Source: Sclerodactyla briareus
Lineage: Eukaryota > Echinodermata > Holothuroidea > Dendrochirotida > Sclerodactylidae
Length of the DNA: 64,000 nucleotides
Direction of reading: 5' to 3'
Assembly (NCBI GenBank): GCA_026419785.1
Contig: JAODTK010005680.1
Coordinates: 124,001 to 188,000 of the forward strand
The notes below the pieces were generated by a model. It searched no databases. It saw nothing but the letters and a program-made list of their open reading frames with translations, and was not told the DNA's origin. Each line of letters begins with the position of its first letter. The first letter of the stretch is position 1. Shown one piece after another: positions 1 through 64,000 of this stretch. The translations under genes were made by a program, and so were the position numbers.

Positions 1-111
1 GACCTGGCCCCAAAGCAGTAGTGATCTTGTACTCATTATGGCACGCACGTACCAAGTATAAGCTTCATCAACTCAGACCTGATCAATTCATCGTGTTTGC
101 AAGTTGTGCGT

Positions 112-146
112 CACACAAACACACACATACACACATACATAAACCC
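112..146. repeat. CA microsatellite of copy 1
   Basis: A short imperfect (CA)n run follows the start landmark of the macro-repeat. The same position holds CA-rich tracts in copy 3 (28858-28945) and copy 4 (44253-44281), so it is part of the ancestral unit. Confidence 0.85.
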
Positions 147-589
147 CATAACTGACATGACTGCATAGATTCCTTTGGGACGATCGTAAAACAATCAGAA
201 AGCCATGTTGCATGACAATGGAGTGTTTCTTGCTATTATAAAAGCGTAAAATTGTGGCACCTCTGTCATTCATCCGGTTACTTTTCATATCCGGATAAAT
301 TCAAAGTTGGCTCAACGTTTAGTTGCTTGTTTTGAACTTGATTTGGAGATTTTTGGCTGATAATGTTAAGGATGATCGTTGGGTGTTTCGTCTTATGAAA
401 GGCGAGAGCAGAAATCCTGGGACAAGATTGACGCGTTCTCAGATCCCAATGAGTATGAATATTCAGCGATAGTCAGGAGATGTCGATGTCATGGTTTTCA
501 ACGAAGACCTTTTATGGTCCTCACTCAGAAGTTGAGATTCGAGGTGATCTTCCTGTGTTACTTGAGTTTGTCTGCACGGTAATAGAAAC

Positions 590-1045
590 AATCATTCAGT
601 TTCCTTGATAAAGAATATTGTTGCCAGACTATTTAGGCCACACGTGAGACCTCACCTCGAGTATTTCGTTCAGGTGTGCAACCCTTACTCTTCGAAGGAT
701 GAACAATTGATTAGAAACGCCCGAGGGGATATGTTAGATTGACTAGCTGTCTGAATGATTCATTGCACGGAGAAAGATTGAGGCGTCTCCCTTTGAACTT
801 CGAGGAAGCCGAGGTGTTAGGGTGACTCAGGTTTGAGTCTTTCTTTCAAAAATCGTTAATTGATTAGGTGTTGACAACGTTCGCTCTTGTAATAGACAGG
901 TGTGAAAATATCCTTATTTTTCCCCATGGATTAGCCGTGAGTGTCCGGTTTTAACATGTTCCAATGTTACATAGGCGTAAATTTTCCCAAACGTTCTCTC
1001 AGTTATCACAGTTGTGGAACGTAGAAGGGTGAGCCACATTTCGAG
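590..1045 (+). pseudogene. LINE reverse transcriptase C-terminal relic, unit copy 1
   Basis: Reading across frameshifts, 600-720 gives LFRPHVRPHLEY followed by QVCNPYSSKDEQLI. This is the end of the palm/thumb region that CR1/L2-like non-LTR reverse transcriptases carry just before their C-terminal tail (LVRPHLEY..VW.P). Further downstream a GERLRRL-like stretch matches the usual YEERL..L position. Equivalent relics lie at 29345, 44695 and 2455. Stops and frameshifts are many, so no product is expected. LINE origin rests on motif recognition; the clade is uncertain. Confidence 0.6.
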
Positions 1046-1094
1046 CAATTTCCCATTTTCGGGCTCCTGCTTTATTTTCGAGGTCTACCATTTC

Positions 1095-1515
1095 ATGCGC
1101 GATCTTCTCTTAGTTCAATCACGTATACTACAAATATGCATAGATGGTATAGAGTATCCGGTTATTGATCTGTTATTTGCAGCTTCTAATGAAGTGTTTC
1201 TCATCACCCAGTTCGTGAATTTGTTAGAATGATCGATTGGATAGCACAGTTGATAGATCGTCGTCTCAACCATCAGGGAGAAATCATTAACGCTCTTAGA
1301 CCAAACAACATCTGCAGGGGGTAATCCAATCATTGGTCACTCTTTGCAAAGAAATACACTACTTCCAATGTTCAATTTGCGAAGTTTACCACGTAGCTTG
1401 ATTGACCCCTAATGGTCCTATTAGTTGTACCAAAAAACAAATTCGAAGTTGTCGGAAGGGAGGCCATCGAAGCCATTTACATTTTTGAAAACCTGAATCA
1501 AATCACCCGAATTGA
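1095..1515 (-). pseudogene. CR1-like LINE 3' end on the minus strand
   Basis: The minus strand reads, with frameshifts, through FEFVFGTTNRT-like sequence (near 1430), then WSKSVNDF (1250-1290). This is the order expected for the last ~100 residues of a CR1-like LINE protein: a GTTNRTRGH-like stretch, then VINDWN.LP..VV.AKSVN.FK. Bases 1400-1510 are nearly identical to 41380-41485, where the upstream RT portion of the same family survives. It lies exactly where copy 1 switches from one part of the macro-repeat to another, so it probably took part in the rearrangement. Confidence 0.68.
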
Positions 1516-1807
1516 CCACAATTTGACAAGAGGTGATTAACACGCAGACGGCAATGTGTTAATCGGAGAGGACCTTGCTGGATGAGTACAAGAACGTGGA
1601 ATCGTACAATCATTTGTTCATTGGCCTGACGCCTAGATGATTCAGGCCACGAAATTTCACGAAGTACTGGAACGACAGGTGCACGGAATTTTTCAGGCGA
1701 GGGCGTAACCACTCGGGGAATGGTCGGGTTCGGGGGAGAGTTGAAAGTGGAACCCATGGCAGACTCTTTGAAAGTCTTTATTTACACGAGTCGACGTATT
1801 CATTTGA

Positions 1808-1838
1808 ATAAATAAATAAATAAATAAATAAATAAATA
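1808..1838. repeat. TAAA microsatellite, copy 1
   Basis: About eight units of (AATA)n. The same position in copy 2 (26590-26650) and copy 3 (38667-38787) also holds this repeat, at very different lengths. Confidence 0.9.
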
Positions 1839-2454
1839 GCTCATTACTGCACTGGATACCCATTTGTTCTGGACCTTCTCCCAAACTTTCAATGTTTTGG
1901 TTCCGCCCTGGTAGTACAGGGTATTAGTCAAAGCTTCGGGCGCCCGCACCTTTACCATTCACAAACTGATGCAAACAAAATGCAAAAGCAATGGGTGTAC
2001 ACACTTTGGAGGTCATGTTCGGGTCGATCTTCAAATTTTCCACTGTCTGCCTTTTTCTTCGGTTTAAGAAATCACGGATATCGGGATTTTATTATTTTCC
2101 CTCACGCGGTGTCATATGCTGTCAAAAGAAATGCGTTGTTGTTGATAGTGTGGTTACAGTGACATTGTGGCCACAATCAATCGATTATATACGCGTACAC
2201 AATCAGTTTTTGTTTTTTGTTTTTTGTATACCACAGGCAACGATATTGTAAACGTTGACATAGACGAGAGAGATTTGTATTAAAGAGGGGTAATCTTTAC
2301 TGAGCTGTACCTTAATAGCTGATAGATAAAGATTTGAACCACACTGAAATGTTGTATGGGTTTCAACGGAGACTTTTTCCGGTCCTCACTCAGAAGTTGA
2401 GATTCGAAGTGATCGTCCTGTGCTACTTGGACTGTCTGTCACGTGATAGACAAT

Positions 2455-2690
2455 CATTAAGTTTCCTGATAAAGAATATTGTTGTCAGACTATTAAGGCC
2501 ACTCGTGAGACCTCACCTTCAGTATCCCGCTTTCTAGGTGTGCAACCCTTACTCTTCGAAGGATGAACAATTGATTAGAAACGCCCGAGGGATATGTTAG
2601 AGGCATAAGCTGCTGACGGTCATGCATGGGGAAAGATTGAGGCGTCTCGATTCGACTTCGATGAAGCCGAGGTGTCAGGGTGACTTAGTT
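2455..2690 (+). pseudogene. Second copy of the unit's LINE relic
   Basis: This repeats 590-830 within copy 1: LRPLVRPHLQY is readable, followed by the same CNPYSSKDEQLI stretch after a short insertion (CTTTCTAGG) also present in copy 4 at 44786. It was brought in by the rearrangement that joins 38510-39430-like sequence to 44605-like sequence at 2346. Confidence 0.55.
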
Positions 2691-2819
2691 CGAATTTTTC
2701 TCTCAAATCGTTAATTGATTAGGTGTTGACAACGTTTGCTCTTGTAAATATTATGGTGGTGAGATATATCCCTATTTTTCCCATAGGTTATCCGTGAATG
2801 CTGCATGGGGTTTAACCAT

Positions 2820-3840
2820 TAGGTTTTTCGATTCCTTGACAGTCCGAGGATCTTGCATCATACAGTGTGTGGTGTATGTGTGTCTGTGTACGCTGGCTTG
2901 TAAACGCATAAACTCGACCCCACCTAGATGGAGAGCTCAGACTTTGTATGTGTTTTCCCCAGGATAAGTACATGGACCCTATTGTTTTGGGGTCAGGTCA
3001 GAGGTCATATGAGGTCAACAGAGGTCAAAGTCTGAAAAACCTTGTAAACACGCTAAGTCCAGAATGGTCGGTCTTATCAAGTTGAAATTTAGTGTATAGC
3101 TTTCGTTTGGAGAGTACAGGAACCCTATTGTTTTTGGTTCAGGTCAGGGTGAATTTTGATCAAAAATGGAAAATTGTGAAAGTCAATATTTTGGCCAATT
3201 TTGGCTGTAAACACGATAACTCAATCCCACCTGGATGGATGATTTTGAAGTTATTCTTGGTATGGTGTGTTCACCATTGGATTGACGAGTACTGGAAACC
3301 TATTGTTTTGGGGTCAGGGAGAGGTCACATGGGGTCAACAGGGTCAAGATTCTTGTAAACACGATAATTCTAGAATGGTTGGTCTTATCGAGTTGAAATT
3401 TAGTGTATAGCTTTCGTTTGGAGAGTACAGGAACCCTATTGTTTTTGGTTCAGGTCAGGGTGAATTTTGATCAAAAATGGAAAATTGTGAAAAGTCAATA
3501 TTTTGGCCAATTTTTTGACTTTAAACCCCCTGATAACTTACCTCACCCGGATGGATGAAGCTCATGGCTTGGTATTTGATTTCACCCTGATGATACATGA
3601 ACCCTATTGTTTTGGGGTCAGGTCAGAGTTCATTTGAGGTCACCAGAGGTCAGAGTCTGAAAACCTTGAAATTTAGTGTGTAGCTTCCTTATCAATATAT
3701 AGAGTATAGAAGCCCCATTGGTGTTGAGAAATTTGTCAGACGTTATGAGCTGGTTCAATCTCCCATTTGTCCATGTGTCTGGCTATAGGTTGTCAGAAAA
3801 ATGAAATCAGGAATCACTAAGCCTTTTGGCTTCCTGGATT
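2820..3840 (+). repeat. GGTCA satellite with ~312-bp higher-order unit
   Basis: The phrase CCCTATTGTTTT recurs near 2976, 3122, 3298, 3434 and 3601. Two monomer types alternate: one continues GGGGTCAGGTCAGAGGTCA, the other TTGGTTCAGGTCAGGGTG. The pair repeats every 303-322 bp. Adjacent monomers share TGTAAACACGATAA. Copy 4 has no such block at this point (45085-45100), so it was gained in copy 1. The reverse complement of related monomers forms the edge of the macro-repeat at 28075, 40820 and 43255. Confidence 0.85.
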
Positions 3841-4389
3841 CTTAAGGGCCGAACAGGTTCCAATGTTACACAAGCATAAATCATACACAAAACGTTTTCC
3901 CTCAGTTTTCACTTTTGTGGTATACGTAGAGAGGTGAGCCACATTTTCGGGAAATTCTTAATTTTTTTCTGATTTTCAGATTTTTTTAATATTAAACGCC
4001 GCAAACAGTTTTATAATCTATTCTGCTGACATCAGGACCACATATAATTTAGGAATATAACATCTCTATCAATACAGCCGTTGGCATGCCCGATTCAAGT
4101 ACAACTTATATTGACGCATGTGTACAAAGTTTTTCGGGGGATGCCTCCACACTTGTGGTAGTCTTGTGGCAACGCTTCACCAGACTTTCTCCGAACTTTC
4201 ATCCCAAAATAGCCTTACTGTGTAGTGTGATTCTTTAGTGAAGTCTGTTATTCGAGTGTCCAGAAACTCGCATATACGTTTTGATTTTCGTCCTTGTGTA
4301 TTGAAACATGTCCATCACTTCCGTGAACTTTTGTTCATTTTATTCTTTGATTTGGGCAAATCAACTTTTTTTTTGTGATAGAGGCCTCA

Positions 4390-4545
4390 TCTGTTCATGC
4401 TTCACTCCTGATTTTCTTCTCTTCTTCGTTGTGAAGCGCTTCGAGGCATTGCAGTGAGCGCTATATAGGCACCACTTTATTATCATTTATTATTATTATT
4501 ATCATTATCATTATTCTGTACTATCAATAATTATTATCATGTACT
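4390..4545 (+). mobile_element. LINE 3' tail with TTATTATC repeat
   Basis: The stretch CTCATCTGTTCATGCTTCAC, then GTGAAGCGCTTCGAGGCA, then GCGCTATATAGGCACCACTT leads into an imperfect (TTA)n. This is the typical 3' end of a non-LTR retrotransposon or of a SINE that shares its tail. Copies 3 and 4 retain more coding sequence upstream (30475, 45830). Confidence 0.6.
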
Positions 4546-4559
4546 ACTTACCTGAATAG

Positions 4560-5330
4560 TCATTCTGAGTGAGGATATGACCCAAATATCGTGGGTGGAT
4601 TCATTCATCTTGATCCCTTGACATGGCGGCGTGAGCTAGATATTTTGTTCACATGATCGACGCCTAAATGATTTATGCCACCATGCTCTGATCATCTAAC
4701 CATAGAACTCCATGAGGGGAGCCTCGACTATCTGAATATATCACCATGATCACCATGCCCTTCAATGGCTTACGTTTTGAAGAGACCGAAAGTTCTAGGC
4801 ACAGTGATATAATTCACGCTGTGATATGCCCGGGGCTTATTTGGCATATTGGGTCCCACAGCGAGCAGGTGAGCAGGAAGCTCCTGCGTTTATATAGGCA
4901 GAGTAAACTTTATCAACACCATTCGGGCGAAAGTAATTTCCCGCGAGAAGTGCGTCGAAGAGGATATAATATAACAGCAACATTGCTCATAAGAAACACC
5001 ATTTGCGGGTCTCTTGTCTATGATTCACTGTTTTCCAATGCATAAATGCATAGAATGTAAATTCAAAGACTATATTTACGTCAACGTGCGCCCCGGGTAT
5101 TTTTTTCTATCGACTTTTGGCGCACATTGGCAATAGGCCAAGACTCAAAGGACTCGAAGTAGGTAACTAGAATTCTCCACGGAGCGTGCAGAATTATTTA
5201 CAGCTAATTCCAGGGCATCGGATGGAAATTTCATGCCCAGACTCACAAATGTATGTTCTTACGCAATTGAAATAGTATTCGTACGAGGAAGGCGTTTTGA
5301 TGGGGAGGGGGTAATGGTTAATGTAAGGTT
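4560..5330 (+). other. Conserved non-coding block of the unit
   Basis: This block is preserved in copy 3 (32510-33305) and copy 4 (46345-47140). The best-kept stretches are CTTGACATGGCGGCGTGAG, GCGAAAGTAATTTCCCGCG and TTTTTTCTATCGACTTTTGG. In copy 1 a 99-codon open frame crosses it (4746-5045), but the frame is not kept in the other copies, so I do not call a gene. It resembles no family I recognise. Confidence 0.6.
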
Positions 5331-5333
5331 AAT

Positions 5334-5380
5334 CTATTATCTATCTATCTATCTATCATCTATCTATCTATCTATCTATC

Positions 5381-5415
<35 letters not shown>

Positions 5416-5449
5416 CTATCTATCTATCTATCATCTATCTATCTATCCA
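5334..5449. repeat. CTAT microsatellite, copy 1
   Basis: An interrupted (CTAT)n tract of about 115 bp. The matching tract in copy 3 is 33306-33424. Copy 4 lost it with a ~600-bp deletion. Confidence 0.95.
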
Positions 5450-6519
5450 GTATGTAACATCTGCGTTTTGGGCAAATGTTTTTCTTCGCGACGGATGCTA
5501 ACCATACTTGGGAACAATGTTTACTGGTCCATGAGACTATCTTTGATATCAAGATTTAGGTCAAAGATGATTAAAGGGGTAAAATGGGTCATTATGTTAA
5601 AAACTGCAAATTGCTGCTTCCGAGTTCTACAGACAAGGTTGTAATTACCATAGTATTTGGTCATTGTTGAACTAGTGGCATACCTAGGGGGTTCAGGGAT
5701 TCCATTGAATCAAGGGTCATCGAAGGGGCATAATGAACTATCATGTAAAAACTGTTATTTGTGTGGTTCGAGCTACATGTTGATGTACACTGCATGACGC
5801 TGTTTGCTATTTTGTACTTCATTACCTGGAGAGAAGCTGCGAATCCGCCAGAAACGTACGTTATCAAACATGTATTCAAAGGACGTGTTTGTTTTAATTT
5901 GTTTTTGTTTTTATTCGGTTTATTCCATTCTCAGCACATTGGATTTTGAAAGTCCCCAGCTGAGTTCAGCCCGACAGTGTTGCTGCTGCATGCAATGCTA
6001 CGAAACACTGCCACATTCACACAGGCTAAATGCGGCTATTGATTTTCATTTCATATTTACGAAAACGAACGTTCGTTTCAGAAGAGAAAATACAGTAAGT
6101 CTAGGCGAAAAGACCATAAAAATGCAGCATCTCATGCATATTGGCGTAATTTGTCCTTTTTTTTATTAGGAAGAATACCCGTAGAATTCATTCGCGGTGT
6201 TACGCATCCTCATACGTGTTGGTACAACTCGCTTTTTCCGCCTATTCAGTAATGGTTTACTTTCATCTAGAATTGTTTTGCCTCTGTTGAGTCGATATAT
6301 ATCTTTTCAAACTGACTGAGACATCTTCAGTAACTGGCCTCATCTCAGTTCACCTGGATTCGCGGTTCTTCACATGCGTTACCGCAGAACCGCACCCGCC
6401 CCAGACCCCCAGCCAAACATTCCCAGCGCATACGCAAGCAATGGACCCAGCCCAAGTCCTGTCCGACATATAAATATATGCTGACCGTTTGGCTTGCGAC
6501 AGTCGCAGTCATAATAACG

Positions 6520-6571
6520 GTCTCCGAGTGACTGCAAGGTGTGAGGCGATGACCTGGAGACTGTAGTCACT
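6520..6571 (+). other. Pseudoknot-capable block, copy 1
   Basis: GTCTCC (6520-6525) can pair with GGAGAC (6556-6561), and AGTGACT (6527-6533) with AGTCACT (6565-6571). The pairings interleave, as in an H-type pseudoknot. The block is among the best conserved parts of the unit and recurs at 34448-34499 and 47679-47730; in copy 4 the last base of the second stem is changed. I see no sign of what it does; transcription is unproven. Confidence 0.35.
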
Positions 6572-7369
6572 GCCAAGGGTCAAATGTCCGCAAACCCAGC
6601 GAACTGCGGCTGCAAGGTTTTGGGAATTTTGAAATGTTCAGGAATTTCCTCGCGCCCAGATAGATTTGTTGGTGCAAATACTTGTTAGACATGTGCATTT
6701 GGGTACCGGGAATACCTCAACGGAAGTATACCTTTAGGCTATGCGTGGTCCAGTTTTTTTTTTTTTTTGTGACTCTCGGGGGGCAACCACACAGAACATT
6801 TGAAACGAAACGTATCCCTGTTCTTCCTCTGTTGGCATCCAAAACATACGTTCTCTGCTTGCAAATGCTTGCAGTCTATGGCAAAACTGACTGTAAGCTC
6901 ACAAGATTCCGCAAGTGATGACTGCAAGAGGCGACCGTAAGCATATTACCGCGTTGCACGGGGAGCAATATCGTGCTGTGTTTCCCTGGGTGCCTGAAGT
7001 TTATGTTAATTTTATTGTGACGTCTTTTACTAGGCTAATTTAAAAATGAACATCATACGTTTGAGGCAAATTGCGTTTTTTTTCGCGTATATACCCAATA
7101 TTTGCTAGGTGACTTGGTAATAATTGACAAGTTATCTCGGAAACCATGCCCTCTGAATAGAGAATCACCAAAGAAACTCCAGCATGAGTGAGAGTCAATT
7201 GTATTGATCACGGAATTATGATTTTTCGTCAAGAGAGTTTAATAGTGGTGGATGCAAACTACGTGCTAATAGTTGAACCCCTAATCGCTTTTAGAGATAG
7301 GTTGATCACGTCGTATCCTCTTACAAAGTAATAGTCTATACGGACGGATGTTGGACTTGACAAACGCTA

Positions 7370-8170
7370 TCAGCCGTACTTTATAAGCCCCCAGGTTAGT
7401 ATGAGCCACGCACACCCGTTTACGAGGTATTTGATTGCTATCCGACCGAGGCTAACGACCTCTATCTTCGAGCGCAACAGCATTATTTGTCAAAATGCAT
7501 CTCTGCTGTATAGTGCGTGGCGATTGATTATGATGAATCTGTACCGAACGCGCCTCAAGCCGTCAAAACGGGTCTCGATGTTTTATACTGTATTCCATCA
7601 GAACTAACATTCTGATGGGGTCTCGTGAGGTGATTAATTCCGACTGAAGCAAACACTTGTATCTACCTTAGCCGCGCATTATGGTCGGTGAAGATGTAAT
7701 CAGTTAGCCGGAGCCGTATGCATGCTCTACTACGAAGCCGAGGTGATTGAATTCGAAAGTAAATATCCCTACTTCGAAATCCATTAGCTAATTCGCATGT
7801 AGTAGCCCGTCATCCGTTTGTTTGAGACGTTCCTCTAAGATTATTGACTCCTACGTATAAGCTAAGACTTAACGAAGCGGATTCCGCTACGTCTCTCTAG
7901 ATTAGTAAGTATTCGGTGAGTATTTACTCCGACGGTCCGACCTAGGTTAACGACCGTATCCTGGAAGCCAACAAAGCAAACAACGGACTTGCTCCAACAA
8001 GTAGTCCGAAGTGATCGATGGTGAGTTTATAATGACTGTGCCTATACGATGAATCAAAATGCGGTATTCTATGTCTCGGTGTTTCAAACCGAACTAGCTG
8101 AGGTGAGTGGTTTTGTAAGAAGCTATCGAGGTTGTTTTGAAGAAATGTTCATAATGGATAGGATGCATAA
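7370..8170 (+). repeat. Module M1, copy 1 (cryptic 80-120 bp repeats)
   Basis: Variants of a GACTGAGGCTAACGACTGTACC motif recur through the module: CCGAGGCTAACGACC near 7446, CCGACTGAAGCAAACAC near 7638, GACCTAGGTTAACGACCGTA near 7938, and CGAAGTGATCGATGG near 8009. The same order of words, including GTACCGAACGCGCCTC, occurs in module M2 (39460-40330). M1 and M2 are therefore old duplicates. A 68-codon frame here is not conserved as protein. Confidence 0.6.
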
Positions 8171-9679
8171 TACGATTTCCCTCTGCTAGCTATAACTTAC
8201 AAACAAATAAACAACGAATGGCAATCCCTGGGAGTTGCAAATAGTGAGAAATTATCAGAATATGACTGGAAAACGCCCCCTTCATCGTCAAATCCCTGTT
8301 TGTAGTTAATTCAGCATAATCGCTCGGGATTCATTATGTTCTGATAGGTTTTTACCGCGTTTCAAAATTTGAAACTATTCGGGTCTGCCGATCTCCCCCC
8401 CACCCCTTAAAAGGTAAAAAACAAAGTTCGGGCAAATACGTTTTCCCCCTTTGCAGCTGACTCTTGGTAATCTTTGCCTAATTGCATGATCAAATTGTAA
8501 CTTGTTCTTTTCCTCAGAGTTGCAGAATCTCAATGGCATCTCCGAAATATGACATCATACGTAATTTTATCTCCAAATATCTCCCGAGTTACAAACAGTG
8601 AATTATCAAAATGGGATTGAAAGAGTAAACGGTTCCTCCCCACCCCCAAAGAGGGGGGGTAAAAAGGGTTCTATTCGCATTCTCTAAAGTGTTTGAAAAA
8701 TACGTCAAGTTCTTGCCAAAAAAATCGGGTTCTCCCTTTGAAGCCGACATTCTCGATAATTTTTGCCTGATTGCATGGTCCAAAGTTGTAGTGGTGCGAT
8801 TGTTTTAGTGATACAGAATTGTTAATCCAGCCATTCGAACCCGCAAATATCTTGGGAATATTGAAATTTATAAAATTGATTATTTTCCAATTCTTCCAAT
8901 TATTCTCCAGAAATGGTAGCCCCCATCCTAATTTTCCACACATTGATAGGCTAAGGTTTTGCCAACATTTGAAGTGGAATATGTGTTTTGGTCTGTGGAA
9001 ATTCGACAGTTCTGCCTATCCTATCTGAAAGCACAGAACACAGAATGTTGCAGACAGCAAAACGTGCGCGCACACCACAGCCAAACATGGAACACTTTCG
9101 CGGGTGCACCGTGTGCTGGACCTCTCAGCCCTATGAGTAACCTACTGTCACCCTCAGGATAGTTCTTAACCACACAATTGTTACCATAACAACATTGGCT
9201 TGGCCCAGTTTATGTAAATATATCTGTATACTTTTATTGGTAACATTAACTCTTTCCTTTCCGATGAGCCTGACTATAGCTACCTACTAAAGCAGACGAT
9301 GAGGACCGTTTTCTGAAATAAAGGGGTTACTTTCTGAACTGTATACTATGGTCGTATATTCCTACATTTGTTTAGCATTGAGGCAAATCACGATTTGGGT
9401 AGAGCGTCACCCTGCGCAGAAGAGGAATGATCTGATACGAGGTGGACAGTGTCCAACGCCTGTTTCAATAGGCTGGACTATAGCCTGCTGAAAGCAGGAC
9501 GAGATGAGGCAGCGTTCCTAAGTGGGGGTATCACTCTTTATATATATCATAGTCGAATATACCAAAATGAGTGAATGAGCTGTACGAGGTGAACGAAGTC
9601 AATCGCCCTTCGCACAGGCGAGACCATGGTCCAATAATACCAACTATTAGTCTTGAGCTGGTACGTAGGTAAAGTCAAC

Positions 9680-9695
9680 GCCTGTTTCAACAGGC
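9680..9695 (+). other. GCCTGTT hairpin, copy 1
   Basis: GCCTGTTTCAACAGGC is a 7-bp stem with a 2-base loop, followed at once by TACGCCTGAC. Related sequences sit at the same unit position near 25960, 37315 and 58470, where the stem is partly eroded. A weaker relative occurs near 9455 (ACGCCTGTTTCAATAGGC). Confidence 0.4.
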
Positions 9696-10221
9696 TACGC
9701 CTGACAGAGGTTTACAACGCTGTGACCAATGTGGCTAGTGAAATACATGTTCTGATTATCGATCCATCTTCCATCAACCTTTGTAGATGTATGCTATGTC
9801 TGCTCGGCGGCCACATGTCAGGGAGTACCGTATTCCAGCGTCTTATACTTCGTCCCAAAACCATGCTTTCATGTGACTTCCAAGGGTCCCGAAACTGCGT
9901 GTCCCGAATCCATTGCGGACTTATAGCCGTGGCAAAGCTATCCTACTTCCTTACTGGCGTGGGCATTAGGTAATCCCCTCGAGCTAATTAATAATTTAGA
10001 GAGGCAATGGCGGCTGATGCTTGTAACTATTTGAAGAGAAAATTTGTCCCGTACTGGGAGCCACCTAGCTGGAACAAGCATTGCACCACACGCTACGTAC
10101 TGTTCTCAACTTTAGATTGCGGAAAGGTGCGAAACAAATTGGGTAGAGCAACCTGAATGTACGGTGGCCAGTATGTGTGCATGTGGCATCACCACCATGG
10201 AGTGCATCGCCTTCCAACACG

Positions 10222-11120
10222 GCCAGGGGACTTTTGGCTTCTAGTCTAGAGTAGGGTGACGAATGCCGAATCGGTGTTACATCCGTCGCACGTGGACATA
10301 GCTAGTTTAACAAACATACCCTTTTTTATTCCCGTGCGAAGACAAAAGGAATCTTGCCGTCACGCACCGTGCGTATGCTTGTGTTTGTGTGTGTGTGTGT
10401 TGTGTGTGTGGTGTGTGTGTTGTGTGTGTGTGTGGTGTGACACCCGCTGTCGCACGATATCTAACGAACGCAATAGCTATCAACTCAAATTCGGTCTAAT
10501 GTGGGTTTCACATATAAGAGGAATGAACCCCTGTTGTTCTTGGTGTCATTTCAAGATCATTCAAGGTCCCCAGAGGGAGGGAAAACTTAGAAGCTGTTAG
10601 CACGATATTAACGGAACAAGCATGTATCAGTTCAAATTAGTATAGGAAAATCCTTACATATCTGGCAACGAAACATTTTAGAGGGATCTCGGTAGGAAAG
10701 TTTTGTTTTGGCCGGGAGAACTACATCTGGTGACCTACTTTGACCTCATTTGACCTTCGACTCGTTGGACCTTTTGACCTGTGACATTGGTGCTAATTTT
10801 TTGTGATGACCATATTAGTCTTGGTAGAAAAAAACCATTAAAGTGAATTAGACTATGTAATACATCACTCCGATCACGAGCATCTCAAGGAACGACATGT
10901 GGAAAGGTCAAGCAGCCTAAAACACTGGAATGTTGTTAAATTTGACATCTGACATTGTTTGTGGATGTAAATTTCTGTTCGTCTAGGCGAACTGCATGTG
11001 GTTTCGCTCTGCATGGGAACCTACATGTAGTTGCGATATGAATATTCCGTGTTGGCACTGCCATCAGTAAAGTGATGGAATTTCGTCGCGGCCATCATGG
11101 AGGTTTTGTAGGTGCCTGAA
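10222..11120. other. Non-unit block with TG repeat and TGACCT-rich monomers
   Basis: Unit homology to copy 4 stops near 10221. The block contains an interrupted (TG)n at 10382-10437. Two related ~145-bp monomers begin near CGCACGATATCTAACG (10450) and AGCACGATATTAACGG (10598). A TGACCT-rich stretch at 10730-10790 suggests the same broad satellite family as 2820-3840. I see no gene. Confidence 0.55.
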
Positions 11121-11490
11121 TAATAGATTATTAGGCAAGTGTAGTTGGGGGTACCGGGAATAGCTCACTGGAGTAGTACCTTTAGGCCATTGCGTGGTTC
11201 CAACTTTTGTTAGTGCTTTCTCGGAGGCAACCACACAGAACCTTTGAAATGAAACTTATCCCTGTTCGTCCTCTGTTGCGTATTTTGACTATTTTTTCCC
11301 CAGTGTGCATCCGGCCAAAACACGTTCTCTGTCACAAATGCTTGCAGTCTATGGCAAAAACTGACTGTAAGCGCACAGGATTCCGCAAGCGATTACTGCA
11401 AGAGGCGACTGTAAGCATATCACCACATTGCACAGGAGCAAATACGTCTGTGTTTTCCTGGTGCCTGAAGTTCGAGTTTGGAAGACAACT
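11121..11490 (+). repeat. Stray fragment of the macro-repeat
   Basis: This stretch matches 47826-48185 and 6650-7000, including GGGTACCGGGAATAGCTCA, AACCACACAGAACC and GACTGCAAGAGGCGAC words. It lies inside non-unit DNA, about 900 bp beyond the end of copy 1. It is either a dispersed copy or debris of the event that broke copy 1. Confidence 0.75.
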
Positions 11491-13080
11491 GCGCTTGAAT
11501 ACAACAGAGGAGCATTTGTACACTGTAATTTCTAGGGTCCACCCCATTTCAATACTATGTTATTAGCAGTTTTGACCTTAAGGTTGGGCCATTAAGCAGG
11601 AGAATTGGGAAGAACCAATTGCGCGTAACGCAGAGTCCCCACAGGACAACACAGAGGAAATATGTATGTTTTTCATGTTTCATTTTGTTGAGTATCAACA
11701 TGTTAGCAGAAGTTACTGTTTCTTTTTTCACAAAGTAACCATCAACCCTTACCACCCCACTAGAGCAATGCCTCCTTCCTCTTCACCCTAATAAATACTT
11801 TCGAAGTGAAATTGATTTCATTTCATTTCATTGCATTTCATTCAATTCCACCCCACTTTGCGTCACGTGACCTGAAACCTGCATAAAAGTCATTTGCCTA
11901 ATTTCATGAATATTCATTATTTTTGTGTACTTTAGTGTTACTGTGGGGGGTAGGGGTGCGGGGAAATCCACTTTTTTTTGCTGATTACGAATAGGAGACC
12001 CGCGTTGCCGTAATATTTGTTTTTATAAACATAAGAAATTAATCATTCTCGAGTGAAATTGATTTTATGGGAAGGATTGCAGTTTCCCTCGCGGTTTTAT
12101 TGTGGTAATAATGAACGTTCGTGTGTAACTATCCTAGGTTCTATCTATAATTTACTATTGACCGTACCGTAAAAAACTGCGTATTATCAATTTACACATG
12201 GGGCAACGAATAATTGGCGCGGCATTGTGAAGAAGTTTGGAAGTCCCAACCCGGTCCGTCCAATGACTCGGTTTTCAGGTTCGTGGTATTTTTAGTTATC
12301 CCCCTGACCCCCTCTAAAAAATTTTTTCAATGGCAGTACCCGAGACAACGGAAGAAAATAATGACCCCCGCATAGTCCAAGACACCATTTAAGCCGCGTT
12401 GAAATACAAAAGCTACATGAATTAATTACGTGACAACATGGCGCCATTATGTTCAATGCCTATACGGGTTCCGTGGTGGGAAGGGGGCACCTCCAATTCC
12501 GTTTCCCCAAAATATAAACAATTGTAAAACAATGCTGGCAATCCTATTTAGACTGATTATGAACTAATTAGGCTGTAAGTCGGCAATTTGCCCCAATTTT
12601 GGGTCGTATGTGCAACCCCCTTGGTAATGGAAGTACGCCCTAGTGCCATTGCAATTGAACTAGGCACGTCATATCTTTGAAAGTACCCACAAATACAATC
12701 AGCTCCCAACTCACCCCAGATAGAGTTTTTGCGCACTTGGTTGGATCAGAGCTGCTCATGCGCCCCACACGACGCCCTAATATACGCCCTCGCCCCATAA
12801 CTCAGGAACGCAACATGCTATTGATTCGGGTTTCGGCATATGCCTCGGCATAACGTTTAGAGTCGAATATGTCATGTCTAAGGGCGCCTAATTTCCCTAC
12901 CCCAGGATTGCGCCATTTCGTCCCATGCATGCGCCTTTTTGGTCTGAGACTGCGGGAAGGGTAGCCCCACTCCGAGTAGCATCCCCACCAAGTGCACCCC
13001 ATTTCCGACGCCCCATCCTCCTCCTGGGGATTGGCGTAACGAACCCCATATCCTGTTGTGTTTTGAAAACATTACTCAGA
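11491..13080. other. Non-unit DNA without a recognised gene
   Basis: A short imperfect ATTTC repeat lies at 11812-11846. At 12740-12950 there is a CGCCCC-rich stretch (CGCCCCATAACTCAGGAACG), a style common in dispersed repeats of marine invertebrates. Small open frames on both strands overlap each other and look random. Confidence 0.5.
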
Positions 13081-13252
13081 TTGTTACATTTTGGTCAAAA
13101 GTTTGTTACATTTTGGACCAACTGTGAGAGTTGGTACATTTGGGCACGAAAGTTTTACATTTTGCCCCACCTTCCAATTTTCTTTTGTCAAAAATTGTTA
13201 CATTTTGGACCAGCTTTGTTACATTTGGTGGTCAATTGTTACATAATGGGTC
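13081..13252. repeat. ~22-bp minisatellite (GTTACATTTTGG)
   Basis: GTTACATTTTGG or close variants start near 13083, 13105, 13132, 13153, 13197, 13218 and 13237. Spacings are 19-28 bp with one double step of about 44 bp, which fits a ~22-bp unit repeated seven or eight times. A 115-codon frame runs through it only because the repeat lacks stops. Confidence 0.8.
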
Positions 13253-14492
13253 GTAATACAGGGCATCCCTAATCGAAGGGCTTTATAAAAAGTCTAAACA
13301 AAAAAATAAAATTTTACATCATTATTGTAGGGTTGAACTTATCAACAGCCCTGGCCCAAGAATAAGAAATATTACAAGAGCTGTGTATTACAAGAGTGTT
13401 GGGGGACAAACCATTCTGGCAATGCGTCCAGTAGGTTGTAAGAAAAACATGATGAAGAATAGAGTTAGAACAATTTTTTTTCAAAGACTTTACACCAATA
13501 GAGTCAGAGCAAAGTATCCAATCAGAGTGTCCCCAGTTTTATGTATAGGTGTTAATAGGCAGAGTCTCCACTGCCAGGAAGCTGCCCAGTATTTAAAGAA
13601 CAGCTAACGTATTAAAGAGATGGGCAATAAACACTAGAGGCAACTCTTTTAAGCGTAGCAGTCACGCCATCAGGCCAGCAGACTTATTAGCAGGAGATTG
13701 TCAAGTATATTACTATGTCAGACACAGAGAAAGATATACGACTCAGTGTCGGGATGGGCCATCACAGGTAGAGGCATAGAAATGGGAACCTCCAAAGGGC
13801 CAAACAAAGATGCAACATACGAAATTAAAATCATCAGAAATTTCTGCTGGCTTATACCTTTGCTCTAACCAGCCGTTGATGGGCGCGATGGCGCCTACTT
13901 CGTACAGAGGACCAGAAACGCTTGTAATTATCTGGAAGAGATAAAATATCATTAATATATGCCCATAGCTTACCATCAGCTGATTTGGTAAAGTTTCGAA
14001 ATTTCTTGTAGGTGGCCCACAGGTGGGGGACCTGCTTTCTTTTGGCCTGTGTAGAAAGATCCCGACGCTTTCCTTTAACAGAAGTTTTTTCTTAAGATCC
14101 CTTATTAATTCAGGGCTCTTAACTACGGCCGACGACAAGTTTTGGAGGGAATGAATCCTTGATAGAAAGCAAACCACCATCCACAAAGCCCCCCAAGACC
14201 ACTCAATATCATTATATCAAACTACTATCCAGAAAGGCCAGATGAATGTGTGAGTCCATAGAAAACAGGAATGTTTTGCAGGGTGTGCAGTATGGACAGC
14301 ACTTATTTTGCAGAGGGATCCTTTTTCATCTTGCGCAATAACATGTACAACCTTCGAAGTTCAAAGTCGACGGAAAGTCGTATGAAACTCCGGTTTGGAC
14401 TGACGCATTCAGTTATAACCAGCTATTGCTTAGACTTCGTGAATCATCCCGCAGTTGTCTTTTAATGTCGTTGTGACGTCCCTAATATAGAT
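13253..14492. other. Non-unit DNA with an unrecognised 147-codon frame
   Basis: The minus-strand frame at 13743-14186 is the longest non-repetitive open frame in the window. I recognise no domain in it, its composition is ordinary, and no second copy exists here to test conservation. A chance frame, or a decayed transposon piece, is as likely as an exon. Confidence 0.3.
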
Positions 14493-15619
14493 CAGGGCGG
14501 ATCCATGATTTTCGGTTAGAGGTGGCGCCAAAAATTGTCAACTTTAATATTGGGCGCAGAATGGGAGCGCAGGCGACGCGAAGTCCCCAATCGGGCGGGG
14601 GGTGCGCTGAAGTCCCTAGAGCTGAACTGGTTTGTATTGTGATTTAAACGCACGTAATCATGATCAGGGGCGTAGCAAGAGATTTTTTAGTAGGGGTCCA
14701 TGGGGTGCCTTGTCCCTGGGAGTGGGGGGGTGTCCAGTCCATATGTATTCACCATTTTGAACATCTAGCGAGCGCTACTGAGGGGTTGGCGCGGAGCGCA
14801 CCATTTTGTTTTGGGGTCTGGAGAACCTCCCAGATGGCCGAAACGCATTTCTCTCATGTATTTTGTTGAAAAGCATAACCAAAAAAATCTGAAATGATTG
14901 TTTCATTGATTTTGTTATATCTGGAGAACACTGGGGTCCATTAAGACCTCTCCTGTATTTAACACACTTTAACGTTAGTACTAACGACAATTTTTGCAAG
15001 TAGGGATCCCAAATATACACATTTTGGTGCCGTTCATGGACGAAGTCTTCATACGAATGTTCCACTGCGCGTATAGAATTTGACCCTTTCCATACATACT
15101 CCGCGATCGTGATGAGTGGACTGAACAATTGTTTTTGGCTGAATTTGAAGTTATATGAGATCACCATGATTATATTGGTCTACCACTTTGCACAGCAACG
15201 TATGCATCATTGCCTCAGATAGTTCTATATTGGGACGTGTAGAGTTTTCTGGAGGGGGGGTGGGTTACAGAACTATATTGTTTTTTAGTGTGGCGTAAAT
15301 AATGGGTCATTTTAAATAACAGAATATTGTGCGAATGTTTTCCCTCGCCACCGCGATTAGCCCAGACATCTTGCCCTGAAACGCCTGATCAAGCTTGAAC
15401 CTTTCCTACTGAGTGTACAGGATCCTGTGATGTAGAATGAGTGCAATTCTTAGAGAGGGAAATTTTGAAAATTATTGTCAATTTTTGTGTATGTAATAAT
15501 ACGAAACACGATCCCACACCAACATCCATGTACCGTTTGTCCTCTTAATATCCCCATAATACAACTTGATTGTGGCACCTTATAGAACCATACTTTGACA
15601 GGCATGGATACGATTTCTC
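14493..15619. mobile_element. Solitary hAT-family-like termini and filler
   Basis: CAGGGCGGATCCATGATTTT starts at 14493 and CAGGGGCGTAGCAAGAG at 14665. Both look like outer ends of the CAGGGGCG transposon family described at 15620, but neither finds a partner with matching 8-bp flanks (ATATAGAT and ATCATGAT) in the window. The rest of the stretch holds no recognised feature. Confidence 0.4.
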
Positions 15620-17309
15620 CAGGGGGGCGGCGATCTCTGTGTTAAATATTGGGGGGGCATATGAGGGTAGCACCATTTAAAGGAGCGCCACCATGGTTAT
15701 CAGCGTAGCGTCCAAGAATTTTTCGTTGCAGACAGCCCCCCCCCCCAGATTGCAAGAAAACAGTACTTCTGGGTCCATTGACAGTAAGCAACATCCCGAA
15801 TTTCAAATAAATCCCCCTAATTTTGTATTTCAAGAAACATTCTGAGAACTGAATCAATGTTTATTCCGTACAGTTCGGGCCACCATCCGTTGTTGACGCG
15901 TAGGTATAAGATTTTTTTGTTTTAAAGACCCCCCAGATTTGCTGAAAAACGGCAATTCCAGGACCGTATGGCAGTAACACGTCCCTAAAATTGGCAATAC
16001 ATTTTTTTCCCCCCCCCCAATTCCATCTTTCTTCTAGACGTTCTTGAAGAACTGATCGATTGTTTCCTTACAATTCAGGCCAGCCGCCCCATCATGGACG
16101 CGTAGGGTACAAGGGAAATTTTCGTTTTACGACCAGAACCCTCAGATTGGCCGGAAACGGCATTCCCTCCTCCCGGTCCTCCCGCGTGCATTTGGCAGTG
16201 AGCACGTCTCTGAATTGGTAATATTTTAGAATTTGTATTTCAAGAAACGTCTTGAAGGAACTATTCGATGTTTATATTCACTTTACCTTTCAGTGGGCCA
16301 GCATTAGTGTCTCGTATAGGTACAAGGAAGTTTTGAACCTTACGAATCCCCCAGATTGCCGGAAAACGGTAGCATTTTGCAATGTCTTATTATTAAGCAA
16401 CATCCCAAAATTGCAATAATTTTTCTGAACTATATATCTCAAGAACAACTCCCTCGAAGAACTGATCTATTTTATTCATTCCTAATTACAATCTGCTCCA
16501 CCATCAGTTGACGCATACGGTACCGGTACAATAAAATAGTCCTTACAGACCCCCCCCCCCTCCCCCCCACCCCCAGATTGGCAGGATGCGGCACGTCCCG
16601 CGACTTATGGCAGTATACAAGCCTGAAGTGACGGTAATTTCCGAAACTGATACGATGTAATCCTTACATTTCTTCTCGGGTCTCCATTCCTCTATTCCAT
16701 CGGGGACCCATCCCAATTGGGTTGGGGGGGTCCCCGCAATTGAAAATTTGCGTGAACACACTGTCCAGGGGGCGCATGTGGCATGCTTTTGCATTTAATT
16801 AAAAGGAATTGAGTCCGTCAGCAGACAATTTGTTCACTTTTCAGATTGTTTCCGCCAATTAATCTTCCTCCAATTTCTCAGTCTCAGAATTTTCGGCGTC
16901 GCCCCTGCTCCGCCGTATAGTTCCATTACGTCAATCCGTAAAACCCCTCCATATTAATGTGCCAACGACTATCCCCTGCCACTGTTTTTTGGTGTTTTTC
17001 GACCTATAGCGTTCACCTTCTATAACAACAGCGCGTCAGGGCTGGCCAAGCCAATCTTAACAATAAAGATCAGAAGTCAGTAAGAAGTAGAGTAAATTGT
17101 GTGCAGTGGTTAAAAAATGGCAGTTGTATTCCGGCATTGTTTGTAGTGGGGAGTGTTGACGAAGGTGGGGGGGTGGGGAAGGGGGGGGGGGGGGTGGGGA
17201 CATCAATCAATCATGAACCAATCTCTCCTCGTGCCTCCCCTGCATGTTCACCACCAAAAATATTGGGGGCCCCGTCCCCCCCCCCCCCCGTGATCGGATC
17301 GCCGCCCTG
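15620..17309 (+). mobile_element. hAT-like element I, 1690 bp, with five ~210-bp repeats
   Basis: The left end reads CAGGGGGGCGGCGATC and the right end, read inwards on the minus strand, CAGGGCGGCGATCC. Immediately outside are identical 8-bp copies of GATTTCTC (15612-15619 and 17310-17317), the duplication length typical of hAT transposons. Inside the left end is a GAGCGCCACCAT motif shared with elements II and III. No transposase is recognisable, so it is probably non-autonomous. The insertion site and ends are strong; assignment to hAT rather than another 8-bp-duplicating group is inferred from the CAGGG ends. Confidence 0.88.
15700..16640 (+). repeat. Five tandem ~210-bp repeats inside element I
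   Basis: A CCCCAGATTG-like word followed by CCGGAAAACGGCA recurs at 15746, 15934, 16143, 16352 and 16574 (spacing 188, 209, 209, 222). Each unit also has TTCAAGAA, GAACTGAT and CACCAT...GTTGACGCG stretches. Elements II and III hold a single copy of this unit next to the corresponding end (around 21230 and 50010), so the array is an expansion of a subterminal segment. Confidence 0.85.
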
Positions 17310-17317
17310 GATTTCTC

Positions 17318-17408
17318 TTCTCCCAAGAGGGGTTGGGCGATTTTCTTCGTTACGTGAATCGAGTACAGACAGCCCAATCCCTATGTGCCGCATGCAACCG
17401 GTACCCAC
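17318..17408. other. 91-bp spacer between two hAT-like elements
   Basis: This is the only DNA between the target-site duplications of element I (ends 17317) and element II (starts 17409). The two elements face each other with their G-rich ends. Confidence 0.6.
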
Positions 17409-17416
17409 CGTATGAG

Positions 17417-20400
17417 CATGGGCGCCATCCTGGGGGGACGGGGGGACAAACGGGGTTCCCCCCCCCACATTTCGATGGGTGGGGGACACAATATCCATGT
17501 CCCCCCCCCCCCACGTTTTTGGGCGTATGAGTGATCATGAGTCGCATGAAATTGTGATATCTCCATTTTAGCGCGGGCACTTTAAGCCATTTGGGCAATA
17601 TAAAGATATGGCCCAATTTTTCAATCGAATGCCCGAGTTTATGCAAAAAAATTTTTTCGCGCGCTCCCTCGCCATTTGCTTGGGTGCGCAACTTGCCTCC
17701 ACTCTTTTTCACGAACTGTTCTTCTTGCCCCATGGCCTATCCCCGTTTGCAAACTTCTGAATTAATCCTTCCTTGATTTTCGTATTTAGAAATAGGCTAG
17801 GCCCCTCGCAGATCAAATATTTACAAGGCCCCGGATCACGTTCACATGCCACTTTCTACGGCAGCTGAAATTGCATAGGATTCCCCACATAATCCGGCCC
17901 ATTGACTCGACTTACACGCCGAATTGACCTCCTTCGAAATGAGCTGCTGAGCCCAGGAAATTCACTTCCAATTAACTGTACCTTGAGACGCGCTAAATTT
18001 CGCTATGGTCGCTTTTTTCTTGCGCGTTGCGGTGTTTTTTTCCTTCGATTCATGGCAAGTATGTAGCATGAGTTTTGTCACCCGTTTCCTGAAGAATAAT
18101 ATGTATCTTCAAAAACGTTCAAGAAAAAACTTCAACAACTTACTCAATCAAAACAACATATGATTTTAGATTGATGGCACTTAGTCTTCGAACGACTATT
18201 TACTTTTGGTTCTAGCCTACCCCAGGATGATAGTCGGACTGGATAGCCCGAGACCACCTCCATCTTGCGTCTATATCACTGTAGGTATAGCGGGTCTCGG
18301 TCTCGTACAGTCGAGACCGAGCCAGTTATTTCGAGAATAATCAAAGACCGAGCCGGTCTCGACTACATCCTGCCTACTCCAATACTTAACCTCTTTTTCT
18401 CACGTTCTAAACTTGATTAACTACTAACATTTCCGACATCTTCGAATTGAATAGATAGAGTTTTGCATTGCAATTTTTGCATTTGCAATGCGCCGTATCA
18501 TTAGGTGCGTCATTCCAGCCGTTTGCAACTGCAGAACCTAAGATTATTGTTTCTGCTCATCGTTCGAGTGCTTGACGTATGTAACTCCTCAAAGTTTGGC
18601 CAATCAAAGCCCGACTTGTAAAGAATATCGTTTATTTTATATTTCCACCAAATTACGTAACTTCCCGTTTTCTTTGCCCGGAAACCAATTCATCAGGCGC
18701 GTCGACCGAGCCGTAGGAATCAGGGTGCTCCCCCCCCCCTCGGATGTGTGGGGAGGTACTACTGCCCCCCCCCCACACTCCCTCGATGTGAAAATCCCTT
18801 TTTCATTGTTATCGTGCACAAACTTTGGGCATAATCATACTTTTTTTTTCAGTTTAAAACACCACATATTTACAACGACCGCTGTTATTGGCTGTCAGTA
18901 TTGTATAGCAATCGATTGTTGTCATTGTTAGAGTTAGGGATTAGGTAGGAATGGTTCACGTACAGCCCAATCCGGAATGATTGTGTAAAAAAATCTGCAA
19001 TTGACCCTGAGCATTTTTTTTTTTCAGGCTGGTGCAATTTTGTATCTGCATGGGACTAAATTATCACATTAGCGTGCTGGTTAGTCGCTGAAAGGCGTGG
19101 AACCTATGAGGAGGCAAGCTCCCGCCCCCATCCTAGCTCCGCAATTCGGACAAAAGAAGTTTTACCATGGTCCAAAAGGAAACAGCCGAAATGATATAAA
19201 AAATTAAGAAGATATAATATCTTAAAGGACCGATAAACCGCCGAATGCGAATGTCAGCTGAAGGTAATTTTTTTTTTTTTTAAAGTAACAAATTGTGAAA
19301 AGTTTCAGCGCGTTTGCACGCAATATAAGTAGTTGTATTTTACGTAGGCCCCACCGGTTTCCCGTCACTCGCGAACTCATCAAATTCTAGAAGTAATGAT
19401 TTTCGGGCGATCCTTTTTTTAAATATTACCTCGGAAGGAACGGGAACCTGGCCAAAAATCTATGACCTTGGCCTCTAGTATGGATTGACTGGAGGATCTC
19501 GACGTCCCCGCAAAGAGAGATTTCGAGCATCTTACAACGATGGGCCCCTCGCTGCCCTGTGCTCAGCACATTTTTGCCGAAACACATCACAAATTCAGGA
19601 AAAAAAAGCAACAATGCAAACTAAAGACCTAGGTAAATGCAAATTATTTTTACGACCGGGGGATTATAATTCGCGGGCAAAAAATGAAAAAAGTTTCGTG
19701 AAAAATTTGGGCAGCGGAAAGGCAAACGTGAAAAATAAAACCATTGCCGAATCTCTCTTCGAACTCTTTCTGCTGACTGGCCGGATTTTGATACCATAAT
19801 ACCCGAAAACATGCACAAATTTTCCGCGCGGTACACAGTCTTCCGATGGACCCCCCTCAAAATTCGGGCAAATTTTGTTGGCCCCTAGGTAGATTGCCCG
19901 TATGCCTATGTTGGCGGTCCGCTGTTCGGTAAGAATCCACCAACTCCCGAGAAGACCCTACTTAACGAACTTAAATCAACTCCTCCCAAAGAAGGCCAAC
20001 TTGAGCCTACTCTTACAATCAATAGATCCTGAGTAGCAAGTCGCATCTAAGGACGTGGAAAAAAAAAATATTCTCCGGACAGTGAGTGTTTAGGAGTGTC
20101 TAACTGCATCAGAACTGCATGCTATTTTAAAAAAAAATGCCCCCCTGAATGCAAACATCTTCTGACAAAAGGGTGGGAGGAGGGGGAATTCTGCGGTCCT
20201 CTCAAAAGTGAGATTTAAACTTATAAATCTTACTGCCTCGATTCGATTTGGCAGAGAAATGCACAGATTCACGTCGAATCTAAACAACACATTCTGGGAA
20301 TGAATGAGGCGTTTTTGAGTGCTCTATTGCAACCAATTGGCTCTATGACACACCGGAAAATTCAAAAAACACTGCAGGGGGAGTAGGAAACCACTCCCCC

Positions 20401-21348
20401 ATTACCCTCCCATATCCGTAATCCAACAAATCCCCCCCCCCCCACGGCATTCAACCGACTTTAACATTCGCCTAACTGGAACGTATTACTCGCTCTCTGT
20501 AAACTTTAACCACCACCTTGGGAGTATCTATTCGAGAAGGGTATATGTCCTGAGATCGATCAGGTTTTTGCCCAATATAGCCAGACAGTACATCATGTGG
20601 CATATGAATGAGTCATGCATAATCAAATTCAGATCTATCTCGAGCAACTCGAGTCCGGTATGCAAGTGAACATATTCGGGCGAAAAAATGGAGAAATACG
20701 AGCGGAATGAATGTAGGCACTTTTTCTCTGATCCTTTTGGGTATTTTATTTGAGATATATGACCATTTTTTATCCCCCCCCCCAAAACCATTCTAATACC
20801 CTGAGCCTCGCAATACCATGACCCGCGGAGCCACTGTCATCAGGCTTCCGCACAATACGGTTCAAGAGAAGACTCTATAAATTATGCCATACCCCCCCCC
20901 CCCCGGCCCCCCCAGCGCGCTCACTGAAAAAGATTTTAGTTACGCCGATGGATTCAACTTTTGTAGACCGAAAGTATCGTTTCCTTGACAATCTGTGTGA
21001 CCCATTTCCATTCAAATTCCTCATATGATCTGTTCCAAGGTACCCAAATTGTGAACATGCAGTGGGTTCTTGGTATTGGTTTGTAGTCACTTGCTGACAT
21101 TTTCTTTCACAAACGTATAGAGAGGTAGTAGATGAGTGAAGGGACGCTTCAACATTTTCCTTTCACTTTAAAATTGCAAATTGGATGTTTGCCCTTAGGC
21201 CACGGCAAGTGCCTTCCGGCGTTCTGGGAGGTATAACAAGCCAAAATTTCCTTGGTACGATAGCGCCAACCAATGGTGGAGCTCCGCTTTGATAGTGTAT
21301 CGCAGTCGGTTCGTCCCCCCCATGTTTCGGAATGGATGACCGCCCCTG
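17417..21348 (-). mobile_element. hAT-like element II, 3932 bp, inverted relative to I and III
   Basis: The ends are CATGGGCGCCATCC (left) and, read inwards, CAGGGGCGGTCATCC (right). Identical 8-bp CGTATGAG copies flank it (17409-17416 and 21349-21356). The left end continues into a ~100-bp block of alternating G and C runs that matches the right end of element III (54055-54163). The right end carries AGCTCCACCATTGGTTGGCG on the minus strand, matching the left ends of I and III. No transposase or other conserved protein is visible: the interior holds only short frames, poly-C runs and a small inverted repeat at 18296-18321. Confidence 0.88.
18244..18365. repeat. GAGACCGAGCC inverted repeats
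   Basis: CTCGGTCTCG (18296-18305) and CGAGACCGAG (18312-18321) form a perfect 10-bp stem around TACAGT. Further GAGACC or GGTCTCG copies lie at about 18249 and 18345-18361. It looks like a compact palindromic cluster, perhaps a buried transposon end inside element II. Confidence 0.6.
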
Positions 21349-21356
21349 CGTATGAG

Positions 21357-21859
21357 AACATGGCAAGATAAACCGTAAATCAATTACCGCTTCACACTTG
21401 TTTAAGGCTATCTAAGACCGAAGGATCCTCGTGGAACCTTTACCCACGCATGACGACAGGAAAAAGGTAGCTACAAATCTGCCCGACCGGAGGAAATGTT
21501 TCTTCATCATCAAAGAGAGTTTGTTTCCCGCCGCACACGTACAACAAACATTCAGAGCGCGTGACGCTCTAACGTGGGGAAAACACCACAACGTCGTCGC
21601 AAATCATTATAAGCCCTGGACAGCGCTCTCCGTCCGTCGTAACTAATAGGTGGGTTTGCCGTTGCAGATACGCGATAGCTTTTGAGGAGCCAAAAATGCA
21701 CCAACAATACAACCCATCAGCATCGTGGTGCCCTTTTGACTGTGGGGGACAGATGGCAGTGGGGACTTGTTGGCAACTTCTTTAACTCACCGGATCAGGC
21801 CGCGGCGCAAAAAAAAAAAAAAAAAAAAAATCTTCTCGAGATTTTTAGGCAAGGCAAAC
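21357..21859. other. Non-unit DNA with a poly-A run
   Basis: This stretch lies between element II and the start of copy 2. A 20-base A run at about 21810-21829 directly precedes the return to unit sequence, which may mark an old retroposition or break-repair junction. No gene is seen. Confidence 0.45.
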
Positions 21860-22189
21860 GGCGAGGCCAAACTGCGTTTTTTCGCCGTATATACCCAGAT
21901 TTGCTAGGTGACTGTAATACTTGGACATGTATCTCGGGAGGCCATGCTTTTGAATAGAGATTCTCCAAAGAAAATCCAGTATGAGTAAGAGTCAATGTAT
22001 GTTATTGATCACAGAATTATGAGTCTATTTGTCGAGAGAGGTGAGGAGAAAATGTTTAGTGAACTAACGTGGCTAACGTTAATACCCTAATAGCGAGTAG
22101 AGATAGGTGGGATGCATCACGTCGTATCCTCTTATCAAGTATTAGTCTATACGGACGATGTTGGAATTGAAAACGCTATCAGCGTACGT

Positions 22190-22689
22190 TATAAGACCCC
22201 AGGTTAGGATGAGCCACGCATACCCGTTTACGAGGATTGCTATCCGACCGAGCGACGACCATATCTTCGAGCGCAGCCGCATTATATGTCAAAATGCATC
22301 TCTACTGTAAGAACTAGTGCGTGGCGATTGATTATGATGAATCTGTACCGAACGCGCCTTCAAGCCGTCAAAGAGGTCTTGCATGTTTTATAGTGTATTC
22401 CATTAGAACTAGCATTCTGATGGGGTCTCGTGAGGTGAGGTGATTAATTCCGACTGAAGCAAAAACGTGTTGTATATACCAGTAGCCGTGCATTATGGTC
22501 GGTGAAGATGTACTATGTTAGCCGTATGCCGTATGAATGCGACTAGGAAGTTCGAGGTGATTGAATTCGACAGTAAATATCTCCACTTCGGAATCCATTA
22601 GGCTAATTCAGAATGTAGTAGTCCGTAAACCCGTTGATCAAGAACGTACTCGGAGATTATTGACACCTACGTAACTAAGACTTAACGAA
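22190..22689 (+). repeat. Module M1, copy 2, first part
   Basis: This matches 7370-7870 in order and orientation and is then cut by non-unit DNA. The remainder of the module resumes at about 24216 with GGTGAACGACCGTATCCTGG. Confidence 0.7.
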
Positions 22690-24215
22690 ATGCGAATCAC
22701 AACAACAATAACAACAACATTACAAGTCGGACAGCACAATTTGCCCCGCCTTGCCACAGTCGTTAGGCTTGCACGCACATCGTACGTGGGCGCTTGCTAT
22801 GCATGCATGACTGCGCTTGTGGGTATGGGACAGTGGCGGGAGTCGCAAGGCATTATCAGGACATGTCGTAAATACCGCACGCGTCAACAGGACGAAGTTC
22901 TCGGACTTAGAAGCTGTAATAGTATATTGTAGCGTTAGATACGGTGGTTCCTGACGCAATATGCTGAAGTGAAGGCTCCTGACCTTAGCTTAGTAAGCTA
23001 ATCGTTAGGCCCTCAGCTGCCGCCTAGCCTAGGCGACATAAAAATCACATTACCGAATCTACAATTACGGTTACCAAGTCGCCGCAGAATAAAATACGCC
23101 TTAAACACTAATCCACCCAATCGGTCATTTTTCCGCGAAGCCGTACTTAGGACTATCTTATTGTAATGTGTGTATAGAATAGGAAGTTGTGCGTAAATGA
23201 ATAGGCTGGCTTGTACATGCATAAGTGTTGTTACTGCCATAATGTTCTCACACCACTGGCCATGTGTGAACGATTTAGGTTGTGGCACGTCCGTCATATG
23301 AGTGACCAAGTTGAAAGCCTACATACAATCTTATGCCTACGCTATAATCTTTGCTGTGGAGTCACCTACAGGCTGAACAAACTTTCCATTGTGGCGCACC
23401 GTACATAATATTGTCGGCCTCGACCCCTTGTCTATAACTTACAGTACATGTTAAGAAAATCACACAAACAAAGCTGTTTAGGTTCTGTTTTTTTATAACT
23501 CTAATGATTTTCTCGGCTGACAATGTAAATCAGCGTAACTTTTACTTTCCACGTTAGAAAATCCCCAAATTTTGATGGTTGCTTTTAAAAAAACCATAAG
23601 AAAACTATTTTAATGATATAATGATTTAAGTTCGTTAGTAAACAGCACAAAATATGGTATTTTGAAATGGAAATAAACCTACATAAGGCATCCTCTCACC
23701 ACCAAACATCTTAGCAGATTCTCCCATTGCCCCAAGCTTACAGCGACATATTCTCGGTATATTAAGCAAACTGAATTGCCCTCCAGACAAAGAGGCATCG
23801 TGTGAAGAGGCTGGCCTTTAACCACACTTGAAGAGTGGGGAAGGGGCCAAACTCGGTGGGGATAAAATTAGGATGCAGGAAAATGGTCCAAGTTATAACT
23901 ATCTAACTAATAGTCACTCTACACAGCATTAATTCACTGCGTTAGTAGCATGGGATGGAATCCTCTTCACACTTATTGTTTCACAACTAAATAAACACGA
24001 TTCTCATCAAAAAGGCGAGTCAGAATGTATGCCACCATTTCATATCCGCACCTTTTCTCCAACCCGGCAATGACGGGTATCTGTGAAGAGTGAGGGACAC
24101 AGCAGATAGGTCCTTCATACATAACGTACACTATCTGTCATATATTGACTCACCATAGAACTCGCCATTGACCACCCCGCAATGAAGGTTCTAAATTCTG
24201 GTTCCGAAAAAGGCT
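22690..24215. other. 1.5-kb non-unit block inside module M1 of copy 2
   Basis: Copies 1, 3 and 4 are continuous here (compare 7875-7945), so this block was inserted, with loss of about 70 bp of unit sequence. It starts with CAACAACAATAACAACAAC. I find no inverted ends, no convincing target duplication and no protein motif. Short overlapping frames on both strands look random. Confidence 0.6.
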
Positions 24216-25453
24216 CTGGGTGAACGACCGTATCCTGGAAGCCAACAAAACAAATAACGAAAATTGCTTCACCAAGTAGTCGAAGTGATCGATTGTGAGT
24301 ATAATGACTGTGCATACGATTACATCACTATGCGGTATTCCTAGGTCTCGTTCAAAACCGAAAACATCGCCGAGGTGAGTGATTTGTAAAGAACGTAAAT
24401 CGAGCCCGCCGCGGCGTCTTGTGCACAGAAAGCTTCCACCACAGCGATGCGACGAAGGAGGCAATAATCGATTTCCCACTCCACGCGCCACTCACAGCCC
24501 CGCAACACCTTAACCGGTATCACAAACAATGTGCAATTTCGGGCGTTGCAAAGTGGAAATTATCAGAATATGACTACAAAAACCGCCCCTTTCATCGTCA
24601 ATTCAAATCCCTGTTTGTAGTAATCAGCATAATCGCTCGAAATTCATTATGTTCTGATATGTTTTTACCTCGTTTCAAAATTTAAAACTATTCGTTCTGC
24701 CGATCTCTAAAAGTACCGAAAAAAGAAGTTCGGCAGAATATGTTTCCCTTTGAAGCCGACTCTCGGTATTCTAGCTAATTGCATGGTAAAATTTGTTAAC
24801 TTGTCCTTTCCTCGGAGTTAGTGCAGAATCTAACGCATCTCTGAAATTTGAAAATTCAGTCATTCAAATCTCCAATATCTTAGAGTTACAAACAGTGATT
24901 ATCGATGGGATTGAAAAATAACGCCCCCCCCCAACAAAATGCAAGTTGTAGTTTGTGCTTATTTTTTACCTGATATAAAATTTGTAATTCAGCCATTCGA
25001 TCCGCAAATAAGTAGGAGTGGAACATATTGAAATGTGGTAAAAATCAGCATATACTCCAGGAATGTGATCCCCATCCCAATTTTCACACTTTGATAAGTT
25101 TTGCTTACATTTGAGTGAGAATATGGGCTCGGTTTGTGTGAATTCGACAGTTCTGCCTCTCCTATTTGAAAAAAACACAAAAAGCACAAAATCTTGCAGA
25201 CAAGCAAACGGCGCGCGCACACACACAGCCACACAAGGGAACACTTTCGCGGGTGCACCTGAATGCGACCTCGTAGCACCTATGAGTAACCTACTGTACC
25301 CTCAGGGATAGTTCGTAACCATCACAATGTTACCATAACAACAGTTGGCATTGACCGTTGATGGAAAATATATCTGGATAATTTTATTGGCTAACATTAA
25401 ACTCTTTCCTCTCAGATGAGCCTGACTAAAGCTAGCTTGCTAAAGCAGACGAT

Positions 25454-25719
25454 ATATAATGTAAGTTCTATATAGCGCCGTATCCACTAACAGCTGCTCA
25501 AGGCGATCACCCATTACCCCGCTCATTGGAACCCGGGTACGCACTCTACCAATCCAGAGAGTTATGTGGCTGCTATATCAGCGCCGATTGTTATCAGGCT
25601 GCCTCACAGGTTCCCATATATACCCTGGTGGAGAGAAAAGCAGTGAGAATTAATACCTTGCCTCATCAACCTCTGGATTACGGAGTCGGAGTTTGACCGC
25701 TCGGCCACTCACGCCTCGC
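25454..25719 (-). mobile_element. tRNA-derived SINE, minus strand
   Basis: Copies 1, 3 and 4 lack these bases (GCAGACGATGAGG in copy 4), so the insertion is exact. ACGAT is duplicated on both sides (25449-25453 and 25720-25724). The minus strand begins GCGAGGCGTGAGTGGCCGAG, with the pol III A box GTGGCCGAGCGGT at 25696-25708, as in class II (Ser/Leu-type) tRNAs, and continues ACTCCGTAATCCAGAGG. The B box is not clear. The 3' end on that strand is GGCGCTATATAGAACTTACA, a tail type shared with LINEs in the window. It is transcribed, if at all, by RNA polymerase III and is moved by a LINE's enzyme. Confidence 0.75.
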
Positions 25720-26589
25720 ACGATTATGAGGAAAAGCGTTTCTGAAAATAGCGGGATATCACTTTCTGTATACTTATACTTATGTCGTGTATTAACCACA
25801 TTTGTTTAGGGAAATCACCAGAGGGTTAAAGCGTCCATCCTGCATATATGAGGAGCCGGTTCCTTAGATAGGAGGGGTATCCTCGTTTATTATATACCAT
25901 GGTCGAATCTCACCAACAAATGAGTGCTAGAGGCTGAGACGAATTGAACAAAGTAAAACGCATGTTTCAAACAGGCCTAGCCTGACAAGGGTTTACACTG
26001 CTTGTAACCAGTCGTTGGTGAGGACATATAACATGTCCATGATCACGATCATCCGTCCATCAACCTTTGTAGATGTATGTTAAGTCTCCTCGGCGAACAC
26101 ACATATCATGAGAGTACCGGATCCACGCTTATACGTACACACACGAGTACAGCACATCTAGAATAATATGCAGATGGTTTGTCAGAAGTTGGATAGAGGA
26201 CGATTCCCGTAGCGGCACAATATCATTCAATTATAGAATAAAACCGAGTAGGGCAAAACTGTGACGGCTGCGGTTTAGTGATGACGCATAACGGATCAAT
26301 TGATTTCCTTCTTCTAAAATATCAACCTTTCTCTTAGAATTATGTTTCTCACATTCATGATGCACACACATTCGCCAACTATGGAATCATAGCCTCAGCC
26401 TGAGATTCCATAGACGCGGATGTCGTACGCGGGGCAAGACAACAACTAAATGGCAGATAAATTACTAGAACGACAGGTGCACGCATTTTGCGCATTTTTC
26501 AGAAAGTGCGTGGCCACTGGGGGTGAGGTCGGGGGGGTGGAAGGGAAACACAAACTCTTATGAGATGTGTCATACACGACGTATCATTT

Positions 26590-26650
26590 AATAAATGAAG
26601 GAATAAATAAATAAATCAATAAAATAAATAAACTAAATAAAGAAATAAAT
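26590..26650. repeat. TAAA microsatellite, copy 2
   Basis: An imperfect (AATA)n run at the same unit position as 1808-1838 and 38667-38787. Confidence 0.9.
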
Positions 26651-27336
26651 AACTCATTACTGCAAATGGAAACCCCATTTGTTCTGGACCTTCTCATTAA
26701 CATTCAAATTTTGGTTCCGCCCGGTCAGTTACAGGGTATTCAGTCAAAATTTCGGGCGCCCACATCTTTACCATTCACCAAACTGATAGAGACAAAATGC
26801 TAGTAGACGATGAGTTGTTACACACTTGGAGCTAGGTCATGCTCGAGCGATTTTCAAATTTTCCACTGTCTGCCTATTTCTATGAAAAGGAGAATAGGAA
26901 TCTGGGATTTTATATGTTTTTATTGTTAGTGTCATATGCTGGCAAAAGAATGCGTGGCTTGATAGTGGTTCTGGGACATTGGGGGCCCACGATCAACGAT
27001 CATTACGCGAACGCAAATCAGTCTTGTGTTATACGCAGGCAACTACATGAAGCGTGTTATTCATTGACCGAGAGCGACTTGATGAAAAAGGAAATCGCCT
27101 GCCCATTTTTTTTTTAAATCATTTACTTCGACGTCCCGTAAAAGTGGTCTGTTATTGTAGATGAATTAGTAGTAAAACTCGCCAAGGAAGAAGCAGCACG
27201 TTGACTCTAGGGCTTCGACGGAGCTAACGACTGGACCTTAATAGCTGATATAGGAATGAAAGATGAACCAAACTGATCCTCTTACATCAATTAAAGGGTG
27301 TTGATGTCGCAGAAGGCTACAGCCGTACCGTATAAG

Positions 27337-27752
27337 TAGGGCTCGGACAAATGCGAGATTTTGAGTACAAAAAAAACGCATCGCACTTTGAGAAAAACGC
27401 AAAAAAAAGCGTGATCTAATCGCAACAAAACGCGATCGTATTGTAAGATTATCATGACGAAACTGGCCGCCAATCAGGTCAATTGTTTGCTAAAACTGGT
27501 GATAAAAAATATGAAAGAAACAATACTCTTTTAAGTTGGTTTTAGTTAGCAGAACAAATAATACCAACAACAATTACTGCTTTGAAACTGGGCCTATCCT
27601 TTGACCTATTCAACACCAATTCGTTGTTAGGATTTTTTTTTTTGAAAACCCCCCAAAATTACCAAAAAACGCAATGATTAGCAAGAGCGCAATTGCGCCG
27701 GAAATTAGTAAGCCTTGTGTCGGATTTTCGGGCGCATTTGTCAGAAGCCCTA
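27337..27752. mobile_element. 416-bp hAT-type MITE
   Basis: It begins TAGGGCTCGGACAAATGCG and ends, read inwards from the right, TAGGGCTTCTGACAAATGCG. The flanks CGTATAAG (27329-27336) and CGTATAAA (27753-27760) are an 8-bp duplication with one mismatch. The uninterrupted site survives in copy 3 (CTGTACCGTATAAGCCC, 39480). Terminal TAGGGCT and the 8-bp duplication fit hAT. Too short to code, it must have been moved by a transposase made elsewhere. About 1 kb of module M2 is missing immediately to its right. Confidence 0.85.
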
Positions 27753-28074
27753 CGTATAAAGCCCTTGCAGTCGACCATTTTTGGACTAGGGAGGTACTGG
27801 CTTTACACACAAGTGGAAATATTGGTGAGAGCCCTACATGGCGGCTCCTCTCGACATCGACCGTCTCACAGAAAAATGACAAGTCAGACGGGAGGTAATG
27901 ACAAGCAGCCTTGGTCAAAGTCGTCGAGAATCGGGCAATAAAATACACCGAGAGATCCGTATATGCTCCAACTTCCATCCACGAGGGCATCATATCAGAG
28001 TGATCTTCTAACAGTTAATCTCTCATTAAGACTACCAAAGAACAGCTCTTAAATAAAAAACAACAAATAAGTTT

Positions 28075-28761
28075 TCCATGAGAGATGAAACAGTATAAGG
28101 AAGTTTGTGGAACTAATTCCAACTTAATCAGACCAAAGAATCTGGACTTTCTAGTGTCTACAATTGGATTCTTCAATTTCGACCCTATGTTGACTTTATA
28201 GCTGACCTCCAAAATGAACCAAAAGCAATGGCGCACATTGAATCGTCATGGTTAAACCAAAAGTGTGAGCTCTAGCTATCTAGGTAGGTTGAGAATCATG
28301 GTTAATGAATTGGCGAATTGGTTGGAATTCGCCAGGATATCATAACTTTCACAAATTTCTCACACGGGATTTCTCTCTCGATAACGAAAGCCACCTTACC
28401 TATTTGCAACGGCTCAGACCAACATTCTGTTTTTCTAATTCTCACAAGGGATTTATTTTACTTATCGTGAGGAGTTACCGAGCGTGTTACAAGGGTTTAT
28501 TTTTGCCAGCATTTTTTTTCACCAAGAATGACTCCACCCATCCAGGTGGTGGAATCGAGTTATATAGACTTACATGATTTCGCGAACAATTTCTGACCGT
28601 ATCACAAAAAGACCCCGTATCTAAACAAAAACAACAGGCTTCTTGTTCGCCCCATTAAGAGCTACACACCAAATTCAATTGATTGGACTAAGCATTCTGC
28701 ACTCGATCCTACAATGATTTCAGACTTCGACCCCTGATGACCTCAAATGAACTCTAACCCT
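28075..28761 (-). repeat. GGTCA-family satellite at the edge of copies 2 and 3
   Basis: On the minus strand this is a run of ~150-bp monomers with GAGGTCA-type words; on the plus strand TGACCTCC and TGACCTCAAATGAACTC are seen. It continues through the start landmark of copy 3. Equivalent blocks lie at 40820-41382 and 43255-44250. It is a diverged relative of the higher-order array at 2820-3840. Confidence 0.7.
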
Positions 28762-28857
28762 GACCCGAAAACAGTAGTGATCTAGTACTCACGTACAAGG
28801 TATAAGTATCCATCGACTCAGGAACTGATCAAGTTATGTGTTGCACAAGTTGTGCGT

Positions 28858-28945
28858 CAACACACAAACACACACACCATATATATACCAACACACACGC
28901 AACACCACAACAAACACACACACACCACACACACACATACTGACA
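28858..28945. repeat. CA microsatellite, copy 3
   Basis: An interrupted (CA)n tract of about 88 bp at the same unit position as 112-146 and 44253-44281. Confidence 0.9.
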
Positions 28946-29344
28946 ATGACTGCATAGGATTCCTCTGACTTCGTTATAATATAAAAAAAACATGCTGGCA
29001 TAACAATGAAATGTTTCGGGCTTTATAAAAGCGTAATGGTGGCACCTTTGTCATCATTGGGTTACGGTCATACCGGATCAATTCAAATGTTTGATCCATC
29101 GTTTCAAATTTGATTGGATATGCTGCTAATTTCAAGGAGGATCCTGGGGTGTTTAGTCTACATGTAGGCGGAAGCAGGGTCCAGGGACAGTGTTGGCGCG
29201 TGTTCTCAGAGTTAATGAGTAAGAATATTTCAACGATAGTCGGATGAGTCTTGATGTCCTGGATATTTCACCGAGACCTTTCGGTCCTCACTCAGAAGTT
29301 GAGATTCGAGGTGATCTTCTTGTATTACTTGTGCTGATGCCCGG

Positions 29345-29825
29345 GATAGAACAATCAGTCAGTTCCTTGATGAAGAATATGGTGTTCGGACTATTTAGGC
29401 CACTCGTGAGACCTCACCTCGAGTATCCCTTCAGTTGGGCAAAACCCTTCCCCTTCGAAAGACGAACATTTATTAGAAACGCCCGAGAGGAGATATTTAG
29501 ATTACCTAACTCCTGAGTGATTCATTGCCTGAGAAGAGCGAGGCGTCTCGCTTTGACTTCTATGAAGTCGAGGTGTTTCGGGTGACTTAGTTTGAGTTTT
29601 TCTGTCAAATCGTTAATTGATCAGGAGTTGACAACGTTTGCTCTTCGTAAATATTCTGGTGTCGAGAAATATCCTCATTTTCCCATAGTTCGCCGTGAGC
29701 GTTGGGGTTTCACATTAGGTCAGGGTCGAACATGTCCATTTCCAATTTACACAAGCGTAAATTTTCCCAAACGGTTTTCCCCTCATTTATCCCAATTGTG
29801 GAACGTAGAAGGGTGAGCCACATTT
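29345..29825 (+). pseudogene. LINE reverse transcriptase relic, unit copy 3
   Basis: In one frame 29370-29440 reads LFRPLVRPHLEYP, the strongest version of the RT motif in the unit copies. Downstream, across frameshifts, come RNAREEI and GVDNV-like sequence where CR1-like LINEs have VQRRAT and G(V/F)DNVD. The relic is shared by all copies that reach this position (590, 44695), so it was in the unit before the unit multiplied. Confidence 0.6.
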
Positions 29826-30474
29826 CGAGCATTTTCCATTTCGGGCAATTTTTCGATTTTTATTTAGGCTAAACGCGGCAAACAATTGTTTGAATCTATT
29901 TTAATGACGCAATATCATTTAAAATAGTAACATCTCTATCGATCCTTTTGGCAGCTCGAAGTACAACTTATATTGACGCATGTGTACAATTTTTTTTGAA
30001 GTGGATGCCTCCCACTTGTTGGCAGTCTTGTGGCAACACTTTAAAGCCTTACCCCGAACTGTTAGTGTGCATTCTGTAGTGAGTCCTGTTATTCGATTGT
30101 TTCAGAGGCTCGCATATTTGGTTTGGATTTTCTTCCTTGTATATGTAAACATGTTCAAATTGTTTTTCCTCGAAAATTTTTGTTCATTCTCCGTTGATTT
30201 GGGCAAAACAACTTTTCTGTGATAGAGACCGTACCACTAATGTCCAAATGTTCCTTGTTGAGCGAGCTCACAAAGTAATACTGCTGATTGAAGTGATGCG
30301 AAAACCCAAAATAAATAACGTTCTTGCGGGAATAGTGTTACTGTGTATCTTTTCTATTATTTTGGGAAGCAACACTTGGGGGGCAGAAAAAATTCCGCGT
30401 CCTGTGCCACCAGTGATGTATTCTCCATTTGCCCGTCCGTGGATTCACGGACGATCTAGTCTGCTGCATTTGAA

Positions 30475-30705
30475 ATGGAAGTCACGTTCACCCCGAATTT
30501 TCACTAAAACCATTACGGTGAACGCGCTTTCTCCTGGTTGGGGCTTCTCTCTGGAATATTCGCAACTCCCCTACTATCAGCTCCCCAATAGAAAGCTGAA
30601 AACTCATCTGTTCATCTTCCCTCCTGATTTTCTTTCTCTTCTCGTTGTAAAGCAGCGCTTCGAGGCTTACAGTGAGCGCTATATAAGCCCCACTTTTATT
30701 ATTAT
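30475..30705 (+). pseudogene. LINE C-terminus and 3' tail, unit copy 3
   Basis: Across two frameshifts the plus strand reads GASLWNIRNSPTISS and then NRKLKTHLF. This matches the closing motif of many non-LTR retrotransposon proteins (YG.R.FS.A.P.LWN.LP..IR...S...FK..LKTHLF). The GCGCTATATAAGCCCCACTT tail and (TTA)n follow at once. The open frame starting at 30194 is long (226 codons) only because it runs into the TTA tract; it is not a membrane protein gene. Copy 4 keeps the same relic at 45830-46065. Confidence 0.72.
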
Positions 30706-30735
30706 TAATATTATTATTATTATTATTATGAGTAT

Positions 30736-30767
<32 letters not shown>

Positions 30768-30915
30768 ATTATTATTATTATTATTTTATTATTATTATTT
30801 TGTTATTTTATTATTATTATTCTTATTATTATTATTATTATTATTATATTTTATTATTATTATATTATTATTAATTTATTATTATTTATTATTATTATTT
30901 TATTATTATTTATTA
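30697..30915. repeat. TTA microsatellite, left part
   Basis: About 220 bp of imperfect (TTA)n directly follow the LINE tail. With 32359-32491 it forms one tract split by a retrotransposon relic. Confidence 0.95.
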
Positions 30916-30920
30916 TAATC

Positions 30921-32358
30921 ACAATCATTCTCTAACCCAACTCTCATTCAGTTTGGACGTCCTCCATCTGCCCCTCCGACCTCGAATCCTATCCGGATCT
31001 GGGAGATCATTACCCTTCTTATATGGACGCTTCCGAGGATCGCTTGCTTTCCTAGTTTGTTGGTGTCATGATTCCTGGTATCTTATCAATGGCTTTTTTC
31101 CAGGTTGGTGCTGACCGCCCCAAGTGCCCCGAATCATCAACTGGGACCACTTCCGCTCTGTGTTCCACAGACGCTGTATCCAAGCCTCAGGCTTGTAAAT
31201 TTTATCTATTTTCTCTTGTTCCTTGTCCCTTGAAATTTCTTATCGTTGGGGAATGCAACCATCTATTATCGTGTTGTGTGTTTTCTGGGTTTGTCCAGTC
31301 GATTTAGGGCGGGTTCCATTACTTGCAACTATGATCCTGTCAGTGCGTATTTTGAAGTCGTACAACAGCTTTACTTCATATCTGTCTCCATTTCCGCATC
31401 CGGATGGGTGTAATCCATGGCTGAATCAGCGACGCATCATGCCGTAGAGTGTTTTGCATATTTTCAAATGCGGGCTGATGCTACACTGGTGTGACGAGTT
31501 ACGTACTCCCGTGGGGCTAAGCTCCTGGCATCGCCCGCCACCAGTGGTGACATTTTCTCATTGCCCCACCCATTCTGGCAACCTGCTGGGTCGCTTCTAA
31601 TCCCTAGGTTTTTGGCTTGGTGGCATTTCGTGTGTTCATTGCTTGGTCTTGGGCAGCTTGATTAGAGCCTCAGTCTCTAATTTTGAGGAGCCCCCATCCG
31701 TTGAGCCATCTGTAGCCAATTCCGGGCTGTAATTTTCCTCTACTTTCCCTCCACTTCCTTCACATACCGACGCTGCCACTCTGCCTTCCATTCTTTCTAC
31801 TCGCGACTCCAGCCGGCCTCGTCTTGTTTGCCATGCTGCTCTCAGTATTGGCTCTTCATCAGTTTTACTGCGTATGTATTCACGGAGCCCCACTTTCTCC
31901 GCTGTTATTGTGGCTTCCACCTCTTCAATCCTCTAACCACCCCTACCGCCTTGTCTTCGTAGGGAGTAGAGTCTGTGTACATCATCTCTTGGGTGGAGGC
32001 CCCATGCATGGTGAGGAGTTTGCGAGTCCTGCGGTCCAACTCGGACATTTCTTTCTTTGTCCAGTCTATCACGCCCATGTGTATCTCATCACTGGCATTG
32101 CGTATGAATTATCGCTTGGATTTTGCTGTGTCCGTTGAGTTTGAACCTCAGTACTTGTCTCACCGTCTTGGTGTAGGTCTTTGACCGCGTCTCCTGCTCC
32201 ATTCTTCACTTGCTTCTGCAAGTTCTCCATCCCTTGCAGTATTCCCAGGTATTTGTATTCTTTTGTGTACATCGACGTCGTGGATCTTACCGACGTCTAG
32301 GATGAGCCCCTGGGTGGCCTGTATTGCCTCGTTGGGGACGTCAGTCTCCCACATTTTT
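30921..32358 (-). pseudogene. Non-LTR retrotransposon RT relic inserted in the TTA tract
   Basis: The minus strand carries, in order, EYKYLGILQGMEN (near 32250), AMPVMRYT (32090), EVEATITAEKVGLREYIRSK (31870-31925), a LSPREYVTRHTS-like stretch (31480-31530), YEVKLLYDFKIRTDRI (31330-31390) and IQRLWNTE followed, after a frameshift, by VVPVDDSG (31090-31170). This is the order of the C-terminal half of a family of reverse-transcriptase-containing proteins common in marine invertebrates (YKYLGI, PVIRYG.GI, GRGL..VE, DFTI.TDR.I, RPDIV, EIERLW, VVPVVIGALG). Stops and frameshifts break it into at least five pieces. Copies 1 and 4 lack it. The flanking TTA tract suggests insertion into the microsatellite. 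Confidence 0.85.
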
Positions 32359-32396
32359 CATTATTATTATTAATTATTATTATTATTATTATTATA

Positions 32397-32427
<31 letters not shown>

Positions 32428-32491
32428 TTATTATTATTCTTATTATTATATTATTATTATATTATTATTATTATTATTATTATTATTATCA
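32359..32491. repeat. TTA microsatellite, right part
   Basis: About 130 bp of (TTA)n resume after the retrotransposon relic and lead into the conserved block starting GATATGACTCAAATATCGTG. Confidence 0.95.
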
Positions 32492-32509
32492 TGTACTAAT
32501 ACCTGAATA

Positions 32510-33305
32510 GTCATCCTGAGTGATGATATGACTCAAATATCGTGGGTGGATTAATTCGTCTTGATCCCTTGACATGGCGGCGTGAGCTAGATATTTTGTT
32601 CACATGATCGACGCCTAAATGATTTATGCCACCATGCTCTGACCATCTAAAACCATAGAACTCCTGCGGCGCCCTCGACTGGTCTGAATATCTCACCATG
32701 CCCTTCAACGGCTTACGTTTTGAAGAGGACCGACGTTATGATATACATATATGACTGCCAAACGTATACCCTAAGTTCTAGGCACAGTGGTATAATTCAC
32801 CATGATATCACCTGGGCTTATGTTGGCATATATGGGTCCCACACCGAGCAAGTGAGCAGGAAGCTCCTTCGTTCAAAAAAAAAAAAAACACCATTCGGGC
32901 GAAAGTAATTTCCCGCGGGAAGTGCGTCGAAGAGAATATAATATACAGCAACATTGCTCATACGAAACACCATTTGCGGGTCTCTTGTCTATGATTCACT
33001 GTTTTCCAATGCATAAATGCATAGAATGTAAATTCAAAGAACTGTATTTACGTCAACGTGCGCCCGGGGTATTTTTTTCTATCGACTTTTGGCGCATGGT
33101 CAATAGGGCTCAAAGACTCAAATGACGCGCAAGTTATGAAACGAAGAATTCGTTTCCCGTCCACGGAGCGTGCAGAATTGTTTACAGCTAATTCTAGAGC
33201 ATCGGATCGAAATTTCATGCGCAGACTCACAGATGTATGTTCTAGCCATTTAACTAGTATTCGTACGAGAAAGGGGTTTTGATGGGGAGGGGTTAATGTA
33301 ATGTT
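32510..33305 (+). other. Conserved non-coding block of the unit, copy 3
   Basis: Counterpart of 4560-5330 and 46345-47140. It has the same fixed words and a poly-A run (32875-32888) not present in the other copies. No protein frame is shared by all three. Confidence 0.6.
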
Positions 33306-33327
33306 AATCTATCATCTATCTATCTAT

Positions 33328-33372
<45 letters not shown>

Positions 33373-33424
33373 ATCTATCTATTATCTATCTATCTATTCT
33401 ATCTATCTATCTAGCTATCTATCC
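33306..33424. repeat. CTAT microsatellite, copy 3
   Basis: An interrupted (CTAT)n tract equivalent to 5334-5449. Confidence 0.95.
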
Positions 33425-34447
33425 AGTATGTAAACATCTGCGTTTTGAGCAAATGTTTTTCTTCGCGACGGATGCTAACCATACTTGGGAACAATGTTTA
33501 CTGGCCCATGAGACATCTTCGACATCAAGATTTAGATCAAATATGATTGAAGGGGCAAAAGGCGGGGTAGTATGTCAAAAACCGCAAATGGTGCTCCGAG
33601 TTATAAAGACAAGGTTGCGTCATTGTTAAATAGTGGTTATATACCTAGGGTGGTCAGGGATTCCATCGAGTCAAGGGTCATCGAAGGGTCATAGTGAACT
33701 ATCATGTGAAAACTGTTATTTGTGTGGTTCGAGCTACATGTTGATGCACACTGCATGACGCTGTTCGCTATTCTGTACTTCATTACCTGGAGAGAAAGAT
33801 GCGAATCCCCAGAAACGTACGTTATCAAACATGATTCAAAGAACAGGTTGTTATAATTTGTTTTGTTTTTATTCGGTTCATTCCATTCTCAACGCATTGG
33901 ATTTTAAAAGTCCCCAGCTGAGTTCAGCCCCGACAGTGTTGTTGCTGCATGCAATGCTACGAAACACTGCCACATACACACAGGCTGAATGCGGCTATTG
34001 ATTTTCAGTTCATATTTACGAAAACGAACGTTTGTTTAGAAGAGAAAAATTAAAGTAAGTATATGCGAAAAGACCATAAAAATGCAGCAGCCCATGCATA
34101 TTGTCGTTAATTGTCTTTTTTTAGGAAGATACCCTGTAGAATTCATTCGCGTTGATACGCATCCGTATACGGATTGGTACAAGTGCTTATTTTGCCTTTT
34201 CAGTATTGGTTTGCTTTCATCTATAATTGTTTTTGCCACTGTTGAGCCGATATATATCTTTGCAAACTGACTGAGACATATTCAGTAACGGCCGCATCTC
34301 AGTTCACCTGGATTCGCGATTCTTCACATGCGTACCGGAGTAAACCGTGACCCACATACGCAGCAATGGAATCCCAGCCCAAGTCTGTCTGACATATAAA
34401 TATATGGCTGACCGTATGGCTTGCGACAGCTCGCGGTCATCATAACG

Positions 34448-34499
34448 GTCTCCGAGTGACTGCAAGGTGTGAGGCGATGACCTGGAGACTGTAGTCACT
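34448..34499 (+). other. Pseudoknot-capable block, copy 3
   Basis: The interleaved pairs GTCTCC/GGAGAC and AGTGACT/AGTCACT are intact here. A small GCGA/TCGC hairpin lies just upstream in copies 1 and 3, with a changed loop. Confidence 0.35.
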
Positions 34500-35309
34500 G
34501 CCAAGGGTCAAATGTCCGCAAGCCCAGCGGAATGCGGCTGCAAGGTTTTGGGAATTTTTAAATGTTCCGGAATTTCCTCGCGCCCAGATAGATTTGTAGG
34601 TGCAAATATATTGTTAGACAGGCTGCCGTTGGGTTAACAGGGGAATAGCTCAATGGAAGTAGACCTTTTGAGGCTATGCGTGGCCCAGTTTTTTTGTTAT
34701 TCTCGGGGCAACCACACAGAACCTTGAAATGAAACGTATCCCTGTTCGTCCTCTGTTGTATTTTGTTATATCCCAGTGTGCATCCAGAACAACACGTTCT
34801 CTGCTCGCAAATGCTTGCAGTCTACTGACAGTCAGCTCACAAGTTTCCGCAAGCGATGACTGCAAGAGGCGACCGTAAGCATATTACCGCGTTGCACGGA
34901 GCAATATCGTGCTGTGTTTCCCTGGGTGCTCTGAAGTTATATTAATTCGTTTGTGACGTCTTTTACTACGGATAATTGAAAATGAACATCATACGTTTGA
35001 GGCAAATTGCGTTTTTTCGCGTATATACCCATATTTGCTAGGTGACTTGGTAATAATTGACATTGATTCGGAAACATGACGTCTGCTGAATAGGCGATCT
35101 CCAAAGAAACGTCCAGCATCGAGTGAGAGTAAATTGTATTGATCACAGAATTATGAATTCTATTTGTCAAGAGAGTTAAATGGTTTTACTGAACTAACAT
35201 GCTAATAGTTAATACCTGATAGCTGTTAGAGATGGATGGAGTTGCATCACGTCGTATCCTCTTATCAAGTAATAGTCTATACGGACGGATGTTGGACTTG
35301 ACAAACGCT

Positions 35310-36080
35310 ATCAGCAGTACTTTATAAGCCCCCAGGTTAGTATGAGCCACGCATACCCGTTTACGAGGATTGCTATCCGACCGAGGCTAACGACTCTATC
35401 TTCGAGGGCAGCCGCATTATATGTCAAAAGGCATCTCTGTTGTATAGTGCGTGGCGATTGATTATGATGAATCTGTACCGAACGCGCCTCAGCCGTCAAA
35501 AACGGGTCTCGATGTTTTATAGTGGTATTCCATCAAACTAACATTCTGATGGTCTCGTGAAGGTGAGTAATTCCGACTCGAAAGCAAACACGAGTATATA
35601 CTTTAGCCGCGCATTATGGTCGGTGAAGATGTAATCAGTTAGCCGTATTCGTATGCTGCTCGCCTAGGAATCCTCGTGATGATTCGAAGTAAATATCCCT
35701 CCTTCGAATCCATTAGGCTAATTCAGAATGTAATATTCCTTAACCCGTAACCCGTTGATTTAAGACGACTCCTACGATTCGCACGTATAAGCTAAGACTT
35801 AACGAAGCGGTTCCGCTACGTCTCTCTAATTAGTACAGTATTCGGTGAGTATTTACTCCGACGGTCCGACCTAGGTTAACGACCGTATCCCTGGAACCAA
35901 ACGCAAAGAACGGAAGTGCTCCACGAGAGGCCGAAGTGATCGATTTTTTGAGTGATAAGGACTGTGCCGATACGATGACTCAAATGCGGTATTCCATATA
36001 TGTCTCTGTTCAAACCGAACTAGCTGAAGTGAGTGGTTTTGTGAGCTAATCGAGGTTGTTTTGAAGAATGTGCATGATGG
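35310..36080 (+). repeat. Module M1, copy 3
   Basis: Matches 7370-8170 with the same series of GAGGCTAACGAC-type words (35390, 35875) and GTACCGAACGCGCCTC (35477). Many one-base differences lie at homopolymers. Confidence 0.65.
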
Positions 36081-37791
36081 ATAAGGATGCATCTACGGAT
36101 TTCCCTCTGCTAGCCTATAACTTACAAAAAATAACAACAATGTGGCATTCGGGAGTTGCAAATAGTGAGAAATTATCAGAATAGACTGAAAAACGCCCCC
36201 TTCATCGTCCACATCCTGTTGTATTAATTTCAGCCTAATCGCGCAATCGAACTTCATTATGTTCTGATATGTTTTGAAACCTCGTTTCAAAATTTGAAAC
36301 ATTCTGTCTGGTCTGCCCGATCTCTAAAAGTACCGAAAAAAAGTGTCGGCCAAATATGTTTCTCCCCTTTGACACGACATTCTCGTATTCTCGCCTAATG
36401 TGCTGGTGAAATTTGAAACTTGTCATTTTCCTCGGATTTCCGAAATATCAACGGCACTCTGAAATATGAAACTGTACAGTCATTTCAATCTCCAACTATC
36501 TTGCGAGTTTAAAAACAGTGAATATCAATGGGCTTGAAAAATACCGCCCCCCCCCCACCAAAAATGTTCAAGTTGTAGTTTTTGCTTAGTCTTTACCTTG
36601 ATATGAACTTCATGTATTCCAGCCATTCGCTTCCGCAAATATCTTGGAAAGTATTGGAAATGTATAAAATCAATATATATACTCCAGAAATGTGATCCCC
36701 ATCCTAATTTTCCCACTTTGATAAGTTTTGGCCTACTTTGATTGAGCATATGGGCTGGTTTGTGTGAAATTCGTCCAAGTTCTTTTCTGCTTTCTCCTAT
36801 TGAAAACCCAAAATCTTGGCAGACAAGCTAACGCGGCGCACCCCACAAGCACAAACCAGGGAACACTTTCGCGGTGCACCTGATTGCGGGACCTCTCAAG
36901 CACCCTATGAAGTAACCTACTGTACCCTCAGTGGATAGGTCTTACCATCACAACCATAACAACAAGTTGCTATGGAACCAGTTGAGGTAAATATATCTGG
37001 ATAATTTTGTTGGCTAACATTAAACTTTTTCCTCTTAGATGAGCCTGACTATAGCTAGCTTGCTAAGGCAGACGATATGAGAAGCGTTTTTCTGAAAATA
37101 GACGGTGTTTACTTTCTTTCTATACTGTATACTATGATCGTGTATTACCACCATTTGCTTAGCAATCACCGCTTGGGTAAAGCGTCATCCTGCGCCTAAT
37201 GAGTAAGCCGTTCCAGAATAGAAGGGGGTATCACTCTTTTATTATATATCATGGTCGAATCTTACAACAAATGATTGATAGAGGCTTAAGAACGAGTTAA
37301 ACAAAGTCAAACGCCGGTTTCAACAGGCTAGCCTGACAATGGTTCACAGCTTGTGACATCGTGGTGAGGACTAAAAATATGTTTCAGGATCACGATCCAT
37401 CTTCCTCAACCTTTTGTAGATTGGTTATGTCTCCTCGGCTACCACATGTCATGAGAGTACCAGGACCATCGTCTCACTTCGGATCCTAAAACCATGTCTT
37501 CATTGACTTTCAAGTGTCCCAACGAAAGTTTGTTTAATCCATGAGGAACCTAGGACGTGTCCGGATGCAGCGCTCACGTACACACACGAGTACAGACTCC
37601 TAGATCATATGCGGTTGGTTTGAGAGAATAGGGAGGTTCCGTAGCAGCACAATATCATTCAATTATAGAATAAAAACAAACCGAGTAGAGCAAAAACTGT
37701 GGTACGGATGCGGCAGTGATACCGCATAACGGCAAATTGATTTCATGTGATATCTTCCCAGTAAAGTGATTTCACGTCCCTATTCATGAGT

Positions 37792-38319
37792 TATTTACCT
37801 GGATTTACATGGATGGCCACCCTCTCATCTGGTGTTGGTTGAATCTTCCAATAGTGAGAGAATGGCATCATGGGATAGAAGGTCTAAAGACCCTTGAGGA
37901 TCCCGCACTGTTCTAGAATGGTCTTGAAATCATTGAGTGTTTGGGCTGAACAGCACTCTCTGGATCTATTCCAATGTTTCCATAGTCATTGAAGAAGGAG
38001 TTCCGTCTCAGTCCCAGTCGTACAATTGCTGGTCTAATCCTCCTTGAATTTCCCCTAGTTCTAGTGTCCTGTATGATCTCTACACAACTCTCATGTCCAA
38101 TTTTGATTTTCCCTGCAAAATGTTGAAAAATGTGATAAGATCCTGTCGTGCATGACGTTGTTGAATGGTCCATCAATCTTAGTTCTTGTAGTCGTTCCTC
38201 ATACGTTCTTCCAGTCATTCCCTGTATCATTTTTGTCATCCTCCGCTGCACCCCTTCTAACAAGGTAATGACTTTCTTCAGGTATGGTTTCCAGATGGGT
38301 ATGCAGTAATCCAAGTGTG
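37792..38319 (-). pseudogene. 5'-truncated LINE reverse transcriptase, minus strand
   Basis: The open frame 37913-38314 encodes LDYCIPIWKPYLKK, LEGVQRRMTKMIQGM and YEERLQELRL, the C-terminal RT region of CR1/L2- or Rex1-like LINEs (PHLDYC.QVW.P...KDI..LE.VQRR.TK.I). It starts abruptly at PHLDYC, so the insertion is truncated at its 5' end, and about 120 bp of 3' sequence follow the stop. Copy 4 keeps the empty site (TATTCATGATTATTATAGCC, 59757). It is less decayed than the unit's own LINE relics and so is younger. No target duplication is clear. Confidence 0.88.
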
Positions 38320-38666
38320 GCCCCTTTTAACGATTATACAGTTGGTTTCTTCTAAAATATCAACCTTCCTCTTAAAATTATGTTTCTCACATTCATACTG
38401 GACACCATATTCGCACCTATGGAATCCTAGCCTCACAGGCTGAGATTCCATAGACGCGGATGTCGTACGCGGCAGAACAACATAAATGGCAGATTCATGC
38501 CAGTACGAACACGACACCTAGATGATACAGGCTACGAAATTTCCCGAATTACTAGAACGATAGGTGCACGCAATTTTGCGCATTTTTCAGGCAAGTGCGT
38601 GACCACTGGGGAGGGGTCGGGGGAGGTGGAAGTGAAACCCAAAGTTTCATTACACGACGAATTCAT

Positions 38667-38712
38667 TTAATAAATAAATAAATAAATAATAAATAAATAA
38701 ATAAATAAATAA

Positions 38713-38744
<32 letters not shown>

Positions 38745-38787
38745 AAATAAATAAATAAATAAATAAATAATAAATAAATAAATAAAT
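38667..38787. repeat. TAAA microsatellite, copy 3
   Basis: About 120 bp of (AATA)n with regular one-base contractions (ATAATAAATAAA) every 40 bp or so. Confidence 0.95.
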
Positions 38788-39459
38788 AGCTCATACTACT
38801 GCACTGGAAACCCCCCATTTGTTCTGGACCTTCTCCCTAACTTTCAATATTTGGTTCCGCCCTTGTCGATTACAGGGTATTCATTCAAATTCGGGAGCCC
38901 ACATCTTTACAATTCACAAACTGATAGAGACAAAATGCCAAAACGATGAGTTGTTACCATTACACACTTTTGGAGCTAGGTCATGCTCGAGTCGATTTTC
39001 AAATTTTCCACTGTCTGCCTATTTCTGTTTAAAGAAAATTACGGATATCTGGGATTTTATTATTTTTCTCTTGTGTAGTGTCATATACTGGCAAAAGAAA
39101 TGCGTTGTTGTTGATAGTGGTTATAGTGACATTGTGTGCCCACGATCAATCGATAATATACGCGCACGCAATCAGTCTTTTGTACACCGCAGGCAACGAT
39201 ATGAAGCGGTTTATTCATTGACCGAAGAGAGGACTTAGATGAAAAGGAAATCGCCTACCCAATTTTTTTAAATAATTTACTTACGCTACGTACGTGAAGT
39301 GGTCATTGTATTGTAGACTGAATTAGTAATTAAACTCGCCAAGGAAGGAGCAGCACGTCTGACTCAGGGCTTTGACTGAGCTAACGACTGTACCTTAATA
39401 GCTGATATAGATGAAGATGAACCACACTGTATCCTCTTACATCAATTAAAGGGTGTTGA

Positions 39460-40480
39460 TGTCGCAGAAGGCTATCAGCTGTACCGTATAAGCCCATCAA
39501 GATAGATTATTATGTGCTATATACGACGGTTTAGGAAGGTGATTGATGGCGTCTGAGGCTAATGACTGTCAGACTGTATGTCGAGAGCGCAGCTGGAAGA
39601 TTTGTCAAGATGCATTATACCGTATAAGCAATGCGCGGGGATTCATTCTGATGACACTGTACCGAACGCGCCTCGAGCCATCAAAACGGGTCGAGATGTT
39701 TTTGTACGCATACGCCCTTCAAACCAGTATTCTGATAGGGTACGGTCTAGTGAGGCCATTATATTCGACTGAGGCTACAACGTGTACCGTAGCAGCGTAT
39801 CACTTTAAATTAGGATGTACTCGATGTGCCGCACGCCTTCATCTGCTTTAACAGAAAGTCTGAGGTGATTAGTTTTTACTGTGGCTGATAACTCTTAAAT
39901 TTCTCTTAAAAATTGACCTACTCTGAAATTCATTAAGCTAAATCAAGATGTAGTATACTGTACCCCGTAGGTTTAGGCTCACACATTCTGAGGTTATCAT
40001 CTTCCATGCAGACTATGTAGATACGTTACTCATCAAAACGTATTCTATCACGTCTTTCCAGATTATAGGTAGTCTGTAGTATTGATTTCGATCCGGGTTA
40101 ATGACCGTACCCTGAAGATGTCTACAAACAAATAACGGAGTACAACGAGTTGTCAGAAGTGTTTAATCTCGAGGTTATCATGACTATCACTGCCCAAAAT
40201 AATTGAAGATGTGTTATGGAGACGTCTTTAATTGAACTGACGGAGCTAGCTGAAGTGAGTCGGGCGAAATACAATTACAACGCACGTATTTTAGGAGCTC
40301 GTCATGGTTTTTTGGATGTTGATTATGACATCCCTCTATTGTAATAAAATCTGACATTGAATTTGACGGAGATTATCGTCGAACACCTCAAGTATATAGT
40401 TAGGCTAAATAGAGTCAAATATACCCACTTTCGAGGCTACTAGTCGTGTCTCATAGAAGTCTTCTTCACACAGTCACGGC
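39460..40480 (+). repeat. Module M2, first tandem copy
   Basis: Motifs related to GACTGAGGCTAATGACTGTACC recur near 39374, 39463, 39551, 39647, 39767, 39878, 39984, 40090 and 40169, with spacing of 79-120 bp. The long-range order of words parallels module M1: GTACCGAACGCGCCTC, TCAAAACGGGTC, TACTCTGAAATTCATTA, GTTAATGACCGTACCCTG. This indicates an old segmental duplication of an already repetitive block. Confidence 0.65.
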
Positions 40481-40739
40481 GATTTCGTCGATTTTGAAGT
40501 CACACCAAATCACGCTGTCTTGCAGTCGACCATTTGGAATAGGGAGGTACTGGCTTTACACACAAGTGAATATATTGGGAGAGCCCTACATGGCGGCTCC
40601 TCTCGACATCGACCGTCTCAAAGAAAAATGACAAGTTAGGCGGGAGCGTAATAGCAAGCAGCCTTGGTCAGTCGTGAAGAATCGGGCAATGAAATACACC
40701 GAAGAGATATGTATATGCTCCAACTTACATCCACGAGGG

Positions 40740-41382
40740 CATAGTGTATCTTCTTAACCGTTACTCTATCATTAGAATACCAAGACGAGCGTTTAAAATA
40801 AAACAATAGAGTTTTCCCATGAGAGAATGAAACAAATAAGGAAGTTTGAAACTAAATTCCAACTTAATCAGACCAAGCATTCTGAACTTTCTCGTGTCTC
40901 CAATTGGATTATTCAATTTCGACCTCAATGTTGACCTCAGCTGACCTCCAACCTGAACCCAAAGCAATGGCGCACATGTACTCGTCATGGTAAAACCCAC
41001 CAAGTGTGAAGCCTCTATATATCTTGTGGTTGAGTAATATCATTTTTACATTAATTTGGCCGAATTTGGTTGGAATTCGCCAGGATATAACTTTTTCACG
41101 AATTCTCACACGGTGTCTCTCTCTTGATACGAAGGCCACTCACCTATTTGCAAACTGGATCAGACCAAGCTTTCTGTTTTTCACGAGGGGATGATTTTAC
41201 CTCGTCATTGAGAGTTATTTTTTGTGTTCACAAGCTGAAGTTGGTCTAAACATTATTTATTTTTCCGAGCATTTTTTCTTTCACCAAGAATGACCTCGAG
41301 CTACACAAAAAACGAAAGGTTTCTCGTACATCCCATAAGAAAGCTATGTACCCTAATTTCAGCTTATTCGGACTGACTGAGG
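40740..41382 (-). repeat. GGTCA-family satellite, first tandem copy in copy 3
   Basis: Degenerate ~150-bp monomers with TGACCTCAGCTGACCTCC (40930) and the GCAATGGCGCACATGTACTC word. It is matched by 43255-43800, and a LINE interrupts it at 41383. Confidence 0.7.
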
Positions 41383-41793
41383 TCCTATTAGTTGTACCAA
41401 AAAACAAATTCGAAGTTGTCGGAAGGAAGGCCATCGAAGCCATTTAGATTTTTGAAAACCTGAATCAAATCACCCGAATTGGTCTTAGCTCCATTGAAGT
41501 CAGACCAAGACGCTCCAATATTTCCTCATACGGCAAATCACGCAGACAGAGAATTATTCTCGTAGTCCCCTCCCGCACACTCCCCCCTTTGGATCACAAT
41601 CCAGTAGCCAGCTTATCTTTCGCGAAATAAGTATTCCACACTTTCAAGGAATACTCCAGATGGGGTCTTACCAACTGCTGAAAGAGCCTGACAACAATCA
41701 GACAATGGCTTTCTCAAGACAACTGCAACTACCTTTGTTCATGCCGAGAATCCAATTACATCTCCTAACGGATTCCGCACACTGCTCGGAAGG
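41383..41793 (-). pseudogene. CR1-like LINE RT fragment, minus strand
   Basis: Across frameshifts the minus strand reads CNWILGMNKGS (near 41745), LFQQLVRPHLEYSLKVWNTY (41635-41690), then GTTRIIL, DLPYEEILERLGL (41505-41550) and FEFVFGTTN (41390-41420). This is the canonical order of the end of a CR1-like RT. The same family supplies the 3' end at 1095-1515. Its right (5') end abuts a CAGGGCG-type transposon end at 41802, and the left edge is exact against the LINE-free satellite at 43800. Confidence 0.85.
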
Positions 41794-41801
41794 TTTCCAA
41801 T

Positions 41802-42074
41802 CAGGGCGTAAATATGGGGGGTGTGCCCCCTGAGATACTGAAAAGTCAGTCCCGTAGCGGCAAAAGTCGGTTTGAGCGGTCAACCGAATTTTTTAAGGAC
41901 ACCGGTGAATAAACCCCCGACGAGTCTGTTCGTGACGAAGAATCCATAAAATGTAACAAATGGACCGTTGTACGGAAGCCACCTACGGAAGGATTGGTCA
42001 CCTACCCCACTGCGCCTCCCCCCCCCCCTCCCCCCCCCCCCCCCCCCTCCCCCCCCCCCCCCTCCCCCCCCCCT
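41802..42074. mobile_element. Transposon-like end with poly-C block
   Basis: CAGGGCGTAAATATGGGGGG at 41802 resembles the G-rich termini of the hAT-like family. The block ends in an interrupted run of about 60 C bases (42012-42073), directly followed by the second copy of module M2. No second end with matching flanks is found. Confidence 0.4.
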
Positions 42075-43250
42075 CTTGAGATTTGTCAAGATGCATTTAC
42101 CGTATAAGCAATGCGCGGGGATTCATTCTGTTGACACTGTACCGAACGCGCCTTGAGCCATCAAAACGGGTCGAGATGTTTTTGTAACGCATACGCCTTC
42201 AACCATATTCTGCTAGGGTCTGGTGAGGCCCTTACATTCGCCTGGACGACAGCGTTTCGTGACAGCCTTACCCCTCTAACTGGTATGTACTCATGTCCGT
42301 ATGCCATCTGCTTAACAGAAAGTCTGAGGTGGATTTATTGTGACTGGGCTAATAACTCTAAATTTACCTACTCTGAAATCCATTTGGCTAAATCAAGATG
42401 TAGTATACTGTATCCCGTAGGTTTAGGTTCACACATTTGAGGTTATGCATCTTCCCATGTAGACTATGTAGACATGTAGCTCATCAAAACATATTCTATC
42501 ACGTCTTTCCAGATTATAGGTAGTCTGAAGTATTGATTTCGATCTGGGTTAATGAGCGTACCCCATATGGAGATGACTAAAAAACAAATGACAGAGTACT
42601 TCAACAAGTTGTCAGAAGTGTTTAATCTCGAGGTTATCATGACTATCACTGCCCAAAAATACATCGAGATGTATTATGGATACGTCTGTAATTGAACTTA
42701 TCTAGCTGAAGTGAGTTCGGCGAAATATAACTAACGTATTTTAGGAGCGCGTCATGGTTTTCAGAATGTTGATTATGACATCCGTCTATTGTAATGAAAT
42801 CTAAAAATATCGTCGTACACATCAAGTATATAGTTAGGCTAAACCGAGTTGAATATACCCACTTTCAAGGCCACTAGTCGTGTATCACGGAAACCTTCTC
42901 ACACAGTCACGGCGTTTTCGTCGATGTTGAAGTCACGCCAACTCAGTCGACCACTTGGAAGAGGAGGTACGGGTTGTGATTCTACACACGGGTGTACGGT
43001 ATATACTGGGAGGACCCTACATGGCGGTTCTCTCGAAGACATCGACCGTCTCACAGAAAAATGAAAAAGTTAGGCGGAAACGTAATGACAAGCAGCCTTG
43101 ATCAGTAGTGAAGAATCGGGAATACAGGAGATCCACAGGTTCATGGTTATGCTCCAACTCAAGTCCACGAGGGCATAGTGAATCTTCTCGACCGTTACTC
43201 TATCATCAGAATACCAAGACCACTGGACCAGCGTTTAAAATAAAACAATA
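42075..43250 (+). repeat. Module M2, second tandem copy
   Basis: GATTTGTCAAGATGCATTTA at 42080 repeats 39600 and the match continues through 43250, so modules plus satellite are duplicated in tandem inside copy 3 (39597-41382 and 42075-43800). The poly-C and LINE block sits exactly at the join. Confidence 0.8.
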
Positions 43251-43254
43251 GAGT

Positions 43255-44250
43255 TTCATGAGATGATGAAACAAAAGGATTCCCGTACTCTCACCAAGGA
43301 AATCTAAGACTAAATTTCAACTTAATCAGACCGAGCATTCTGGACTTTTTCAATTTCGACCTCTGTTGACTTTAGCTGACCTCTAACCTGAACGCAAAGC
43401 AATGGCGCACATGTACTCATCATGGTAAACACACCAAGATGAGTTCTATCTATCTAGTGTAGGTTGAGTAATCATGTCTACTTGAATTTGACCGAATTTG
43501 ATTGAAATTCGCCAAGATATAACTTTTTCACAAATTTCTCACTCGGGATTTCTCTCTTAATACAAAAGCCACTTACCTATTTGCAACTGGATCAGACCAA
43601 GCATTCTGTTTTCACAAGGATTATTTTACTCACCATGATGAGTTATCGTGTGTACAAGCTAAAGTTGGTCGGAATATTATTTATCTTTCCGAGCATTTGT
43701 TTTTCACCAAGAATGACCTCGAGCTACACTAAAAACGAAAGGTTTCTTGTACATCCCATAAGAAAGCTATATACACCTTATTTCAGCTTATTCGGACCAA
43801 GCGCTCGAAACTCTATGTTCACGAGGGTTTTGACCATCGGTGACCTCAGGGCTTCTGACCTGACTCCAAACCAGCAGGGTTCCTGTACCTAACATGTAAA
43901 GCACACATACCAAGTATGAAGTCCATAATCAAGTGGAATCGAGTTATCATAACAGACTGTTTATTCTTCAAACACTTTCTATTCTCCACATATACCCCGT
44001 ATCGAAAACAAAAACAACAGGCTGCTGTACAGACCCGTTAGAAGCTACAGACCAAATTTTTGATCGGACGAACCATTCTGGACTTGACTACAATGATTTC
44101 AGACTTTGGACTACTGATATCACCTCAGATGACCTCTGACCTGGCCCCAAAGCAGTAGTGATTTTGTACTCAGTATGGGAACGCACGTACCAAGTATAAG
44201 CTTCATCAACTCATGACCTGATCAAGTTATCGTGTTTGCAAGTTGTGCGT
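43255..44250 (-). repeat. GGTCA-family satellite, second tandem copy, leading into copy 4
   Basis: Monomer landmarks on the plus strand include TGACCTCTGTTGACTTTAGC (43359), GGTGACCTCAGGGCTTCTGAC (43840) and TGACCTCTGACCTGGCCCC (44130). This run carries the boundary at which I count copy 4. Confidence 0.7.
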
Positions 44251-44694
44251 CACACACATAACACACAAACACATACTTACATGAATTGAATAGATTCTCT
44301 GCTTAGAAAAAAGCCATGTTGCATGACAATGGAGTGTTTCTGGCTATTATACAAGTCCTGAAGTGTGGCACCTTTGTCATTCATCTTGTTACTTGTCATA
44401 TCCGGATCAATCCAAAGTCTAGCAAAAGTTGGTACAACGTTTGGTTGCTTGTTTTGAACTTGATTTGGAGATTGCTGCTAATATTAAGGATAATCCTCTG
44501 GTGTTTAGTCTAATGTAAGGCGAGAGCAGAAATCCAAGGAAAGTTAACGCGTTCTCAGATTCCAGTGAGTATGAATATTAGCGAAGCCAGGAGATGTATG
44601 AGTCATGGGTTTTCAACGAAGACCTTTTCCGGTCCTCACTCATCAGAAGTTGAGATTCGAAGTGATCTTCCTGTGTTACTTGGACTGTCTGTAC

Positions 44695-45185
44695 GGTGAT
44701 AGAACCAATCATTAAGTTTCCTTGATAGAGAATATTGTTGTCGGACTATTTAGGCCACTCGTGAGACCCTCACTTTTAGTATCCCGGTATCTAGGTGTGC
44801 AACCCTTACTCTTCGAAGGATGAACAATGATTGGAAACGCTCGAGGGAATATGTGAGATTGACTAGCTGCCTGAGTGATTCATTGAATGGAGAAAGATTG
44901 AGGCGTCTCGCTTCGACTTCGATGAAGCCGAGGTGATAGGGTGACTCAGTTTGAGTTTTCTTTCAAATCGTTAATTGATTAGGTGTTGACAACGTTTGCT
45001 CTTGCTCTTGTAAATATTATGGTGGTGAGATATATCCCTATTTTCCCCATAGGTTATCCGTGAGTGCTGCATGGAGTTTAGCCATTGTTTTTTTTTTTTC
45101 CGAATGTTACACAAGCATAAATTCCCACAAAACGTTTTCCCTCAGTTATCACGTTTGTGGTACGTAGAAGGGTGAGCCACATTTT
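44695..45185 (+). pseudogene. LINE reverse transcriptase relic, unit copy 4
   Basis: Counterpart of 590-1045 and 29345-29825. LFRPLVRP is readable at 44748; a one-base insertion (GACCCTCAC) breaks the frame within the motif. GVDNV-like sequence follows at 44985. Confidence 0.55.
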
Positions 45186-45829
45186 CGGGCAATTTTCATT
45201 TTTTTCTGATTTTAGATTTTTTCATATGTTAAACGCCGCAAACAATGTTATAATCCATTCTGCTGACATCAGGACCAAGTATAATTTAGGAATAGTGACA
45301 TCTCTATCGATGCAGCCTTGGCAGGCCCGATGTAAGTACAACTTATATTGACGCATGTGTACAAAGTTTTGCGAGTGATGCCTCCACACTTGTGGCAGTC
45401 TTGTGGCAACGCTTTACAAGACTTGCCCCGAACTGTCTAGTGTGATTCTGTAGTGAAGTCGTTATTCGAGTGTTCAGAAGATCGCATATTTGTTTTGATT
45501 TTCGTCCTTGTATATTGAAACATGTGCAATTGTTTCCTTGAAAATTTGGTCATTTATTCGTTGATTTGGGCAAACGATTTTCCTGTGATAGAGACCGACC
45601 ACTAAGTCCAATGTTCCTTGTTGCGAAAGCCCACAAAGTAATACTACTGATTGAAGTGAATGCAAGAAGCCAAAATAAATAATGATTCTGCGGAATAGTG
45701 TTACGTAGTGTATCTTTTAATATCTATTTTGGGAAGCAACACTTTGGCAGAAACAATTCCGCGTCCTGTGCCAACTATTGATGTATTACTATTTGCCTGA
45801 CCGTGGATCACGGACGATATAGGCCCGCT

Positions 45830-46065
45830 GCATTTTAACTGGAAGTCATAGTTCACCAAGAATTCTCACTAAAACCTACGGTGAACGTCCTTTCTCCTGG
45901 CTGAGGCCTTATCTCTGGAATATTCGCAACTCCCCTAGTATCAGCTCCTCCAAGAGAAAGCTTAAAACTCATCTGTTTATGCTTCACTCTGATCTTCTTC
46001 TCTTCTTCGTTGTGAAGCGCTCCGAGGCACTGCATTAGGCTATATAAGCACCATTATTATTATTA
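45830..46065 (+). pseudogene. LINE C-terminus and 3' tail, unit copy 4
   Basis: Across frameshifts it reads TKTYGERPFSW-like sequence, SLEYSQLP / LWNIRNSP in overlapping frames, then KLKTHLF, followed by the AAGCGCTCCGAGGCA tail. Same relic as 30475-30705, without the later retrotransposon insertion. Confidence 0.68.
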
Positions 46066-46286
46066 TCATTATTATTATTATTATTAATTATTATTATTAT
46101 TATTATATTATTATAATCCCTTTTTTCTTCACAATCTGCTTGTCATTTACCTACTATTCTATTCTTCTTCTTCTTCTTCTTCTTCTTCTTCTTCTTCTCT
46201 TCTTCTTCTTCTTCTTCTTCTCTTCTTCTTCTTCTTCTCTTCTTCTTCTTCTCTTCTTCTTCTTCTTATTATTATTATTATTATTC

Positions 46287-46330
<44 letters not shown>

Positions 46331-46331
46331 T
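46050..46331. repeat. TTA / TTC / TTA compound microsatellite, copy 4
   Basis: (TTA)n at 46051-46116, interrupted (TTC)n at 46163-46266, then (TTA)n again to 46331. The TTC part is absent from the other copies and lies between the two TTA parts, where copy 3 has its retrotransposon. The 73-codon frame across it is pure low complexity. Confidence 0.95.
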
Positions 46332-46344
46332 ACTATTCACGTGA

Positions 46345-47140
46345 ATAGTCATCCTGAGTGAGGATATGACCCAAAATATCGTGGGGGATTCCTTCGTCTT
46401 GATCCCCTGACATGGCGGCGTGAGTTGGATGTTTTGTTCACATGATCGACGCCTAAATAGTTAGGCCACCATGCTTCTTCTGACCATCTAACCATAGAAC
46501 ACATGAGGGGAGGGGCCTCGACGTTTGAAAATCACCATGCCTTAAAACGTCTTCGTATTTTGAAGAGAGACCCGTACATGATATCACCGTACATGATATA
46601 CATATATGACTGTCAAACATATGCCCTACGTTCTAGGCACAGTGATATAACTTTCACCTTGATATGCACCGGGGCTTATGTTGGCATACATGGGTCCCAG
46701 AGCGAGCAGGTGAGGCAGGAAGCTCCTTCGTTCAAATGGCAAAGTAAACTTGTATTAACAACCATCTTGGGCGAAAGTAATTTCCCGCGGGAAGTGCGTC
46801 GAAGAGGATATAATATACAGCAACATTGCTCATAAGAAACACCATTTGCGGGTCTCTTGTCTATGATTCACTGTTTTCCAATGCATAAATGCATAGAATG
46901 TCAATTCAAAGAACTGTATTTACGTCAACGTGCGCCCGGGGTATTTTTTTCTATCGACTTTTGGCGCAATGGGCAATAGGCTCAAAGACTCAAATGAACG
47001 AAGTAGTGAAACGAGGATTCGTCCGTCCACGAGCGTGCAGAATTGTTTACAGCTAATTCTAGGGCATCGGATCGAAATTTCATGCGCAGACTCACAAATG
47101 TATGTTCTACGCCATTTAACTAGTATTCGTACGAGGAAGG
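46345..47140 (+). other. Conserved non-coding block of the unit, copy 4
   Basis: Counterpart of 4560-5330 and 32510-33305. It ends at 47141, where a ~600-bp deletion relative to copy 3 joins GTACGAGGAAGG to CATTCTCAACAC. Confidence 0.6.
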
Positions 47141-47678
47141 CATTCTCAACACATCGGATTTTAAAAGTCCCCAGCTAAGTTCAGCCCGACAGTGTTGCTG
47201 CTGCAATGCTATGCTACGAAACACTGCCACATACACACAGGCTAAATGCGGCTATTGATTTTCAGTTCATATTACGAAAACGAACGTTGTTTCAGAAGAG
47301 AAATTACAGGAAGATATGCGAAAAGGCCATAAAAAAGGCAGCAGCCCATGAATTGTGAGGTAATGTCTTTTGCTTTAGATACCATATGAATTCATTCGCG
47401 TTGATACGCATCCGTATACGGATTGGTACACTTGCTCATTTGGCCTATTCAGTATTGGTTTGCTTTCATCTAGAATTGTTTTTGCCACTGGTGAACCGAG
47501 TAGATCTTTGCAAACTGGCATAGTCGAACACGGGCCTCATCTCAGCTTACCTGACTTCGCGATTCTTCACCATGCGACCGGAACCCGCATAAGCAACACA
47601 TTGGAATAGCCCAAGTCGTATGACAATATAAATATATGCTGACCGTATGGCTTGCGACAGCTCGCGGTCATAATAACG

Positions 47679-47730
47679 GTCTCCGAGTGACTGCAAGGTG
47701 TGAGGCGATGACCTGGAGACTGTAGTCACC
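47679..47730 (+). other. Pseudoknot-capable block, copy 4
   Basis: GTCTCC/GGAGAC is intact; the second pair is AGTGACT with AGTCACC, one mismatch. Confidence 0.3.
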
Positions 47731-48534
47731 GCCAAAAGCGTCAAATGTCGTAAGTCCAGCGAACTGCGACTGCAAGGTTTGGGGATTTTGAAATGTTCCG
47801 GAATTTCGTCGGGCCCATGTAGTTTTGTAGGACTGGTGCAAATATAATTATTAGACATGTGCAGTCGGGTACCGGGAATAGCTCAACTGGAAGTAGTACC
47901 TTTTAGGCCATGCGTGGTCCAACTTTTTTTTTTAGTGATTCTCGAGGGCAACCACACAGAACCGTTGAAATGAAAACGTATCCCTGTTCGTCCTCTGTTG
48001 CATATTTTGTTTATATTCCCCAGTGTGCATCCAGAACAACACGTTCTCTGCTCGCAAAGCTGTAGTCTATGGCAAAATTACCTGTGCGCCCACAAGATTC
48101 CGCAAGCGGTGACTGCAAGAGGCGACAGTAAGCATATCACCCGCAATTGCACAGGAGCAGTTTTTCTGGGTGTCCTAAGTTTAGTTTTTCGTTGTGACGT
48201 CTTTTACTAGGAATAATTTGAAAATGAACATCATACGTTTGAGTCAAATTGCGTTTTTCGCGTATATACCCAATATTGCTAGGTGACTTGGTAATGATTG
48301 ACAGTCATCTCGGAACCCATACCCTCTGAATAGAGAATCTCCAAAGAAAATCCAGTATGAGTAAGAGTCTGATCACGGAATTATGAATTCTATTTGCCGA
48401 GAGAGAAATATGTTTTCTAACTATAACGTGCTAATAGTTAATACCCTAATTACTGATAGAGATAGGTGGATGGCATCACGGCGTATCATCTTATCAAGTA
48501 ATAGTCTATACGGATGTTGGACTTGACAAACGCT

Positions 48535-49330
48535 ATCAGCAGTACTTTATAAGCTCCCAGGTTAGTATGAGCCATGCACACCCGTTTTCGAGGTATTGAT
48601 TGCTATCCGACCGAGGCTAACGACTCTATCTTCGAGCGCAGCCGCATTATATGTCAAAAGGCATCTCTGTTGTATAGTGCGTGGCGATTGATTATGATGA
48701 ATCTGTACCGAACGCGCCTCAAGCCGTCAAAACGGGTCTCGATGTTTTTAAAGTGTATTCCATCAACTACATGGCTGATGGGGTCTCGTGAGGTGAAATT
48801 CCAACTGAAGCAAACACGTGTATATACCTTAGCCGCGCATTATGGTCGGTGAAGATGTAATCAGCCGTATGCGTATGCATGCTCGACTAGGAAGTCCGAC
48901 GTGATTGAATTCGACAGTAAATATCCCTACTTCGGAATCCATTATACTAATTCAGAATGTGATATACCCTAACCCGTTGATTAGGACGTACTCTAAGAAT
49001 ATTGACTTCAACGTATAAGCTAAGACTTAACGAAGCGGATTCCGCCACGTCTCTCTAGATTAGCTAGTATTCGGAGAGTATTTCTCCGACGGTCCGACCT
49101 AGGTTAACGACCGTACCCTGGAAGCCAACAAAACAAAAAAAAAACCATAAATGAACTTTGCTTTCAACAGGAGTCCGAAGTGATCGATTGTGAGTTTAAT
49201 AAGGACTTGTGCCTACGATAAATCAAGATGGCGGTATCATTGTCTCTTTCAAACCGAAAGAAGCTTAGTCCGTGAATTTGACAAGAAGCTACTGAAGATG
49301 TTTGAAGACATTTTCATGATGGATAAGGAG
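48535..49330 (+). repeat. Module M1, copy 4
   Basis: Matches 7370-8170 and 35310-36080. An A-rich insertion lies at 49132-49143. Confidence 0.65.
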
Positions 49331-49742
49331 GTAAATAAATACGATTTCCCACGCTACCTTTACAACAAATACCAACAATGTGGCAAGTTCGGGAGTTGCA
49401 AGTATGAAACTTAATCAGGTATGACTGAAAAAACGTAGGCGCAAAAAAACAGTCGGTCCCAATAACGTTTTCCCCCTTTGCAGCTGTACATTCTGGTAAC
49501 TTTTGCTTATTTTCAATGGTCAAATTGAATTTGCCTTTTCCTCAGAGTTGCAGAATCTCAATGGCATCTCTGAAAACAATGAAATTATACAGTTCATTTC
49601 AATCTCCCAATTTTTGCGAGTTCAACAAACAGGAATTTATCCAAACATGGATCGGAAGTAACGTTCCCCCCACCCAAAAAGGGGCTCAACATTGGGGTTC
49701 TATTCGATCTCTAAATGTGGTTTAAAAATACGTAATTCTGCC

Positions 49743-49868
49743 GAACTAGATCACCAATGGTCTGTAGCTCAAACTGCACAAATGTACATGACAATGTACA
49801 TTTTGTTGTAAAAGTTGAAGATCATCAGCCAACGAGGCAGTTTCCATCAAACAATGGCCTATCGTGCC
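49743..49868. other. Left flank of the 7.8-kb block in copy 4
   Basis: Non-unit sequence between the break in copy 4 and the target duplication of element III. It contains the short repeat ATGTACATGACAATGTACAT. No gene is seen. Confidence 0.5.
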
Positions 49869-49876
49869 CCTGTGAT

Positions 49877-52800
49877 CATGGGCGTCGATCCGTTGTGAAA
49901 GTGGGGGAAAAACATCGATGCAAAAGACCATCTAAGCGTAGCGCCACCATTGGTTGGCGCGAATCGGTCAAAGAAAATTTTTAGCATGTCATTACCCTCC
50001 CAATCGCCGGAAACGGCACTTGCCAGACCCCTTTCTATAGCACCCATCACATGTATTCGAGTAAGAGCCAGACAAAAGTGTCATTGTGCATACTAAGATG
50101 ATTCACACAAAGCATATCACACGGATGGTATTTTTTATTACCATTTTGTCTACTCTGGCTTCGTTTGCGTGGGATCCCGGGTCTGCCCAACGGTCCCTGG
50201 TGGGATCGAAGGGAAAAGTTATAGTCGTACGGGACCATTCCATTGGGGACAGTAATATTTTGGCCGAATTTTACAAGATCATTCATCGAAGACTACGAGC
50301 GCGCGCGAAGCGCGCTGAATTTTGTTGGCATGTTTTCCGGCATTGATCGAAAAAGTCAGCAGAAAATTCAGACACAATTTTCAACTTGGCCTTTCTCCTT
50401 TTCCCAATTTTTCCACGATTTTACGGCCGAATTTTTCATTTTTTGAGGGGGGGGGGGTCCGCCCCCAGGCTTTCTTCTGAATATTAAGTCGAGTGAAAAA
50501 AAATGATTCGAAGCATTACAACATCGCATAGTCCCAAGCCGGGTGTAAAAAAACGTTATTGAAAATTTATGCACTTTCGGCCATTCGATTCAAGATTCTC
50601 GAGCACGCAGTATGGAACATGGGTAATCCTTTCGACTTCGGCCCTAGTGGGGGTCCAGATCTTCATCGGGGGTCCGCCCCTGAATTAGTGGACTTAAGAC
50701 AATTTCCACGCTGATTATTTTTCCGTTAGACAATAATTGAATCAGTTTTGACACATCAAGAACCTTATATTATCACTGTGAACCAGCGCACACCCACTAT
50801 AATAAAATGACTAGGTGCACGGTACACTTTCACAGGTTCAGTAAAATTGGGGCAAACCACTTCTCCAGACAAACAAGGTTAGTGATTCCATTTCAGTTTC
50901 ATATATGCACAACTTATATCGGTACTGATTTCGCGCGAAAATTTCGCCACCAAATCCATAATTAAAAAACTTTTCATTTTACTTTGCCCAAATTTCCGCC
51001 ATTATTTCTCCGAATTTTGGGTATTTTGTTGGTCGTGTTTTCACTCTCAAATTTCTGCCCGGCCCGACCCAGTCTCGGATACTATGACTGATTTGCCTAA
51101 GTTTGGTTTTCTTCCGCACCCGTGATATACTTAACCATCTCACTATATTGGGCTTAGATTTACAATACCGCCCGTAACTTCGGGGTTGAAAATGATGAAA
51201 ATATGTTTTGCCAATTAGCAATACTCCGGTGTATCTTGCTAGGACTATTTCAATCCCAGGGCGCAGATCTTTGTGGGTCATTGAACAGGTGGGGACTTTT
51301 TGGAAGTCCGCCGTATACATATGTGTTTTCACTCTTGACCACCTGGGACCCTCACTTTCCATTAGAATTTCCAGCCCCATGAACCGACGGTGGACAAGTG
51401 ACCTGGCCGATCGGCCGGTTCACGGACACAAAAATCAAGAGAAGCCGCTTCTTCTTCCCCAAGGGAGCATCTCCTTGACCCGTTGGTCATTTGACCTTGA
51501 ATTGGTTTTCATTGTACTGGGAACGTTTTTGAACGTGAAACTAGCAACAGCGACGTTGGGAGAGGCTAATACTTGACAAAAATGAAATGTCTGGGGGAAA
51601 TAAGTATGGGATACATATATTTTTCTCAGAAAACATTCCTCACAGACCCGTAAAATACGGATGCATCGGCAGACACCGCAAATATTTTTTTTCCCCAAAA
51701 AAAACGGACCCACTTTTCAAACTTTGAGCGGATTCATATAAACTTTGAGTCTGGTGTCTTTTCATCGAAATTGAACAGATATTAATCATTGAAACGTTTA
51801 TTTCAGTCTACCATTTGCCAGCGATCCGAATTCGACAATGACCTGAGAGAATGCGAATAATTCAATCAATCATTTTGATAAATTAACTCCAGTTCCGCAT
51901 TAGAACCACAAGCGGTGGCACCTGTCGTTACGGATGGGTCCATTAGCTATGTCACTCGGTTCAAGGGCGAGTTCTGTAATGCAGGAGAATTGGCCCTTGA
52001 CTATTACGCAAACCCACTGTGGGCCAGTGCCGCTGGTTGAGCACATCATGAACAATTGGGTCCTCAGGCATTCGTAAGTCGACTGCAGAATATAAATTCG
52101 AAAGAAAAGGAGAAAAAAAGTTGCTGAATGAGCTGGCCTAGTCGTACGGGCCCTCTTCTGTTTTTAGCAGAAAATGTTTTGCCTAAACCGAAGAAAAGCA
52201 GCCCCGCGCGCGAGTGCGCGCGAAAATTTTTACTGTTTTTTTTTTCGGCGTTGTTGATTGGAAAATTAGGGCCAGAGTCAGCAGACATTTTGGGCATTTC
52301 TTCACTTTTTCCTTTTTTGTCCAGTTCCCCGATTATTGTCATTTTTGGCCCTAATTTTTCATCTCAGAATAAAATTTGCGCTCTTCAAGGGCAGTAATGT
52401 GGTAAGTCCGAGCCAGAGTCGACGAAGCAGTTTGGATTTACAATTAATGAATGTGAACCAAAAAAACTATGTTTGTAGCCTAGTTATTCGGTCCAGACTG
52501 GGCGTTTTTTTTAGCTCAAAAATGATTATGGGAGTGAAGATTGAGGATATTTTTTCGCCCTGCGAAATTGTAAGGCCATGTGATTTAATTTGCAGAGAAA
52601 GAAAGAAAAACTTTAAATCCGTCACGGCGGTCTAGATTGATGTTTCACTATGTGGCACAGAGTGAACGTAAGACATTCGGACTAGGCGAGGGGCCTAACA
52701 TTATTAGGGGGCTCTGTGAGAGGGGTATAGGCAGTCAGGGTTTACCGTCCCCTTCGCGAAAATTGGCTTTAGGTGCAAATCAGCCTCTAAAATGTGATTT

Positions 52801-54163
52801 TCTTGTGCGAAAAAGTGCTGTCCACCAAGGGCGATAAGTTTTCTTCTTTGGTGATGGCTTGAATCCTAAACTTTCCATGGGACCACCTTATTGGGATTAG
52901 GGAGAGAAAGGCCTGGAAGTCCGACCGGTTAGCCCATCTAGAGAACCCAAGTTATAATTTTTTCGTTTTGACTCCGTTAGCTCGTAACCTGTTTCTTTCG
53001 ACGGAAATTTTGAATGATATTCATGAAGTTGTTCGAATTTTGTTTGCATTCATGAACGGTAGAACACACAACAGTCGAAAGGTGCTAATTCGCAAACGGT
53101 GTTCTAGTATAGCCTATGATTTAAAAGAATGCTTTTCATCTTTGCTGAATTAAAATTGCTTGCCGGGTTTTTGTTAACATAACATATTCATTCCTATATC
53201 AGCGCATTTACAATGTAGGGAATATCTCGGAAGCGCTCCACAATTGTTGCTGTCTCGTTCGGGATCATGGGCACGGACTGTTTTTGGTGGAAAATGAAAG
53301 TGCAGAATATATTGTTCAAAATTGGGAGTGCATCGTCTGTTCGATGACCTCAGATGGCTAGAAATTGCGAATTTGTCTAGGAAGCAATTGGTAAAATATA
53401 GTCCCAGAATTACAAATTGCACTCAAAATATTTTTCACGGAAGCTCATAGCTATCCGTGCAAGTGGTCTATCAGTACTGACAGCAAAACAACTAACAGGA
53501 TACGAAACGCGAAGTGAGAGTTTCGCATCTTTCTTGGGCACCTCGATAATAGAACCACAAACGTCCAAACTTGACATTGTGGGTCATTTATCCACTTGGC
53601 GGTGCGTATGCTGAATTGTGCCTATTCTTGCCCAAGCGGTTGGTTCCTCGATCTGCAAACTGGCTTTTACTTACATAATGTGTTGCGATTGGAGCCGTCT
53701 GACTCCTCATCCGCCTCTTATGCCAAACGCGCCGCTTCGTGGTATAATAAAGACATTTTATGGTGAATCTACCTTAGTTTAGATTTGTTCCAATTTGTCT
53801 CACTTATGTTTCTGACTACTGGGAAAACTTGCACAAAGTTTCATTCGCCAGGAGTATGCCTTCAAAAGGCCCACCACGACACTATAGAAGCCGCAGTGAG
53901 TGGACAGGTCGCCGTTGCGGAAATTTGAAAAATCGAGGTCGGAATTATAATAAAGGCCACTGTGGTCTTTGTGAGGATGCTTTCTCAATATTTTTCATCC
54001 CACACAGCCACTTAACGGATACGTGTGTTTAAACGGACATGTACTTTCGTTTCTTCATCGAGGATCAAAAGGGGGGGGGACATTTTGATATGATGTCCCC
54101 CCCACTTCGAAAAGTGGGGGGACTGTCCCCCCTGTCCCCCCCCTCAAGGATTTCGACGCCCAG
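49877..54163 (+). mobile_element. hAT-like element III, 4287 bp
   Basis: The ends are CATGGGCGTCGATCC and, read inwards, CTGGGCGTCGAAATCC. Identical CCTGTGAT copies flank it (49869-49876 and 54164-54171). The left end has AGCGCCACCATTGGTTGGCG and one copy of the ~210-bp subterminal unit. The right end has the ~110-bp G/C-run block shared with element II. The interior holds two further CAGGGGCGGA-like ends (at 50468 and 50682) that suggest nested insertions. Frames of 133, 122 and 99 codons (50979, 51208, 52336) overlap on opposite strands and show no hAT transposase motif that I can see. Confidence 0.85.
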
Positions 54164-54171
54164 CCTGTGAT

Positions 54172-55614
54172 GACCTTGACCTGATATTTCAATATGGCCG
54201 CCAAATGTGTCTTAGCAGTCAATGAAATGTTATCAGATTGGTCAACATTATCAAAGAAGACCAATTGAGATGAAAGAAGGCAATTCCACACAGTCGCCCG
54301 TCTATATGGTGCCCCTTAATGAAATTAACCTTCATATGTAAAAGATGTCCCAGTTCAGTGGTGTGGAATGTTGTGCAAAATTTCAATTTGCAAAATGATC
54401 GAAATGACCACTAGATGAAACACCCTACATGTTTTCCATTGGTCAAATGGTAATACTGACAAGAATGATCATCCAATCTATACTCAGGAGAAGAATAGGC
54501 TGCTGTGACGAAGCCACACGGCTGGGGTCAGGTAAGAAAATAGTAGGAATGACTGGCAATGCAGTCTCTGCCACACGTTTGCAAATGGCCAGTCACAAAA
54601 ATTGGCGCGTACTGATTAATAGAATAATAGTGGCAACCTACGAATAAACAATAATGTAGTCCATGGTTGGAACGAAAATAGGCAATGGAGGTGCACATAT
54701 ACTAGATGAAATAAGAAATAATTGATGACTCAGCTTTAACTTGGATGGAGAGCAGGGATGTGTTCAATTATCAAATGGTACAATCACCACAGGCTTGCCA
54801 AGATAGTTTCCAATCCCATGGACCATCCTAACTCCCAGATACTGAGTCCACTGACTACCTACTAAGATCCAGACCCAATGTACCATCAAAATCAGTAACC
54901 TTTCAATAACCCCATTCCAATGCATTGTTTTGCCATGAACCACATAGCCTTTCAATGTACTCAATTATAATTACAAATGCCTGGTTCACTTGGGTAGATA
55001 TATTTTTTAATGAGCAGTCCAAGGTTGTTCCCTTCAACAACTTCCCCATTCCAAGAAAATGGGACAATGGCGCTATTATTTATGTTACACGAGTAAACAG
55101 CCATCTATGCTCTAGAATAACCTTATGGTAATGGATGGCATGACCAGGAGAAGAGTAAGAGTGAACTCCTACTTAATTAAGCTGAAATAGAAGCCAAGTA
55201 GATGGGCTGGTTGTTTGGGGGATGCAGAAATGGAATACCAAAAAATACAAAACACAACAATGAGTCATATCCATTCCACTCATCGCAGCACCTGCGAAGC
55301 CAATCGGCCGCAGCAGGGACAGCAAAAAACGCGGTGAAACTAGTTACATAGGACTAGAGAGAGATGAGCATTTCCCCAATTAGCGGTTTTCTCACAAGGC
55401 CAGGGGCGTGCCTTCAATATGTTTTACTCGCGTTGTCTCAACTTCGTCTTTGTTACAAATCAGTTCTCTACATTAGATGGTAAAAAAATCACAGCAGAAC
55501 AGCGGAACCATGTACGACAGTGAAATTTTAAAGTAAATGTGAAAACGTTAGCTTTACAGTAATAAGGGATTTTCATTTTGGATATACTGGCTTCTATATG
55601 ACTACTTAGGTAGA
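54172..55614. other. Non-unit DNA without a recognised gene
   Basis: No tandem structure or protein motif is evident. CAGGGGCGTGCCTTC at 55401 could be another solitary end of the CAGGGGCG family, with no matching partner in the window. Confidence 0.45.
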
Positions 55615-57500
55615 TTTTTGGGGGTAATTTCAATATGGGCCCCAGGGCCGCCGAACTGTTGCCCACTGAGCCCAAAAATTCCCAAAAACCCCCATTCCAC
55701 GTACCAAGGGACCATTCATGTAACTTGGAAGGAAAATCAATAGAGATTGATAGAGGAGATGCATTGCCAGTACCATTGTGTGAAATTTAATTAAATGGAC
55801 CTCCGGGCCCAAGTGGGACCTTAGACCAAAAATTCCTGAACATCCCGAAGGTAAGGCTGGGAGACCATCATTGGACGGAACCATAAGCATGTGAACAAAA
55901 ATTGGTGGAGATAATTTGAAATTTTACACATGATGGCCTGTATTGCCACTTAGTGACCTTTGACCCTGACCTCCACGAAAGTCGCACATGCCAACGGGTC
56001 AATTAACAATTTGTTTCCAAGGTTTGGTCGACAATTCTGTCACAGAATGACTGTTTGGGGCAAAAAAAGGCAATTGTTGACAAACTGGATTAGAGTAGAT
56101 AGGATGTTGTAGGGCTTGAAAAACCCCATGGTATGGCTATTCCATCATTAGATCGACTCAGCACTGATGCACAAAATGTGTAGGGGCGAAGCAGACGCAT
56201 TTTCGTGTTGGCAAACAGTGATGGGCCCCCAGGCCCACAATGGACCCTCAAGTCCAAAATTTATGAACACCCGAAGGTACGGCTATTAGACCACCATTAT
56301 GGATGGGACTCAGCACTGACTTGTGCAAAACACCATTGTAGGAAGCATTTTGGTGTCCCATGATGGGCCCTCATTGGCCTTGAGTCCAGAAGATTTGCAA
56401 AACACCCCTGTGGAACCACTAAACCCAAGAAGAGTAGCAGTACCGTACCAAGAAGTAAGTGAGTACCACATGTAACTCAAAAAAAAACAAAATCAATTTG
56501 AGCTTGTGGAAGAGATGCCAGTTCATTGTACCAATGTCGTGTGAAAGTCCATTAAAATTCCTAGGGCTACATGAAGGGGACACCGTGGAAAAAAAGTCAT
56601 GAACACCCCGAACGGAAGGTACGACTTGTTTAAACCATCATATGACCGAATGTCAGCACGCTGCACCAAAATTTGTAGAAAGAGAAGAAGCATTTTGCCT
56701 ATTTACATGAGGGCCCACATTGGGCCTGGGTTATAAAATCCCGGGGCACCATGAAGGTACAGCTATGAGACCATCATAAGGAGTGTTACATCAGCATGGT
56801 GCTGCAACTAAATTTGTAGGGAGAAACAATATTTGACAGTATTTATATAATGGGCCCTAGGCCCAAACGGGCCCTGGGACAAATTACTGAACAACCCAAT
56901 GGCCCTCCCACCCAAGGCCCATTACAGTGCTTTGAAGAAAAAACAATGATGGACCAGTGGGAGGAGATGCATTTTCAAGCACCATTGTCGTAGTATCATG
57001 AAATGGGCCGACGGGCCCATGTCGGACTTTGGACCAGAAAATCCTGAACACCCAAAGGTATGTCTATTAGACTATTAGACCATATTATGAACCAAACATC
57101 AGCACTGTGCGACTAAATTTGTGGAGAGTAACAAGATTTTGCGGTACTTCACATAAGGGGCACTATGGATCAAACTGGGCCATGAACCGAAAATTCCTAA
57201 TACCCCCCCCATGACCCTCTACCCAAGGAAACATTACATGTAACTTTGAGAAATCAATGAAGCTTCTGGGGAGGAGATCATTTTCAGGTTACTATTGGTG
57301 AAATTTCCTAAAACGGACCTTCGGCCCAAGTGGGACCTGGACCAAAATTTCTGACACCCCCTGAAGTAACGGCTGATAGACCATCATTATGACCGACATC
57401 AGCACTGTGCCCAAAATTTTGTAGGAGGAGATAACATTTGAAACTTACACATAATGGCCTATCGCCCCTTTAATGACTTTTGACCTGACCATTACAAGTC
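55615..57500. repeat. ~305-bp higher-order satellite (GAACACCC family)
   Basis: GAACACCCGAAGGTACGGCT-like words followed by AGACCATCATTATG and ATCAGCACTGTGC recur near 55838, 56120, 56265, 56600, 56745, 57045 and 57350. Spacing is about 147, 300 or 335 bp. A second monomer with CCCAAGGACCATTACATG and GGAGGAGATGCATTTTC alternates with it, giving a dimer of about 305 bp. GGGCCC palindromes mark monomer joins. The array runs to the right border of the 7.8-kb block. Confidence 0.85.
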
Positions 57501-59039
57501 AAACATGTCCCATTGGGTCAATATTCCAATACCAACACAGCATAGCTGGTTTGAGCTAAAATTCATGTTCTCCTCCTCCCCTCCCCTTCAAAGCCCGACA
57601 TTCTCCGAGAATTTTGGCCTGATTTGCATAGTCCAAGTATGTATTTGTGCTATATATTTTTTACCGGTTGATACAGAAATTGGTATTTTCAAGCCATTCG
57701 ACCGCAAATATCTTGGAAGTATTGAAAAGGTTATAAAAATTAACATATTCTCAAGAAAATGTGATCCCCCATCCCTAATTTTCGCACTTTGATAGGCTAA
57801 GTTTTGCCAACATTGAGTGGAATATGAGTGGTCTGTGTGAAATTCGACCGAGTTCTGCCTCTCCCCTCTGAAAGCAAACCAAGGCAAAATGTGGCATACA
57901 AGCAAACGTGCGCGCACACACACAACCACAACCAGGACATTTCGCGGTGCCCTGATTGCTGGACCTCTCATCACCTATGAGTAACCTCCTGTCCCCCTCC
58001 TTGATATTTCTTAACCATCACCCATGTTACCATAACAATATTTGCTGTGTAACCAGTTTGATTTCAATAAATCTGGATACTTGCTTTGTGCTACATTACC
58101 TCTTTTCCTCTCATAAGCCCTGCTAAAGCGAGCTCGCTGAAGCAGACGATGAGGAAGCGTTTTTCTGAAAAAATTGACGGTGAAGCTCAACTTTCCTTGG
58201 TATACTGTATACTATGTGTCGTGTATTACCACTTTTGTTTAGGCAAATCAACCGATTGTTAAAGCGTCATCTTGTGCATATGAGTGAATGGGGGCTGATA
58301 CGAAGTGAACCAGTCAACCGCGCCTGTTTGAACGGCTAACTATGCCTGCTGAAAAGCATACGATAGGATGAAGCCGTTTCTATAATATGGGGGTATCACT
58401 CTTTTCTTATATATCATGGTCAATCTTACAACCACTGAGTGATAGAGCCTTTATACGAGTAACAAAAGCAACCCTTTCAACAGGCACCTGACAAGGGTTT
58501 ACACAGCTTGTACCAGTCGGGTGAGGACAATGGCCTGTCCATGAGTCCCGATCCATCTTCCATCACCTTTGTAGATTTATTCAAAGATCTCCTCGGCGCC
58601 ACATATCATGCTATAACCGGTGATCCAGCGTCTAACGTCAGGATCAAAACATGCCTTCATGTGAATTCAAGTGTCCCGAAACTGGTTGTGTTTATGGTTA
58701 CCAAATTCATGAGGACTTCTAGAGAACGTGGCCTAAAGCTACCTTACGGTACCCCGGCCGCGCGGGCAATTTGGGTAATCACATGGACTATATAATAATT
58801 GGAGACGTAATGGCAACCTGATGCAATTGGAACTATTTGAAGAGAAAATTTGTCCCCGTGCATGTCGAGTCCACACGAGCTGCAAGCAATGTCCAGCACC
58901 TACAGTTTTGCTACTCAAACCTTTAGATTGCAGAAGCTCGGAGTCAATCCTTGCATGGTAGAGCCAACTGGATGTGCACAAAGTGCCAGTATGTGTTCCT
59001 GTAGTATCAATGCAAGAGTGCAATCGCCTTCCAGCACGA

Positions 59040-59580
59040 CTCCTCGCACTAAAGTTAAGCTAAATATGTATTGTCCTCTGCTAGCGTCCAGCGAAAAACC
59101 AAGCTACGACGGGGCGAATTTTGCATGACGTCACGACAAAATAATCGTAAATGTGGGCTTAATTATGTAAAGTTGAAGCGGATACTTTCTACCTTATTAT
59201 TATAATCAATTTTCTTGGACGGAAAAACGCGTGAAATATACCATTTGGTTACAGTTCATCTGACATTGCTGGTTGCAGTAAATTGTTACAAATGTTAAGT
59301 TAGGAAATCGCACTCCGTTTGTACCTCCAGTAACATGGAATGCACCGTCAAGTTTTTTGAGACCAACTTCTGTCCCCAATCAGGGGAGTTCCTTTTCCTT
59401 AGCATGTAAAATCTGCAAATAGGACAGGAAGTCTGCCCACTTTCGAACCCATCCGAGCATTTCTATGGCGACTCAATTGGATCAGGCTTTAAAGAGGGAT
59501 GCTATGGTTTCCATCGATAGGTGCGGATGTGGGATGCGTCATGACCCCCAGAATACGGATTTACTCCCGAGTACAACATC
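59040..59580. other. Copy 4 segment absent from copies 2 and 3
   Basis: Copies 2 and 3 pass directly to the CATATGCGGTTGGTTTG region (26165, 37600). Copies 1 and 4 share an extra stretch up to 10221 / 59040, and only copy 4 continues. No gene is recognised. Confidence 0.5.
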
Positions 59581-59649
59581 TATATAATATGCGGAATGGT
59601 TTGAGAGATAGAGACGACTTTCCGTAAGCGGCCAATGTCTTCAATTATA

Positions 59650-60330
59650 GAATAAAACCGAGTAGGCAAAACTTGTACGGATGCGGTAGTGATACGTAAC
59701 ATAACGGCAAATTGATTTCATGTTTGATTTTCCCAGTAAAGTTATTTCACGTCCCTATTCATGATTATTATAGCCCCTTTTAAACATAATTACAGTTAGT
59801 TTTATTCTAAAATATCAACCTTCCTCTCAGATTTATTTTTCTCACATTCATACCGCACACCACAATCACATTCGCACCTATGGCATCCTATCCCCCAGGC
59901 TGAGATCCCATAGGACAGATTCGTAAAGCGACAAAACACTATAATAAGTGTACTGCAGATTCCTTCGAGTACGACACGACGCGTGTCCTAATGAGCACAG
60001 TTGGGTGAAAAAAAAAAAATAAGACATTCCGCAACAGTAAAAATCATCCCAATAAAATGGAACGAACACTGAATAGGTCAAATTAACATGTGTACGGGTG
60101 CTGCAATAATGGCCGCATTATGGCAAATTTTTGGTCTACTGTCGCATGTCTCCTAATATTTACTGAATTGCTAACATGTTGCCTTTTTAACATCAAATCA
60201 TTATACAATCCATTCTTTCTGAAATATCAGCCTCTCTCGCGCGAATTATGAATTTTCACCCCCTACAGCACACCAAATCCGCATCTTTAGAATCCTAACC
60301 TAATCGCGCTAACGCCCTAAGTTTCCGGCG
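59650..60330 (+). repeat. Tandem diverged duplicate at the end of copy 4
   Basis: 60075-60330 repeats, with heavy divergence, 59675-59940: AATATCAGCC TCTCTC corresponds to AATATCAACCTTCCTCTC, then TTCACACC or CTCACATTC words, and CACACCAAATCCGCATC corresponds to CACATTCGCACC. The offset is about 400 bp. The second copy has no counterpart in copies 2 and 3. Confidence 0.55.
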
Positions 60331-63300
60331 GCGGATACTACGGCGGCGACGGACACAGCTCCGAAATGACAACATCCCCGAAAACGTACATGTTTGCGGA
60401 ATATATTATGTAATCTCTATATACAGATATATCGAATAAGCAGTACTGTTGCCCTACTTGAGGGTAACTGGTGACCCTGGGTGATACAAATCAATTCAAA
60501 ACATTTATTTTTACCACCCGATGACCAAGAACTAACATTGTATCTGATTGAAAACTTCGTTCACAAGATGTAAGAAGAATCATTTCATCAATTTCATTTA
60601 ATCAATATAACTAATATTGTCTGCTATTATTGCAAATTCAGCATTTACTGTCAGTGTGAAGTCATGGGCGATCTCTTTGCATGCGTGGTTAATCTGTGAC
60701 GTCATCAGTTAGGGTGACATTCATTCGAGTAAATACATACTCACCATGGGACATGCCAGAACCGAGAAATTTGGGGATTATGCGTGGTTTTTAATATTCC
60801 CCTTTTCATTCATTCGTGCCAACTTAAAAATGATCGCTGCAGACCATTGTAACTCTAATCGACAAGCTGGGCGGATCTGAGGATATTAGATATCTACTCT
60901 TCAACCTCTATTTGACCTCATAGCTGTAACCTCGATGTAAGTGGTTCCTCCATTCTCTGTATGGGTAAGTAACCTAGCAAGCATTAGTGTCAGTGATATC
61001 CTTCTGTTTACCTTTTAACGGCTACTGACATAACGATTGCATTTCCTTCGAAATATGTTCGTCACGCGAGTTCGTTACTTGCAACGTATTTTCAGTCAAA
61101 AAAATCTTCCAAACAGCCTCTTCTTATATTCCGCGACACTGGAAGTGTCAGGGTTATTATGGTTTTGGTGTGGACCGGCCGCCGCCGTCCCCAGGCTCGC
61201 CGCCGCCCAAACTTTCAGGCGTTAGCGAATAACTCTTCAACGCTTTGTTCCGATTGATCTGAAACTTGGTACACCTGTCACCTAAGTGAAATCTCGGATG
61301 AGTTCGAAGTGGGCATCACCGCAATGCCGGGGGCCGCTAATTTGCATAATTCACGCGAAATTCTCAGTTAGTCGGATTTGAAACTTCCCATAATTGCTCA
61401 AAAGCGGGGATATACACGTGGCGGTTTACCCGCCTCCACTGTCTAGTTCACACATTATTTAATATTATTATTAATATAGAACTAAAAATTCTACAGCTAT
61501 GGCAACTGACAATTACCGGACGTATACTAGCCACATCGTCCGAATCATGGCGCACTGCAGGAATAGAGTGCGGGTTAACTAGAGGAATGGAAGATATTCT
61601 ATTTTTCACATAGGAACTATTCATCAGGTTCTTCTCCGAATCCTTCTCTGTTTTCCAGCAGAATATATTTGAATCATCTGAATGCTCAGGACATCTAGTC
61701 CACTTGTCCCATTTTGTAACCGCTATTTCCCTCAAACATTTCACTATGATGCATTTGGCCTATCAAATGTTGAAGCGGGACTTGGCTAGCGGTGGACTTG
61801 TGGCTGGCGATTTTCTGCCCCTGTCGGAAAATGCTTGCCGACATTTTCCCAATTCCAGTTTAACTTGGAAGCTTGCAAGTAACGGGTCAATTAATATTAC
61901 TGGGTCTTCGTCGAATGAAGACTGCAATGTTCTGGGCCCCAAAACCATTTGATAATTTACTCATATGCAAAACCCCGTCGGGCCAAGTATGGGGGTGGTA
62001 GGGGGCAGGAAATCCTGAGGGATGGCGTAATCATCTGATATTGTATAGGGCTTGCAGTCCTTTTCTCAGTTATCGATGAATTGGTTTCTATGATATGTGG
62101 TGTGAAGTGGGGGGAGATGCAACACGGGAGGCGGCATCCACCGCCCTCCCCTGGCTGAGCCAGGATGGGATTAGATTTAAGCCTAACTTAGCCTAGACTA
62201 ACCGTGTTCATACCGTGGCGAATCAGAGATGAAAGTATACGCGGCAGCGAGCAGCAGGGCCAGGCTTCTTCATCCAAGACTCTGACAGTAACAAAACCGT
62301 GTTGGGGGTGGGGGTGGTTCGTTACCCTAATATTTATGAATTCCTCCATACACACGGATTTTGCACACACTCCAGCTGGATACTCTCTTAAACACCTCAC
62401 AACGGAGTTTGGGAGGGGTGGTACTTGTAAGGAATCAACCACGACGCGCGACGGGTGAATGCGGAAAGGTGGCCTTCCGGCTTGTAACTCCCACGATTCA
62501 TTCGTGCATATTACGTACTGTTTCCTTCATTCTGCCGCGCACATTCACCCCACCCTTTACCGGACCTCCTCCTCCCGAATATGTCTCTACACTATAGATA
62601 GCTAGGTAGAGATGTTTCATTCTCAGAAGACCACATAGGCTCGTACCTTGTAGATGGAAGAATGAACCTTTGTTCAGGGCAGCTAAGACTAAAAGTTCTA
62701 CTGGGGCAGCTTCCGTGAAGACTCTATAGACCCGGAAATATGGAATTTATATGGGGATGGACCTCCCGTAAATATTTCATAGGCCCCCTGCAGACCTTGT
62801 TCCATAATTTGGCTGTAGTGCCAGAAAATGATGCTTCCGCACGAAGCTGTCTTGTGAAATACCGAGTCTATCCTGGATGTACGTACGTCTCGCTCGATAC
62901 CCGAGAGCGTGTGAAGCGCGCCCCTTTCTCTATGTTCCACTGAATTTCGCGGGGGATGAACTGAGAGAGACCGGCGTGTTGCAACTATATTGAAACTTGA
63001 GAGCTAGCTAATCAACCTCGATCCAACAGTCAACAAGAAATTCCGTGGCTAAGTTAAACCACCAAAGCACCAATATTCCCAACTGTTTAGTGTTAAATTT
63101 CAGTTCTGGTATTACGGTTGAAAATGTTTGCAGAAATCCGAGGCCCTAGTTCCTGTCAATGAAAAGAAAACATTTCCCCCGTTCAATTTTATGAACGTAA
63201 TGCGAGACTACTTGCCTAGCACTACTGGGCTAGCCTATGCCTAGGTGCCTAGGCCGAAGAATCAGTAGGCCCTCCTTCAAGTGTAGCTTTTTTGAGCCCA

Positions 63301-63753
63301 ATAAAAGTTAAAAGTTAGAACTGGCCAGTAAACGATTTAGAGGCCTACTTACTTTTTAACAGTAACCCGAACGTATGATTGCATAATGTATCCATTGTCA
63401 GTAATGTTACCTGGTGTATTGTGACAGTGCTGAAATCCTATTCACCGGTAATCCCTGGGCTCCTCTTCGGCCTCAGCAACTGTATTTCCGTTTTCGAATG
63501 CCCGTCGGCTACGCCACTCGTACTCTGTATTTTTTAAAAGTACAGTAGTACTAGCACATTTATATAGCCAACCCCTAATCAATCACACAATCAGCCAATG
63601 ACAATTTTAGTCCGCGCAAGTGCGTTACCACTATAGCACAAGTGTCAGATAGTTTACACTTTTCTGCACTGTTTTTTCCACAACAGGAATAGCAAATTTT
63701 GCACTGTTTTTACAGTCACGATCCCTGTACTTCGGACCATGTGTGCATACTAA
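60331..63753. other. Right flank outside the macro-repeat
   Basis: Mostly unrecognised. A stretch at 61225-61420 (AACTCTTCAACGCTTTGTTC, then GATCTGAAACTTGGTACACC) is of the satellite-like style seen elsewhere in the window. Opposed frames at 61448-61952 and 62188-62458 overlap almost exactly on both strands, which argues that they are stop-poor DNA rather than exons; no domain is recognised. Confidence 0.4.
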
Positions 63754-64000
63754 AGGGCTGTTCACACTTGTGCGATCCGATCGATCGATAAATTTTATCG
63801 ATTCGACGTCGAGTTAACAAGTATTATTTTCACATAGGAGTGTTCACACACCTGTCGATACGATACGAATAACGATAAATTGATCGACGTCGATGAAACT
63901 ATTTCAACTTTTATCGTACATAAATTTAGCGGCTGCGATAAAATGCACAATGCAGTGATAAACTTGCCAATTCTGCAAAGAGTAGGCACGCCAAACAGCT
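63754..64000 (+). mobile_element. Left end of a DNA transposon running off the window
   Basis: AGGGCTGTTCACACTTGTGC starts at 63754 after TAA. After 82 bp, GTGTTCACACACCTGTCGAT repeats it, and both copies continue into CGATAAATT and CGACGTCGA words. The style (G-rich start, TTCACAC, TAA flank, subterminal direct repeats) fits a PIF/Harbinger-like or related cut-and-paste element. The other end lies beyond the window. Confidence 0.5.

Follow-up and report, generated by a model that had tools for sequence, protein, structure and literature searches.

A decayed head-to-tail array in Sclerodactyla briareus, probably an old local tandem segmental duplication

Tandem (intrachromosomal) segmental duplications form multi-kilobase head-to-tail blocks at one locus, ignore gene limits and then diverge. 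The human segmental-duplication track, as it is described in PMC3018141, uses a criterion of ≥ 90% identity. Human macrosatellites are described in the same source with units of 2.4–5.3 kb that are 97–100% identical where identities are given, are uninterrupted, and vary in number between people (PMC3018141). In the sea urchin, the description of Sp185/333 includes three segments of 4.5 kb in tandem, which each carry a gene and have GAT microsatellites at their borders (PMC3091723).

A locus in Sclerodactyla briareus was analyzed in a window of 64,000 nucleotides (positions 124,001–188,000 of contig JAODTK010005680.1), and positions given below are those of the window unless the contig is named. 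The array found here is like tandem segmental duplications in its multi-kilobase head-to-tail blocks, which lie at one locus, ignore gene limits and have diverged, and adjacent direct blocks of at least 1 kb, by which such duplications are recognized, are present. Its identity lies mostly below the 90% described for the human track (PMC3018141), a threshold for finding recent duplications in humans, and the array is regarded as an aged example. As in DXZ4, D4Z4, TAF11-Like, SST1 and ZAV, some of which contain microsatellites or repeat pieces, units of several kilobases are arranged in tandem in one place, but in contrast to the human macrosatellites described in that source the unit here is ~12 kb long, at most 92% identical between copies, and interrupted (PMC3018141). 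Like Sp185/333 as described, the array lies in an invertebrate, near microsatellites, and its tandem segments take in flanking DNA that is non-coding, but no gene was found here and a dispersed-repeat piece marks the junction (PMC3091723). Our analysis concluded, with a probability of about 0.85, that the array arose long ago by tandem segmental duplication at this locus, has since decayed and has no demonstrable function. The array is real, but as duplications go it is ordinary, and it does not amount to a giant satellite.

Extent and orientation of the array

The window was compared with itself by BLAST (dust on, E 1e-10, length floor 150 bp), with three first-order Markov shuffles and the reversed window serving as controls. 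This comparison yielded 58 direct matches covering 35,382 aligned bp and no inverted match, and at the same floor no match was obtained in any of the three shuffles or against the reversed window. As background, five further stretches of 64 kb from this contig, which overlap in part, contained 13, 9, 9, 20 and 16 direct matches (3,280–8,155 bp in total per stretch) and 3, 2, 0, 2 and 0 inverted matches. Local direct duplication is therefore common on this contig, and the window exceeds it, its direct total being over four times that of the stretch that comes second.

The whole contig (265,008 bp, 0 N) was also compared, using as reference the most complete unit (unit C, 26463–38513) and a floor of 100 bp. 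All 36 matches to unit C that lie within the array span and outside the unit itself were on the plus strand, and only two matches (341 and 100 columns) lay on the contig beyond the array. The array extends over approximately contig positions 120,862–183,913, or window positions -3,138 to 59,913, about 63 kb at one locus, and both of its ends lie within the contig, flanked by other sequence. An earlier note, made from the letters of the window, had placed the array at 1–59995; its right end agrees with the end found near 59,913, while its left end does not, as the array begins before the window. A wider comparison over the entire array span with a 120-bp floor detected three small inverted matches (133–179 bp, ~77% identical). 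A palindromic structure was rejected on these comparisons, as inverted matches of 150 bp or more were absent from the window and the array span had only the three small ones.

Five units can be counted if truncated ones are included (A0, A1, B, C and D, from left to right), all on the plus strand and with one module order throughout. The pieces are collinear within units, with the exceptions of an internal duplication in D and of the piece at 11077–11472. Both the self-comparison and the unit-C comparison thus confirmed the collinear, head-to-tail, plus-strand macro-repeat that the earlier note had described, and the matches proved collinear rather than scattered, which was the distinction for which a dot-plot had been proposed. 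The proposed count of at least four copies is borne out in number, but A0, A1 and B are truncated and D is interrupted.

The assembly (319,486,128 bases in 3,171 contigs) was searched with three probes, 28762–29762, 4790–8622 and 38347–41373, which together represent 7,861 bp of unit sequence; simple or very common words were skipped and the best 40 of 653, 2,135 and 402 candidates, respectively, were scored. Among these best 40 candidates for each probe, matches on other contigs were limited to pieces of up to about 340 bp, and the longer matches were on this contig only. The short pieces indicate that dispersed repeats lie within the unit, the unit itself being seen at this locus only. A second array of similar divergence should have outscored the short hits, so its absence among the candidates argues against one for the probed sequence. 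The tens to thousands of copies that had been suggested as the mark of a macrosatellite were thus not encountered, the three probes having revealed no second locus in the assembly. One dispersed element of ~330 bp, at 6052–6378, has matches of 73–77% identity on many contigs, some of them locally clustered.

Units, insertions and junctions

The leftmost unit, A0, is truncated and consists of six collinear pieces that are 77–86% identical to unit C by BLAST and cover 2,736 unit bases; it starts before the window, at contig positions 120,862–120,990, and its right part occupies 1–1064, corresponding to unit positions ~2290–3384. A1 (1533–10221) comprises the unit start, a second module with a large deletion, and the middle and tail modules without the final ~1 kb. 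It is composed of nine collinear pieces, the longest of which (4790–8622) is 84.8% identical to unit C by BLAST; a tenth listed piece, 11077–11472, was assigned to B, although it is included in the 6,288 unit bases that the A1 listing covers. Neither the end of A1 nor the beginning of B is present between 10,221 and 11,077. In B (11077–26458), roughly the initial two thirds of the unit are absent. Its left piece matches unit C positions 8107–8476, and after an insertion it continues at 21863–26458, which starts at unit C position 8537 and covers 2,584 unit bases.

C (26463–38513, 12,051 bp) is alone in having all modules as well as both junctions. It contains a stretch of 1.67 kb that is absent from A1 and D (30758–32426, no strand assigned), which includes part of a TTA microsatellite and an ATT microsatellite. 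D (38514–59913) also has all modules, in 14 pieces that are 75–87% identical to unit C and cover 8,222 of its bases, and has a deletion of ~0.6 kb in addition to an insertion and an internal tandem duplication (39598–43797, plus strand), in which 39598–41373 and 42079–43797 are 81% identical at an offset of 2.48 kb.

The self-comparison indicated that positions 1, 28762 and 44138 share one register, with 1–1059 and 44138–45202 being 82.5% identical and 114–1064 and 28906–29846 being 77% identical. The same landmark order had been proposed to recur from these three positions and from 21860; it does so from the three, but 21860 is out of register, lying ~8.5 kb into the unit where B resumes past a stretch of 10.39 kb. 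The C-to-D offset is 12.1 kb in the head, 12.8 kb further along, 15.2–15.4 kb past the internal duplication, 13.1–13.8 kb in the middle, and 21–22 kb past the insertion in D. It drifts because D has the internal duplication and a 7.8-kb insertion and C has the 1.67-kb extra stretch. The period of 15.4 kb that had been taken as fixed is therefore one part of a drifting offset, and unit C is 12,051 bp long.

Three insertions, none assigned to a strand, interrupt the units. The largest (11473–21862, 10,390 bp) has no counterpart in the other units and was read as an insertion into B because unit C holds just 60 bp at the equivalent site. It shares six collinear matches with contig positions 49,742–53,217, and close to its right end (about 21809–21830) there is an A tract of some 20 nucleotides; these two features suggest that it is probably derived, at least in part, from a transposon. 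No Pfam domain was detected across it in six frames of 8501–23502. B also contains an insertion of 1,526 bp (22690–24215) homologous to contig positions 103,137–104,661 (79% and 87%), a second copy located ~20 kb upstream of the window. The insertion in D (49743–57583, ~7.84 kb), whose limits were taken from the A1–D comparison, yielded no Pfam domain in six frames of 49001–64000. LTR-like or inverted ends were considered for the three insertions and rejected, two having no end-to-end match and the third a single 12-base match.

At the C/D junction the unit ends in a piece of a dispersed repeat of ~168 bp (38347–38514, plus strand) with an imperfect hairpin at 38417–38453. Counterparts were found at 26309–26458, at the B/C junction, and at about 59802–59980, at the end of the array, and short matches to it occur on nine other contigs among the 63 listed. 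The array's right end maps to window position 38453 or 38515, depending on the comparison, and its left end, compared with D, to 38513. The array therefore starts and stops near the same unit boundary, in agreement with the prediction of tandem duplication.

Divergence and tests of constraint

The BLAST pieces of the array are 72–92% identical and contain copy-specific insertions and deletions, and modules aligned with MAFFT are 66–93% identical, the lowest values including poorly alignable parts of C. A single array pair of at least 1 kb exceeded 90% (A0–D, 91.5% over 1,451 columns, with the A0 side outside the window), and the remaining pieces of at least 1 kb were 77–85% identical. In the head of the unit, informative sites (collapsed) supported C with D at 63, A with D at 116 and A with C at 41 sites, placing A and D closest, and in the middle the corresponding counts of 120, 111 and 142 were near star-like. 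The difference in site patterns between head and middle (chi-square 36.6, p about 1e-8) fits several rounds of duplication or exchanges. A test for mosaic tracts inside modules was negative in all three modules, as 199, 26 and 197 of 200 permutations attained the observed maximum. Exchange between units might have given a positive result, and this negative outcome was counted against our preferred explanation.

No Pfam family was detected in six frames of 45 of the 64 kb (8501–23502, 28761–43762 and 49001–64000); the other stretches (1–8500, 23503–28760 and 43763–49000) are mostly homologous to those scanned. As a positive control, the Pfam search recovered RVT_1 (E 2.6e-12) in a LINE-type reverse-transcriptase relic outside the window, at approximately contig positions 56,145–56,630 on the minus strand. 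Searches with Rfam at gathering thresholds and with ARAGORN found no RNA family and no tRNA in the window. These tests agree with the statement in the earlier note that the unit holds no intact gene. The note had composed the unit of satellites, microsatellites and LINE relics; its satellites, as far as was seen, are microsatellites only, and no reverse-transcriptase domain was found by Pfam in the 45 of 64 kb scanned. A protein-coding cluster of a known family was considered and rejected, with no Pfam domain in those 45 kb and no clear coding pattern.

Among 70 pairs of open reading frames, pN/pS was defined in 67, with a median of 0.65 that is biased downwards because the pairs were selected by protein similarity. 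The seven lowest values (0 to 0.34) were all on the minus strand, each with at most seven changes and some in overlapping frames. In the middle module, three windows of 100 columns (on the A1 side about 5001–5100, 5964–6062 and 7394–7494) reach 95% identity or more in A1/C, A1/D and C/D alike, and identity in the window that follows the first of them drops to 67–74%. Mismatches in well-conserved blocks displayed no consistent excess at third positions when judged by eye, and the conserved blocks contain single-base indels.

Under selection, private changes should be depleted at the same sites in every copy, and this expectation was used as a test of constraint. In the middle module, private changes were correlated between copies at 0.05, 0.23 and 0.25 (permutation p 0.31, 0.04 and 0.03), and in the two head modules the correlations were zero or negative (p ≥ 0.39). 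Private changes thus share little pattern along the unit, with a weak signal in the middle module which, together with the conserved windows, could reflect constraint. What speaks for function, and speaks weakly, is confined to this middle-module signal and the minus-strand ratios.

Origin of the array

What is seen is a block of ~12 kb with no recognized gene, already holding pieces of dispersed repeats, that lies head-to-tail at one place in the assembly, and in the explanation that we prefer it was copied there by tandem duplication. Judging from its position, the small hairpin-bearing dispersed repeat at the right unit end may mark one break of the first tandem duplication, at or near that repeat. 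Later rounds would have proceeded by unequal crossing over or by replication-based duplication, after which the array would have decayed under little or no selection. Of the three readings offered in the earlier note, the segmental array, suggested there to be heterochromatic, comes closest to this explanation. The other two, a macrosatellite and a decayed giant transposon, fared poorly, since a single locus with divergent, interrupted copies, and no second locus by the three probes (7.9 kb, best 40 candidates each), argues against both a mobile element and a high copy number in the assembly.

Identical units may be collapsed by assemblies, and the contig could in principle display the collapsed or degenerate edge of a large, polymorphic, locus-specific macrosatellite, an idea with which the tandem arrangement of several-kilobase units at a single locus is consistent. 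It is nevertheless very unlikely, as the units are only 72–92% identical and carry insertions of 1.5, 7.8 and 10.4 kb, and as the array ends within the contig on both sides, leaving no collapsed edge visible. Some transposons (Helitrons) carry a hairpin at one end, and the ending of the unit at a hairpin-bearing dispersed-repeat piece might point to a giant transposon in decay, inserted once or several times in tandem. This is highly unlikely, given that the three probes (7.9 kb, best 40 candidates each) did not find the unit elsewhere in the assembly, that the 45 kb scanned contain no transposase, helicase or reverse-transcriptase domain, and that the hairpin is part of the ~168-bp element, which occurs without the unit on nine other contigs among the matches listed. 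An assembly artefact, such as haplotypes joined end to end, is extremely unlikely, as the contig is free of N, the copies diverge beyond the usual allele level and carry different insertions, and the best-covered module is present in at least three copies.

A tandemly multiplied functional non-coding locus (a regulatory cluster or an lncRNA), or a gene whose small exons are absent from Pfam, in either case partly under selection, is improbable. The conserved blocks of 100–200 bp that the copies have in common, the positive correlations of 0.23 and 0.25 and the strand shared by the lowest pN/pS values are in its favour, but the single-base indels in those blocks, the lack of a third-position excess by eye, a median pN/pS of about 0.65 in a set chosen for protein similarity (67 defined), and the absence of private-change correlation in the two head modules all speak against it. 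Somewhat more doubtful still is its narrower form, in which the unit would be a multiplied lncRNA or regulatory cluster whose 100–200-bp blocks are kept by selection in each copy while the DNA between them decays.

As an old tandem segmental duplication, the array illustrates how, in a long-decayed duplication with no recognized gene, the period drifts, the limits of the units become hidden and insertions nest, and how it can pass for a giant satellite. The wider consequence is small unless the conserved blocks prove functional.

Several other repeats were observed on the contig outside the window. A multi-kilobase direct duplication (82–85%) links contig positions 6065–9992 and 41897–45804, about 35.8 kb apart, and shorter blocks duplicated in tandem (82–92%), whose units measure ~1.37, ~1.08 and ~0.63 kb, are located at contig positions 31148–33764, 99923–102069 and 229617–230890, respectively. 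A tandem repeat with a 32-bp offset at contig positions 194939–195628 contains an open frame of 230 codons and other long, overlapping frames on the plus strand.
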